Shown here: positions 1-64,000 of the stretch, piece after piece
Layout of the letters: each line of letters opens with the position of its first letter
Position numbering within the stretch: the first letter of the stretch is position 1
Source of the DNA: Amphibalanus amphitrite
Lineage: Eukaryota; Arthropoda; Thecostraca; Balanomorpha; Balanidae
Direction of reading: 5' to 3'
Assembly (NCBI RefSeq): GCF_019059575.1
Contig: NW_024882030.1
Span: 186,001 to 250,000, forward strand
Length of the DNA stretch: 64,000 nucleotides
Made by a program: the position numbers and the translations under genes
The notes under the pieces: model-generated
What the model was told of the DNA's origin: nothing
The model's database searches: none
The model's input: only the letters and a program-made list of their open reading frames with translations

Positions 1-291
1 CATGAGTTGCCCCCCCCCCCAAAACGCAAGCCTGGATCCGCCAGTGTGTACAGCAGCAACTTCTCAAGATGGCGTTTGAAGGCACATTCGGTGAGAGGCA
101 TTTAAGCTCGCTCGGGAGCCGGTTAAACATTGCACTGCAGTGTAGTGTGATAGCCACCTGGTGCCGGAACATGTCTGTCTGTTCTCTGGCAGTGCAGCTG
201 GCCGATCTGGCGAGTAGGATTGTGGAGTACAGACATGCGAAAACATGGCTGCAATGTCGGCAGGTAATTCAGTAACTAGGGAGACTTTAAA
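1..291. other. left edge of segmental-duplication unit A
   Basis: Bases 31-45 read like the end of a hAT-like element: the CTGGATCCGCCAGTG end resembles the ends of the elements at 45669-47465 and 50175-51129. From about 42 onward the sequence is paralogous to unit B from about 22060. TTAA at 102-105 is the empty counterpart of the B-specific insertion at 22130-23119. No gene is seen here; the short open frames have no recognisable domain. Confidence 0.6.
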
Positions 292-1770
292 GGGACACTC
301 CCACCTTAACATTAGTTTTGAGTTGAGATAGCCAAATTGGTGGCCATGGCCTGCAAATACCGGTTTGGGCACTCACAACATCGAAAAATGCTTTAATTCG
401 AAGATATGGAATTTCAAACTTGCAGTTTTCGGATTCTAAGGGGCTAATGCATTGGAATGCCCCCTTAGAATTTGTGACGTCAGCGGAGATCTAACGAGTT
501 TTAAATCTTAGACTAAAACCATCGTTAACACGTGGTGGTATACGCTGCTTTGCGCGCAACGTCTGCCGCACTTTAACCCTATTCCTGGCGGGGGGGGGCC
601 TCAGGAGCCCCCCCCTGAGGTTTTTTGGTTATTTCTCCCAAACGCGTTGAGCTAGGAAGCTCAAATTTTCTGACTTTTCCTAAAAGGCTTCTACGCAACA
701 TGTCTGAAAATTTTGAGTTGATCTGACCTCAGGTCAGGTCACCAGAGGCGGTTTGGTGACCCTACCTCAGAAAAGTTTGCAATCACGCCAGAGCTAGAGT
801 TTTTGACCGATCAATTTCTTCTCTTCAGGCTTTAGTAAGGGTACCAGTATGTGCAATTTGTATATCTCGGAATTTTGATATCGGTGACCTAAGGTCAGGT
901 CAGTTTCGCGACCTCCCCATTATAAGTCAATGGGGGAAAAATCAACTCCCTGTTTTTACCACTAAAACGGGTCGGAATGGCCCCATATACCATACATGAC
1001 TTCATATACGATCAACCTTCACTACCTTGAGGTCTGTTTTGCTGTTGGGCAGCTGTGAGGTCATGTGACGTCATCAAAGGTCACCAAAGGTTTTTGGCCA
1101 ATAACTCCGTACAGGAACAAGATACAGACGCGTGGATGGTCTCATTGTGTTCAGCTCGTCAAGACGCATCGAACGATATACATGATGACCTCGAGGTCAC
1201 GTGACCTGAGGTCAACCTTTGACCTTGACCTTTCGAGGTCAACATATATATCATTCGATGCGGATTGACGAGAGGATCACGATGATGCCCTTAGTTTGTT
1301 CCTATCTTGACTAATTCGAAAGTTATTCGAGAAAAACTCTCTCCATATCTAGCGCCGCCATTTTGACTTTTTCGACCCCTGTGACGTCATCTTTGACCTG
1401 ACCTGAAAATGACCTAAGTAAAAATTGTAGACCTTGTCCATGCGTATCTGATGCCGTTTACTGCTTGTCGCTATCTTGCTTCGTTCTCGAGATCTCAGGG
1501 GGGGGGCCGAATCGGCCCCCCCCCGCCAGTTTCTTGTCCCGGCGGAGCCCGCCAGGAATAGGGTTAAGGCTGCCAAATTATTGCTTCCAAATAAAGTCGC
1601 TAGTAACAGGGGAGATCCCAAAAAGTAAACAAAAGTAAAAGCCTAATATCTTGAAAACCAGTGAATATTTTTCGGTGAAATTTGGTAGATATTCGTTTTC
1701 GCTCTTTCTGAACCAAGGGACATCACTTTCATGCCAATTCATTAACTTTTTTGAAGGTGGGAGGGTCCCT
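292..1770. mobile_element. TTAA-flanked element, TIR AGGGAC(A/C)CTCCCACCTT, carrying a nested element
   Basis: Inverted ends are AGGGACACTCCCACCTTAA at the left and AAGGTGGGAGGGTCCCT at the right, bounded by TTAA at 288-291 and 1771-1774. The paralogous site in unit B (TTAA at 23308-23311) is uninterrupted, so this inserted in unit A after the duplication. Without the nested 577-1563 element it is about 490 bp, close to its relative at 15395-15864. There is no transposase frame. TTAA duplication is typical of the piggyBac superfamily, so a non-autonomous piggyBac-like element is inferred. Confidence 0.85.
577..1563 (+). mobile_element. TTAA-flanked short element, TIR CCCTATTCCTGGCGGG (copy 1)
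   Basis: The 16-bp ends CCCTATTCCTGGCGGG and CCCGCCAGGAATAGGG are flanked by TTAA at 573-576 and 1564-1567. Two near-identical copies lie at 22130-23119 (same orientation) and 48369-49358 (opposite). There is no long open frame. G-runs and C-runs lie just inside both ends. The interior is rich in GGTCA/TGACC motifs, including the palindrome AGGTCACGTGACCT near 1194-1207. Probably a piggyBac-like MITE, inserted inside the 292-1770 element. Confidence 0.9.
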
Positions 1771-1774
1771 TTAA

Positions 1775-2261
1775 TCAAGTCTATGGTAGCTCACGAGCAG
1801 CTTAGCGTGTAACCACCCGAGTTGATGAAACCCGTCAGAAATGTGATCAAATTTGTGCCGGCCGCTCACAACACGAGCTCAGAAATTTAACAGTTTCTGA
1901 ATGCGTTGCTTTTCTGTTTTAGCGCAGAACCCGTAGATGGAGATGCAGTACAGCAGAAGCGAATTGAGCTAACCACAAGCGCGTTCACAATGTAAGTAAC
2001 GGTCCGGCAGGTATGACATGCTTGTAATGGGACAGCGATAATAAAAGACCGGTACATTTGCCAACCAGCTGGCTAACATCATCTCCGAACGTCAGATGTC
2101 GGTCCATAGTGAGGCCGATGTTTTTAACTGTGCGGCTTTCAGAAATGATCCACTGTCCAAACTTAATCTGAGATGGCTGGATGTCCTGCAAAGCTATTTT
2201 GGTGTCATGAACGTTTTCGCTTGATTGATTTTCATGCCATAGTGTACTGAATATTTGTTAC
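1775..2261. other. duplication backbone without a recognised gene
   Basis: This stretch is paralogous to about 23312-23800 in unit B with scattered substitutions. Neither copy shows a domain or exon signature I recognise. Confidence 0.5.
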
Positions 2262-2614
2262 AGAGTATGATGGAGAGGTCGCAAAATTGACCTGACCTTA
2301 GGTCACCGATATCGAAATTCCGAGATAAATATTTTGTACATACTGTTACTCTTATCAATCTCTGAAAGTTTCAAGGCGATCGTTCAGTCGCTGTAGCTAT
2401 GACGAGGATTGAAACTTTTTTTCTGAGGTGAGGTCACTTGACCTGACCTGGTGACCTGACCTTGAGAGCCCTGGGTCTGATTTTTTGTTTTTACAAAATG
2501 TGCGGAAAAGATGCATGAACAGGTGTGCCAAAAACAGTGGCGCTTCACGCCGCCGTTTTTGAGATATCTGCGAAAAACCGCAGGGGGTGTTCAAACACCC
2601 CTGGCCCGGCGCGG
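2262..2614. mobile_element. truncated TTAA-type element end, shared by both units
   Basis: This is the right-hand part of a GGTCA-rich element, ending in CCCGGCGCGGG followed by TTAA at 2615-2618. No matching left end is seen. The same truncated piece, with the same left boundary, is at 23803-24149 in unit B, so it was already broken before the duplication. Confidence 0.65.
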
Positions 2615-2779
2615 GTTAAACAATGCATAATTTCAATGGTCAATGATCGGACCACGAACGTTTTCAGGTAAAGGTATTGATTAGAACTGAGTGATAAACG
2701 TTACGTCAATATTCGCCACTTTTTAAAGGTGAGTACCTAATTGAGAAAACAACCGAAAGGCCCTATTGGACACTTTCCC

Positions 2780-2990
2780 TCTATGTGATACGGCCACTGG
2801 CGACATCATGCCGGTGATAGTACTCCACTAGCGATATCCAGCCTTCAGTATAATAACAGTGGCCACTGGCGGTATCCAGCCTTCTAAAATAATAGTGTCC
2901 ACTGGCGGTATCCAGCCTTCTAAAAGTGATAATGGCCACTGTCGGTATGTAGCCTTCAAAAAAAAAGAAATAACGACCACCGGCTGTATC
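2780..2990. repeat. minisatellite, unit about 44 bp (ccactggcggtatccagcc)
   Basis: Several imperfect tandem copies of a unit containing CCACTGGCGGTATCCAGCC followed by TTCTAAAA and an A/T-rich tail. Unit B holds the matching array at 24305-24532, continuing at 26232-26290 beyond a fold-back insertion. Confidence 0.75.
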
Positions 2991-4306
2991 GCACCGCTGG
3001 ATACTAGACCGTGTCCTGTATCCACCAGTCGATGGTATGGTGTCAGGGATCCGTACCCGTGCTGTGTCCATACAGCTGTAATATAACTAATACACACTGT
3101 ACAGTCTACAGTTGACGGCAGAACGATGCACCGTTTCTCAGCGGTCAGTCAGCTGCCTGCAGTGGTAGGCTGTGCCGCAGCGCACGGGCTGGGTGACACA
3201 TCGATCACCATAGACACACTTGATGTGTGATAATCAGTACAGCCTTACGGCTCAGTCAACTGAAGTGCTGGGCCGGTGGTGAGGGTAAAAAGTATGATTC
3301 CCCCGTCCCCTGTGGGATGCATTTCCTGGAAATGACGCGATTTTTCTTTTTACTGATAGCTCTCTGGGTTTGCCTTAATTTTCACGGAACACTTATATTA
3401 GGCAATCTGAAGTTGCACGCACTTTTTATGAAGCATCCCGACATTAGAGCTCCACGTCACTTCAAGTAAGTGATTTCTTTACATCACAACTTCCTATGAC
3501 ATTATGGAATGCTATGCTCAAAGCATTGCATAATGGTCAGAAGCCTTACAATCCCTTTGACTAGTTACCGTCACGAAATAACGGCACTGCATAGTGGCGC
3601 TTGGAAATCCAGTAACTTTTGTGTATTGAACGTCTGAACCACTGTGTATTTCAATCGCCATCAGCCCGTGATATCCCATGAGCGACACCGAACCGGACAT
3701 ATCCGGTCCAAACGAACCACAGCCGACCGGACCACCGACGGTCCGACACAGTGACGGGCGAGGTCGGATATCGCCCGGACCGGACACCCTCACAGATAGC
3801 TACAACCACTCTCTGGTCTAAACTGAAACAACAACACAACAGCACAGCGGTGTGAGCCAGCGTGACGTCACGTCACAACACACGTGACGTCACCACGGCG
3901 GTACCTCCGGCACGGTGACAACGGTTTACCGATGGCTGGACAGTGGCCCCGGAGCGTGATACATCTTGGATACTGAATATACCTAGTGTCTATCAAAGCG
4001 GTGTCAACAAACGTAGCAATCTGTGCTCAAATGATCAATCATCTAGGTGGCCACTCAACCCAAACCAGCCTGGCACGGCGGTAAAGTACCCACGGACCTG
4101 AGCCGATGGGACAGGGCGGCTCGAAGTACTTCTGGATATGAAGGTCTAGACGTGCATTGTGTACAGAACAGCGCTGCCGACGGGACACGGTGCTGCCATC
4201 TGTTGTCGAGTTCCGACACTAGACTAGACACGGTGCTGCCATCTGTTGTCGAGTTCCGACACTGCCACCGGCACCGGAGTAGACGAGGTACCGGGAAGCT
4301 AGTCGT
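2991..4306. other. 3' flank of F-box/LRR gene copy A
   Basis: Backbone paralogous to 26285-26921 plus 34441-35145 in unit B. It holds no further exon I can support. A 43-bp segment containing GGTGCTGCCATCTGTTGTCG is directly repeated at about 4180-4262, just beyond the stop codon, and the same tandem pair exists in unit B at about 35018-35094. The position near 3622-3628 is the empty site of the 7.5 kb insertion 26925-34437. Confidence 0.6.
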
Positions 4307-4374
4307 CTAGCCAAAGTACTGCAGGCTGATTTTGCTGCCGTTGGGAGGCTTATTAAGCTTGTCGTATACAGACT
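4307..4374 (-). CDS. copy A coding exon 8 (terminal)
   Basis: The acceptor TTTCCAG precedes the exon. The A left over from exon 7 completes a Lys codon. The frame reads KSVYDKLNKPPNGSKI and reaches TAG after 21 complete sense codons. The paralogue at 35146-35213 has the same length, acceptor and stop position. Confidence 0.8.
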
Positions 4375-7300
4375 CTGGAAACGGAACACGTCAGATTACA
4401 CACTGTTTGCTAGTGATGTTACATGGTGCAACTCAAACTGATGACATCACTTCCAGATATAGAAACAAACACAATTACAATGTGTGTACCTATCACTGAC
4501 AAGTGACGTCATGAGGGTTGATACTGATACTGTGACGTCACTAACGGAGATACACGTCACCAATTGTGGCGTCAGTACTGGTGACGTCACGTGCGTCAGT
4601 GTGTGTCCGAGAGGCCGGTGGCGCCGTGTCGGCTGGTGTGGGTGGTCAGAGACGCCGTCACTTACTGGGGACCCAGAGCTCGATGGTACGGGACTGGCCA
4701 CTGTCACATCCCAGGTCTGTCTCGTGCAGGGCGGTCAGGACGGCCGAGTAGCTTTCGAGTGAGGTGGTTAGGAACAGTCTATACAGTTTCCTGCAAGTCA
4801 CTGCCATTCTGCAACAGACCACAACAAGACAGATTGCGTCAGTAAGAGTTTACGAGACACAGTCACACAGTGGCACCAGCGGTCGACTCGACACGGAAAC
4901 ACCATGTAGTTCCAATGCCGTTCATAACAGAACATGTGTGCCTCCGGCCATCTCAAGTTGGCCCAGTCTGGTGCTGCAGTTTGCTACAAATGTTTCACAC
5001 GATACAATGAGTTTTATGCCACCCCTGACCCCACATACATTATTTCTATATTATATTAAAATAGTACCAGCCCAGTAACGTATCTGCCCGTCCGTCTGTC
5101 TTGTTTGTGTTCATATACATTTAATTACTTGCATCAAAGTGTCTGTCGGTGGCTGCCTATTCTTCTGTATTGAATTCATTTTCAACGTCCCTGTGCCAGT
5201 AGTCCTATGTATACCTCCAACGGATACGGTTATCGCTGGGATTATTGCGGTCAAACCAGATACAACTAATACCAGCCGTCGCCGTCCGGCCGACTGACCT
5301 GCTGACCGCTGCCACCTCTGACTGGGTCAGGGGAGGGATGTCCGTGAGAGACCGGGTGTCTTCAAGCTCCAGTGTATCCAGCTGGGAGCAGCCGTGGAGG
5401 GCGGCTAGCACAGTGTCACAAATGACGCCGGGTCCGCGAATAGTGACGTCTTTCAAACTGGTGAGGGCAGTCAGGAGGCGTCCCGGCGCTTCCGGTGTCA
5501 CGGACGGCGACTCTGTAAAACATAAATACAGATACATCAGGGTTTCGGAGTCGGAGTCGGAGTCGGAGTCGGAGTCGCCTGGAGTCGTGGCAAGCAGCCA
5601 GGAGTCGGAGTCGGAGTCGGAGTCGGTCAAGCTGCCTCGACTCCGACTCCGGGAAGTTACCCAAATCCGTGATATCACTTTTCAGTTGTTTTTAACCAGT
5701 GGTCCCCGCGGTAGAGTCCCCTTCTGGTGATCAAAAATAACTTTTGCACACATCTTGTTTTTGTTCTGAGTCCCGGCCCTGGACTTCCACGCCCTGCTGG
5801 GGGGTGGGGTCACCGAAAGTAAAATTTCGCCACTTCCCTGGTCAAACTTCGATAAGTCCTGACAAACCAGCGCTTAACTCAGGAATGGATAGAGCTACAG
5901 CTCAGTGGACAAGCGCATTCGATAGCTCTTCTAACGGTCTTTCTAAATAGTTCTCGCATATTTGACCTGAGGTCAACGGTTTAGCCTGCAGGAGGCAAAA
6001 ACTGTCAAAATAGACGTGTTTTGCGGAAACAGTTTTTCTGCAATTACTTTTGACTCAAAACTTGCCACGAGATTATTTTTATCAGCATCGTGTTCCTCTC
6101 GTCAAGACTCGTCATCGAATGAACTATAATTTGACCTCGAAACGTCAACTTTAAAATTGGACCTCAGGTCAAGGCAATGGCCTGACAGGAAAAGGTCATG
6201 TTACATATCAGTCGATCCGTATCGTCGAGCCGAACACATCTAAAGCGTTTTCATCGTTCTAGCGTACCTCTATCAAAAGATATTAGCGAAACATGCTAGA
6301 TATCATTCGTGACCCGAGATGACTTCAGGGACATAACGAGGGGTCACGGGTGCCATTTTCCGGCTCATTGTGTCATGTTTACTTGTAATTCGATGTTTGA
6401 AAGTGTTTAGAATGACGTTGGTCCAAAAGAGGTGCACTTCAATTTTTCTATTGACTTTAATGGAGAGGTCGGAAAATTGATCTGGCCTTAGGTCACCGAT
6501 ATCAAATTTCCGAAAAAAAAAACATTTTACATGTACGTATACTGTTATCCTTATCAATTGCTGAAAGTTTCAAAGTGATCGGCCACTCGGTGTAGCTATG
6601 GCAGGCATTTAATTTTTATGAGGTGAGGCCACTTGGCGTGACATGGTGACCTGACGTTGAGTGACCTTGGTCTGACATTTACACAGCATATGCAGAAAAG
6701 ATGGATGATAAGGTGTGCCGAAAACGGTGCCACCGGAGGGGGTGTTCAAACACCCCCCAGTAGGGCGCGGGTTAATAAAGTGTCGTTTTCATTGCTTCGT
6801 ATCAGGCCCGGAGTCGGAGTCGGAGTCGGAGTCGGAGTCGGAGTCGGAGTCGGTCAGGAGCTCGGAGTCGGAGTCGGAGTCGGAGTCGGAAAAGCGCTAC
6901 CACGACTCCGAAACCCTGAGATACATGACACATGCTAACTGGAATTAGGAATAGCTGGAACTGAAGATCAATAACATTCACGGCAAGGTATGCGTAGTGC
7001 TAACCAGTACGACGCCTTTTTTGGAAACGCACGAGCGAGAGTAATAAAGGAATGGTAGAAAAGCGCAGTAGTGAGATGCAACTGCTTTATGCGTGCCATC
7101 CTTCTAACGAGTTCATAACAGCGTATGTACAAGCCTCGAACGTAATCCAGGCCGTCGCTCTCCAGAATGAGATGGACTGCGGCTCCACAGTCCATACATG
7201 TATGCATATTGTCAAATCATTATCATGACCAGTACGATAGCCCTGCCGATAGGTGCTTCTAGTGATAGGCGCTACGTTTGGTCAAGTCGATATTATAGTG

Positions 7301-10300
7301 CAGTAGTAAGTGGAACATAAGAGCCAGGTGTTCCCTACATTACATATGTCATAGCCATTGCTCAGTGATCACGATATCTTGGCACTGATGCTCTGCTTGT
7401 GTTGCTGGTGTTGCTCACCAGGTATGAACAGTCCCGTGACTGTGTGGGTCGCCAGAGCAGCCAGCTGGTCCAGGAGTGTGTCCGTTGGTAGCTGTACACC
7501 GACCAGCAGTCCCTCCGACGGGCATCTTCCGTATTTCACCGGTTGCCGCGTCATTCCCGACCCTGTAGAGAGGGATATGATCGCCTATGAACATTGTGTA
7601 AAGGGAGGAACATTAGTCTGACACTATGTGAGTCAGCTTATCAATAAACAACGCTCGTACCTATGGGTGGCATGAGAATCGCATGGGGCGGGGGGGGGGG
7701 TAGTTGAACATCTCTCCCATCCGTTTTTTGCGAATATCTAAAAAATGACGCCGTTTTGGCACACCTCATCATAAAGCTTTTCTGCATCTGTTTTTAAATT
7801 ACAGACTAAGGTCACTTAAGGTTCAGGTCACCAGGTCACGTGAAGTGACATAACCTCATTAAAGGTTTCGATGACTGTCATAGCTACACTCGTTATTTTG
7901 TTCACGCTCTTTCAAAATATGCCCATTCCGTATCAAATCGCTACGTGGCCAAGGAGCCGAGTTGGAAGGGGGTGTTCAAACGACCTCCCCACCCCCACCC
8001 AGCAGGGCGTGGAAATCCAGGAGCCCCAGCGGGCAGCGGGGCGCCCGTTTATGTACTCATAAACAAACAAAAAGAGAAGTATTTGCACAGAAGTAAAGAA
8101 CAATATTGACATTCGCCACTGAACAGTTTTCTTGCTAAATCCTCTCTCCAGCAAAACATGCACCAAGGAGAGTTCGTTCATTGTCTTCCTTTTTAGGCTA
8201 AACTGTTCGCAAGATCTAGTGCTGTAGGTTCGTGCTAATGCAACGTGCGCTAGACGCCTACGCGTTCCACCGACACCCAGTCCCTCTCACCAGTGATGTC
8301 CAGTCTCCTCAGCGACTTGGGCAGCAGTCGCAGCCACTTGCCGGAGCTGTCCACGGGCGGGCTCACATCCAGCCGCTCCAGAGCCTTCAGCGGCTCCAGC
8401 AGCGCCTCCAGCTGCCAGTCGCTGATGCCGGCCGGCAGCGTCAGCTCACGCAGACTGGAGGCGTTGGCACGCGTCAGCCGGCGCAGGGCAGAGACCCGCA
8501 GCTTGAAGCCGCGCAGGTTGGCCTTCTCCAGGGCGTGGCAGGTGGCTGCTGGAATAAAGCAACACCAGTCAGTGAAGAAGTGATCGCTCACATGGACAAG
8601 GAATGACAGTTGCAGCGGGACAAAGCGTACCAGTTCGTGTGTAGCGCGTTTCACACAGGACTCACCGACCAGTCGGAGGTCGGTGTCCGTCTCAGCGGTC
8701 GGCGCCTGCAGTTCAGTCAGCTTCGGCTGGTCCTGCACCTTCACTACGAGCTCTAGGTCCGTAGCCGGCGCAGGGACTTTTCCACCGCGGGTTTGCTGAT
8801 CGGTTAGCTCCCGCCGACAGTCGCCGACGATATCGTCGACGGCGGACCGCCACCGACGGCAGACTGTCGGCACAGACGGAGCAAAAAGAATTGGGTTTCA
8901 CCAAGCACCTTGCCGGGATCGTCAATGTTTGTACAGACAGCGTTTGCATCTTTAATTGTAGGAAGTAGCTATTCTATGAAAAACAGCATTCCGAGCGGTC
9001 ATCCATCTACGTGTGAATCCCGTGCCAGCCCCTGTCGCCGTTCTAGCCCTTCGCGTGATAGATTGTCCCTTGCCGAGCACTCCGGTTTCTAAGGAATGAT
9101 TCCACGAAGGACTGCGTATCATAATGAAGCATGATCTACATACACTCCATTCAACTGTCCTACATACAATGTCAGTCGCTGTAGCACTTACCCCGCCTGG
9201 CGCGGAACATCTCCCAGCAGTCCATCTTGCTTAGCACCATCTTCAACAACTCGTGGTCCAAGAGGCAAATGGCAGAAGCCCATTGCGGTGCAGCCTCTCG
9301 CACGTCGCCGCCCGCCGGCCCCGCCCCCTTCGCAGTTGGGGTGATGACGTCATAGGTGCTGATGGTGTCACTTGTCTTGTCACAAGTGTCGCCCTTCGGA
9401 GAAGCCACCTCCTCGCCGTCACTGGGAAGGAATGACGTCAGTGTGACGTGGTGTGACGTCATCAGAGATCGGACATTAGACGATAATTTCCAGAAGTCTC
9501 CACTTCCAAGACAGCACCGTACCATCTATCTGTGAAAGCCCATCTAGTGTCCCCTCCCCCAATCCCTGTCCCACCCAGCAGCCTGCTGCCTCACAGTCAC
9601 TCACAGACAAGTTGTCTACAAAACCGAGTTGTCTCTTACAAACTGTCTAGTGTCTACACAACCGGTTTGGGTCTTATATGTAGACAAACTGTCCATACAA
9701 CCGGGTCAATATCTACAGACAAACTGTCTACACAACTGGGTTGACTCTTACAAACGAACTCTCTATATATCCGGGTTGACTCTTACAAACTGTCTACACG
9801 CACACAACCAGTTTGACTCTTACAAACTATTCACAATCCCTTGCAGTCAAAACCGACTAACTCCCACTGTTAACCCCCTAACGTCATCCCAACGACTAAC
9901 CCCCAGTGCCACCCCTTCTGCCTCTCAGTCTCACCTCTGCGAACGGTCGGATGGCGCCGCTCGCCGGCGGACCTCCTGCCGCAGCTCCTCCACGACGACC
10001 TGGCGAGTGGTGCGCTCCTCGAGGACAGCCTGCCGCAGGCGGATCACCTCTCCACGTAGATGGACCACCTCCTGACGCAGTGTGGCGTTGTCTCCCTTCA
10101 GTGTGGCGTTGCCCCCCTTCAGTGTAGTCACCTCCTTCTTCAGTGTGGCCACTTCTCCCTCCAGTCCGACCACCTGTTCACTCAGTGAGTCGCAGTTTTT
10201 CTTCAGAGTGGTCAGTTCCCCATCCAAACGGACAATGCCCTCTTGATGGCGATGTGTCAGCTCCTCCTTCAGAAGTGCCATCTGTTCTTTCATCTGGATA

Positions 10301-10329
10301 ACCTCCTCTTGGAGCTGCCTGGGCTCCAT
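4307..10329 (-). CDS. F-box/LRR protein with N-terminal coiled coil, copy A (8 coding exons)
   Basis: Probable substrate receptor of an SCF-type E3 ubiquitin ligase: the F-box would bind Skp1 and the leucine-rich part would bind the substrate (inferred from family). Exons in transcript order: 10329-9935, 9421-9192, 8863-8666, 8548-8291, 7562-7419, 5512-5215, 4808-4666, 4374-4307. All introns are GT..AG. Phases join without a stop, giving 1734 nt and 577 aa. Residues 1-131 form a leucine-heptad coiled coil; about 185-217 are the F-box (LLDHELLKMVLSKMDCW, then RARRVCRRW across the exon 2/3 junction); about 265-555 contain leucine-rich stretches such as SSLRELTLP and SQLDTLELED. A paralogue with identical architecture lies at 35146-40784. 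The ATG is 2 nt after an AG acceptor-like site, so an upstream non-coding or coding exon may exist. A TATATA motif lies about 20 bp upstream of the ATG in both copies. Intron 5 carries a transposon and GGAGTC repeats absent from copy B. Confidence 0.85.
4666..4808 (-). CDS. copy A coding exon 7
   Basis: 143 nt bounded by the acceptor TGTTGCAG and the donor GTAAGT. It encodes RMAVTCRKLYRLFL and then AVLTALHETDLGCD, a leucine-rich segment (residues about 508-555). Length and both splice sites match 35527-35669 in copy B. Confidence 0.85.
5215..5512 (-). CDS. copy A coding exon 6, leucine-rich
   Basis: 298 nt, residues about 409-507, containing LTSLKDVTIRGPGV and CSQLDTLELEDTRSL, typical of leucine-rich repeats. 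The acceptor TTTTACAG is strong. The donor GTATAC is weak, but it is conserved in copy B and gives the only phase that joins exon 7 in frame. Confidence 0.8.
5545..5640. repeat. (GGAGTC)n hexamer repeat in intron 5 of copy A
   Basis: Two short runs of GGAGTC hexamers start about 30 bp from the exon 6 acceptor, on its intron side. A similar run is at 6808-6890 on the other side of a transposon. Copy B has none in this intron. Confidence 0.85.
5770..6771. mobile_element. TTAA-type element in intron 5 of copy A, left end truncated
   Basis: The right end CAGTAGGGCGCGGG is followed by TTAA at 6772-6775. The left part holds the inverted match CACGCCCTGCTGGGG near 5790, but no TTAA. The interior is rich in GGTCA motifs. 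The paralogous intron (36369-36789) is only 421 bp and lacks it, so the insertion is specific to unit A or was lost from B. Confidence 0.6.
6808..6890. repeat. (GGAGTC)n hexamer repeat
   Basis: About a dozen GGAGTC units with one interruption, within intron 5 of copy A. It accounts for the Ser-Glu dipeptide reading frames here. Confidence 0.9.
7419..7562 (-). CDS. copy A coding exon 5
   Basis: 144 nt, acceptor CTCTACAG and donor GTGAGC. It encodes GVQLPTDTLLDQLAALATHTVTGLFI (leucine-rich) after a variable N-terminal part that differs strongly from copy B (36790-36933) at equal length. Confidence 0.8.
7680..8030. mobile_element. TTAA-type element fragment in intron 4 of copy A
   Basis: A G-run at the left and the inverted CCCAGCAGGGCGTGGAAATCC at the right flank a GGTCA-rich core resembling 5770-6771. 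No clean target duplication is visible. Copy B carries a different fragment in the same intron. Confidence 0.5.
8291..8548 (-). CDS. copy A coding exon 4, leucine-rich repeats
   Basis: 258 nt, acceptor TTATTCCAG and donor GTGAGA, residues about 275-360. It contains LRGFKLRVSALRRL, SSLRELTLPAGISDW, LKALERLDV and SLRRLDITG, spaced as leucine-rich repeats. It is the best conserved exon between the two copies (37229-37486). Confidence 0.9.
8666..8863 (-). CDS. copy A coding exon 3, end of F-box
   Basis: 198 nt, acceptor GCCGACAG and donor GTGAGT. The first codons give CRRWRSAVDDI, completing the F-box started in exon 2; the split valine codon is restored exactly by the splice. The exon ends in TDTDLRLVG, before a phase-1 donor. 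Confidence 0.88.
9192..9421 (-). CDS. copy A coding exon 2, F-box
   Basis: 230 nt, acceptor CCTTCCCAG and donor GTAAGT. It encodes a polar linker, then LLDHELLKMVLSKMDCWEMF and RARR. An acceptor further upstream would bring in-frame stops in both copies, so this one is chosen. It is one codon longer than the copy B exon 39325-39551. Confidence 0.88.
9605..9835. repeat. short tandem repeat in intron 1 (acaaactgtctacacaacc)
   Basis: Imperfect tandem copies of a unit of about 30-40 bp built on ACAAACTGTCTACACAACC and GGGTTGACTCTT. The same array is in copy B intron 1 at about 39735-39955. Confidence 0.7.
9935..10329 (-). CDS. copy A coding exon 1, coiled coil
   Basis: Starts at the ATG of MEPRQLQEEVIQMKEQMALL. 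It encodes a leucine-heptad coiled coil over about 125 residues, with imperfect ATLKGDN heptads. The donor is GTGAGA after CGCAGAG. Copy B (40348-40784) is 42 nt longer through extra heptads. Confidence 0.85.
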
Positions 10330-10339
10330 TTCTAAAACA

Positions 10340-12103
10340 GAGAACGTACGGTATATAAGACTGAGAGAACGGTTTCACCTGAAACAGTCTAATGGCCTTA
10401 ACGGCATGTGTCTATGGCTATTCTGTGAGTTTATGATTTTTAACACACGCCGTTATTGGTCGAAAATCTCGAAATCATGACGTCACTAAAGCCTCAATCC
10501 ATAAAACTTTCTTTGACAAATTTGTTTGAAGTTTCGTCTATCTGAACTTCAGTCAATTCTTTACATGTTAGCAAAATTTACCGTGCCTGTTGTGTCCCGT
10601 TTTTCTTTTAAGCTAAGGCGCGTAAAAAATGGGGGCGCTGCGCTAGCTCCCCCCACTACCCCGCAGGTTAACCCGCACTTCGCTGACGGCCCTGAATTTC
10701 CACGCCCTACTGGGGAGGGTTGAACACATAGGCGTCGCCAGATTTTCGGTGGGGGGGGGGGGCAAAATCAACTTTTGTGTTAAATCTTGCCTTTCCCCAG
10801 TCGTTACTCACTCGTTTTACATATCATTCGACGCGCAATGGCGCGAGGAATCCGATGGTGTTAAAGTTTTCCTTCTAGCTATGTCATTTCATTTTTTTGA
10901 CAGAAAAATTCGAAATTTTGAAATTTATAGACAAAAACGAACAGTAAAATTACAGTGGCTGCGATTCGCGACGCACTACAGAGGGCCCCTGTCCAGCCTC
11001 GTCGCTCATGATCATTACCCAGAAAAAGGTGAAAAACGCTCCATTTAATCGCATCACCCTGCTAAAACCTCCATTCATGCATGCATGCAGAGGTTTTACG
11101 TGAAATGCATTGGGCTTATCCCAGCCGCCGATTGTAGCTAAGTTGGGCATTCGGCGGAGACTGAGAGTGAATGTCGGAAGTGTGAATCGCAAATAATTCA
11201 TTTTTGCTCCAGTGAGAGGAAGTGTTTTGTTCACTCGAGTGTGAACAAAAAGTTTCTCGTTTTTCGTGTGACGGGAAGCGCGCTGCAAACGCGAACAAAA
11301 AATGTTTAACGGAACCAAAAATGAAACACGGCATAGCGGCAAAGGATCCCTTAGGCTTGGGACTTCCAGGCCATTGCAGGCCATTCAGGGTCAGTGTGGA
11401 TTCTTAAAAGTTAAAAGCCTGCTTAGGATCCCGGAGATCGGCGTGGGTCACCCCACATATTTACGCGCGTGTGGTGCTTAAGGGCTTTCCGAGCCCAAGG
11501 TGGGGCCCTCAGAAGCCAGTGTGGGCGGCGGGCGCTAAGAGACTAGGCCCAGTGTGAGCAGGGAGCCCTCGGATAATGTATGCACCATCGGGGTCTGCGT
11601 CAAATCCCTAAGGATTTGCTTCTTATAGGGACATAAACATTTGTTGCGGCCCTCAGAGGGACACGTGAGTTGTGACCCCTCAGATGCCGGTTTGGGGTTA
11701 GCAAAGTCTATCGCCTCAAAAGGTCGAAATTTTCGAAGGCATCCTCGAAGATTCGTGTGGCTCTTCAGAGGTCTACGCATGTGTAAGATCCTCAAAGATC
11801 CCTGTATGGGCCCTCAGAGAACATGGACACCAGTGGGACTCTCAGAGGCCGGTTTGGGCACTCTGAATGCCTCTTAGAGCTCAGTTGAGCTCCTTAGGAG
11901 CCTGTGTGATAAGCAAGCTCATGAGCCCTGCGGCACTTGAACGGTGCTTGAGCCTGTCGCAGACATTTGACAAGAGTTGAGAAAGGCCGCGAATATTTCG
12001 TGTCACGCTTTTAACGAAAATTATATGTCAGCAATCCAAAACTTATGAAAATCAGCTATAACATGTAACAAAGAACCAACTAGGAACATGAAATGAGTCA
12101 CAG
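10340..12103. other. upstream region of copy A, no gene seen
   Basis: The first 250 bp are paralogous to 40800-40885 plus 41922-42070, with the 1 kb insertion 40890-41917 missing here. From about 10667 the sequence is A-specific: a TTAA-type end (TTAACCCGC) and then a CATAGGCGTCGCCA end near 10728. A diffuse region with CCCTCAGAGG motifs follows (11340-11900), resembling the minisatellite at 16566-18700. Confidence 0.5.
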
Positions 12104-13840
12104 CAGGGCCTCGGCTAACATGTTAACTGGTGGGCCAAATGGCCCACCAGTGACCCGAAATGGCCCACCAGCCTCAAAGATTTGGCCCACCAGTAATTTT
12201 CTGAAAAATAAGTTTTCACATTTTACATCACGACATAGGTAACATTGTGGTACAGACAGAGACAGAGGCCCTACTACATTGTTGCATTTATTAAAAGTAA
12301 GAACTTGATCGTCGTTGCCCGCCCAATACCATCAACATTCCCGGTTTCTTGAGACAGCCGTAGGTTAAGCCCCGGTCACACTTTACCGGATTGGACTAAA
12401 GGACGAGAAACGGACGGCGTCCGGTGATGTCCGGGGATGTCCGTTCGTTTCCGTTGGACGTCCGTTTCTCATCCGTTTAATATCTGTTCCATGTCCGGTG
12501 GTGTCCTGTGTGCTCAATCGGACATCACCGGACATGGAACGGATATTAACGGATGACAAACGGACGTCCAACGGAAACAAACGGACATCACCGGACGCTG
12601 ACACTTCTCGTCCGTTTCTCGTCCGTTGGTCCAATCCGTTTAAGTGTGACCGAGGCTTTAAATTTTATGCAATAATCGTGAAAGACGTTTGCCTCTGTCA
12701 ATTACAGATAGTGTCGGCGGCTTCCAGCCGATCGAGCCGTCTGCGAGAGTTCTTGCAAGCTTTCCGATCGATCGAGTGGTTACAGTCACACAAGCATCTG
12801 CCGCAGACCAGTCGGTTACAAGAAAAACTACGAATAAAGAACAGACCAGTTCAGACGGTCGGGGATAAGCCTGCGAGCGATCTCTGACGGCTCGCCGATA
12901 GACACGATATAAGCCAGAGTCAAACTAAAGGTAGTGTCGGCAACTTCCAGCCGATTGAAATCTGCAAGCGATATTATGCGTCTTCACGAACGGTATGATG
13001 CTTGCACTCACACATCTGACCAGTTGGACGAATTTCGAACCGTTCACAGTCAGCGTTCCAAAAATTTCTCATTTGGGCTGAAGATGACACTCAAGAATAA
13101 GAATGGATAATTTTCCACTCTCACATTTTGGGTGGCCAGAATTTTCCACTCAGACACCCAAGAGAAATCTGAAGTTTGGGACACTGTTCACCAGAAGTGT
13201 ACATAACTTAGTTTTTTTAAAGAAAATATTAGGGTTGCGCAGTGCGCTTGGGCTTTTGAGTGACTTTTTTTCCATGCGACACCAATAGGCTTAATGATCA
13301 TTTTTAGAGATGTTGAGCTACAACCCCCTTTTGGGGTTCCTGCTACAACCCCCTTTTGGGGTTCCTGCTACAACCTACTTTATACGTAAAGTTGCACTTG
13401 TGCTGTTCACAATTCCTCCCGATCCACCCGACAACGCCCGATCCCGTCCGACCGCTTCGGAATCTCCGACTAGTCGGCGAGCGATCCTAGGGCTCGCTGA
13501 TTTTTAACATCCGACCGGCCGTAAGTTATCGTCCAAAGTTTTATAATCTGCGTCAATATTTTGTGCATACTTGTGCGATTTTATGTGCACCGCCGGAGTA
13601 TCACCACTGAGAGGGTTGTGGGTCCCTACTCTCTCTTCTCTCTCTGAAGAGTCGGGGGGGGGGGTCGAGCCCCGTTTTTTTTTACATTTTTTTAATGCCA
13701 TCCTGACGTTTTTTGCAGAATTAAGTGGCCGAAATCTGGGGAGAAATCGAAAATGGGGGGGGGGGGGCTATGGCTACGAAGGTCAGTCCATGTCGCTGCC
13801 CAAGTGGCCCACCAGTCAAAATTCCTTAGCCGAGGCCCTG
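12104..13840. mobile_element. hAT-like element, TIR CAGGGCCTCGGCTAA, with nested palindrome
   Basis: Inverted ends CAGGGCCTCGGCTAA and TTAGCCGAGGCCCTG are flanked by AGTCACAG at 12096-12103 and AATCACAG at 13841-13848, an 8-bp duplication with one mismatch. TGGCCCACCAG motifs repeat near both ends. There is no transposase frame. It contains the palindromic element at 12369-12657. Confidence 0.75.
12369..12657. mobile_element. palindromic TTAA-flanked fold-back element
   Basis: Almost the whole 289 bp is an inverted repeat. The ends GCCCCGGTCACAC and GTGTGACCGAGGCT are flanked by TTAA at 12365-12368 and 12658-12661. CGGACATCACCGGACATGG and its complement pair around the centre. A single strand would fold into one long hairpin. 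Confidence 0.85.
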
Positions 13841-14370
13841 AATCACAGCATTGACATTTCCGAGTCTGGAGTCGGAGTCTTGAAGATATTGGCGACTGCG
13901 ACTCTGACTCTGGTTTGAACTGCACGATCCAACCGAGTCTGACCTCAGGCATTCTCAGAAAGGTACACCCATTTTTTCCGACTCTAAAATCTCATCGGAT
14001 CTGTATCGAACTCAGGGGGTGTCCGGTCCGAGGTTGAAGGGGGGGGGGGGGCAAGCTGCCCCGCTTGCCCCCCGTGGCGAAGCTAATGCACAGTTCACTC
14101 GAAGTTTCAAGCCTATTCACTTTTCGCCACCTGTCATGCACTGAGACGTAAGAGGGTCTCTCGCCGTATCACTTCCCCACGACTACCGCTCCCCTCCCCA
14201 CACCAGCGGTCCCCTCCCCGCTGACCCCCTGACCCCTGTCTACCGCCGACACCGAGCACCAGCCACCCGACCCCCGGTGTCATGTCTCCGTCGGCTGACT
14301 CGGCCGTGGATCAGCTCCGTGTCTCTGTGTTCAGTCGGCAGAAACACCGGTAGAGAGCAACTGGAGCCAG

Positions 14371-14501
<131 letters not shown>

Positions 14502-14612
14502 GTAAACGGCCCGCCGTACCGGTCAGATCTCAGAGCCGTGGTCCAAATGGACGCGTTTCCCAGTATACAGGCCGTGGTGAGGCACAGCCCTCCTTCGCTG
14601 TGGATTACCCAT

Positions 14613-14712
14613 CAGTGATGGTCATCCCAAATCATTGGAAAGCCGATACTAAACCGGGATGACAATGGTTTGGTTTCATTATACCAAAAACGTTGGTATC
14701 CGATTGACATCT
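14613..14712. mobile_element. short hAT-like remnant, ends CAGTGATG / CATCTC
   Basis: About 100 bp starting CAGTGATGGTCATCCC and ending GATTGACATCTC. The orthologous remnant in unit B (44789-45239) is interrupted by a second hAT-like element. The sequence here also gives the empty site for the fold-back insertion 42910-44788. Confidence 0.6.
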
Positions 14713-15394
14713 CTTAACCCTCGCATGTGTGCGGCGTTTGCCAGCTTCTAATGTGTAGGAGGGGGTCGGTTCACGGTTGGACCCCCCCCCCTTGCCGTTT
14801 GGCCCCTGATCGAGCTAGAGCTTCGTGGAAAAAACGAGCGTGTTGCCCGTGACGAGAGGAAGCCGATGATACCCAGTTGTAAGGTCCTAGGTCATAGGTT
14901 GACCTTCCAGGTCAGGTCAATGACCCAAAGTCGGGAAAATCGGGACCTGTTAGAAAATCGTAAAGTGTGGCTGCTAAGGGGTTTTTCGGGGTGCTGATCA
15001 CGAAAACCTATCGTGTTAGTTTTGATCACAGATGATGTCTTTAAGCATTTAGACCAGGTCGGGTCAGGTCAGGTCAGGTCAACCAGCAGGCGTCGTGACG
15101 GGTATTCGTAGTACGTGTCAACCGCCTCTGACAGCTTCGTAACATGTTACGAAGTCACCAAAACCCTACTTCGTAAATGTTCAAATGGTTGCTAAATTCG
15201 AATTCAGCTCCAAAAACTAGCCTAGAAACATGTAAAACTCGAAAAAGTGAACCGAGGTCACCCGAGGTCACGAAAGGTCAATGACCTGACCTGACCTTCA
15301 GGTGACCTTGACACCCACCCTTATTTATGTAAGCAACATCAAATCACATGTTTGAACGTTTGAAACCAAGAAAAGCTTGCAAACGGGCGGTTAA

Positions 15395-15864
15395 AGGGAC
15401 CCTCCCACCTTCAAAAAAGTTTATGAATTGGCATGAAAGTGATGTCGCTCGGTTCAGAAAGAGCGAAAACGAATATCTACCAAATTTCATCGAAAAATAT
15501 TCACCGGTTTTCAAGATATTAGACTTTTACTTTTGTTTACTTTTTGGGATCTCCGCTGTTCCTAGCGACTTTATTTAAAAGTGCGGCATTTGTTGCGCGC
15601 AACGCAGCATATACCACCGCCCGTGCTACAAAACGTTTTAGTCAAACATTTAAAAATCGTTAAATATCTGCGCTGACGCCACACATTCAGAGGGGTATTC
15701 CTATGCATTAGCCCCTCTGAATCAAAATGCTGCAATTTTGAAATTCAATATTTCCGATTTAAGGCATTTCTCGATGTTGTGAGTGCCGAAACCGGTAATT
15801 GTGAGCCAGGGACCCCATTTTGGCTATCTCAACTCAAATCTAATGTTAAGGTGGGAGGGTCCCT
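15395..15864. mobile_element. TTAA element, TIR AGGGACCCTCCCACCTT (copy 2)
   Basis: Inverted ends AGGGACCCTCCCACCTT and AAGGTGGGAGGGTCCCT. TTAA is present on the left (15391-15394) but the right TTAA is missing; comparison with the undisturbed copy near 20090 shows a few bases were lost at the junction. Related to 292-1770. Confidence 0.8.
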
Positions 15865-15924
15865 GCGAGCCGACATACGCAAAATCGCGATTCCGGCCAA
15901 ACATGGTCTCGGAAAAGAGGTCAC

Positions 15925-15937
15925 AGGTCAAAGGTCA
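15925..15937 (+). promoter_or_regulatory. perfect DR1 motif AGGTCA-A-AGGTCA
   Basis: Two consensus nuclear-receptor half-sites, direct, spaced by one A. DR1 is the consensus for RXR/USP and HNF4-type receptors. It is the same internal position of the DR1-family element in each copy. Function is not shown. Confidence 0.5.
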
Positions 15938-16565
15938 TTTGGGTCAGGGTCATGAAATTTTCAGGAGTAGGTGTAAAATTGATCAATGCGAGAGTACTGA
16001 AAGTTTCGTCGCGATCTGCCGCTTTTTACGCGAGTTATTCGCGAAAAACCATGAGGAATTTTCATGCCAGGGTTTAAGTTATAATCTATCCGTTCCTGAC
16101 ATAAGGTCTGCTGTAAGGTAACCAGGGGTCAGCAAGCATAGGCGTAGGAACGTTTTCGAAAGTGGGGGGGGGGGGGCCAGGCTCCCAGAGGTCTAAAACC
16201 TAACCTACCTCCAAAATCCAATTTCTCCTCGGATTTCGGCCACTTTGTTTTCGCAAACATGCGCAGAGGTAAAAAAAAATAGAGACAAAAAAACAAAACA
16301 AAATAGGTTAAAATTTCAGGAAGACTCCCGTCCAGAAACTCAAACTGATGGACGCATTCCCCTGTCCTCCGCAGCCGTTGGCACCCATGCAATTCCAGAG
16401 GCATCCAGCGACTTTTTCATTACGAGCGAGCTTGAAACGTGCAAAGCGAGTCTTTTCAATACCTATACCTATAAAAAACAGCATGAACGGCCCAGCTAGG
16501 CTCAGTCAGGCCTGTAACGTTTTTAAGAGGTTTTATTTCAGCGACCACTACAACTGGGCTGATTG

Positions 16566-18700
16566 ACTATCAGAGGCCGGTGTGGGACTTTTGGAGGCCG
16601 GTCTGGGCCCTCAGAGGCCAGTTTAACCCTCGCCGGACCTATAGGTTTTCTACATACGATCCGGCCGGGGGGGGGGCGGTTACGACCCCTCGCCTTTTCG
16701 CCCCAGGTGGAGCTAGCGCGTCGCGGAAAAAAAAACGAGCGTGTGCGCCATTACGAGACGCAGCGATCGATACCTGATTTTAAGGTCCTAGATCAATCGG
16801 TGACCTTTGGGTCAGGTCAAGTGCCCAAAGGTATGGTTCCTTTTTTGGTGAATAACTTCGCAAAAAAACGGCCGCAGAGCCGCGATTTTGCCATCATCGT
16901 GTTCGCCTCTCCCAGGCGCGTCGGATGATATTATTTTTGTTTGGGTGAGGTAAACTTAGGGTGTTGACCTCGGGTCACGGTCAGGTCAGCGCCCCCAGGT
17001 CACGAAATTGGTAGAAGGAGGTCATGTCGCATACCATTCGATTTTTCGGGTCTTCCTGAGTCCATTGGTGGCTATCCCGACTCGCTAGCTCAATTTGATC
17101 GGGAGTTATTGACGAAAAACTAATATGACCCTTATAACGACATAAATGACGTCGCGCAAGGTCAACATTGCAAAAGTGACGCATCGAATCTTGCAAGGAG
17201 TGCATGAAATCACGATTCGGTGTGCTTGAGATAGTTGGAGATCGTTCCCGGCACCAAAAAAAGGGTTTTCATTTTATCCCCATTGACTTATGCCTAATGG
17301 TGAGGTCACGAAAATGACCCGACCTCATATGACCTTTAGGAAAATCCGAGATGTACAAGTTGTGACACTCCTAATGGATACTAGGTCCTGCAAGGTTCAT
17401 TTCCCTGTGAAGCTCCTCTAGCAGTGAGGGCGTTGCGAAGTTGCGACATCTGAAGACCGTGCAGAGGTTCACTTATGACCTCATAGGTCTGACATATGAG
17501 GTCATAACCTGATCTGACCCGAAAATGCGGTTGGTGTCAAAAGACCCGGCTTGATTGAAAGGTCAGGTATGTCAAGCTTCAGCTCTCTATCGCCGGCGTG
17601 TTCGGAGCTATCGCGAAAAATAGACCTATGGAGGGGCGGCACCCGCCCCCCCCCCCCCCTCGGCCGGCGAGGGTTAAGGCCCTCAGAGACCAGTGCAGGA
17701 CCTGCAAAGGGCAATTTGAGACCTTTAGATGCCGACTGACTCGGGCCATCAGAGGCTAATGTGGGTCCTTACAGGGCAGCATGGGCCCTTAGAGGTCAGT
17801 GTGGGGCCGTAACAGACCGGCATGGGCCGGCGTTGGACCCCAGAGGCCAGCAGAGGGCCCTTTAAGGCCAATATGAACCCTCAGAGGCCGATGCAGACCC
17901 TTAGAGGCCGGTATCGGGTCTTCAGTATGAAGTGGGGGGGGGGCTCAGAGGCTAGGGTTCTTACAGGCCAGCATGGGCCCTTAGAGATAAGTGTGGGACC
18001 CTAAGAGACCAGCGGAGGGCCCTCATAGGCGAAGGTGGGCCCTCAGAGGCCGATGCAGACCCTTAGAGACCGGCATCAGATCTTCAGAATCCAGTGCGGG
18101 GCCCTCAGAGGCTAATGTCGGTCCTTACAGGCCAGCATGGGCCCTCAGAGGTCAGTGTGGGACCCTAAAATACCGGCATGGGCCGATGTTGGACCCCAGA
18201 GACCAGCAGAAAGCCCTCAAAAACCAATATGGGCCTCATACCCCGGCATCAGGTCTTTAGAATCCCGTGCAAGGCCCTCAGAGGCTAATGTGGGTCCTTA
18301 CAGGGCAGCATGGGCTCTTAGAGGTCAGTGTGGAGCCCTAAAAGACCGGCATGGGCCGGCGTTGGACCCCTAAGGCCAGGATGGATCCTCAGAGGCCGAT
18401 GCGGACCCTTAGAGGCCGGCATCGGGTCTTCAGAATTCAGTGCGGGGCCTCAGAGGCACCTAAAGGTTATTCTTGTGACCCCAGAGACAGAAATGAGGCC
18501 ACCAGAGGCCAGAGTGAGGCCCTCAGACGCCGACTGGGCTTTTGAGACCGGTTTAGGAGCCCTCAAATGCCAGTGGAAGGCCCTCAGAGGTCAATGTGGG
18601 TTCTCAGCGGTCAATGTGGGCGCTTGACCGCCACTGAAGGGCCCTCCGAGATCAGTGTAGGACCCTCAAAGACTGGTATGGGAGCTGTTAATAGCTGGCG
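16566..18700. repeat. minisatellite, 20-bp period (CCCTCAGAGGCCAGTGTGGG)
   Basis: Degenerate tandem copies of CCCTCAGAGGCCAGTGTGGG, roughly 54 units by length, interrupted at 16627-17673 by a transposon. Shares the AGGCC..GTGG core and period with the arrays at 45710-47140 and 50320-51090. Confidence 0.85.
16627..17673. mobile_element. TTAA element, TIR CCCTCGCCGG
   Basis: Left end CCCTCGCCGGACC, right end CGGCCGGCGAGGG, flanked by TTAA at 16623-16626 and 17674-17677. The interior carries many GGTCA motifs and phrases also found inside 24533-26231. It is inserted in the minisatellite. Confidence 0.85.
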
Positions 18701-19444
18701 TGGGTTGTTTGAGTCTCGTGACAATCGAATAAGGGCCAGAGCCCCATACTCCCATGGGGGCCCATTGGTTGTTTGGGGGGTCCAAATGATATGATGGCCC
18801 CCTGATTAGCCTTTGGAGGGGGAAGGGTATGGCCCTGGCCTGATCCCCCCTGTGCGACCGCCACTGCACTGAAAGTGGAAGGGGGAGGGGCAGATACAGA
18901 CATTGCTGGCCCCCTAGCCTGTTTGAACCGAGGCAGGGGGCACGGTCACCCTGGCCCCCAACTACTACGCCTTTGACGAACTATGCCGACTCCAAGCAGA
19001 TCCGGTCAAGCGCTGGTCGTCTGTATACGCATTCTCCTGCACCGTGCTAGTATTGTCTTATACCTTTTCACTTTTCAGTGCTCGCTGTCCCGCGCCTCGT
19101 ATTCAACAAAATGTTGCCATCAGGACTCACAGGTTTGTCTCTGATATGGGTTTTTTCATTGAGTGAAGGAAATTGGGGTCAATAACTCTGTAGAACAAAA
19201 GGGAATCTTCATTAAAGGGCAAGCTGAATAGTCGTCAAGTTCTGGTGTTTAGGGTACCGAGTGGTAGGTACAGACAGACAGTAAAGTCAGCAAAAAGTGG
19301 GGGGGCCAGTTAACATTGCTGCCCCCCCCCCACCTCCGAAAGTGGGGGGACATGGCCCCCCGGCCCCCCTGTTCCTACGCCTATGTCAGCAAGAGACATT
19401 ATAGCTATTCAACGCTATTTTCTAACACCCTGACAATAACTTAA

Positions 19445-20321
19445 CCCTCGCCCGTATTGGTGTTTTTCCAGCCGCGAACGTATAAGGGGGGGGGGGGTCC
19501 GTTGGACCCCCCCTTGCCGTTTCGCCCCTGATCGAGCTAGAGCTTCGCGGAAAAAACGAGCGTGTTGCTCGTGACGAGAGGAAGCTGCTGATACCCAATT
19601 TTAAGGTCCTAGGTCATTGGTTGACCTTGCAGGTCAGGTCAATGACCCAAAAGTCGGGAAAATCGGGACCTGTTAGAACGTCGTAAAGTGTGGCTGATAT
19701 GGGGTTTTTCGGGGTGCTGATCACGAATATCATGTTAGTTTTGATCACAGATGATGTCTTCATGCATTTAGGCCGGGTCGGGTCAGGTCAGGTCAGGTCA
19801 ACCAGTAAGGGTATTCGTAGTAGGTGGCAACCGCCTCTGACAGCTTCGTAACATGTTACGAAGGCACCAAGACTACTTCGTAAATGTTCATATGGTTGCT
19901 AAATTCGAATTCAGCTCCAAAAACTGGCCTAAAACATGTAAAACTCGAAAAAGTGAACCGAGGTCATCAAAGGTCAATGACCTGACCTGACCTTCAGGTG
20001 ACCTTGACACCCACCCTAATGCATGGGGGCAGCATCATATCACATGTTTGAACGCTTGAAACTACGAAAAGACTGCAAACGCGCGGCTAATGCGAGCCGA
20101 CATACGCCGAATCGCGATTCCGGCCAAACATGGTCTCGAAAAGTAGGTCACAGGTCAAAGGTCATTTGGGTCAGGGTCATGAAATTTTCAGGGTAGGTGT
20201 AAAATTGATGAACGCGAGGGTACTGAAAGTTTCGCCGCGATCGACCGCTTTTTACGCGAGTTATTCGCGAAAAACCATGGGGGGGTCCGTTCGACCCCCC
20301 CCCCCCCTATACGGGCGAGGG
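19445..20321. mobile_element. TTAA element, DR1 family copy 2
   Basis: Ends CCCTCGCCCGTAT and ATACGGGCGAGGG, flanked by TTAA at 19441-19444 and 20322-20325. Unit B shows the empty TTAA at 45357-45360. Perfect DR1 AGGTCA-A-AGGTCA at 20152-20164. A run of GGTCA with period 5 is near 19774-19800. Confidence 0.9.
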
Positions 20322-20325
20322 TTAA

Positions 20326-21419
20326 ACGATTCTATAAAACGTAATAAATAAGAAAAAAGTCACATAGGAATAACACCCCGACAATAACTATAACGATTCT
20401 ATAAAACGTAATAAGATAAAAGTCACAGGAAATACGTGGTCAAATCTGACCTGACCGGTATATAGGGCCGTGACCAGACCAAACTCCTCAGACAAGCTCC
20501 TCATCCTGGTAGCTGAGACGTCTCCATGGCAACCGCCAGCCAGTCGCGCCCAACGGTAGAAAGGGACTTCCCCTCTCCCACGCGCAGCGGGGCGAACCGC
20601 GCCAGGGGGACTTCCCCGTTCAGGAAAACTGAAGCCGAGTGTCCGTTGTTTTTTTAGATAAGTACGCTCCTTACCATGTTTTTACATGTCCTGATTATTG
20701 AAAGAGTTGTAAACGTCACGATAATCCATCCAGGCCCTGGTCTCAACTCTCAGGCCTCCATATCAGCTTCACCTAGCCCGGCCAAAACTAGCCCTGCCTG
20801 ACTAATATTTACCTAACCCAACCACTCACTTCACTCTGCACCCAAGGCCCTATATTGATATACCTACCCCTGCACCTGTCTCACACTGAATAGCTACCAC
20901 TGGCAGAAAGCTATCCTGCAGATTACGTCAGACTGATGGGGATGTGTCACGTGATCTCACTCCAGCGGATTACCTCAATGTTGGGTGCGCTGATAAACAT
21001 CGTTATTTAGATTTAGGGCATGGAACAGAACAGAACCTATGCTTGTTCAACTGTTGTGAGCTTGCAGCATTCGGCCATACCTTCAACACGTTACCGTGCC
21101 GCTGAGGACTAGCCCCTGAAAAATACCCACAGGCCACACAAAGACCACACTGTTTAGCCAGCCCCCCCCCCCCCTCATTTCCACAGAGATGTGTGACCGT
21201 CTGTGTCACCCCTCCCCTGACCTCACCTCGTCTCCTCTGTCCGTACTGTCGTCTTAGCCGTCCGTATTTCTCCGTCTCCACTTTCCGTACCCCCACCTAC
21301 TACGCCACACTCCCAGCAGCCACTGGCAGTCCCAAGGCCGACGCTCGACATCAGCCGCCTCTGGTTCCGACAATCGCCGATAGGTGGCAGCAGGTCCTGT
21401 GCTCAGTTCGCCGTATGTG
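20326..21419. other. duplication backbone, no gene recognised
   Basis: Paralogous to 45361-45668 and 47474-48180 in unit B, where the hAT-like element 45669-47465 interrupts it; the matching empty position is near 20652-20660. No exon-like frame is shared by the two copies as far as I can see. Confidence 0.5.
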
Positions 21420-21427
21420 GTTCCGAC

Positions 21428-21704
21428 TAGTGATGTCAATTACGGAAAATCGTGATACCGATACCAAACCAAATACCAACAAAAACCATGAGAAAATACC
21501 GAAACCGAACCGACTTTGGAAAATGCGAAAAATACCTACCAACTTTTTACCAAATTAGCTGCCTCTTTTACATTAGTCAGGATTCATAATATCAACAAAA
21601 TACCGAAAGCCTTAGTATTGAAATACCAAATACCAAGTTTGTATCGGTTTGGTATCGGTATTCGGTACCTATACCAAAAAGTTGGTATCCGATTGACATC
21701 TCTA
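21428..21704. mobile_element. hAT-like MITE, ends TAGTGATGTCAAT / GATTGACATCTCTA
   Basis: 277 bp with imperfect inverted ends and an exact 8-bp duplication GTTCCGAC (21420-21427 and 21705-21712). The interior is A-rich, with repeated GGTATCGGTAT-like strings. It splits a single copy of the 57-bp repeat seen in arrays at 48117 and 53163. Confidence 0.88.
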
Positions 21705-21712
21705 GTTCCGAC

Positions 21713-22129
21713 AACCGCCGATAGATGACAGCAGGTTTCCAATTCCAACAGTCTGTAAGTCTGTGTCGTTGAATTTTAGGCCTTTAACTTTTGATTTTTA
21801 CCTTTTAAATTTTACCAGTCGTGCGATTCGCTCCCCAAAATTCAAAGAATATTTAAAGATACATCCACAATGCTGTGGCTCTTCCACACCCGAGTGACCT
21901 TACGACTCGGGTGTGTTTTACGTCAGTGGAGGTAAAACCAGGATAGGTAGGTATAGGGCAAAACAACGGTGAGGCTAACACAGATAAACACAAACACAGT
22001 ACCATTCATTCACTCCTTGCATTCACTTATCAGCCATCAGTCCCAGTACCACAACAGTACCACGTGTACAGCGGCAACTGCTTAAGATGGCGTTTTAACT
22101 TTTGAAGGCACATCCGGTGAGGCATTTAA
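21713..22129. other. junction between duplication units A and B
   Basis: Unit A homology to unit B ends in about 21740-22040. Unit B starts around 22060, where the sequence matches position 42 onward. I see no transposon end or repeat at the junction that explains the duplication. Confidence 0.55.
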
Positions 22130-23119
22130 CCCTATTCCTGGCGGGGGGGGGGCCTCAGGAGCCCCCCCCCCCCCTGAGGTTTTTTGGTTATTTCTCCCAA
22201 ACGCGTTGAGCTAGGAAGCTCAAATTTTCTGACTTTTCCTAAAAGGCTTCTACGCAACATGTCTGAAAATTTTGAGTTGATCTGACCTCAGGTCAGGTCA
22301 CCAGAGGCGGTTTGGTGACCCTACCTCAGAAAAGTTTGCAATCACGCCAGAGCTAGAGTTTTTGACCGATCAATTTCTTCTCTTCAGGGTTTAGTTAGGA
22401 TACCAGTATGTGCAATTTGTATATCTCGGAATTTTGATATCGGTGACCTAAGGTCAGGTCAATTTCGCGACCTCCCCATTATAAGTCAATGGGGGAAAAA
22501 TCAACTCCCTGTTTTTACCACTAAAACGGGTCGGAATGGCCCCATATACCATACATGACTTCATATACGATCAACCTTCACTACCTTGAGGTCTGTTTTG
22601 CTGTTGGGCAGCTGTGAGGTCATGTGACGTCATCAAAGGTCACCAAAGGTTTTTGGCCAATAACTCCGTACAGGAACAAGATACAGACGCGTGGATGGTC
22701 TCATTGTGTTCAGCTCGTCAAGACGCATCGAATGATATACATGATGACCTCGAGGTCACGTGACCTGAGGTCAACCTTTGACCTTGACCTTTCGAGGTCA
22801 ACATATATATCATTCGATGCGGATCGACGAGAGGATCACGATGATGCCCTTAGTTTGTTCCTATCTTGACTAATTCGAAAGTTATTCGAGAAAAACTCTC
22901 TCCATATCTAGCGCCGCCATTTTGACTTTTTCGACCCCTGTGACGTCATCTTTGACCTGACCTGAAAATGACCTCAGTAAAAATTGTAGATCTTGGCCGT
23001 GCGTATCCAATGCCGTTTACCGCTTGTCGCTATCTTGCTTCGTTCTCGAGATCTCAGGGGGGCCGAATCGGCCCCCCCCCGCCAGTTTCTTGTCCCGGCG
23101 GAGCCCGCCAGGAATAGGG
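22130..23119 (+). mobile_element. TTAA-flanked element, TIR CCCTATTCCTGGCGGG (copy 2)
   Basis: Same ends as 577-1563, flanked by TTAA at 22126-22129 and 23120-23123. Unit A has the uninterrupted site at 102-105. It differs from copy 1 at only a few positions by eye. Confidence 0.92.
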
Positions 23120-23123
23120 TTAA

Positions 23124-24532
23124 GCTCGCTCGGGAGCCGGTTAAACATTGCACTGCAGTGTGATAGCCACCTGGTGCCGGAGGATGTCTCTCTGCTCTCT
23201 GGCAGTGGCAATGCAGCTGGCCGATCTGGCGAGTAGGATTGTGGAGTACAGACATGCGAAAACATGACTGCAATGTCGGCAGGTAATTCAGTATCTAGAG
23301 CGACTTTTTAATCAAGTCTATGGTAGCTCACGAGCAGCTCAGCGCGTAACCACCCGAGTTGATGAAACACGTCAGAAATGTGATCAAAATTTGTGCCGGC
23401 CGCTCACAACACGAGCTCAGAAATTTAGCAGTTTCTGAATGTGGTGCTTTTCTGTTTTACCGCCGGACCCGCAGATGGAGATGCAGTACTCAGTAGCGAA
23501 TTGAGCAAACCACAAGCGCGTTCACAATGTAAGTAACGGTCCGGCAGGTATGACATACTTGGAATGGGACAGCGAACTCAAAAGACCGGTACATTTGCCA
23601 ACCAGCTGGCTAACATCATCCCCGAACGTCAGATGTCGGTCCATAGTGAGGCCGAGATTTTTAACTGCGCGGCTTTCAGAAATGATCGACTGTCTAAACT
23701 TAATCTGAGCTGGCTGGGTGTCCTGCAAAGCTATTTTGGTGCCATGAACGTTTTCGCTTGATTGATTTTCATGCCATAGTGTACTGAATATTTGTTACAG
23801 AGTATGATGGAGAGGTCGCAAAATTGACCTGACCTTAGGTCACCGATATCGAAATTCCGAGATAAACATTTTGTATATACTGTTACTCTCATCAATCGCT
23901 GAAAGCTTCAAGGCGATCGTTTAGTCGCTGTAGCTATGACGAGGATTGAAACTTTTTCTGAGGTGAGGTCACTTGACCTGACCTGGTGACCTGACCTTAA
24001 GAGCCCTGGGTCTGATTTTTTTTTTTACAAAATGTGCGGAAAAGATGCATGAACAGGTGTGCCAAAAACAGTGGCGCTCCGCGCCGCCGTTTTTGAGATA
24101 TCTGCGAAAAACCGCAGGGGATGTTCAAACACCCCCGGCCCGGCGCGGGTTAAACAATGCAAAATTTCAATGATCGGACCACGAACGTTTTCAGGTAAGG
24201 GTATTGATTAGAACTGAGTGATAAACGTTACGTCAATATTCACCACTTTTTAGAGGTGAGTACCTAATTGAGAAAACGACCGAATTGGACACTTCCCCCT
24301 ATGTGATAGGGCCACTGGCGACATCCAGCCTTCTAAAAGTGATAATGGTCACTGGCGATATAAAGCCTTGAGTAAAATAATAGTGGCCACTGGCGGTATG
24401 TAGCCTTCTAAAATTGATAATGGCCACTGGCGTTATGTAGCCTTCTGTAAGAAATAGTGTCCACTGGCGGTATGTAGCCTTCTAAAAGTGATAGTATCCA
24501 CTGGCGGTATCCAGCCTTCTAAAATAATAGCG
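23124..24532. other. unit B backbone with shared truncated element and minisatellite
   Basis: Matches 106-2990 of unit A without the 292-1770 insertion. It includes the truncated TTAA-type piece at 23803-24149 and the 44-bp minisatellite at 24305-24532. No gene is seen. Confidence 0.6.
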
Positions 24533-26231
24533 GGGGCATTCCACGATAGATCGTACCAGGCCCGTCACCCTCATCTCTCATATTTGAATGAAAATTGGTA
24601 CAAGGGGTAATCATAGGCTCCAAAAACACCTGCCAAAATATCAGACTTCTCAGATGAAAACTTTTTGAGTTACATTGCATAATATTTTCTAAACTTTAGA
24701 TTGTAAGGGTGAGTTTGATGAGCTATAACTAAAAAACGAGCTAAGCAAGCAACAAACGGTCAACAGCTTTGAACTAACGATGAATCAAAGATTGATACAG
24801 TATTTTTATAATTGGAAAGAAAAGCTTTACATATTGAAAAAAGTCGTAGTATTTTTTTAAATCGTCTATAATGGCCCTTGGGACCAAAATTTTTGCCATT
24901 TTTATTTTTTCAAAATAAACCTCAGGTCCTTTAAAATCGACATGCAAAAAATTAGAAAGGTGTTCTTTCTATAAGTTCCTCATTTAAATGTATACAAAAT
25001 GGGTTTCCGGGGGTTCGGTACGACCCCAGCTCGCCGTTTCGCCTCTAATGGAGCTAGAACCTTGCGGAAAAAACGAGCATGTGCGCCGTTACAAGATGCA
25101 TCGAATGATACCACATTTTAAGGTCTCGGGTTCATTGGTGACCCCTGAGGTCATTTCAAGTGACCCAAATTACGGGTCCGGTTTTTGATAGATAACTTCG
25201 CAACAAATGGTCGCAGAGCCGCGATTTTAGCATCTTTGTGTTTGCCTAGCTCCGGCGCGTCGAATGATATGCTGTTTGTTCTGGTGAGGTCAGCTTAAGT
25301 CGCTGACCTCGGGTCAGCACACTGCCGTGTATTTGGCTCCGCTCCCCGACCGGGCGGCCCAGCCGGCAGCCAGCCGCCGGGCATCACGTGACCGCCCCGA
25401 GTCCGCGGCAAAGCCAACCAGCGCGGCGCTGGACAAACAGCGCCGCCACAGAGATGGTTAACAGTCCGGTCAGGCCACGAAGCTGAGTGAATGAGATCAT
25501 ATTGCACATCATTCGATTCGCAACGTCTTCCCGAGTCCATTGGTAGCTTTCCCGTCTCTCTAGCTCAATTTGATCGATAGTTATTGACGGAAAACTCTTA
25601 TGACCCTAGTGACGTACGAATGACGTCACGCAAGGTCAACAATGCAAAAGTGAGGCAAAAATGACTTCAATTGAACTTTCAGTAACCAGTGATGTCACTA
25701 GGCAGCTTAACCACACCATTTGTAGGCTCTCTTCCGAAATCACAATACGAGACCATTACGGTGACGCAAAATAAGTACATTTATAGAAAGAACACCTTCC
25801 TAATTTTTTGCATACTACTTAAAAATGATCCAAAAATGTTTTTAAGTAAATAAAAATTCCAAAAAATTTGGTCCCAAAGGCATAAAAATGCAAATGAAAG
25901 GAAAATCGAGGCGTTATATATCGAAAATAATATAAATTTCAAAATTTTGAAAATGCATATTATTCTTTGTTTCAATGCAAGTTCAATGCCGTATAGCATT
26001 TGGCGTTTGGATTATCCGTCTTAGAGTTACAGCCCGCCAAACTTGGGGCTGCAACGCAAGATCCAAAACATGTTATACACTATAACTCAAAAACCACTCA
26101 TCTGATAAGCCTGAAATTGTTACAGGAGGATTCAGAGCCCCTGATTACCCCTTAGACCAATTATCGTTAAAATCCGAGAGATGAGGGTGTCAAATTGGAA
26201 AAAAGTGGTACGATCTATCGTGGAATGCCCC
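24533..26231. mobile_element. fold-back element, TIR GGGGCATTCCACGATAGATC, 4-bp duplication (copy 1)
   Basis: Ends GGGGCATTCCACGATAGATC and its complement are flanked by AGCG at 24529-24532 and 26232-26235. Removing it restores the minisatellite unit. Inverted similarity extends imperfectly about 190 bp inward. The core contains a TTAA-type GGTCA-rich piece without ends (about 25000-25650) and a GC-rich patch near 25320-25460. No transposase frame. Confidence 0.85.
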
Positions 26232-27326
26232 AGCGGCCACTGGCGGTATCCAGCCTTCTAAAAGAAATAACGACCACCGGTTGTATCGCACCGCTTGATA
26301 CTAGACCGTGTCCTGTAATCCACCAGTCGATGGTGAGGTGTCAGGGATCCGTACCCGTGCTGTGTCCATACAGCTGTAGTATAACTAATACACACTGTAC
26401 AGTCAACAGTTGACGGCAGAACGATGCACCGTTTCTCAGCGGTCAGTCAGCTGCCTGCAGTGGTAGGCTGTGCCGCATCGCACCGGCTGGGTGACACATT
26501 GATCACCATAGACACACTTCATGTGTGATAATCAGTACAGCCTAACGGCTCAGTCAACTGAAGTGCTGGGCTGGTGGTGAGGGTAAAAAGTATGATTCGC
26601 CCGTCCCGTGAGGGATACGTTTCCTGGAAATAACCTGATTTTTCTTTTTACTGGTAACTCTCTGGGTTTAGCTTAATTTTTACGGAACACTTATATTCGG
26701 CAGCCTGACGCTGCACACACTTTTTATGAAGGATCCGACATTAGAGCTCCACGTCACTTCAAGAAGGTGACTTCTTTACATCACAACTTCGTATGACATT
26801 ATGGAATGATATGTTCAAAGCATTGCATAAGGTCAGCAGCCTTACAATCCCTTTGACGGGTTACCGTCACTAAATGACAGCACTACATAGCAGCGCTTTG
26901 AAATCCAGTATCATTTGTGTATTAGGGGAAGTTGGGGCAATGCCGGAGTTGGGGCAAAGCCGAAATTCGAGATATTTCGAAAACAGTAAGACATGGATGC
27001 CACTTGTCAGTGATGCTCTGAAGCTTATAGTGACTACAATTATCGCATGTTTGTTACGAGTCGTCATTCGGAATACTTCGGCTGTGAGGGCGCCAAGAAC
27101 GTTTTCAAGGTACGCGTTCCTTGTACTACATGCGCTTTTGAAGCTGCATTTCTTACTCATTATGCTACCGTTTGTCTGGCCAATTCGGTCAAGTAATCTT
27201 CAGCATGTCTTTGCATAAGTGTGCTGCCTATTTTAAATTTGTACGGCACGTTGAAAAGTTATGGGCCTGCAAATGAAAGTATGGCTGGCTGGGGTAATGC
27301 CGAAAACGTGCAATTACGCACGTTAA

Positions 27327-30300
27327 CCCTCGCATGTGTAGGGGGGGTCGGATGGACCCCCCCATGGTTTTTCGCGAATAACTCGCGTAAAAAGCGGCCG
27401 ATCGCGACGAAACTTTCAGTACCCTCGCATTGATCAATTTTACACCTACCCTGAAAATTTCATGACCCTGATCCAAATGACCTTTGACCTGTGACCTCTT
27501 TTCCGAGACCATGTTTGGCCGGAATCGCGATTTCGCGTATATCGGCTCGCACTAGCCGCGTGTTTGCAAGCTTTTCGTGGTTTCAAACGTTCAAACATGT
27601 GATTTGATGTTACTCCCGTGTGTGTCAAGGTCACCTGAAGGTCAGGTCAGGTCATTGACCTTTGGTGACCTCGGGTGACCTCGGGTCACTTTTTCGAGTT
27701 TTACATGTTTCTAGGCTAGTTTTTGGAGCTGAATTCGAATTTAGCAACCATTTGAACATTAACGAAGTAGTTTTGGTGACTTCGTAACATGTTACGAAGC
27801 TGTCAGAGGCAGAATGCTTCAAGACATCATCTGTGATCAAAACTAACACGATATTCGTGATCAGCACCCCGAAAAACCCCTTAGCAGCCACACTTTACGA
27901 CTTTCTAACAGGTCCCGATTTTCCCGACTTTGGGTCATTGACCTGACCTGGAAGGTCAACCAATGACCTAGGACCTTAAAATTTGGGTATCATCGGCTTC
28001 CTCTCGTCACGGGCAACATGCTCGTTTTTTCCGCGAAGCTCTAGCTCGATCAGGGGCCAAACAGCAAGTGGGGGTCCAACCGACCCCCAGAGGTGCACAA
28101 ACCTTCCTACTTGCCTACAATGTAGGAGACAGGAAAGAGCCGAAGAGGGTAGCCGCGAGACAGATTTCAGTTTGTGTTTTCTGTACAAAAAGGACTATAA
28201 AAACAGCTAACTGGTAGCAATTGGTCGGTACAATCAGCTGTCAACGGGATTTGGTCATTACATTTCTTAACGTGTCTTCAAAAACAGTTCCTACAAATCT
28301 CCTCCATGAGACACCCACGAGACAGTTCCCATTGGATTAACATTGTGTCTCATGAGACACCGTGTAGGTAAAATGTAGGAAGAAAAACTGCGAAAGTGGT
28401 GGGCATGTTTCGAAAAACGGCGCACAAATTCTTTGGGCGCCTATCAGTTAAAACAAAACTCCTGTTCGAAAATGGGTTCTGTTAAGTTTCGTCAGCTGGT
28501 TTCCATAGCAACCGCCATTCGTGGGACAAGCTGACGTCATTTGCTAGCGCGTTGCGTGGTAACCAGCTATCGGTGTCAGTTGAATTTGAAAGATAATTGT
28601 AACAGTGAACAGCTCGCTTCAGTTGCTTGTACTGTGCTGTGGATGTGTGTCTTGTGCAGTGTAAGGAGTGTAAGCAAAGTGAAAGGACTTCACATTATAT
28701 TTTGTGATGGTGTGGTGATATAAGGTTGTGAGCTCCAAGTGGAGTTAAAGAATTGCCAAAAAAATGAAAACTCTGCATGGGCCGGAAATCTGCAGCCTGC
28801 ACTTCTAAACTCTTCATAAGAGGTTCGTGGCAGGGGGCATTTTGGGGAGCGATTATGTGGAGGAGGAGGTGCTGGTAAGTAGGTAGGTACCCAACCTAAT
28901 TGGCATGGTGAGAACTGAAACTGGGTATCCATGCTAAGAACTGAAAACTGGGTACCCATGCTAAAAATCGTGTGTCCTTATGTCACATATTCCTGTAGAT
29001 ATTAGATAAGCCAATTGATTCATTTATCTGCAGTTATATTGGAAAAAATAGTGTGGCAAGCAATTGAAGTGGCTTTCAGAAACAACTACAAAGGTGTGAA
29101 GGATGATTAACTGAATTGTGAAATTGCTTTACCTATCCTATCTGATCACTTCAACTTTTTTTAAAGTTTCCATTCATTTTGATGATAAAGGACAACATTG
29201 AAAGATGCTAGCATGCAGGTAACTACCTATCTAGCTTTAATGTAAATAGGTAATAATTTCCTTCAAAAGAATATTGGCTCTTCAATGTACTGGAGTTTTA
29301 GTAATTGAAGGCATCTCACTCCATTTTGAACATTACCTAGGTATAACTTCTCTGAGCTGCATGACAAATTTTCAATTTCCTTGTTGTAACACCAATACCA
29401 CAAACATTCATCTGGGCACAAGGCTCACAACATCAAATTATTCATGTTTTATTGACAGGTACCTATATAGCAAAAAAAGGCAACAGAGATATGTGATTTT
29501 TTCAGCATATGCTTTGTGTTCAGTTGTGTATATAATAATTTTGTGGGTGGAAAATGTGTCATGAGTTGTCTACAGGTCTGTGTAGAATTGTGAATGATAT
29601 GATTATAGAAAAAGGTAAATGGTCAGTTAAGTAGTCAACATGTTTACTCAATATCAAGATATGATGGCATGGAGTTTGCTCATGAGTTTGCTCAAAGGCC
29701 TTTCAGTTAGTGTGGGAAGCAGCAATTTGAAGCACAAGCTTATAAAACTGATTTGTAATGGGGTTTGTGAAGTTCTCCATAAATTTCACACAGAGCAATG
29801 TACCAGTACCTAATGCATTGCATTATTTTAAAATGAGGGAGACCATACTTAGTTGTCAGGTAGGCTTTGACATTGATTTCAAGATAAGACATGTAGGTGC
29901 TTTTTGCTTATAACTTGTCCTCATTCTCTGACTAAAGGAGTGGCAATACAATCTGAGTTGTTCTATTTTCCTCTTGCCTTGCCATTTTTGACATAATCCT
30001 TGCCCAGGCTATATATGTTGGCATGATGAAGGTCAATCAGATGACATATTTCAAATATCACAGTCATAATTTCAGTTGAATTTGCCTAACTTTATTTAAA
30101 CAATATAAGATTAGACATTGCACAGCTATAACAGGATATTTGAGCCACCACTGGCATAGAAATTAATAGATTACAAAACATTACTCAGCAAAACATTTAT
30201 CAGTCATTGAGAGTGGAGGAAACACATCTAGACTTGACAACAAATTCTACCATTCATGTTGGCATAAGTAATAATTCAAATGGATACTTAGTGCATTTTT

Positions 30301-31819
30301 CTAAAGATTTTAAGCACTACATGAGATCCATCCAAAGGCACAGACCCAGAACAAAGGCTGCGTTATGAACAAGGACAATGCACCTTTTTTGGTATTTTAA
30401 CATGTTGCTATATTCCGACATCCTAAGAAAAATAATATGGCCCTGCTTCACTTTGATACGTATCGATGAGAAATTGGATGTTGCGGGAATGCAGTTAGCT
30501 TTCCGGCAGTTGTCTCCAGCAGCGACAAAATGGCCGCTTACTTTCTGTCAAACATTTGCTTTCATATGGCTAAGTACATTAATTTCACTCAGTCTAACTT
30601 TGTCTAGCAAATCTCCAGTTTTACTTCGGAAAAACCGGCAGCGTGTTCCACATTGGTGTCCCCGCCAGGCGAGGCATTTCCGTCGGCCGTCGATGTCCTT
30701 CGGTCATATAACCCCTAATAAAAATAGCGCGTCGAACGATCGGCAGCATGGATGGTCTCACACCATCCATGGCAGGGACCGACCTCACAGATCCGCGCAG
30801 AAAACAGCAATATCGGATTTATCTGCCTCTAAACTGTAATGTATGAATGCGTCGTGAAAATTCATGACAGCTGAGGTTTGCTAAGTAAAAAAATTATACC
30901 AGGATCTGTATTAGCCAAGAGATTAGCGATGCACGTGAAATGTGTATACATTGCACTATATATGTAGTCGGCGATGGATTATAAAAGGATGCTTCTTAAA
31001 GCCTACAGTCAAAACGTTTTCTGAAAGTTTGTGGTCCTTCTCAATATGATAGGTATTCCATCGCAATTTCATGGGCTTCGTTCCATTAGCAAATATTGCA
31101 AAATCGTCCTCAAATGTTTTCTTACCTAAATGAAGTAATGTTGATCCAGGAAAACAACTTGTTACACACTCCTTAAAGTTTCAGATTCCTAAACAGAAAC
31201 ACTGATGTGCACCGCACACTGCAGCGTTAGGTCACTTCACCTTCAGCCCGCCAAGTAACTGCCCCACTAAACGGGAGAGGGACGCTATGGGACGGCCGAT
31301 GGACGCCCGTCTGGTCCATGTGGAACTGAACCCTCATTGGATGAGAGGAATTAATTGGGCGTCCCTATGGTTTTATGAGGGTAGTTCTCGACTTTCCAAG
31401 TGTTTCCAGACACAGTCAACAACTAGACCGCCTCACTCTAGTCTATTTATACACCACCAGTATGCATTTCAGGTGGAGGTGTACATACCAAGCCCTGCCT
31501 CGCACTTTGCCCAAAGCAATGCATAACCGTATGTCTCGGCTTCTTAAAAAATGACGATATATCTGCGGATAGCTTCAGAAAGAAACACACTTCAGGAATA
31601 GCGTTTACGTCCTGTAAATATGAATAACTGTAATGAAATATAACCAGCTTTACTTGAAAGCATAGATATGCTTGGATATACCTAAAGATGATCGGTGAGA
31701 CAAACCGGAGCCATCGGAGACCGTGTAGGAGACAGGCTGGGCTTTTTGTGCACCTCTGCCGACCCCCCCCCCCCCCCCCTACACATTAGAAGCTGGCAAA
31801 CGCCGCACACATGCGAGGG
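27327..31819. mobile_element. TTAA element, DR1 family copy 3, split by a 3.7 kb element
   Basis: Ends CCCTCGCATGTGT and ACACATGCGAGGG, flanked by TTAA at 27323-27326 and 31820-31823. Its orientation is opposite to copies 1 and 2 in the interior, with DR1 on the minus strand at 27478-27490. The 28088-31758 element interrupts it near its right end. Confidence 0.88.
28088..31758. mobile_element. 3.67 kb element, TIR CAGAGGTGCACAAA, 8-bp duplication
   Basis: Ends CAGAGGTGCACAAA and TTTGTGCACCTCTG are flanked by an exact CCGACCCC (28080-28087 and 31759-31766). Eight-base duplications fit hAT or P-like elements. The interior is clearly more AT-rich than its neighbours and contains almost no GGTCA repeats, as if of different origin. 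The longest open frame (30378-30839, plus strand, 153 codons) has no domain I recognise. GTAGGAGACAGG occurs inverted just inside both ends. Confidence 0.85.
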
Positions 31820-32000
31820 TTAAAGCACGCTACGTGGACTTGACTGCTGTAGAATAGCAACGCGAATTTTTAGTCACACAAATTACACTTTCAACCGACA
31901 CAACGGCCTGTTACCTATAAGGAATTATTTACCTGGCATTTTCTTATTATATCACACAATTATAACTTCCAGTGTGCACCAAGCGTCCTCAAGCTCTTAA

Positions 32001-33172
32001 CCCGCGCGGGGCTGGAAGGGTAAATTTTACCCCCCTCGCGAATTTTTGCGATATCTCAAAAACGGCGGCGCGCAGCGCCGCCAAACTTTCAGTACCTTTT
32101 CTTACATCAATTTGACACCTTCCCTGAAAATTTGAGCGAAATCCGTCGGAAAATTTTTGAGAAATTGACGTTTTAGTGACGTCATGTTCGCCATTTTCGC
32201 CTCAAAAACGGCAAAAGTTCAAACGCCGCTAACATCTTCATTTTTAAAGGAATCAAGACGTAACAAAAAAGGTTATACGTAATTTTACTTTGTCTATCAA
32301 ATGGCTATCTCGGTTTTTTGAAAATTTTGGATTTTGGCCTAAATTTTTTCAAAAAACTGACTTTTTTGGGAAAATCATTATAAAATCCAAAATTTTGAGT
32401 CTATCGAAAAAACCGGAATATATGTCAGAGAAGTGGTCTATGTGCACCTACATACCAAATTTTAGAAGAATCGGTTCAAAAATGTGGGAGTTATTCAAAA
32501 TTTTATGACGTCACGACACACAAAATTTTTGAAAAATGACTTTTTTGGAAGTTCTAGACCTCGTACGGAAACAAAAATAGCACCATTCGATTCGCCGTGA
32601 AAAACTGCATCAGATAGACACCTTTTTAGGCCTTAACAACCAACTTCAAAATTTGACCTCACTTGACCTGACCTTGACCTGACCTCGACCTGAAATTCAT
32701 CCAGAGATGGTCCATATCACTTATTGAGTGTGCCTATTGAATTCTATGAGTAAAATGACCCATTAAACATGTGTCGCACATGCCCTTTTCTAAATTTTGT
32801 TTTTTGGTGACCTGACCTGACCTGACCTGACCTTGACCTTGACCTCTGAATGATATTGTATGCAACGAATATTGTCTTGGTAGCCTAAGAACACGTTTTG
32901 GGCGATCAGTCTCAGTCCATGACTCGATTCTTCGGCAACTACGGTGCAAGGCCGATACTGTAGAAACTTGCAATTTGTACCCTTGACCTGACCTTGACCT
33001 TGACCTCAAACTTTAAATTAAGTACATGTTTTTAGTAGTTCGTGATGAGAGCTTTCGATTGGCGTTTGAATTTTCCAAATCGGACCATTAGTTCGGGAGA
33101 TAACAGGGGGGGGGTAAAATTTACCCCCCCCCCGCCCCGCGCGTTCGGCTGGAGACCCCAGCCCCGCGCGGG
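32001..33172. mobile_element. TTAA element, TIR CCCGCGCGGGGCTGG
   Basis: Ends CCCGCGCGGGGCTGG and CCAGCCCCGCGCGGG, flanked by TTAA at 31997-32000 and 33173-33176. Near 32811-32850 TGACC repeats run head-to-tail with period 5. It abuts the next element and shares its TTAA. Confidence 0.88.
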
Positions 33173-33176
33173 TTAA

Positions 33177-34121
33177 CCCTCGCCCGTAAACGGCGATCTG
33201 CCACCTTCGCCCATGCAGGGGGGGGGGGTTGGTGCGACCCCCCCCCCTTGGCGTTTGAAAACGGAGCGTCGTAGAGCTTAGCGGAAAAGACCAACGGATT
33301 GCTCTCGCCGAGATCTCGCGATTGGTGGTATATTTTTTGGTCCTAGGTCAACATTTGACCTACTTTTGACCGGTCAAAGGTCAAATTTTCGGAAAAATAG
33401 ACTTTTTCAAATTTTCCGCGGCGATTGCCGCAAAACGGTGAGAGATATCGACTTGAAACCTTCACTATCGTGTTCCTTGATCAATTCTCTATCGTTTGGT
33501 ATGTATTTCGTTTCCCTAGCTCTAAAAATGGCGCGTTGGGAGCGCCGGAAGTCGGCAAGGTCACAGTCGGCGGCAGAAATTCGAAAAATCAAAATTTAAA
33601 TTTTTGAAATCTGATTGTATTTTTGGATTTGGGATGTCCATTTGCTCCCTATAGAAGCTAATATTGCTGCATATTCCCATTGAGGTGACAAGAATTAGCA
33701 AAATAGTGGTTCGGGCGCTTTTCAAAAATAGTACCGGACGCTGTTCCTCTTGTGACGTCATAGCTCCGTGACCTGACCTGACCCGGTCAAGTTTCTTATA
33801 CCATATGATAGCCAATACTTGCCCCAACATGCATGGGAAGTTTCATCACGATCCATCAACCGATGTCCGTACCACCGGCAGGAAACCTCGGGCGTTGGCA
33901 CTCAGTTTGTGAAAATCCGGCCGGAGGCTGTTCCCTTTGTGACGTCATAACTCCGTGACCTGACATGACCCGGTCAAAATTTTTTTATCAAAAGATGCGC
34001 AAGGTTTGCCCCATAAGGTACCCAAAATTTGGCGGCGCTGCGCGCCGCCGTTTTTGCACTATTTCCGAAAAACCTCAGGGGGGGGGGGTTGCACCAACCC
34101 CCCCCCCTACATGGGCGAGGG
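33177..34121. mobile_element. TTAA element, TIR CCCTCGCCC(G), copy 1 of a 945-bp pair
   Basis: Starts directly after the TTAA (33173-33176) that closes the preceding element and ends before TTAA at 34122-34125. The interior is nearly identical to 57785-58729 and the total length is the same (945 bp). Confidence 0.88.
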
Positions 34122-35145
34122 TTAAAACGCGTGTCAGCTTTGATAAATTCTGGATAAAGTTTGAGAGAAAGTGGGAAAACATCAATGTCGGCATTCCCCG
34201 TAGATCATTTCTCCCATTTTCGGCTTTCCCCACAGTCCGGGGCAACGTCGAAAAAGTCACTTCTTTGATATTTTTAGTTTGTGCGCTTAACGGTATGCGA
34301 ATTCATCAAATGCGCCTGGTATGTTTGAAAGGCAAAAGACTGGCCTCTCGAATGACGCCAACAAAAATAGCTTTTGTTGTCTACCTTGCGTGCTACGGGC
34401 GTCCGAAAAAAGTATTCGGCGTTCCCCCAACTTCCCCTTAACGTCTGAACCACTGTGTATTTCAATCGCCATCAGCCCGTGCTATCCCATGAGCGACACC
34501 GAACCGGACATATCTGGTCCAAATGAACCAAAGCCGACCGGACCACCGACGGTCCGACACAGTGACGGGCGAGGTCGGATATCGCCCGGACCGGCCACCC
34601 TCACAGCTAGCTACAACCACTCTCTCGTCTAAACCTGGGTCTAAACTGAAACTACAACACAACAGCACAGTGCAGTGGTGTGAGCCAGCGTGACGTCACG
34701 ACAACACACGTGACGTCACCACGGCGGTACCTCCGGCACGGTGACAACGGTTTACCGACGGCTGGACAGTGGCCCAGAGCGTGATACATCTCGGATACTG
34801 AATATAACTAGTGTCTATCAAAGCAGTGTCAACAAACGTAGCAATCTGTGCTCAAATGATCAAGCATTTAGGTGGCCACTCAACCCAAACCAGCCTGGCA
34901 CGGCGGTAAAGAAGTACCCACGGACCTGAGCCGATGGGACAGGGCGGCTCGAGGCACTTCTGGATATGAAGGTCTAGATGTGTATTGTGCCCCGTACAGC
35001 GCTGCCGACGGGACACGGTGCTGCCATCTGTTGTCGAGTTCCGACACTACAGACTAGACACGGTGCTGCCATCTGTTGTCGAGTTCCGACACTGCCGCCG
35101 TCAACAGAGCGGACGAAGCACCGGGAAGGTACATACGTACGTCGT

Positions 35146-35213
35146 CTACGTGATGTAGTCCAAGCAGATTTTGCTGCCGTTGGGAGGCTTGGTAAGCTTG
35201 TCGAGTACAGACT
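35146..35213 (-). CDS. copy B coding exon 8 (terminal)
   Basis: Acceptor ATTTTCCAG; reads KSVLDKLTKPPNGSKI, then CLDYIT and TAG. Same length and phase as 4307-4374. Confidence 0.8.
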
Positions 35214-38200
35214 CTGGAAAATAGAGCATGTCAGATTACACACTGATTGCTAGTGATGTTACATGGGGCAACTAATCTTGGGCAACTCAGACAGGATGAC
35301 GTCACCCATAGATACAGAAACAAAACAAACAAATGTGTGTACTTTGTATCTCCTGGCTAATGACGTCATGAGGGCTGATACTGATACTGTGACGTCACTT
35401 ACGGGGATACACGTAACCAATTGTGACGTCAGTACTGGTGACGTCGTCACGTGCGTCAGAGTGCGTGTCCGAGAGGCCGGTGGCGCCGTGTCGGCTGGTG
35501 TGGGTGGTCGAGACGCCGTCACTTACTTGGGACCAGGAGCTCGATGGTACGGGACTGGTCACTGTCACATCCTAGGTCTGTCTCGTGCAGGGCGGTCAGG
35601 ACGGCCTGGCAGTTTTCGAGTGAGGAGGTTAGGAACAGCCTATACAGTTTCCTGCAGGTCACTGCCATCCTGCAACAGATTACAACAAAACAGAACAGGT
35701 CAGTATACGGGACACAGTCACACAGTGGCACCAGCGGGCGACTCAACACGGAAACACCATGTAGTTCCAATGCCGTTCATAACAGAACATATGTGCCTCC
35801 GGCTATCTCAAGTTCCCAGTCTGGTGCTGCAATCAGCTACGAATGTTTCACACGATACAATGAGTTTTATGCCACCCCTGACCCCACATACATTATTTCT
35901 ATATTATATTAAAATAGTACCACCCCAGTAACGTATCTGCCCGTCCGTCTGTCTTGTTTGTGTTCATATACATTTAATTACTTGCATCAAAGTGTCTGTC
36001 GGTGGATGCCTATTATTCTGTATTGCTTTATTCATTTTTAACGTCCCTGTGCCCGTACTCCTATGTATACCTCCAACGAATACGGTTATCGCTGGGGTTA
36101 TTGCGGTCTATCCAGATACACGTTATATCCGCCGGCGCCGTCCGGCCGACTGACCTGCAGACCGCTGCCACCTCTGACTGGGTCAGGGCAGGGATGTACG
36201 TGAGGGGCCGGGTGTCTTTGAACTCCACCGTATCCAGCTGGGAACAGCCGTGGAGGGCGGACAGCGCAGTGTCGCAAATGACGCCGGGTCCGAAAACACC
36301 GACGTCCTTCAAGCTGGTGAGGACAGTCAGGAGGCGTCCCGTCGCTTCCGGTGTCACGGACGGTGAGTCTGTAAAACATAAACACAGAAGCCATAAGTGC
36401 ATATGTACACACGTTGCGATCACCGTGGCCCAGATCCCAGCAGTAACTATTGATAGCAAGATAAAATAATTACGAAGCGCGTAACGCATAATATCGGGCT
36501 CTCCACAAGCACCATTAATCTGAACTCCTTGATGTGGGCCACACTTCTAACTGGTTAACCTCGAGCCAATCGAACTCGTCGCTGTTGAGGTGCCTAACCG
36601 AACGATGAATTAGCGCCCCAGTCGCGACACCACAGGCATGCAATACCGGCGAGAGCCGGACGACAGGCGCAATGAGTTTTGTATTCTTTTAGAGTAATTT
36701 GAGACAACGGAAGAGTAACATCACCCTTTCATAATGCAACATACACAACACTACGTAACTTTCTATGCTTTACTCATGCTGCTACTCACCATAAATGAAC
36801 AGCCCCGTGACTGTGCGGGTCGCCAGAGCAGCCAGCTGGTCCAGGAGTGTGTCCGTTGCTAGCTGTACACCAACATCCAGTCCAGACGTCGGCCAACGGG
36901 GGTTCCTCAGTGGCGCTCTTGTCATTCCGGATCCTGTGCCGAAAGAAACAATTAAAACGCGCCCCGCTAGGGGTCTGAGTATACCGCGCCCAGAAATGCA
37001 GAAATGCAGAAACGCAGAAATGACGTCATTCTGACGTCATTAGCGTCCAACCTATCATAGCCTTTGGAAAAAAAAATTGGTCACAATGTGCAATAGCTAT
37101 TCACGGAAGGGTACTGAAAGTTTGGTGACGATCGGCGCAGCGGTTCTTGACACATATCGAAAAAACTAAAGGGGGGGGCAAAAAATCCCCCCCCACCGCC
37201 TGGAAGGATATCCCACAACCCTTCTCACCAGTAATGTCCAGTCTCTTCAGCGACTTGGGCAGCAGCCGAAGCCACTTGCCGGAGCTGTCCACGGGTGGGC
37301 TCACATCGAGCCGCTCCAGAGCCTTCAGCGGCTCCAGCAGCGCCTCCAGCTGCCAGTCGCTGATACCGGCCGGCAGCGTCAGCTCACGCAGACTGGAGGC
37401 GTTGACACGCGCCAGCCGGCGCAGGGCAGAGACCCGCAGCTTAAAGCCGCGCAGGTTAGCCTTCTCCAGGGCGTGGCAGGTGGCTGCTGGAATAAAGCAA
37501 CACCAGTCACTGAAGAAGTGTTCGCTTATATGGACAAGGAATGACAGTTGCAGCGGGACAAAGCGTACCAGTTCGTGTGTAGCGCGTTTCACACAGGACT
37601 CACCGACCAGTCGGAGGTCGGTGTCCGTCTCAGCGGTCGGCGCCCGCAGTTCGGTCAGCTTCGGCTGGTCCTGCACTTTCAACACGAGCTCTAGGCTCGT
37701 GGCCGGTGCAGTGACCTCTCCACTGTGGGCTTGCTGATCGGTTTGCTCCCGCCGACAGTCGCTGAAGATATCGTCGACGGCAGACCGCCACCGACGGCAG
37801 ACTGTCGGCATAAAAGAAAAAAGGAACGGGTTGCATCGAGCACCTTGACAGGAACGTCAATGCTTGTATAGACAGCGTTTGTGTGTTTCACCCGGCAGGC
37901 GGTGGGCCTCCCGGCCACCTTTCGCGCAGTGGGGGTGGGGCATTTTTTTGCCCCCCGTATCTCCAAAACTAGTGCACAAATCCGGAAAATTCAAACGGCG
38001 TTCGATAGCCCTGTCAAATTTGTCGACGGAAACTAAATTTCATTGACCTCGGGGTCACTGATGACGTCACAGGTCAGGTCAAAGATAAAATGTTTCACCG
38101 TTCACGGGGCTTCTAGGGAAAGCGCTATAACACCGAGTAAAACGCATTTTGTCGAAAATCAGCGATAGGGCGTCAGTTGTCTAGTACATATGTTGCTATT

Positions 38201-40784
38201 AGAGGTCACTGGTCATACCAGGTCAGGTCACAGGTCAGGTCACCAAAGGCACCATGGGTCACCACATGACCCCAACTTTACTAAGGTTGTGCGATGCATG
38301 TTTTATGGCCAGTTTTTCATTTCCAATTCAATGGTGTTGGTTATAAGACCATCAGGTACGGTTTAGGTCATTTTCTGGTGGAGGTCAGGTCAAGGTCAGG
38401 TCAAATAAAGGTCAAATTTCAAAGTGGATAGTTTGCATAAAATGGGTATTGATTCGATGCAGCTCGTCACGGAGAGTATAATGGTGGTCTTTGTTTTGCG
38501 CTACGAGGTCTAGACTTGCTAAAAATTGAGTTTGAAAATTTGACGTCATCAATTTTGAACAGTTTTTTTTTTCGCTATAACTTGGCAAAAAAGAGGCATC
38601 GATCTCAAATTTGGTATGTATATAGAAGGCAGTAGGAGCTATCACATATCTTCCGGGTTTTTTCGAAATTCAAAAAAACTTGTTTGATTTTTCGGCTATT
38701 ATATTCAAAAAATCTATTTTTTATTTTAGGGGTCAAAATCCAAAAATTTCAAAAATCCGAGATAGCGGTTTTGTAGCCCTTGAAATTCTACACCTTTTAT
38801 GATATAAATATTTTTATGTATCTCTAAAGCTGTAGGCCTGACAGCTCTTCTCGCGAAACCTTTTTTTGGGTCAAAAATAGCAGAAATGACGTCACACTGA
38901 CGTCACTAGCGTCCAACCTATCATAGCCTTTGGAAAAATTGTAGGTCACAATGTGCAATAGCTATTCACGGGAGGGTACTGAAAGTTTGGTGACGATCGG
39001 CGCAGCGGTTCTCGAGATATATTTAAAAAAAAAAACTAAAGGGGGGGCAAAAAATGCCCCCCACCGCCTGGAAGGTTAATTGTAAGACATAACTCGCTTT
39101 TCTATGAGAATGGTATTCCGAGCAGCCATCCATCTACGTGTGAATCCCGTACCAGCCTAACCCCGTTCAATTTGCCCCGTGATAGACTATTTATTGCCAA
39201 ACTCTCCGAATCCTAGGTAAAAATACAGAATACTCCACTAAGCACCTACATATTCCAATGAAGCATGATCTACTACCTTCTTTTCTACCATCCTGCATAC
39301 AATGTCAGTCGTCAGAATACTCACCCCGCCTGGCGCGGATCATTTCCCAGCAGTCCATCTTGCTCAACACCATCTTCAACAGCTCGTGGTCCAAGAGACA
39401 CATGGCAGAAGCCCATCGCGGTGCAGCCTCTCGCACGTCGCCGCCCGCCAGTCCCGCCTCCTCCTCAGCTTGGGTGATGACGTCACAGGTGCTGATGGCG
39501 TCACACTTGTCGCAAGTGTCGCCCTTCGGAGAAGCCACCTCCTCGCCGTCACTGGGAAGGAATGACGTCAGTGTGACGTGGTGTGACGTCATCAGAGGTC
39601 GGACATTAGACGATAATTTTCAGACGTCTCCACTTCCAAGACAGCACCGTACCATCGATCTGTGAAAGCCCATCTAGTGTCCCCTCCCCCCAATCCCTGT
39701 CCCACCCTGCAGCCTGCTGCCTCACAGTCACTCACAGACAAGTTGTCTAGAAAACCGAGTTGCCTCTTACAAACTGTCAATTGTCTACACAACCGGTTCG
39801 GCTCTTATATGTAGACAAACTGTCCATACAACCGGGTCAAATCTACAGACAAACTGTCTACACAACTGGGTTGACTCTTACAAACGAACTCTCTACATAT
39901 CCGGGTTGACTCTTACAAACTGTCTACACCTACACAACCAGTTTGACTCTTACAAACTATTCACAATCCCTTGCAGTCAAAACCGACTAACTCCCACTGT
40001 TAACCCCCTAACGTCATCCCAACGACTAAACCCCAGTGCCACCCATAGGCGCGGGAGCCGGGGGGGGGGTGGCAGTGGGGGCAGCTTGCCCCCCCCCCCC
40101 AACTCTGGGGCCGTGGGGGCGGTGCCCGCCCACAGCTTTGAGACGGAATACCACACTTTTTTTTGCAAATGTTTTCTTTTTTGTTGAAAAAGCCGAGGGG
40201 TGAAAAATAAGTGGCCTAAAACCGGTGAGAAAACTAGATTTGGGGTACCCTAGGTTAATCTCTATTATGGTGTGCCCCCCCCCCCCCCCCCAGTCGGAAA
40301 GTAGTTCCCGCGCCCCTGGTGCCACCCCTGCTGCCTCTCAGTCTCACCTCTGCGAACGGTCGGATGGCGCCGCTCGCCGGCGGACCTCCTGCCGCAGCTC
40401 CTCCACGACGACCTGGCGAGTGGTGCGCTCCTCGAGGACAGCCTGCCGCAGGCGGACCACCTCTTCACGTAGATGGACCACCTCCTGACGCAGTGTGGCG
40501 TTGTCTCCCTGCAGTGTGGCGTTGTCTCCCTTCAGTGTGGCGTTGTCTCCCTTCAGTGTGGCGTTGTCTCCCTTCAGTGTGGCGTTGTCTCCCTTCAGTG
40601 TGGCCACTTCTCCCTCCAGTCCGACCACCTGTTCACTCAGTGAGTCGCAGTTTTTCTTCAGTGTGGTCAGTTCCACATCCAAACGGGCAATGCCCTCTTG
40701 ATGGCGATGTGTCAGTTCCTCCTTCAGAAGTGCCATCTCTTCTTTCATCTGGATAACCTCCTCTTGGAGCTGCCTGGGCTCCAT
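35146..40784 (-). CDS. F-box/LRR protein with N-terminal coiled coil, copy B (8 coding exons)
   Basis: Paralogue of the gene at 4307-10329 and likewise a probable SCF substrate receptor. Exons in transcript order: 40784-40348, 39551-39325, 37801-37604, 37486-37229, 36933-36790, 36368-36071, 35669-35527, 35213-35146. They total 1773 nt, coding 590 aa with no internal stop, all introns GT..AG. Exons 3 to 8 are equal in length to copy A; exon 1 is 42 nt longer (two extra heptads) and exon 2 is 3 nt shorter. F-box at about residues 198-230. Introns 1, 2 and 4 each hold a transposon or transposon fragment absent from copy A. Substitutions are unevenly spread: exons 4 and 7 are similar, the start of exon 5 differs strongly. 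Whether it is expressed cannot be judged from the sequence. The true 5' end is uncertain, as in copy A. Confidence 0.85.
35527..35669 (-). CDS. copy B coding exon 7
   Basis: 143 nt, acceptor TGTTGCAG and donor GTAAGT. Encodes RMAVTCRKLYRLFL and AVLTALHETDLGCD, almost the same as copy A. Confidence 0.85.
36071..36368 (-). CDS. copy B coding exon 6, leucine-rich
   Basis: 298 nt, acceptor TTTTACAG and the weak conserved donor GTATAC. Contains LTSLKDVGVFGPGV and CSQLDTVEFKDTRPL. Roughly one residue in six differs from copy A. Confidence 0.8.
36790..36933 (-). CDS. copy B coding exon 5
   Basis: 144 nt, acceptor TTCGGCACAG and donor GTGAGT. The first third (RAPLRNPRWPTSGLD) differs from copy A; the remainder (GVQLATDTLLDQLAALA) is conserved. 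Confidence 0.8.
37017..37215. mobile_element. TTAA-type element end fragment in intron 4 of copy B
   Basis: Nearly identical to the last 200 bp of 37889-39075, ending CACCGCCTGGAAGG but followed by ATAT, not TTAA. It reaches within about 14 bp of the exon 4 donor, on the intron side. Possibly a local copy or gene-conversion product of the neighbouring element. Confidence 0.65.
37229..37486 (-). CDS. copy B coding exon 4, leucine-rich repeats
   Basis: 258 nt, same splice sites as copy A. LRR stretches SSLRELTLP, LKALERLDV and SLKRLDITG are conserved. Confidence 0.9.
37604..37801 (-). CDS. copy B coding exon 3, end of F-box
   Basis: 198 nt, acceptor GCCGACAG and donor GTGAGT. Completes the F-box with CRRWRSAVDDI. 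Confidence 0.88.
37889..39075. mobile_element. TTAA-type element in intron 2 of copy B, ends with CCAGGCGGTGGGG
   Basis: The right end CCCCACCGCCTGGAAGG is followed by TTAA at 39076-39079. The left end (GGCAGGCGGTGGG near 37894) is diverged and lacks a clean TTAA. Unit A is uninterrupted at the same place (TTAA near 8951). The interior has GGTCA clusters near 38217-38245 and 38384-38412. Confidence 0.7.
39325..39551 (-). CDS. copy B coding exon 2, F-box
   Basis: 227 nt, acceptor CCTTCCCAG and donor GTGAGT. Polar linker, then LLDHELLKMVLSKMDCWEMI and RARR. A more upstream acceptor is excluded by an in-frame TGA. Confidence 0.88.
40044..40318. mobile_element. 275-bp hAT-like MITE in intron 1 of copy B
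   Basis: Ends CATAGGCGCGGGA and TCCCGCGCCCCTG are flanked by an exact 8-bp duplication GTGCCACC (40036-40043, 40319-40326). The uninterrupted site in copy A is at 9906-9913. It lies about 30 bp from the exon 1 donor. Confidence 0.9.
40348..40784 (-). CDS. copy B coding exon 1, expanded coiled coil
   Basis: Starts MEPRQLQEEVIQMKEEMALL. A 21-bp DNA repeat at about 40495-40600 encodes five near-perfect heptads of the type ATLKGDN with leucine at the same heptad position. The donor after CGCAGAG is as in copy A. Confidence 0.85.
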
Positions 40785-40889
40785 TTCTAAAACAGAGAAC
40801 GTACGGTATATAAGACTGAGAGAACGGTTTCACCTGAAACAGTCTAATGGCCTTAACGGCATGTGTCTATGGCTATTCTGTGAGTTTAA

Positions 40890-41917
40890 CACGCGCACTG
40901 CAGCGGGTCTGAGCCGAACACGAACTGCAGGGGGGGGGGGGTTGAAAACAACCCCCCCTGAGATCTCGAAAACGGCGCAACGTAGCGACAAGCGGTAAAC
41001 GGCGTTGGATAGGTTAAGATGAGATCGACAAGAAATACTAAGATCATTTTTGGGTCAGGTCAAAAACGAGGTCACCAGAGGTCACCGAAGACAAAATGTT
41101 ACGATTTTCACAACAGGAATTTCGCGGTAGTTTTTCTTGAATAACTTGTCTTGCACACAAGACAGAGGATCGATTCGAACGCCATCGTTCTTAGCTCGTC
41201 AAGGCGCATCGAATGATATATAATATGACCTCGAAAGGTCAAGTTGAAAATTTGACCTCAGGTCAAGGTCATGACCTGACCGAAATAGGTCATGTTGCAT
41301 ATCATTCGATCCGCATTGACGAGAAAAACACGATAAACGTCGAACGGAGTCTCTATCTCTACTCAATCTCAAGTTATTGAAGAAAAACCGCTGGTGACCT
41401 CAGGTGACCTAAGATGACCTGGAGATCACCTTCCAAAGGTCATAAGTGATATGTTTCGGTGAAATCACCAACAGGGACCTGTAATACTATGATCCTGAGC
41501 GTATTGAAGTCATAGGATGGCATTCAGAGTAAGTTGAAATTTCTCCCATTGACTTATAATGGGCCGGTCGCAAAAATGACCTGACCTTAGGTCATCGATA
41601 TAAAAATTCCGAGATATACAAGTTGTAGCTCGTGATGACTTTACTATTTCCTGTGGGTTTCAAGATCATATCTCAACAACTGTGGGCTTGGTGGGATTGC
41701 AAACTTCGAAATTTACGTTTCGAGGTAGGGTCACTTGACCTGACCTGGTGACCTGACCATAGGTCACCTGGGGTCAAAATTTTTACTCAAGGTGTGGAAA
41801 AGTTGTGAGAACAGGTATGCAAAATTTGGCGGCGCTACGCGCCGCCGTTTTCTCGCAATTTGCGAAAAACCACAGGGGGGGGGGTTGAAAACAACCCCCC
41901 CCCCTGCAGTGCGCGTG
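40890..41917. mobile_element. TTAA element, TIR CACGCGCACTGCAG
   Basis: Ends CACGCGCACTGCAG and CTGCAGTGCGCGTG are flanked by TTAA at 40886-40889 and 41918-41921. Unit A lacks it (near 10430). G/C runs lie inside both ends and GGTCA motifs throughout. It sits about 100 bp upstream of the copy B start codon. Confidence 0.9.
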
Positions 41918-41921
41918 TTAA

Positions 41922-42787
<866 letters not shown>

Positions 42788-42909
42788 TAGGCACGGCCCG
42801 CCGTACCGGTCAGATCTCCGAGCCGTGGTCCAAATGGAAGGACGGGATTCCCAGTAATCACTCCGTTGGTGAGTCGCGGCCTTCCTTCGCTGTGGATTAC
42901 TTATCAGTG

Positions 42910-44788
42910 GGGGCATTTCATGATAGATCGACCAAAGCCGTACACCCTCATATTTTATTTTTTGCTTAAAATTGGTCGAATGGGTTGTTATGGGCGGGGA
43001 AGCCAGCTGTGCCAAGGATTTTTTTCTTCGAACAACGGTTTCCGAGATATAGCCTCGGGCAGTTCCTGGAGGTCACGCTGCAACCCTATGTTTGGCGGCT
43101 TATAACTCAGAAACTATTGGTTTTCTATCCTAAAAACTTGATATGGTCAACTCGCAATCAACCAACAAACGTTTTGGCTATCTCGGATTTTCGAATTTTG
43201 AAAATTTTGATCACGTCACATCTTGACCTTTTTTTCGAAGAGTGACCTTGATATTTTCCCAACTGAAAGTCGCAATTTTGTCTGATGACGATTAAAACCT
43301 TATCAATTGTCATTCATATGCGACAATAAAAAAGTGGCTTTCGGCCTGCATTGACCTGAGATCAGGTCATTTTTATGACCTGTCCATTATTACGAGCGGG
43401 AGCGACAGCGAGATCTCGAGACTAAAGCAAGATAGCGACAAGTGGCAAACGATACAGGATTCACACTGATAAGGTCTACAATTTTTACTGAGGTCATTTT
43501 CAGGTCAGGTCAAAGATGACGTTACAGGGGTAAAAAGGAAGTCAAAATAGTTTTGGCTGTACCTTTTAATCTAATAAAGAAAGAGACGTAGAATAGGCAC
43601 CAATCCGTTTGCTTTCGCCTAGCGCCAGTTCGTTTTGAATTTCGATACCGATGACCTAAGGTCAGGTCAATTTCTTGACCACCCCATTATAAGTCAATTG
43701 GGGAAAAAATCAGCTCCCTTATTTTTACACTAAAACGCGTCGGAATTGCCTAATATACCATGAGTGACTCCATATGCGACTAACTTTGACTACCTTGAGA
43801 CCTTTTTTGCTCTTGGTCAACTGTGACGTTGCTCTTGGGTCATGTGACGTCATTAAAGGTCACCAAATGTTTTTTGCTGATAACTCCTTACAGGTTTGAG
43901 ATACAGCCACGCGGATAGGCTCATTGTGTTCAACTCGTCAAGGCCCATCGAATGATGTATATGACGACCTTAAGGTCACGTGACCTAAGGTCAACTTTTG
44001 ACCTTGACCTTTCGAGGTCAACATACACATGTTTCGATGCGGATCGACGAGAGGATCACGATGGTGCTATTAGTTTGTTCCTAGCTGGGATACTTCGAAA
44101 GTTATTCGAGAAAAACTTCATATATATGTAGTGCCGCCATTTAGACTTTCTTTTTACCCCTGTGACGTCATCTTTGACCTGACCTGAAAATGACTTGAGT
44201 AAAAATTGTAGACCTTATCCATGTGTACCCTGTCCCGTTTACCGCTTGTCGCTATCTTGCTTTGTTCTCGAGATCTCGCTGTCGCTCCCGCTCGTAATGA
44301 TGGGAAGGTCATAAAAATGACCTGACCTGAGGTCAACGCAGGCCAAAAGCCACTTTTTTATTATCGCATATGAATGACAATTGATAAGGCTTTAATCGCC
44401 ATCAGACAAAATTGCGACTTTCAGTTGGGAAACTATCAAGGTCACTCTTCGAAAAAAAAGGTCAAGATGTCACGTGATCAAAATTTTCAAAATTCGAAAA
44501 TCTGAGATAGCCAAAACGTTTGTTGGTTGATTGCGAGTTGAAACATATCAAGTTTTTACCATAGAAAACCAATAGTTTCTTAGTTATAAGCCGCCAAACA
44601 TAGGGTTGCAGCGTGACCTCCAGGAACTGCCCGAGGCTATATCTCGGAAACCGTTGTTCGAAGAAAAAAATCCTTGCCACAGCTGGGTTCCCCGCCCATC
44701 ACAACCCCTTAGACCAATTTTAAGCAAAAAATAAAATATGCGGGTGTAAATTTTAAGTTTTTTTGGTCGATCTATCGTGGAATGCCCC
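42910..44788. mobile_element. fold-back element, TIR GGGGCATT, 4-bp duplication (copy 2)
   Basis: Flanked by AGTG (42906-42909, 44789-44792). Unit A shows the uninterrupted AGTG at about 14614. Each arm is roughly 530 bp and highly similar in inverse orientation (about 42910-43440 against 44260-44788). The spacer contains GGTCA-rich TTAA-like sequence without TTAA ends, similar to 577-1563. No transposase frame. Confidence 0.9.
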
Positions 44789-45239
44789 AGTGATGTTCAT
44801 CCCAAATTATTGGAAAGCCAATACCAAACCGGGATGACAATGGTTTGGTTTCATTATACCAAAAACGTTGGTATTAGAGTTGCAAAGTTTCCCTACCGCA
44901 TTACCGGCATGTCGGTAATTTTTCACTACCGCAGGTTTTTTGTGGTATCTGGCATGTCTTGCCGGTAGCATGCCGGTATTTTTGGTTTTGCACAAAAAAA
45001 ATATTAGCATATGATTCAAACTTTGGACACTAAGAGGAAAATGTGGCATCTCTTGTAGGGGTAAACTGGAATCAACAATGCAGATTTTTTAGTATGCCGG
45101 TAATTTGGTGGTGTTTTTTTTGCTTTGGGCGTGGTAGCATGCCGGTATCCCCAAAAACATTTGTGGGGCGGGGCGGTGCCGGTAGCAGCCTTTGGGGAAA
45201 ACTTTGCAACTCTAGTTGGTATCCGATTGACATCTCTTA
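44789..45239. mobile_element. hAT-like remnant interrupted by a second hAT-like MITE
   Basis: The outer remnant CAGTGATGTTCATCCC...GATTGACATCTC matches 14613-14712 and is split by 44875-45214. Confidence 0.65.
44875..45214. mobile_element. 340-bp hAT-like MITE, TIR TAGAGTTGCAAAGTTT
   Basis: Ends TAGAGTTGCAAAGTTT and AACTTTGCAACTCTA are flanked by an exact 8-bp duplication GTTGGTAT (44867-44874, 45215-45222). GCCGGTA motifs recur inside. No coding frame. Unit A lacks it. Confidence 0.92.
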
Positions 45240-45668
45240 GTTATAATCCATCCCTTCCTGATATAACTCATAAGGTCTGCTATTAGGTAACCAGGGGTCA
45301 GCAAGAGACGTTAGGTATAGTTATTCCACGCTATTTTCTAACACCGCGACAATAACTTAAACGGTTCTATAAAACGTAATGAGATAAAAGTCACATAGGA
45401 AATATGTCGTCAAATCTGAGCTGACCAGTATATAACCTGACCTGACCTGACCTGATATAGGGCCTTGACCTGACTAAACTCTTCAGACGAGCTCCTCATC
45501 CAGGTAGCTACCGGTAGGTAGCTACTAGCTGAGGGGCGTCTCCATGGCAACCGCCAGTCGCGCCCAACGGCAGAAAGGGACTTCCCTCCCCCACGTGCAT
45601 GGAGCGAACCGCGCCAGAGGGACTTCCCCGCGGTAAAACGGAGGCTGACGTCCAAATGATTTTCAGAT

Positions 45669-47465
45669 CAGGGGCGGATCCAAGGGGGGGTCACATGGGT
45701 CATGGCCCCCCCTTGAGGCCCGGGGGCCCAAAGACCTTCCAGGGGCACCACCGGCCTATCAGGGGTATCACAGTCCTGACAGGGGCACCACAGGCCTAGC
45801 AGGGACACCACGGGCCTGGTGCCCCTGGGCCCTGACAGGACTGTAACGCCCCTGACAAGCCTGAAGTGTCCCCGGCAGGCACGTGGTGCCCCTGACAGGC
45901 CTGAGGCACCCCTGCAAGGCCGGTGGTGCCCCTGGCAGGCCTGTGGTGTCCATGGCAGGCCTGTGGTGCCCTTGCTAGGCCTCTGGTGCCCCTGACAGGC
46001 TTGTAATGTCCCTGGAAGGACTGTGGTGCCCCTGGGCCCTGACAAGCCTGAGGTGCCCCTGACAGGCCAGAGGTGCCCTTGCTAGGCCTGTGGTGCCCCT
46101 GGCAGGCCTCTGGTGCCCCTGACAGGCTTGCGGTGCCCTTGGAAGGACTGTGGTGTCCCTGGGCCCTGACAAGCCTGAGGTGCCCCTGACAGGCCCGTGG
46201 TGCCCTTGTTAGGCCTGTGGTGCCCCTGGCAGGCCTCTGGTGCCCTTGCTAGGCCGCTGGTGCCCCTGGCAGGCCTCTGGTGCCCTTGCTAGGCCGCTGG
46301 TGCCCCTGGCAGGCCTCTGGTGCCCCTGCGCCCGGAGAGGACTGGTGCCCCTGAAAAGTCTGAAGTGCCACTCGGCAGGCCCGTCGTGCCCCTGACAGGC
46401 CCAAGGTGCCCCTGCGAGGCCGGTGGTGCCCCTGGCAGGCCTCTGGTGCTCCTGGCAGGTCTGTGGTGCCCCTGACAGGTCTGTGGCGCCCCTGGCAGAC
46501 CTGTGTTGACTGGTGCCCCTGCTAGGTCGCTGGTGCCCCGCACAGACCTGTGGTGCCGCTGGGCCTTGACAAGCCTGAGATGCCTGGCTATGACAGGCTC
46601 GTGGTGCCCCTGATAGACCAGTGGTGCCCTTGCTAGGCCTGTAGTGCCCCTGGCAGGCCTCTGGTGCCCCTGCTACCCCTGCGCCCTGAGAGGACTATGG
46701 TGCCCCTGAAAAGCCTGAAGTGCCTCTCGACAGGCCCGTGGTGCCCCTGGGCCCTGACAGGCCCAAGTTACCCCTGCGAGGTCGGTGGTGCTCCTGGCAG
46801 GCCTCTGGTGCCCCTGGCAGGTCTGTGGTGCCCCTGGCAGGCCTGTGTTGACTGGTGCCCCTGCTAGGCCGCTGGTGCCCCTCACAGGCCTGCGGTGCCC
46901 CTGGAAGGACTGTGGTGCCCCTGCCCCTAGGGGTGCTCATGGGCCCAACAGGCCCGTTGTGCCCCTGACAGGCCTGTCGTGTATACTTGCTAGACCTGTG
47001 GTGCCCCTGCTTCCTGGCAGGCCTGTGGTGCCCCTGGCGGGCCTGTGGCGCCCCTACAAGGCCGTAGGTGCCCCTGACAGGTTTGTGGTGTCCCTGGAAG
47101 GACTTCGGTGCCCCTGACAAGCCTGAAGTGTCAAGGACAGACCCTTTAGACGCCAGGGTCAAGTTCGTCGGACTGACAACGATTTGCTTACCTGATAACG
47201 TTCCTGGTAAGTACTCATTACTCAGCGTCCACAACATATATACACATAGCACATTCATATATACTTGCTTACAATTGGTAAATGTGGTTGTGGCTAAGAG
47301 GTAAGATACTGACTAAAAATAAAAAATAAAAATTAAAAAACTGAAAATGGGGGCACCACCAAAATGAAGTGGACGAAATCCGTTGAGTTTTTAATTTTGG
47401 GTATAGGTAGGGGCACCACTTCGATTCATGACCCTCCCCTTGGAGTTTTCCTGGATCCGCCCCTG
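45669..47465. mobile_element. hAT-like element, TIR CAGGGGCGGATCCA, filled by a 20-bp minisatellite (copy 1)
   Basis: Ends CAGGGGCGGATCCA and TGGATCCGCCCCTG are flanked by an exact 8-bp duplication TTTCAGAT (45661-45668, 47466-47473). About 1.4 kb of its 1.8 kb is the tandem repeat at 45710-47140. Unit A has no element at the matching place. Confidence 0.92.
45710..47140. repeat. minisatellite, 20-bp period (GGTGCCCCTGGCAGGCCTGT)
   Basis: Roughly 70 units, variable, of GGTGCCCCTGGCAGGCCTGT. Because 20 is not a multiple of 3, the frame rotates and yields spurious Gly/Pro/Ala-rich open frames on both strands. Confidence 0.92.
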
Positions 47466-47473
47466 TTTCAGAT

Positions 47474-48116
47474 TGTTAATTTTGTTCCTAACCATGTTTT
47501 ATGATGTCTTGAATATTGACATGACACTTATTAGTGTAGTAAATTGCCATGATAATCCACTGAGGTAAAGACCCCACCCCCGATTAAACCTAATCTGAGA
47601 TAATCCAGCATGGAGTATTACCTGAGATAATACACCTACGCAGCACACGGAACACCAAGCTCCACTGGTTGAAGGCTAGGATGGGTTAGCGTGAGGGGTT
47701 TATTTATATAGGCTCAGAGCATTAGGTATATCAATATTTGCTGCGCTAACAAACATTTTTTTTTTGGACTAAGTGCATGGAAAAACATGGAAAAGAACAA
47801 AACATGGGTATATCCTTGTACAACTAATGGGAGCTCAGCTTCGGCCATGCCTACAACACGCTACACGATACCAAGCGCTGCGAACGAGCCCCTGAGAAAT
47901 ACCGACAAAGACCACACTGTTTAGCCAACCCCTCATCCCCACAGAGGTGTGTGACATTCTGTGTCCTCTCCCTGACCCCACCAGCTGACCTCACCTCGTC
48001 TGCTCTGTCCGTCCTGCCCTCTCCTCCGGCTCCGTCCGTACTCGGTACGCCTCTCCCAGACTGAGACTCCACACGTGCAGCGGCCACTGGCAGTCCCAAA
48101 GGTCGACAGTCCACGG
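47474..48116. other. unit B backbone, no gene recognised
   Basis: Partly paralogous to 20660-21350 of unit A. Several small indels; no conserved reading frame that I can support. Confidence 0.45.
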
Positions 48117-48290
48117 CTGTCTGCCGCCTCTGGTTCCGACAACCGACGATAGGTGGCAGCAGGTCCTGGGCTCAGGCTGCCGGCTCTGGTTCCGACAACC
48201 GACGATAGGTGGCAGCAGGTCCTGGGCTCAGTATGCCACCTTTGGTTCCAGCAACCGACGATAGGTGGCAGCAGGACCTGGGCTCAGTAT
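48117..48290. repeat. tandem 57-bp repeat (ctctggttccgacaaccgac), left array
   Basis: Three near-identical units containing CTCTGGTTCCGACAACCGAC and GATAGGTGGCAGCAGG. A longer array of about six units lies at 53163-53480 in the same orientation. A single split unit occurs at 21356-21427/21705-21735. Confidence 0.85.
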
Positions 48291-48368
48291 GGGGGAGCAT
48301 TCATTCTGGCCAGGGTTCATGATGTCCAGGGTCCGTTATGCCCAGTGTCGAAATGGCCAGTGCCTTAA

Positions 48369-49358
48369 CCCTATTCCTGGCGGGCTCCGCCGGGAAAAGA
48401 AACTGGCGGGGGGGGGGGCCGATTCGGCCCCCCCCCCTGAGATCTCGAGAACGAAGCAAGATAGCGACAAACGGTAAACGGCATCGGATACGCACGGTCA
48501 AGATCTACAATTTTTACAAAGGTCATTTTCAGGTCAGGTCAATGATGACGTCACAGGGGTCGAAAAAGTCAAAATGGCGGCGCTAGATATGGAGAGAGTT
48601 TTTCTCGAATAACTTTCGAATTAGTCAAGATAGGAACAAACTAAGGGCATCATCGTGATCCTCTCGTCAATCCGCATCGAATGATATATATGTTGACCTC
48701 GCAAGGTCAAGGTCAAAGGTTGACCTCAGGTCACGTGACCTCGAGGTCATCATGTATATCATTCGATGCGTCTTGACGAGCTGAACACAATGAGACCATC
48801 CACGCGTCTGTATCTTGTTCCTGTACGGAGTTATTGGCCAAAAACCTTTGGTGACCTTTGATGACGTCACATGACCTCACAGCTGCCCAACAGCAAAACA
48901 GACCTCAAGGTAGTGAAGGTTGATCGTATATGAAGTCATGTATGGTATATGGGGCCATTCCGACCCGTTTTAGTGGTAAAAACAGGGAGTTGATTTTTCC
49001 CCCATTGACTTATAATGGGGAGGTCGCGAAACTGACCTGACCTTAGGTCACCGATATCAAATTCCGAGATATACAAATTGCACATACTGGTACCCTAACT
49101 AAAGCCTGAAGAGAAGAAATTGATCGGTCAAAAACTCTAGCTCTGGCGTGATTGCAAACTTTTCTGAGGTAGGGTCACCAAACCGCCTCTGGTGACCTGA
49201 CCTGAGGTCAGATCAACTCAAAATTTTCAGACATGTTGCGTAGAAGCCTTTTAGGAAAAGTCAGAAAATTTGAGCTTCCTAGCTCAACGCGTTTGGGAGA
49301 AATAACCAAAAAAACCTCAGGGGGGCTCCTGAGGCCCCCCCCCCCGCCAGGAATAGGG
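48369..49358 (-). mobile_element. TTAA-flanked element, TIR CCCTATTCCTGGCGGG (copy 3, reversed)
   Basis: Same ends and length (990 bp) as 22130-23119 in opposite orientation, flanked by TTAA at 48365-48368 and 49359-49362. Confidence 0.92.
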
Positions 49359-50174
49359 TTAAATGGGCCAGAGTTCATAATGTCCAGGGATTGCATGGTC
49401 CAAATGCGGCCAACTGGCCGCAGATAGGGTATATTCAAAGAGGCCAGGGTTCATAATGTCCAGGGCACGATGTGTCCAGTGTTCCAAATGGCCAGGGTTC
49501 ATAATGTCCAGGGCACGATGTGTCCAGTGTTCAAAATGACCAGAGTTCATAATGTCCAGGGCACGATGTGTCCAGTGTTCAAAATGGCCAGTGCCTTGAA
49601 TAGGCCAGAGTTCATAGTGTCCAGGGATTACATGGTCACTGAAAGTGACGTCATTATGTCAAAAACACGGAACCAGCTCAATGCGAAGCAGTGCAGTGCC
49701 GAAGGCAATGCCTTAGGAGAGATTACGGTAGTGGTGTCAATCGGTTACCGAAAAATTCGGTTACCGAAAAGATGTGCTGACCGATTCGGTAATCGGTCGG
49801 TCAGGCCCCCCAAAAATCGGACATTTTCGGTCACCCTGTCAGTGAAACCATTTTCAAAATCAGAAAGCATTCTATTTTTACCAAGTTAAATGCAATGTAC
49901 CCTTAGCCAATGTACCCTGCAATCTACCCTTAGCATAGGTGTAGGAACGTTTTCGAAAGTGGGGGGGGGGCCAGGCTCCCAGAGGCACAAAACCTCACCT
50001 ACACCCAAAATCCATTTTCTCCTCGGATTTCGGCCACTTTATTTTCGCAGCATGCTCAAATTGGTTAAAAAACGTGACCAGAAAAAAAAAATCGACCAAA
50101 ATCTCGGGGAGACTCCCGTCCAGAAATTAAATCTCATGGACGCGTCCCCCTGGCCTCCGTAGCCGCGTTGGCAC

Positions 50175-51129
50175 CAGGAGCGGATCCAGGAAAACTCCAA
50201 GGGGAGGGTCATGAATCGAAGTAGTGCCCCTACCTGTACCCAAAATTAAAACCTCAACTGATTTCGGCCACTTAATTTTTGTGGTGCCCTATTTTCATTT
50301 TTTTATTTATTTGTTTTTGCCCTGGCAGGCCTGTGGTGCCCCTGGCGGGCCTGTGGTGCCCCTGCTAGGCCGCAGGTGCCCCTGACAGCTTTGTGGTGCC
50401 CCTGGAAGGACTGTGGTGCTCCTTACACGAGCCTGAAGTACCAGCGACAGGCCCATGGTGCCTCTGCGAGGCCGGTGGTGCCCCTGCGAGGCCGGTGGTG
50501 CCCCTGCGAGGCCGTGGTGTCCCTGCTAGGCCGCTGGTGCCCCTGGGCCCTGACAGGACTGTGGTGCTCCTGACAAGCCTGAAGTGTCCCAGACAGGCAC
50601 GTGATGCCCCTGACAGTCCCAAGGTGCCCCTGCGAGGCCAGTGGGTGCCCCTGGCAAGCCTGTGATGCCCCTGGCAGGTCTGTGGTGTCCCTGGCAGACC
50701 TGCGGTGCCCCTGCTAGGCTTCTGGTGCCCCTGACAGGCCTGTGGTGCTCCTGAAAGGAATAGAGTGCTCCTGGGCCCTGACAAGCCTGAGGTGCCCTGA
50801 CAGGTCCGTGGTGCCCTTGACAGGCCCAAGGTGTCCCTGCGAGGCCGGTGGTGCCCCTGCGAGGCCGGTGGTGCCCCTGGAAGGGCCTTTGGTGCCCCTG
50901 GAAGACCTGTGGTGCCCCTGACAGGTCTGTGGTGCCCCTGGCAGACCAGTGGTGCTCTTGCTAGGCCGATGGTGCTCCTGTCAGGTCTGTGGTGCCCCTG
51001 TCAGGTCTGTGGTGCCCCTGTCAGGTCTGTGGTGCCCCTGTCAGGTCTGTGGTGCCCCTGGTAGGCCTGTGGTGCCCCCGGGCCCCAAGGGGGCATGACC
51101 CATGTGACCCCACCTTGGATCCGCCACTG
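50175..51129. mobile_element. hAT-like element, TIR CAGGAGCGGATCCAGG, filled by a 20-bp minisatellite (copy 2)
   Basis: Flanked by an exact 8-bp duplication GTTGGCAC (50167-50174, 51130-51137). Reverse orientation relative to 45669-47465. The repeat array is at about 50320-51090, including four identical adjacent units near 50990-51060. Confidence 0.92.
50320..51090. repeat. minisatellite, 20-bp period, second array
   Basis: About 38 units of GGTGCCCCTGTCAGGTCTGT type, including a homogeneous run of four. Confidence 0.92.
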
Positions 51130-52406
51130 GTTGGCACCCATGCGAATTCCAGATGCATCCAAAAACATTTTTTATTACGAGCGAGCGTGAAACGTGAGAA
51201 GTGAAAAGCCAGCAAAAGGTGTGTGTGTGGGGGGGGGGGCACTTAACATTGCTGGCCCCCATTCGAAAGTGGGGGACCATTGCCCCCTGCCCCCTGTTCC
51301 TACGCCTATGCCAGTAACCGATCAACTAATGCAAGGCCGCCTAGCATAAATTGTTAGTTTACGCCGTTTACGCATTCTGCTGCGCCAGTACTGTCTCTCT
51401 TTGCAGCGCGCGCTGCCCCTAAGTTGCCACTTATTGCTTCTGACAAAGTTACCTTTAATTGGGTGGAGGAAAATTGCACTCAATAACGATGAAGCACAAA
51501 TGGAAATCTTCATGGAAGGGCAGGCCAGAGAACCGTCAAGTTTGTTCTTCGGGGTGATACCTACAAATACATTAAAAAGTTCAGCAAAAAGTGGGGGGGC
51601 AGTTAACATTACTGGCCCCCCACTATGAAAAGTTGGGGGGCCACCGGCCCCCCGTCCCCCCCTGTTCCTACACCTATGACCCTTAGCAATGTAACTTCTA
51701 CCACAAAATGTATTTTGCAGTGGCTAAGAATTGACTGAACTTGGACTGAAATGCTATTTCCCATTATTTTGAAACAGAATTTACCAAATAATTTAATTTG
51801 GGGGGTAAAATAATAGCAACTCTAGAATTTCGGTCAAATTTCGGTCAATTTTTGGCTTGGGATGTTATCGGTCGGTATTCGGTCGGAAATGTTTCCCAAA
51901 TTTCGGTTTCGGTCGGTATCGGTCAGCCACTTTTTGGAAAATGACACCACTAATTTGGACCATGTAATCCCTGGACAATATGAGCACTGGCCAATTCAAG
52001 GCACTGGCCATTTCGAGCACCGGACACATCATGCCCTGGACATTATGAACCCTGGCCTAAATAATACGCACCCATGGCCAGGGTTCATAATGTCCAGGGT
52101 ACGATGTGTCCAGTGCTCGAAATGGCCAGTGCCTTGAATTGGCCAGTGTTCATATTGTCCAGGGTTTGCATGGTCCAAATGTGGCCAACTGGCTGCAGAT
52201 AGGGTAAATTCAAAGAGGCCAGGGTTCATAATGTCCGGGGCACGATGTGTCCAGTGCTCGAAATGGCCAGAGTTCATAATGTCCAGGGCACGATGTGTCC
52301 AGTGTTCGAAATGGCCAGGGTTCATAATGTCCAGGGCACGATGTGTCCAGTGTTCAAAATGGCCAGTGCCTTGAATTGGCCAGAGTTCATAGTGTCCAGT
52401 CAACCA

Positions 52407-52548
52407 AACCTAACCTAACCTAACCTAACCTAACCTAACCTAACCTAACCTAACCTAACCTAACCTAACCTAACCTAACCTAACCTAACCTAACCTAACC
52501 TAACCTAACCTAACCTAACCTAACCTAACCTAACCTAACCTAACCTAA
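52407..52548. repeat. interstitial telomeric repeat (CCTAA)n, TTAGG on the other strand
   Basis: About 28 uninterrupted units of CCTAA. TTAGG is the ancestral arthropod telomere repeat. The array lies between the GTCCAGGG cluster 51955-52400 and the hairpin 52609-52719. Confidence 0.95.
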
Positions 52549-52608
52549 GGTAATGATGTTTGCCTACCGGGGATAAGGAAATAGTTTCTCGCATGAATAG
52601 ATTGCAAG

Positions 52609-52719
52609 CAATAGTAAATCAAATATTTTTAGGTTAAGTGGTTATGCATCAGGCTTCAGGCCTTCGGCCTGAAGCCAGATACATAACCACTTAACCTAAA
52701 AATATTTGATTTACTATTG
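52609..52719. repeat. perfect 38-bp inverted repeat with inner hairpin
   Basis: The arms at 52609-52646 and 52682-52719 are exact complements over 38 bp. Between them GGCTTCAGGCC and GGCCTGAAGCC form a second 11-bp stem with a three-base loop (52652-52676). No coding sequence. Confidence 0.92.
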
Positions 52720-53162
52720 CCTGTAATCTCTCCTAAGGCATTGCCTTCGGCACTGCACTGCTTCGCATTGAGCTGGTTCCGTGTTTTTACATAATGACAT
52801 CACTTTCAATGACTATGTAATCCCTGGACATTATGAACTCTGGCCCATTCAAGGCACTGGCCATTTTGAACACTGGACACATCGTTCCCTGGACATTATG
52901 AACCCTGGCCATTTCGAACACTGGACACATCGTGTCCTGGACATTATGAACCCTGGCCATTTCGAACACTGGACACATCGTGCCCTGGACATTATGAACC
53001 CTGGCCTCTTTGAATATACCCTATCTGCAGCCAGTTGGCCGCATTTGGACCATGCAATCCCTGGACATTATGAACTCTGGCCTATTCAAGGCACTGGCCA
53101 TTTCGACACTGGGCATATCGTACCCTGGACATTATGAACCCTGGCCAGAATGAATGTTCCCC

Positions 53163-53480
53163 CTGCCTGCCGCCTCTGGTTCCGACAACTGACGATAGGT
53201 GGCAGCAGGTCCGCGGCTCAGTCTGCCGCCTCTGGTTCCGACAATCACCGATAGGTAGCAGCAGGTCCACGGCTGCCTGCCGCCTCTGGTTCCGTCAACT
53301 GACGATAGGTGGCAGCAGGTCCGCCGCTCAGTCTGCCGCCTCTGGTTCCGACAACCGACGATAGGTGGCAGCAGGACCTCGGCATTCTGCCGACTCTGGT
53401 TCCGACAATCACCGATAGGCGGCAGCAGGTTCTGGGCTCAGTCTGCCGCCTTTGGTTCCGACAACGGGCGGTAGGTGGCA
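53163..53480. repeat. tandem 57-bp repeat, right array
   Basis: About six units of the repeat at 48117-48290, just outside the right inverted arm. Confidence 0.85.
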
Positions 53481-53685
53481 CTAGTGACGTGACAGGGCAG
53501 TGAAGAGGGATGTCAATCTGATACTCAACTTTTTGGTAAACCGGTACATGGGCGTAGGAACAGCTGGAACATTGTGGGTGCATGGGTGCAGAAATCCAGC
53601 CATGGCCGGTGAAGCGGGGGGGGGGGGCGACACCCGAGCGAAGGCTCGTTACGAGCTTTGAGGGTGTACCATGTCGAAAAGGTAC

Positions 53686-54033
53686 TGTCGCACGGTATAT
53701 TTCGCTATATGCTACCTCAACATTGATTTGTATAAGTACTGCTCGCTTTGTCCGACCAGATCAATACGAGCGTCGGACAATATAAAAACCGCAGCATCGT
53801 GGCCCAGCTCCCCCGGTATTGATTATCATCACGCCAGCCTCGCTGTACACTTTTCGTCCACCAATCGCATTGCTTCTCTTGTCGTTTGTCAGCCAATCAT
53901 CGTGTTCCCCGTTTCGGCCACCGCCTAAAGAAGTGCGGACCAACGCCCAACTGTTTTGGTATATAAACTCTGTTCTGTCGCTCAATACATTCCTTCTCTA
54001 TCTGGCTGACCCACGCTTGTGAGCTCTCCGACA
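53686..54033 (+). repeat. 5' LTR, 348 bp
   Basis: Reads as identical to 62375-62722 over the full length. TATATAAA at 53960-53967 is a likely promoter TATA box. It ends GAGCTCTCCGACA. Confidence 0.9.
53960..53967 (+). promoter_or_regulatory. TATA box of the 5' LTR
   Basis: TATATAAA, about 65 bp before the LTR end, repeated at 62649-62656 in the 3' LTR. Confidence 0.55.
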
Positions 54034-54825
54034 ATGGTGGCAGCGGCGGTCGAGGGGACTTGCGCCCCTCGCAACGGACTCCAGCCTCTACATCTGCACT
54101 GACACCGCAAACCGGAGGTTAGTCCGTGCTCCGATACGGTGCGTCACCCCTACGTCACGTCATCGACTAGGGTGCTGACCAGTGACTACTCTGGAACCGT
54201 CATACTCTAGCGACACCGTATACAGTGTTCAGCTCTGCCCCGACAAGATAATCTGTCTTATGCAAGACCGAAGTCCAAAAACGAGCTGCATTAAACCTCA
54301 ACGGAGCTCGCCGACAGCGCATGGCCACACCAACCTGCTGCGATATCCTCAACCTCATGGAGGAAAAGCCACCACCACCAACATCAACAACAACGAAAAT
54401 CGACGGAGTGCAAATCACAACGCTAAATTGAAGACACAAATCTGATATTTCAAATTCAAGATAACCGACAAGACCTTTTACAAATGGCAGACTTTTGTTC
54501 TTTAATCTACAAAGTGCCATTGACATCGTGTTTTGGAAATTGTGTTACAGTGGTTACAGTGCATCAAATTTATCCAGGCGATTAAATAGTTAAATACGTT
54601 TCGTTTCGTCCGTGATTGGAACCCATGTTGTCTAAAGTGGTATATAACGTACTCAGGGTTACTTTTAAAGGGGGGAAAGGGGGAATTTCCCCCCTTCGAG
54701 AATTCCGCTCCCCCTTTCAAATTCTGCGTGAACGGCTAGGGAGGGAAGGGGGAATTTCCCCCTTTCAAATTTATTTTTGAGCCCATTTTCAATCAATTCG
54801 CTACTCCAACTCAGATCATCGTTGA
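54034..54825. other. retrotransposon leader and possible gag remnant
   Basis: It follows the LTR. An ATG near 54319 opens a frame beginning MATPTCCDILNLMEEK that stops after 36 codons, perhaps a truncated gag start (inference only). G- and C-rich runs near 54670-54770 are palindromic. Confidence 0.45.
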
Positions 54826-55014
54826 TCAGACTCTAGTCATCAAGCAACGTTGCTGGCGCTTAGATAATTTTCCATTTGAGGTTCCATCCAACCATTTTAC
54901 GTTCAGTGCAGCGGGAACTCCAGATTTGACCCGATACCGATCGGATGGTCGGTGGGACCGTCTCTTGTCTTGTCTTTTCCGTCTCTTCGCAATCACTGAC
55001 ATATCTCTACAGGC

Positions 55015-55040
55015 GTTGTTGTTGTTGTTGTTGTTGTTTC
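55015..55040. repeat. (GTT)n microsatellite
   Basis: About eight GTT units (CAA on the minus strand), likely the tail of the adjacent non-LTR fragment. Confidence 0.8.
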
Positions 55041-55052
55041 TCCCTCTGCTCC

Positions 55053-56050
55053 TCATGGGAGCATAGCCAGGCGGCTCTGGAAGCGTCTGGCGGCGGCCGC
55101 CAGGGCCGCCACCACTGAGGTCTCCCGGACCTCCTCCAGCCTGGGATGGATGTGACCCAGGGTTGCATGTCTCAGTCGCATCAGTGCCGGACATCTCAGC
55201 AGCACGTGTGCCGGCGCGTCAGGCTCCTTATCATTATTATAATAACAGGGGGCAGCGGGCCGCCACACAGCCCTCGTCTCGGCAGCCCTCACATCCCACA
55301 GAGTGAACGGCACCGATCCTGTGTAGATAGGCCCTAGAGCCCGACCAGTGCCCGGCTCGCAGCTGGTGGACGTCCACCGCTCTCTCCCGGTCCAGCCGCC
55401 ACCGGTGGGGGGAATCGGCCCCCCACCAGCGACCGGAACCAGGCGGGGGGCCAGGCCCGGACCTTGTCGTCGCGGGCGGCCCTAGCCACCGCTCGGGTGA
55501 TTGTTCTGATGTCTGCAGGCACGCTGTCTTGTGGTAGATCCGCGGCCTCTCGGGCCACCCTGTCGGCTCGCTCATTACCCTCCACACCACAGTGCGAGGG
55601 GACCCACTGGACGTGGATCGTCCGGCCATCATCCGAGAGGGCGGACATGGCTCTCCAAGTCGCTACTTCCAGCGGGGAGGCCCAGGTCTGGGCGGCCGGG
55701 CCGTTGCGCAGGGTCGCCACCGCTGAGAGGCTATCCGTGCAGACCACGATGGGCAGGTCCTGGTCTCTGTCTTTTTGGGTTAGGGTCTCCAGGCCGGTCA
55801 CCAGCGCTACCATCTCTGCGCGGTAACTGGAGCATAGCTGTCCGGCCTGGGCCCGCAGCTCCTCGGCCTCTTCATCCGGCCAGACCAGCACGGCCCCAGC
55901 TCCGCCCCTCGAGACTCCGCCCACCGCTACAGGCGTCGGCGTAGAAACCGGCGGGGGACGGGGGTCATGAATGACCTCTCCGAACCAAGGGGTTTCCTTC
56001 GAACCAGGGTCCTTCAATTCAATCGGTGTTGGCCTAGCAAAAATAGTCAC
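55053..56050 (-). pseudogene. non-LTR retrotransposon 3' fragment with RNase H domain, frameshifted
   Basis: Read on the minus strand, the fragment holds the C-terminal part of a retrotransposon polyprotein. RNase H catalytic positions are visible: FYADA in an adjacent frame near 55940, SYRAEMVALVTGLETL (Glu), VCTDSLSAV (Asp) and GNERADRVAREA (Asp). Downstream come a Cys-rich part and DAPAHVLLRCPALMRLRH, usual for the end of such polyproteins. At least three frame changes (near 55935, 55410 and 55250) are needed, so it is inactive. The 3' end carries a CAA repeat (55015-55040). The reverse transcriptase is missing: it is truncated at the 5' side. It is antisense to the LTR element hosting it. 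Confidence 0.82.
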
Positions 56051-56497
56051 GTGTTAACCTTTCTCTATTTAGAAAGGCGCTACTTGATGTTTGGCCAGGA
56101 TAATAGGTTGATACTACTGATTGACATTTGCAAGGGTGCAGTCAAGTTGGAACCTCCCCCGCCCCTTACCGCCAAGGTAGGTACCTACGTATATTTTTTA
56201 GCTATTTTTTTGCAACCTAACAATATAAAGTGGCCAGAATCCGGGGAGAGAGTAGGATTTGGGGGTAGGTAAGGTTCTGCAGGCGCCATCCTAACAAAAA
56301 CCTAATGGCATTGGGCCCCCCTTTCAGATGCCCCTGGATCCGCCCTTGCCCCGAACTTTATTCCCCCTCTCGACTTTTCCTGTAAAAGTAACCCTGAACG
56401 TACTCCACAATTACCGGGAAATGGGCTTCTACAGTGCTGTGTTTATTAATATTCATTTTGTTCACATCCCATGTCATTTTGGCAATCAGTCTTACAA
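56051..56497. other. interior of LTR element, no gene seen
   Basis: Contains a TGGATCCGCCCTTG string near 56335-56348, resembling the end of the CAGGGGCGGATCCA hAT-like family. No matching second end was identified. Confidence 0.4.
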
Positions 56498-57784
56498 CAC
56501 TGAAAAAAAAAATTTACTCACTTTTCTGAGTAATGACTGAGTTGCCATTTTGTCCAATGGTAAAACTCACTCTAAATCCGCGTACTCAGGTAAAACTCAG
56601 GGCGGAACGCAGGTAAAACTCGGGCAAAACTCATTGCAAGTGAGTAGCATGTGAGTAACAAAGTGAGTTGCCATTTTGTCCGATGGTAAAACTCAGATAA
56701 AACTCAGTAAGTACTCATGCGTAACTCATGTCCTACTCAGACAACTCAGGCCAAACTCAGGTATTAGTAAGTCATTACTCATGAAAAACTAGGAAGTAAC
56801 TCACATGTAACTCAGCTGGTACTAATGTATAACTCAGGTGGTAGTACGGCCATAACTCAGTTGGAACTCATCGGTTATTCAGTGAAAACTAGGGCTGTAC
56901 TCAGGACGTACTCACGTCGATAACTCATACGATACTCGGGTGTTACTCAGGCGCCGCCTGAAACGGCTGATCTGATTCGTTTTATATTGGCTCAAGCCAA
57001 TGTATAGGCTCGCCGCCCATGATGACAGCTGCCGCATCAGCATTATGCAATATGCATGCATGATGCTGACACAACAGCCACTACCAGGCAGCTAGTCTAT
57101 ATATTGGGATTGGCCAATATATAACGAATCATTGCCCAAAACCAGCATACATATCTGTATTATACCATGCCCGACCAACGTCTAGTCTTGCACTATTCGC
57201 CCCAGCCCTTACAAGAAATACGTGTTTGTAGAAACGGTCGCATTGCGCTGTATTTCAATTCTGACACACGCCAAACTGCGTCGGGGGGGGGGGGGATCGA
57301 CTCCACGTCAGCTCAGCTTCACTCTTTTGCCAGCTTCTCGACCTCAGTCTTCGCGGCTACAGGTGGCTGGCGCTCAGCATTGAATGGTGTGTGGAGCACA
57401 TGGATACACACAAACCACAGCGTGTTTCGCACTTTGTGCGCCGTTTGTTGACTGAGCACAAAGTGCGCCGTTGCCCACAGCAAAAGACTCCCTTCCAAAC
57501 CATGGATCCCCACAAGACTTCCGTTCGCTCCACGATGAGGCGGCACCGTTCGTTTTCTTCGGACTTGTTATGATAGGGGTGATCCAAATTTTCGTCACCC
57601 GTGTACGCCACCACTGACGCCTTCTCCGCCAAGATGCAGAGGAGGCTCAATGGGCCGTTCCCTGAAAACACAATAAAAAAGTCAGATTTTCTTTTGCCAG
57701 TAAGAGAAACGGAAGTTATAGGGCATGCAAGGTGATTGAAATATCAAAAGTTATCAAGTTACTTCAGCTCAAAATTAATGTTAA

Positions 57785-58729
57785 CCCTCGCACGACCAGG
57801 CCATTTCTCATAACACGAACGACCAGGGGGGGGGGGGGTTGTTACGACCCCCCCCCCTGGCGTTTCGAAACGGAAGGTCGTAGAGCTTAGCGGAAAAAAC
57901 CAACGGATTGCTCTCAACGAGATCTCGCGATTGGTGGTATATTTTTTGGTCCTAGGTCAACATTTGACCTACTTTTGACCGGTCAAAGGTCAAATTTTCG
58001 GAAAAATAGACTTTTTTCAACTTTCGGCGGCGATTGCGGCAAAACGGTGGGAGATATCGACTTGAAACCTTCACTATCGTGTTCCTTGATCAATTCTCTA
58101 TCGTTTGGTATGTATTTCGTTTCCCTAGCTCTAAAAATGGCGCGTTGGGAGCGCCGGAAGTCGGCAAGGTCACAGTCGGCGGCAGAAATTCGAAAAATCA
58201 AAATTTAAATTTTTGAAATCTGATTGTATTTTTGGATTTGGGAGGTCCATTTGCTCCCTATAGAAGCTAATATTGCTGCATATTCCCATTGAGGTGACAA
58301 GAATTAGCAAAATAGTGGTTCGGGCGCTTTTCAAAAATAGTACCGGACGCTGTTCCTCTTGTGACGTCATAGCTCCGTGACCTGACCTGACCCGGTCAAA
58401 TTTCTTATACCATATGATAGCCAATACTTGCCCCAACATGCATGGGAAGTTTCATCACGATCCATCAACCGATGTCCGTACCACCGGCAGGAAACCTCGG
58501 GCGTTGGCACTCAGTTTGTGAAAATCCGGCCGGAGGCTGTACCTCTTATGACGTCATAACTCCGTGACCTGACATGACCCGATCAATTTTTTTTTCGGCA
58601 AAAGATGCGCAAAGTTTGCCCCAGAGCGTATTGAAAATTTCAGCCCGCTACGACAAGCCGTTTAGCGTGCACTTCGAAAAAACCTCAGGGGGGGGGTTGA
58701 TACAACCCCCCCCCCTAGGCGTTCTAGGG
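57785..58729. mobile_element. TTAA element, copy 2 of the 945-bp pair
   Basis: Flanked by TTAA at 57781-57784 and 58730-58733. The interior is nearly identical to 33177-34121, while the terminal 50 bp differ more (CCCTCGCACG and CGTTCTAGGG). Confidence 0.85.
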
Positions 58730-58733
58730 TTAA

Positions 58734-59762
58734 ACCGCGCCGTGCTGGTGCTCTGAGTTTACCGTGATGTACTGGGGGGAGGGGGTCGTCATCACGTCCG
58801 CTCTTCTAACTCGGCTGTTGGGGTTGGGCCACGTAGCGACACGCCGTAAGCGGCTTTCGAAAAAGCATTAAAGATATTTAAGGAAATACTTGCCACTTGG
58901 GTAATTTTAAGGTCAAGTCAAGTGCCAGGTCACCAGAGGTCAGGAAAGGCCAAATTTTGCTTATTTCAATATTTTCGAAAAACTGGTGCTTAACTCGGAA
59001 CCAAAAGAGCTGCCCGCGGAAAAATGCAGTCAAAAGCCCTTTCGACTTTTTTTTTTGCTGGCGTTTGATCTCAGATTTGACCTCAGGTCAACAATTAAGC
59101 CTCCAGAGAGCAAAAACTCTAAAAAAGCCGTTTTTACCAAAATGTTTTCTGTAATACTTTCCACTCAAGAGTCACCACATTTATTTTGCCGTTAGCATAT
59201 AGTGTTCCTCTCGTCGGGACGAATGAACTATAATTAGACCTTGAAAGGCCATATTTAAAACTTGACCTTAGGTTGACCTGACCAGGTCATGTTGCATATC
59301 AGTCGATCCAAACCGTCAAGCTGAACACATATGAGGTGTTTTATTGCACTAGCAAATATATTTTATACATGCCGTAAGGTTGATACTTGAGACATGGTGA
59401 TGGGACAGTATCAAAAACGCTATACAATGAAATCCGTTCGATATTTTTTTGACATTTTACCTCAAACTGGTGTGAAATCGAGCGGTGAATTCCCTGAGCG
59501 AAAATGACAAAAATATCGAACGGTTTCCATGGCACGTTGCGAACGGTGCGATCGTCAGCGACCATTGAAATTTTTCCGATGTTAAGTCATTTGACGTGAC
59601 CTGACCTTGAACGACCTGGGTCTAAAATTTCTTCATATGCAGAAACAAATGTATGAGCAGGTGTGCCGAAAATGGTGGCGCTGCGCGCCGCCGTTCTTAG
59701 ATATTCGCGAAAAACCTGAGGGGGCGGGGTGGGGCGTAAAACGCCACCCAGCACAGCGCGGG
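58734..59762. mobile_element. TTAA element abutting the previous one, TIR CCGCGC(C)GTGCTGG
   Basis: Starts directly after the TTAA at 58730-58733, which it shares with the preceding element. Ends CCAGCACAGCGCGGG followed by TCAA. The GGTCA-rich interior resembles 5770-6771. Confidence 0.7.
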
Positions 59763-60344
59763 TCAAGGTCGGATGGTCATCTTAACAGTCGGGTTTTAGT
59801 CTCGCAAAACACTTCCATGGGCGTCCAATATTAAAATCAGCTTGAAACAATCACATAAAATGTGTTATACTTAACAGTAATGGAAATAAGTATGTCACGC
59901 CCAAACGCGTCTCGCCGCGGTATCTAATAATCTAATATGTAAGGAAGGTTGAAAATGCTCGCTGAAATCGAATAGTGTACGAAAATATGTGTGTAGGCAT
60001 TAAAAAAAAACAGTCGGAAAAAAATAATAACAGTGGAAAAATAATAAGCACAAACGAGACAAAAGAATCTTAAACGGTTCAGCGAGCGGAATTAAGACCA
60101 TGGGCTCCACCACCGGGGGGGGGGGGGAAGGGTACGGGGGACGTGTCCCCCAATATTTTACATTTTTAACATTGTGCCTATGGATGCTGCATGGAAAGAA
60201 TCGACTTCAAACAACCTTCGCCCCCCCCCCCAAAAAAAAAACATCGGGTCGTGACGGAGTTCTTGTTTAAAGAAGTAAAAAGGGTCAAATGAACGTTCTT
60301 TTAGGATAAGGACAACATTATCCCACAAACATGTTTTTTTTTAA
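59763..60344. other. AT-rich spacer, no gene seen
   Basis: Short poly-G and poly-C runs near 60115-60235 and A-rich tracts. No supported feature. Confidence 0.4.
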
Positions 60345-61249
60345 CCCTCGCATGTGTAGGGGGGGGGGTCGGATTGACCCCCTTTCCCCATGGTTTTTCG
60401 CGAATAACTCGCGTAAAAAGCGGCTGATCGCGACGAAGCTTTCAGTACCATCGCATTGATCAATTTTACACCTACCCTGAAACTTTCATGACCCTGACCC
60501 AAATGACCTTTGACCTGTGACCTCTTTTCCGAGACCATGTTTGGCCGGAATCGCGATTCGGCGTACGTCGGCTCGCATTAGCCGCGCGTTTGCAAGCTTT
60601 TCGTGGTTTCAAACGTTCAAACATGTGATTTGATGTTGCTCCCATGCATTAGGGTGGGTGTCAAGGTCACCTGAAGGTCAGGTCAGGTCATTGACCTTTG
60701 GTGACCTCGGGTGACCTCGGTTCACTTTTTCGAGTTTTACATGTTTCTAGGCTAGTTTTTGGAGCTGAATTCGAATTTAACAACCATTTGAACATTTACA
60801 AAGTAGTTTTGGTGCCTTCGTAACATGTTACGAAGCTGTCAGAGGCGGTTGACACGTACTACGAATACCCGTCACGACGCCTACTGGTTGACCTGACCTG
60901 ACCTGACCCGACCTGGTCTAAATGCTTAAAGACATCATCTCTGATCAAAACTAACACGATATTCGTGATCAGCACCCCGAAAAACCCCTTAGCAGCCACA
61001 CTTTACGACTTTCTAATAGGTCCCGATTTTCCCGACTTTGGGTCATTGACCTGACCTGGAAGGTCAACCAATGACCTAGGACCTTAAAATTGGGTATCAT
61101 CGGCTTCCTCTCGTCACGGGCAACACGCTCGTTTTTTCCGCGAAGCTCTAGCTCGATCAGGGGCCAAACGGCAAGGGGGGGGGGGTCCAACCGACCCCCC
61201 CCCCCCCCCTACACATTAGAAGCTGGAAAACGCCGCACACATGCAAGGG
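60345..61249. mobile_element. TTAA element, DR1 family copy 4
   Basis: Ends CCCTCGCATGTGT and ACACATGCAAGGG, flanked by TTAA at 60341-60344 and 61250-61253. Perfect DR1 on the minus strand at 60504-60516. GGTCA tandem near 60890-60912. Confidence 0.9.
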
Positions 61250-61955
61250 TTAAATTTAAATATAACATAACTCACCTCTTCTTTTTCGAACTATGCCGGG
61301 TAGGTATCCCTCAGTTTCTCGATCGATCTGCTCCGCCGTTCACGGTTGGCACCGACCTCCTGACGCCGGCGGGGAATGTCTGCTGGTCCATCAGTTCACC
61401 TCCCTGTTCTCCGCGGCGCATGCGATTGATAAAAGCTTCATCGACAATCACCGAGCTCTTCACAGATAACTTACCCGTCCCATCCTTCGCTGCACGCCTT
61501 CCCCGCTCCTGCATTCTCCCGCACAATTTCACAATAGCCTCAACAATTCAGCGTGAACTACGCGAGTCACCGCGCCACAACGGACTGAAGCGCGCGCCGC
61601 GGTTTTCGAACGCAACGGCTATAATACTCATCACGCGAACTCACGCATCACGCAGGAAACTCACCCTGCCGCGCATGCGCGCATCTTCAAGCCGGGGGTA
61701 CCTCACGCACAACTGCACGTGAATTCGCGAGAACTCATGCATTGCGCAGGAAACTAGATTTGCCCAAGCAAAACTCATTTCCGACTCAGTTCGAATTCAC
61801 GAAACTAAGCACTCAGAACTCACGCATAACGAAGTCACCCTGGTGATGTGAGTAAGATCAGCCAATAAGTGAGCACCACTATCGTATTCACTGAGTTTCT
61901 TCATGAGTTATTACTGAGTAATGCCTGGCCTGAGTAAATTTTTTTTTTTTCAGTG
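61250..61955. other. right part of the ACTCA element, no gene recognised
   Basis: A 210-codon plus-strand frame (61090-61722) starts inside the transposon and has no recognised domain; the Arg/Ser-rich C-terminal part reflects the ACTCACGCAT-type repeats. Confidence 0.4.
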
Positions 61956-62374
61956 AAGCGTTTTGTAAATCGTATGAACACTTAAATACGTGAATATCAT
62001 GGTCAATTCACTGAAAATCAATTGAATTGATATTCGGCCAGAGATGCCGAGGGCCAGAGATGCCCAGGAGCGGTCCCTGCCAGAGAGCAGAGGAGCCGCC
62101 CAACCGTAAGCTCCACGACCTTGACGGGAACGCTAAGCGTCCCGGCAATGGCTCTTTTCCTTTACAGTGTTATTCAACATATATGTCAAAGGACCATGAA
62201 GAACCATTCAAGCCACCGTGGCAGGTAGTAGGTGATATTGCCATGACACCTAATTACATGTTCATACCATTTTCAAATACGTTCATTGGTTCATCTTAAA
62301 ATGTATTACCCGTACGTTTTACGTGCTGATTATTGTCATGCCTCCTGTCGTCGGCTCATAGGGAGGGTGACATG
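61956..62374. other. 3' interior of LTR element with polypurine tract
   Basis: Possibly the end of an original retrotransposon body; no domain is recognised. AGGGAGGGTGA at 62360-62370 is a plausible polypurine tract just before the LTR. Confidence 0.45.
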
Positions 62375-62722
62375 TGTCGCACGGTATATTTCGCTATATG
62401 CTACCTCAACATTGATTTGTATAAGTACTGCTCGCTTTGTCCGACCAGATCAATACGAGCGTCGGACAATATAAAAACCGCAGCATCGTGGCCCAGCTCC
62501 CCCGGTATTGATTATCATCACGCCAGCCTCGCTGTACACTTTTCGTCCACCAATCGCATTGCTTCTCTTGTCGTTTGTCAGCCAATCATCGTGTTCCCCG
62601 TTTCGGCCACCGCCTAAAGAAGTGCGGACCAACGCCCAACTGTTTTGGTATATAAACTCTGTTCTGTCGCTCAATACATTCCTTCTCTATCTGGCTGACC
62701 CACGCTTGTGAGCTCTCCGACA
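62375..62722 (+). repeat. 3' LTR, 348 bp
   Basis: Reads as identical to the 5' LTR. Followed by GTAC, matching the 5' flank. Confidence 0.9.
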
Positions 62723-62755
62723 GTACCAACCGATAAGTGCATTTGGAAGCATTGA

Positions 62756-63653
62756 CCCTCGCATGTGTAGGGGGGTCGGATGAAACCCCCCCCCCATGGT
62801 TGTTCGCAAATAACTCGCGCAAAAAGCGGCCGATCGCGACGAAACTTTTAGTATGTACCCTCGAGTTGATCAGTTTTACATCTACTCTAAAAATTTCATG
62901 ACCCTGACCCAAAAGACCTTTGACCTGTCACCTGATTCTCGAGACCATGTTCGGCCGGAATGGCGATTTGGCGTATGTCAGCTCACATTATCCGCGCGTT
63001 TCCAGTCTTTTTGTGATTGTAGACGTCCAACAAACATGTGAAATGATGTCCTTCCCATGCATCACGGTGGGTGTGAAGACTGTGAAGATAACCTGAAGGT
63101 CAGGTCAGGTCATTGACCTTTGATGACCTCGGTTCACTTTTTCGAGTTTTACATGTTTCTAGGCTAGTTTTTGGAGCTGATTTCGAATTTACCATCCATT
63201 TGAACGTTAACGAAGTAGTTTTAGTGCTTTCGTGACATGCTACGACGCCGTCAGTGGTAGTTGACACCTACTATGGATAGCCGGTAGGACGCCTAATGGT
63301 TGACCTGACGTGACCTGACCCGATCTGGCCTAAATGCATGAAGAAATCATCTGTGATCAAAACAAACATCAGATATTTGTGATCAGCACCCCGAAAAACC
63401 CGATAACAGCTTCACTTTACGCAGTTCTAGCAGGTCCCGATTTTCCCGACTTTTGGAATATTGACCTGACCTGGAAGGTCAACCAATGAAGTAGGACCTT
63501 AAAATTGGGTATCATCGGCTTCCTCTCGTCACGGGCACACCCTCGTTTTTTTCGCGAAGCTCTAGCTCGATCAGGGGCCGAACGGCAGGGGGTCCGACCG
63601 ACCTCCCTCCCCCTACACATTAGAAGCTGGAAAACGCTGCACACATTCGAGGG
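62756..63653. mobile_element. DR1 family copy 5, degraded ends
   Basis: Ends CCCTCGCATGTGT and ACACATTCGAGGG; the flanks TTGA and CTTA are decayed TTAA. The DR1 at 62914-62926 has one changed base (AGACCT). More diverged than the other copies. Confidence 0.78.
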
Positions 63654-64000
63654 CTTATATTGTCAATACTGACTACCGCAAAAAGTAAAAACGGCCAACT
63701 TAGCCATTTTCTATTGTATTTCAGTTGAGACAAGTATAATAACACGGAACAAAAATGATAGACGAACGCGTTTCGGCTAAATCACCGTCATCAGCGTCTA
63801 AAAGGAGAACAAGAGGCACACATCGAGCAAATATCGCAGTTCAATCGTTTTGATTTTTACATACACTTTTAAACAAGCATGTGACAATGTGGGTACATTT
63901 CCTTTGACAAAGAGAAAATATCCTAAAAGAATCCTAAGAGAATAGCCACATTGTACAGTTTACACAGGTGTTGCACAATTCATGTGTGGATGTTTAAAAT
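63654..64000. other. unassigned end of window with hammerhead-like motif
   Basis: On the minus strand (63794-63761) CTGATGA, then GAAACG and CGTTCGTC occur in the order and spacing of a type I hammerhead core. Pairing of stems I and II is poor. No gene is seen. Confidence 0.3.

Follow-up and report, generated by a model that had tools for sequence, protein, structure and literature searches.

The 64-kb stretch of Amphibalanus amphitrite contig NW_024882030.1 from which all counts below were taken (the window) contains 21 TTAA elements or parts of elements, belonging to about ten families (Table 1). The elements have inverted tips and a length of 0.9–1.2 kb, which is greater than the typical length of MITEs. 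None of the five window ORFs scanned against Pfam matches a transposase, and no ORF of at least 150 aa in the window's ORF list lies wholly inside an element.

Table 1. TTAA elements and parts of elements in the window; positions are counted from its first base
Element	Positions	Strand	Features
A1 (family A)	14714..16058	+	right end lost; other element nested at 15391-15863; DR1 at 15925
A2	19441..20328	+	family A interior, 91-92% to A1, A3 and A4; other end words (CCCTCGCCCGTAT); DR1 at 20152; empty-site relative 45297-45401
A3	27323..31823	-	two pieces, 27323-28088 and about 31760-31823, separated by a 3.7-kb insert; DR1 at 27478 (-)
A4	60338..61256	-	most complete family A copy; DR1 at 60504 (-)
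A5	62749..63660	-	family A copy that diverges most (85-87% to others); flanking TTAA decayed; DR1 at 62914 (-) has one mismatch
B1	16623..17680	+	GGTCA clusters, best period 174 bp
Partial B1 relative	25009..25660	+	4 AGGTCA
D1	570..1570	-	ends CCCTATTCCTGGC; 18 AGGTCA; empty-site relative 15661-15518
D2	22123..23126	-	18 AGGTCA; empty-site relative 46-190
D3	48362..49365	+	18 AGGTCA; empty-site relative 53163-53006, TTGA at site
E1	31997..33176	-	ends CCCGCGCGGGGC; three GGTCA clusters; AGGTCA in a single orientation throughout, other half without any
E2a, partial	2250..2622	.	one end, CCCGCGCCGGGCC
E2b, partial	23790..24156	.	near-copy of E2a
F1	33173..34128	+	interior 93-94% identical to F2; different end words
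F2	57781..58736	+	interior as F1; long end CCCTCGCACGACCAGG
G1	40886..41921	+	ends CACGCGCACTGCA; 21 AGGTCA; empty site in gene duplicate 10352-10497
H	42910..44800	.	1.9-kb foldback with arms of about 650 bp; 28 AGGTCA; centre related to family D; no TTAA ends identified
I1	37880..39077	-	right end CCTTCCAGGCGG; TTAA decayed on the left; gene duplicate 8865-9027 has the empty site
J1	58733..59766	+	adjoins F2
K	5760..6778	-	CCCGCGCCC at 6775 is the only end found; cluster centres 143-197 bp apart
L, partial	7680..8010	.	3 AGGTCA

Duplication of a TTAA target is recorded by empty-site relatives, which joined flanks recovered for 6 of the 14 elements tried (A1 was left out of the search). The relatives of D1, D2, A2, G1 and I1 carry TTAA at the site, D3's reads TTGA, and that of D1 is without 22 bp of one flank. 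Within the window, the joined flanks of B1 matched only tandem repeats (70–84%) and those of F1 only F1 itself. Tips beginning CC[C/T]T are a hallmark of the piggyBac superfamily (PMC2872659); families A, B, D and F conform to it with CCCT, while the tips of E and K (CCCG), G (CACG) and J (CCCG/ACCG) fall outside it.

Where both ends could be seen, they are built of a short tip, a family-specific word and a G-run/C-run palindrome, with the word occurring twice at the long end and once at the short end, an asymmetric subterminal motif. Outer, inner and short-end words match best within their own element (0 of 5,000 permutations in each of three comparisons, based on nine end pairs with hand-chosen windows), the match being weak singly for F1 and B (outer–inner) and for F2 (inner–short). 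The piggyBac and piggyBat ends described in PMC11707139 likewise have TTAA flanks and repeated end motifs, palindromes among them, and in piggyBac the palindromic motif is asymmetric at the two ends; unlike in those systems, the present words are family specific and the palindromes are of the G-run/C-run kind.

Five copies that a preliminary description had grouped as a TTAA transposon family do form one family, A1–A5. The ends CCCTCGCATGTGT that it ascribed to all of them were found at both ends of three copies (27327/31819, 60345/61249 and 62756/63653, one end of each of the latter two with one mismatch). The copy at 14718 has CCCTCGCATGTGT at one end only, its right end being lost, and the copy at 19441–20328 is without it and has CCCTCGCCCGTAT as its ends. 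The end words differ wholly between A1 and A2 and for the greater part between F1 and F2; the interior clusters of GGTCA words are unchanged in both comparisons.

AGGTCA half-sites and their conservation

AGGTCA is the most over-represented 6-mer of the window, with 299 occurrences against 34.3 expected from dinucleotide content. The elements and parts contain 276 of the 299, at a density of 14.3/kb in 19,299 bp versus 0.51/kb outside; some entries of the list (H, K, L and the E2 parts) were themselves identified through AGGTCA clusters. When the list was restricted to elements whose ends were recognised or that have an empty site (A1–A5, B1, D1–D3, E1, F1, F2, G1, I1 and J1), 217 of the 299 fell within 14,846 bp. 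Taking one copy per family from nine families, we counted 124 AGGTCA against 4.35 expected, and 137 occurrences of the 18 one-mismatch words against 78, about 42 of this excess of 59 being ACGTCA and GGGTCA. The base preceding GGTCA in the nine families was A in 124 cases, G in 25, C in 7 and T in 4; GGTCA is enriched only with a purine before it, as befits an RGGTCA-type half-site.

The DR1 motif AGGTCAAAGGTCA is perfect in A1–A4 and has one mismatch in A5, exactly where it had been reported, and with at most one mismatch it has 12 matches in the window against 0.09 expected (0 of 100 shuffles reach 12). In four copies it is part of a triplet, AGGTCACAGGTCAAAGGTCA. The preliminary description took DR1 to be the dispersed unit and to be conserved in otherwise drifting copies. 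With one copy per family from ten families, however, DR1 accounts for only 3 pairs in 2 families, and DR –1 (a 5-bp step; 28 pairs in 8 families), DR0, DR4 (12 pairs), DR5 (11 pairs) and ER1 are all commoner. Conservation holds for the half-site, as detailed below, but not for the 13-mer as such: taken alone it has one variable column, and 32% of 13-bp windows are equal or better. The fixed 1-bp spacing does not behave as a conserved unit, and DR1 contributes a small share of the larger AGGTCA excess; it would be an incidental arrangement of half-sites.

We therefore consider it very unlikely that the elements serve to disperse DR1 hormone response elements that would act on nearby genes via USP/RXR or HNF4, even though DR1 is intact in four of the five family A copies and there is a precedent in the DR2 sites spread by Alu repeats, some of which recruit RAR in human cells (PMC1785376). 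The Alu-borne DR2 retinoic acid response elements resemble the present case in that a repeat family disperses half-sites; as described there, they have mainly one spacing and arose largely via CpG deamination (PMC1785376), whereas here we see many spacings, exact half-sites and regular clusters.

Substitutions were compared between AGGTCA and the remaining alignment. In A1–A4 pooled, AGGTCA shows no substitution in 366 cells versus 78 in 2,647 elsewhere (0 of 774 shifts as low), and all eight changes in the AGGTCA columns of family A belong to A5. Between families the deficit was strong for D1 and H (13 of 15 sites kept at 85% identity; 2.3% versus 16.7%; 0 of 626 shifts), D1 and G1 (11% versus 41%; 0 of 834) and J1 and K (3 of 6 sites kept; 11% versus 32%; 0 of 394). 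Three sets of copies have zero changes and are singly not significant, namely F1–F2 (7 of 7 sites kept, yet 187 of 819 shifts as low), D1–D3 (207 of 869) and E2a–E2b (149 of 799). Weak or null results came from E1 and I1 (4 of 7 sites kept; 23% versus 40%; 83 of 629 shifts), A4 and A5 (11 of 16; 8.8% versus 13.5%; 214 of 771), G1 and E2a (6 of 9; 42 of 316) and the first module of F1 against A4 (2 of 5; 30 of 137), and the first module of B1 against A4 was weak (2 of 4; 10 of 142). Ranked by retention among non-CpG words, AGGTCA was 9th of 144 overall and 2nd of 41, 2nd of 21, 7th of 95, 2nd of 32 and 1st of 16 in subsets. Within the window, these substitution patterns show purifying constraint on the RGGTCA word.

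Spacing of the clusters and the sequence between them

Of 45 gaps between the centres of AGGTCA clusters, 35 measure 140–220 bp, and the median is 164 bp. Pooled over 10 elements, the best common period was 170 bp, stronger than in all 400 random placements; the 150–200 band gave P of 0.035 or less in nine of the ten, E1 taken singly not being periodic (P = 0.275). Pair distances peak at 160–180, 320–340 and 500–520 bp, and the preferred period is about 190 bp in the A/B/F group and about 166 bp in the others. This is the regular spacing of about 160–200 bp that linker sites of a phased nucleosome array would have. Measured from edge to edge, the gaps have a median of 131 bp and 36 of 48 are shorter than the 147-bp nucleosome core, such that cores could overlap cluster edges. 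Element lengths lie near 5, 6 or 7 times 165–190 bp; since such multiples cover most lengths in this range, the fit is not a test.

A neutral origin, in which pentamer slippage expanded GGTCA within old elements without any function, would agree with the 5-bp step being the commonest spacing. The substitution deficit in AGGTCA, the small number of near-miss words, the regular cluster spacing and the presence of 34 isolated half-sites (lacking a second GGTCA or TGACC within 14 bp upstream) all speak against it, and we regard it as very unlikely.

The spacing could also be inherited, from one ancestor or from a GGTCA-bearing 170-bp satellite whose modules were later exchanged, with the word selected and the spacing not. 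Terminal modules are indeed homologous among A, B and F (long end) and among F, G, E, E2 and J (short end), interior stretches are common to D/G/H/J/K and to E/I, and F1 has a direct 44-bp repeat spaced 187 bp; because of this sharing, the layouts of the families are not fully independent. With GGTCA masked, however, a direct interior repeat (E 1e-3) was found only in F1 among the 11 elements compared, the remaining masked self-matches being palindromes and ends, and cluster number differs between families at similar spacing. An inherited layout of this kind appears unlikely, if less so than slippage. Some module boundaries at clusters are suggestive, and since GGTCA masking itself breaks the alignments there, we make no claim on them.

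Between the clusters, AA/TT/TA dinucleotides show a 10-bp signal, with z of 6.7 in 31 segments from nine families and 4.4 in the 27 segments left without A4 (0 of 200 shuffles in either case). Tiles inside and outside the elements differ in this signal (P = 5e-5). It is uneven, with z of 6.9 in A4, 1.7–2.3 in F, G, I, J and K, 0.6–1.1 in B, D and E and –0.1 in H. Among six control stretches, one (10.7–13.9 kb) shows it as well, with z of 3.8–5.9. Tested with three anchors, the 10-bp signal had no clear phase coherence with the clusters (1.7, 2.0 and 1.1, about 1 being chance).

A putative reader and the fate of the ends

We favor, at a probability of about 40%, a reading in which these are non-autonomous piggyBac-type transposons of a single loose clan, with an interior of nucleosome-sized blocks between RGGTCA-binding linkers, both the reader and the chromatin being predicted from the base sequence. 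The ends would presumably be recognised by a piggyBac-like transposase encoded elsewhere, and the interior would form a chain of blocks with the RGGTCA clusters as separators. A host protein that recognises nuclear-receptor half-sites and tolerates many spacings may bind the clusters as linkers and thereby set nucleosomes between them. The one-kilobase element would then be kept in regular, accessible chromatin and its ends could be found and paired.

The candidate reader would belong to the NR2C/NR2F or HNF4/RXR kind and might be an orphan nuclear receptor. Monomer-binding receptors are expected to show a 5′ extension consensus at isolated half-sites, and none was found around the 34 sites, which counts against such a reader. 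Two receptor domains cannot both occupy the 5-bp step, the commonest spacing here, and this counts against it as well. The variant telomere repeat TCAGGG, which reads as GGGTCA in tandem, is bound by orphan receptors of the NR2C/F classes (PMC11194075). The case described there concerns human ALT telomeres and not transposons; for our elements it suggests a plausible kind of reader only.

The constrained word and the presence of clusters in every family examined would also be expected if the clusters were internal sites of the transposition machinery, a transposase or its partner bending or bridging the element to bring its ends together, with the regular spacing reflecting loop or helix geometry instead of nucleosomes. 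Subterminal repeat arrays are assumed to be necessary for movement in many transposon systems, according to the discussion in PMC11707139. The present clusters, however, traverse the middles of the elements and are not near the ends, and they stay the same between A1 and A2 and between F1 and F2 although the end words differ. Should the end words serve as transposase sites, the reader of the clusters is another one. We consider such a role unlikely.

A stronger form of the nucleosome-block reading, which we hold only tentatively and as less probable than the reading itself, is that the non-coding body is a self-phasing nucleosome array with linkers recruiting a host orphan nuclear receptor, and that this chromatin scaffold, not the ends, is the durable heritable unit. 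The body would consist of a whole number of nucleosome-sized blocks and be maintained by selection, even as the ends recognised by the transposase were swapped. A close parallel is the CMITEs of the coral Acropora, piggyBac-type MITEs which share the TTAA target duplication and whose interior is more conserved than the terminal repeats, giving one interior with several different ends, as here (PMC2872659). CMITEs are about 100 bp long with a 75-bp interior, in contrast to 0.9–1.2 kb and RGGTCA clusters in the present elements, and the account of them, as excerpted, contains no mention of hormone-receptor words or nucleosome-scale spacing (PMC2872659). Should the layout be genome wide, a non-coding transposon interior would have been selected for chromatin organisation, which would offer a direct route to asking how non-autonomous elements remain accessible. 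Many conserved receptor half-sites would then be spread through the genome within phased chromatin, and the barnacle elements would be a clear case of an interior outliving its ends, a puzzle already raised for the coral MITEs.

Exact-match searches of viral and genome contig collections with 29-mers gave no match. Eleven viral contigs contain a 21-base GGTCA array and were set aside: they carry short pentamer runs, with 1.1–3.0 words/kb versus the 14.3 of the elements (word counts from all 11 contigs, positions from L001, L002, L004 and L006).

Word enrichment within TTAA transposons

The elements studied here combine insertion at TTAA with end words that are coordinated, an RGGTCA word that is strongly enriched and constrained, and regular spacing. 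The most over-represented 6-mer in the window was AGGTCA, observed 299 times against 34.3 expected. Twenty-one elements or parts (19,299 bp) held 276 of the 299, a density of 14.3 per kb; the remainder of the window had 0.51 per kb, close to what chance would give. The elements with recognized ends or an empty site (A1–A5, B1, D1–D3, E1, F1, F2, G1, I1, and J1; letters denote families) held 217 of the 299 in 14,846 bp. The AGGTCA-rich elements fall into about 10 families. Taking one copy per family for nine families, we counted 124 AGGTCA against 4.35 expected, and the 18 one-mismatch words totaled 137 against 78 expected; of the excess of 59, ~42 came from ACGTCA (26 occurrences) and GGGTCA (25). 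The base 5′ of GGTCA was A in 124 cases, G in 25, C in 7, and T in 4, although GG is most often preceded by G in these elements. Decaying neutral arrays should give more near misses, and the counts fit a reader of a purine followed by GGTCA.

The AGGTCA-rich elements are TTAA transposons. We joined the flanks of 14 elements, searched each junction against the window, and found empty-site relatives for six (D1, D2, D3, G1, A2, and I1). The relatives of five read TTAA at the empty site and those of D3 read TTGA; the relative of D1 lacked 22 bp of one flank. A duplicated gene region carries G1 and I1 in only one of its two copies, and the copies differ through these insertions. The long end consists of the tip, a word, ~20 bp, the word again, and a G-run/C-run palindrome, and the short end of the tip, a single word, and the palindrome. 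End words agreed better within an element than across families (0 of 5,000 permutations in three comparisons of nine end pairs), with weak single cases for outer–inner in F1 and B and for inner–short in F2. This architecture resembles piggyBac ends, described as asymmetrically arranged repeated motifs and palindromes (PMC11707139). The interior of A2 is 91 to 92% identical to those of A1, A3, and A4, with a different end word at all three places, and F1 and F2 share an interior at 93 to 94% with different end words; interiors conserved beyond the ends are likewise described for coral CMITEs (PMC2872659).

Conservation of the word and of the DR1 13-mer

The 13-mer AGGTCAAAGGTCA, reported in the preliminary description as a conserved DR1 unit dispersed by the transposon, was present at the five positions given there, in all five family A copies (four perfect, one with one mismatch) as part of a longer triplet, AGGTCACAGGTCAAAGGTCA. 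The copies do form one family, but their ends are not identical as had been suggested: CCCTCGCATGTGT is on both ends in three copies, with a mismatch in one end of A4 and one end of A5, on one end of A1, whose right end is lost, and absent from A2. A3 is interrupted by a 3.7-kb insert. Taken alone, the 13-mer does not stand out: one of its columns varies, and 32% of windows across the family A alignment are equally conserved.

Unlike the 13-mer alone, the pooled AGGTCA columns do stand out as conserved in family A. Among A1–A4, 0 of 366 AGGTCA cells were changed against 78 of 2,647 others, and 0 of 774 circular shifts were as low. With A5, to which all eight changes in AGGTCA columns belong, the counts were 8 of 439 against 157 of 3,307, and shifts as low made up 0.5% when changes were counted and 3% when variable columns were counted or CpG was left out. 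Comparisons within D1–D3, F1–F2, and the partial elements E2a–E2b gave zero AGGTCA changes, each singly not significant. Between D1 and H, 13 of 15 sites were kept (2.3% against 16.7% changed; 0 of 626 shifts as low), and between D1 and G1 14 of 23 (11% against 41%; 0 of 834 shifts), the latter in an alignment of 64% identity that may favor repeated words. D2 and H kept 10 of 12 sites (3 of 520 shifts as low) and J1 and K 3 of 6 (0 of 394). Constraint was weak or null for A4–A5, G1–E2a, E1–I1, and the first modules of A4–F1 and A4–B1.

Spacing of the word clusters

Inside elements, the words are grouped in clusters. Among eight representatives, pair distances had their main peak at 160 to 180 bp (z 5.8 relative to placing the same clusters at random) and further peaks at 320 to 340 and 500 to 520 bp, with troughs in between. 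The best pooled period in 10 elements was 170 bp, exceeding 400 of 400 random placements, and in nine of them the 150- to 200-bp band was individually supported (P ≤ 0.035; exception E1, P 0.275). The preferred period was ~190 bp in A/B/F and ~166 bp in D/G/J/K/H (0 of 400 placements each), and ~166 bp in E/I (P 0.035). Center-to-center gaps had a median of 164 bp (140 to 220 bp in 35 of 45), and edge-to-edge gaps one of 131 bp (<147 bp in 36 of 48). Some layouts are imperfect: the clusters of E1 are confined to one half, J1 is one cluster short, and one end of I1 is irregular.

Independence among the families is incomplete. Several have homologous end modules, interior stretches are common to D, G, H, J, and K, E shares interior stretches with I, and B has a weak one in common with G. 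That the pattern is due purely to descent is a live explanation. When GGTCA was masked, interiors from A and F and most of the B interior, end modules excepted, were not alignable to other groups at E 1e-3, and F1 was the only element with a direct repeat inside its own interior. The spacing has either originated repeatedly or survived beyond the surrounding sequence.

We propose that the clusters act as linkers between positioned nucleosomes. DNA between clusters carried a 10-bp AA/TT/TA signal (pooled z 6.7, 31 segments from nine families; z 4.4 in 27 segments without A4), strongest in A4 and missing in H; one of six control stretches (10.7–13.9 kb) was positive. In fixed tiles, mean z was 0.77 over the 123 tiles inside elements and 0.09 over the 233 tiles outside (P = 5e-5); with one copy per family (69 tiles), P was 0.001. 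Phase coherence of the signal with the clusters was looked for and not clearly found. Outside elements, the signal was strong at 11761–11900 and 12360–12650 (tiles at 11761 and 12461), the latter a foldback rich in CGGACG.

The reader of such linkers may be a nuclear receptor tolerant of spacing. The rarity of DR1 and a commonest step between words of 5 bp, which leaves too little room for two receptor domains to bind together, do not favor classical dimer response elements. That the clusters instead serve the transposition machinery is likewise a live alternative. NR2C/NR2F receptors are reported to bind variant TCAGGG telomere repeats (PMC11194075). Among the literature matches listed, judged by title and the opening of the abstract, none described MITEs with clustered receptor words spaced like nucleosomes.

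Other features

The 3.7-kb insert, with five frames of at least 75 aa, is by hallmark presumably hAT-like. The AACCT array is of the arthropod-type telomere repeat and points to an arthropod as the probable host. Each copy of the duplicated region has one ORF encoding a coiled coil, with Pfam matches for one of the two. The RNase H ORF is probably a retroelement remnant. One copy of the AGGGACCCTCCCACC element hosts the D1 insertion and another is nested in A1. TGACGTCA, whole or as its half, is possibly a second word: six of the nine families have it within ~5 to 32 bp of GGTCA (B, D, F, I, J, and K, for example at 33754 and 33941). It is far from the clusters in E1 and absent from A and G.

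Coordinates of elements and other features in the window
Feature	Position	Strand	Details
A1	14714–16058	+	
A2	19441–20328	+	
A3	27323–31823	-	
A4	60338–61256	-	
A5	62749–63660	-	
Insert in A3	28089–31759		3.7 kb; ends CAGAGGTGCAC; apparent 8-bp duplication CCGACCCC
H, large foldback	42910–44800		arms ~650 bp, 90% alike; family D-like center; 28 AGGTCA
Duplicated gene-like region	3629–10433 and 34440–40888		88–92% identical over aligned blocks
Further element	15391–15863 and ~291–1780		ends AGGGACCCTCCCACC
20-bp minisatellite, two arrays	45830–47125 and 50320–51078		CCCTGACAGGCCTGTGGTGC
Interstitial array	52402–52548		29 copies of AACCT (TTAGG on other strand)
ORF with RNase H domain	55334–56053	-	Pfam E 5.7e-13
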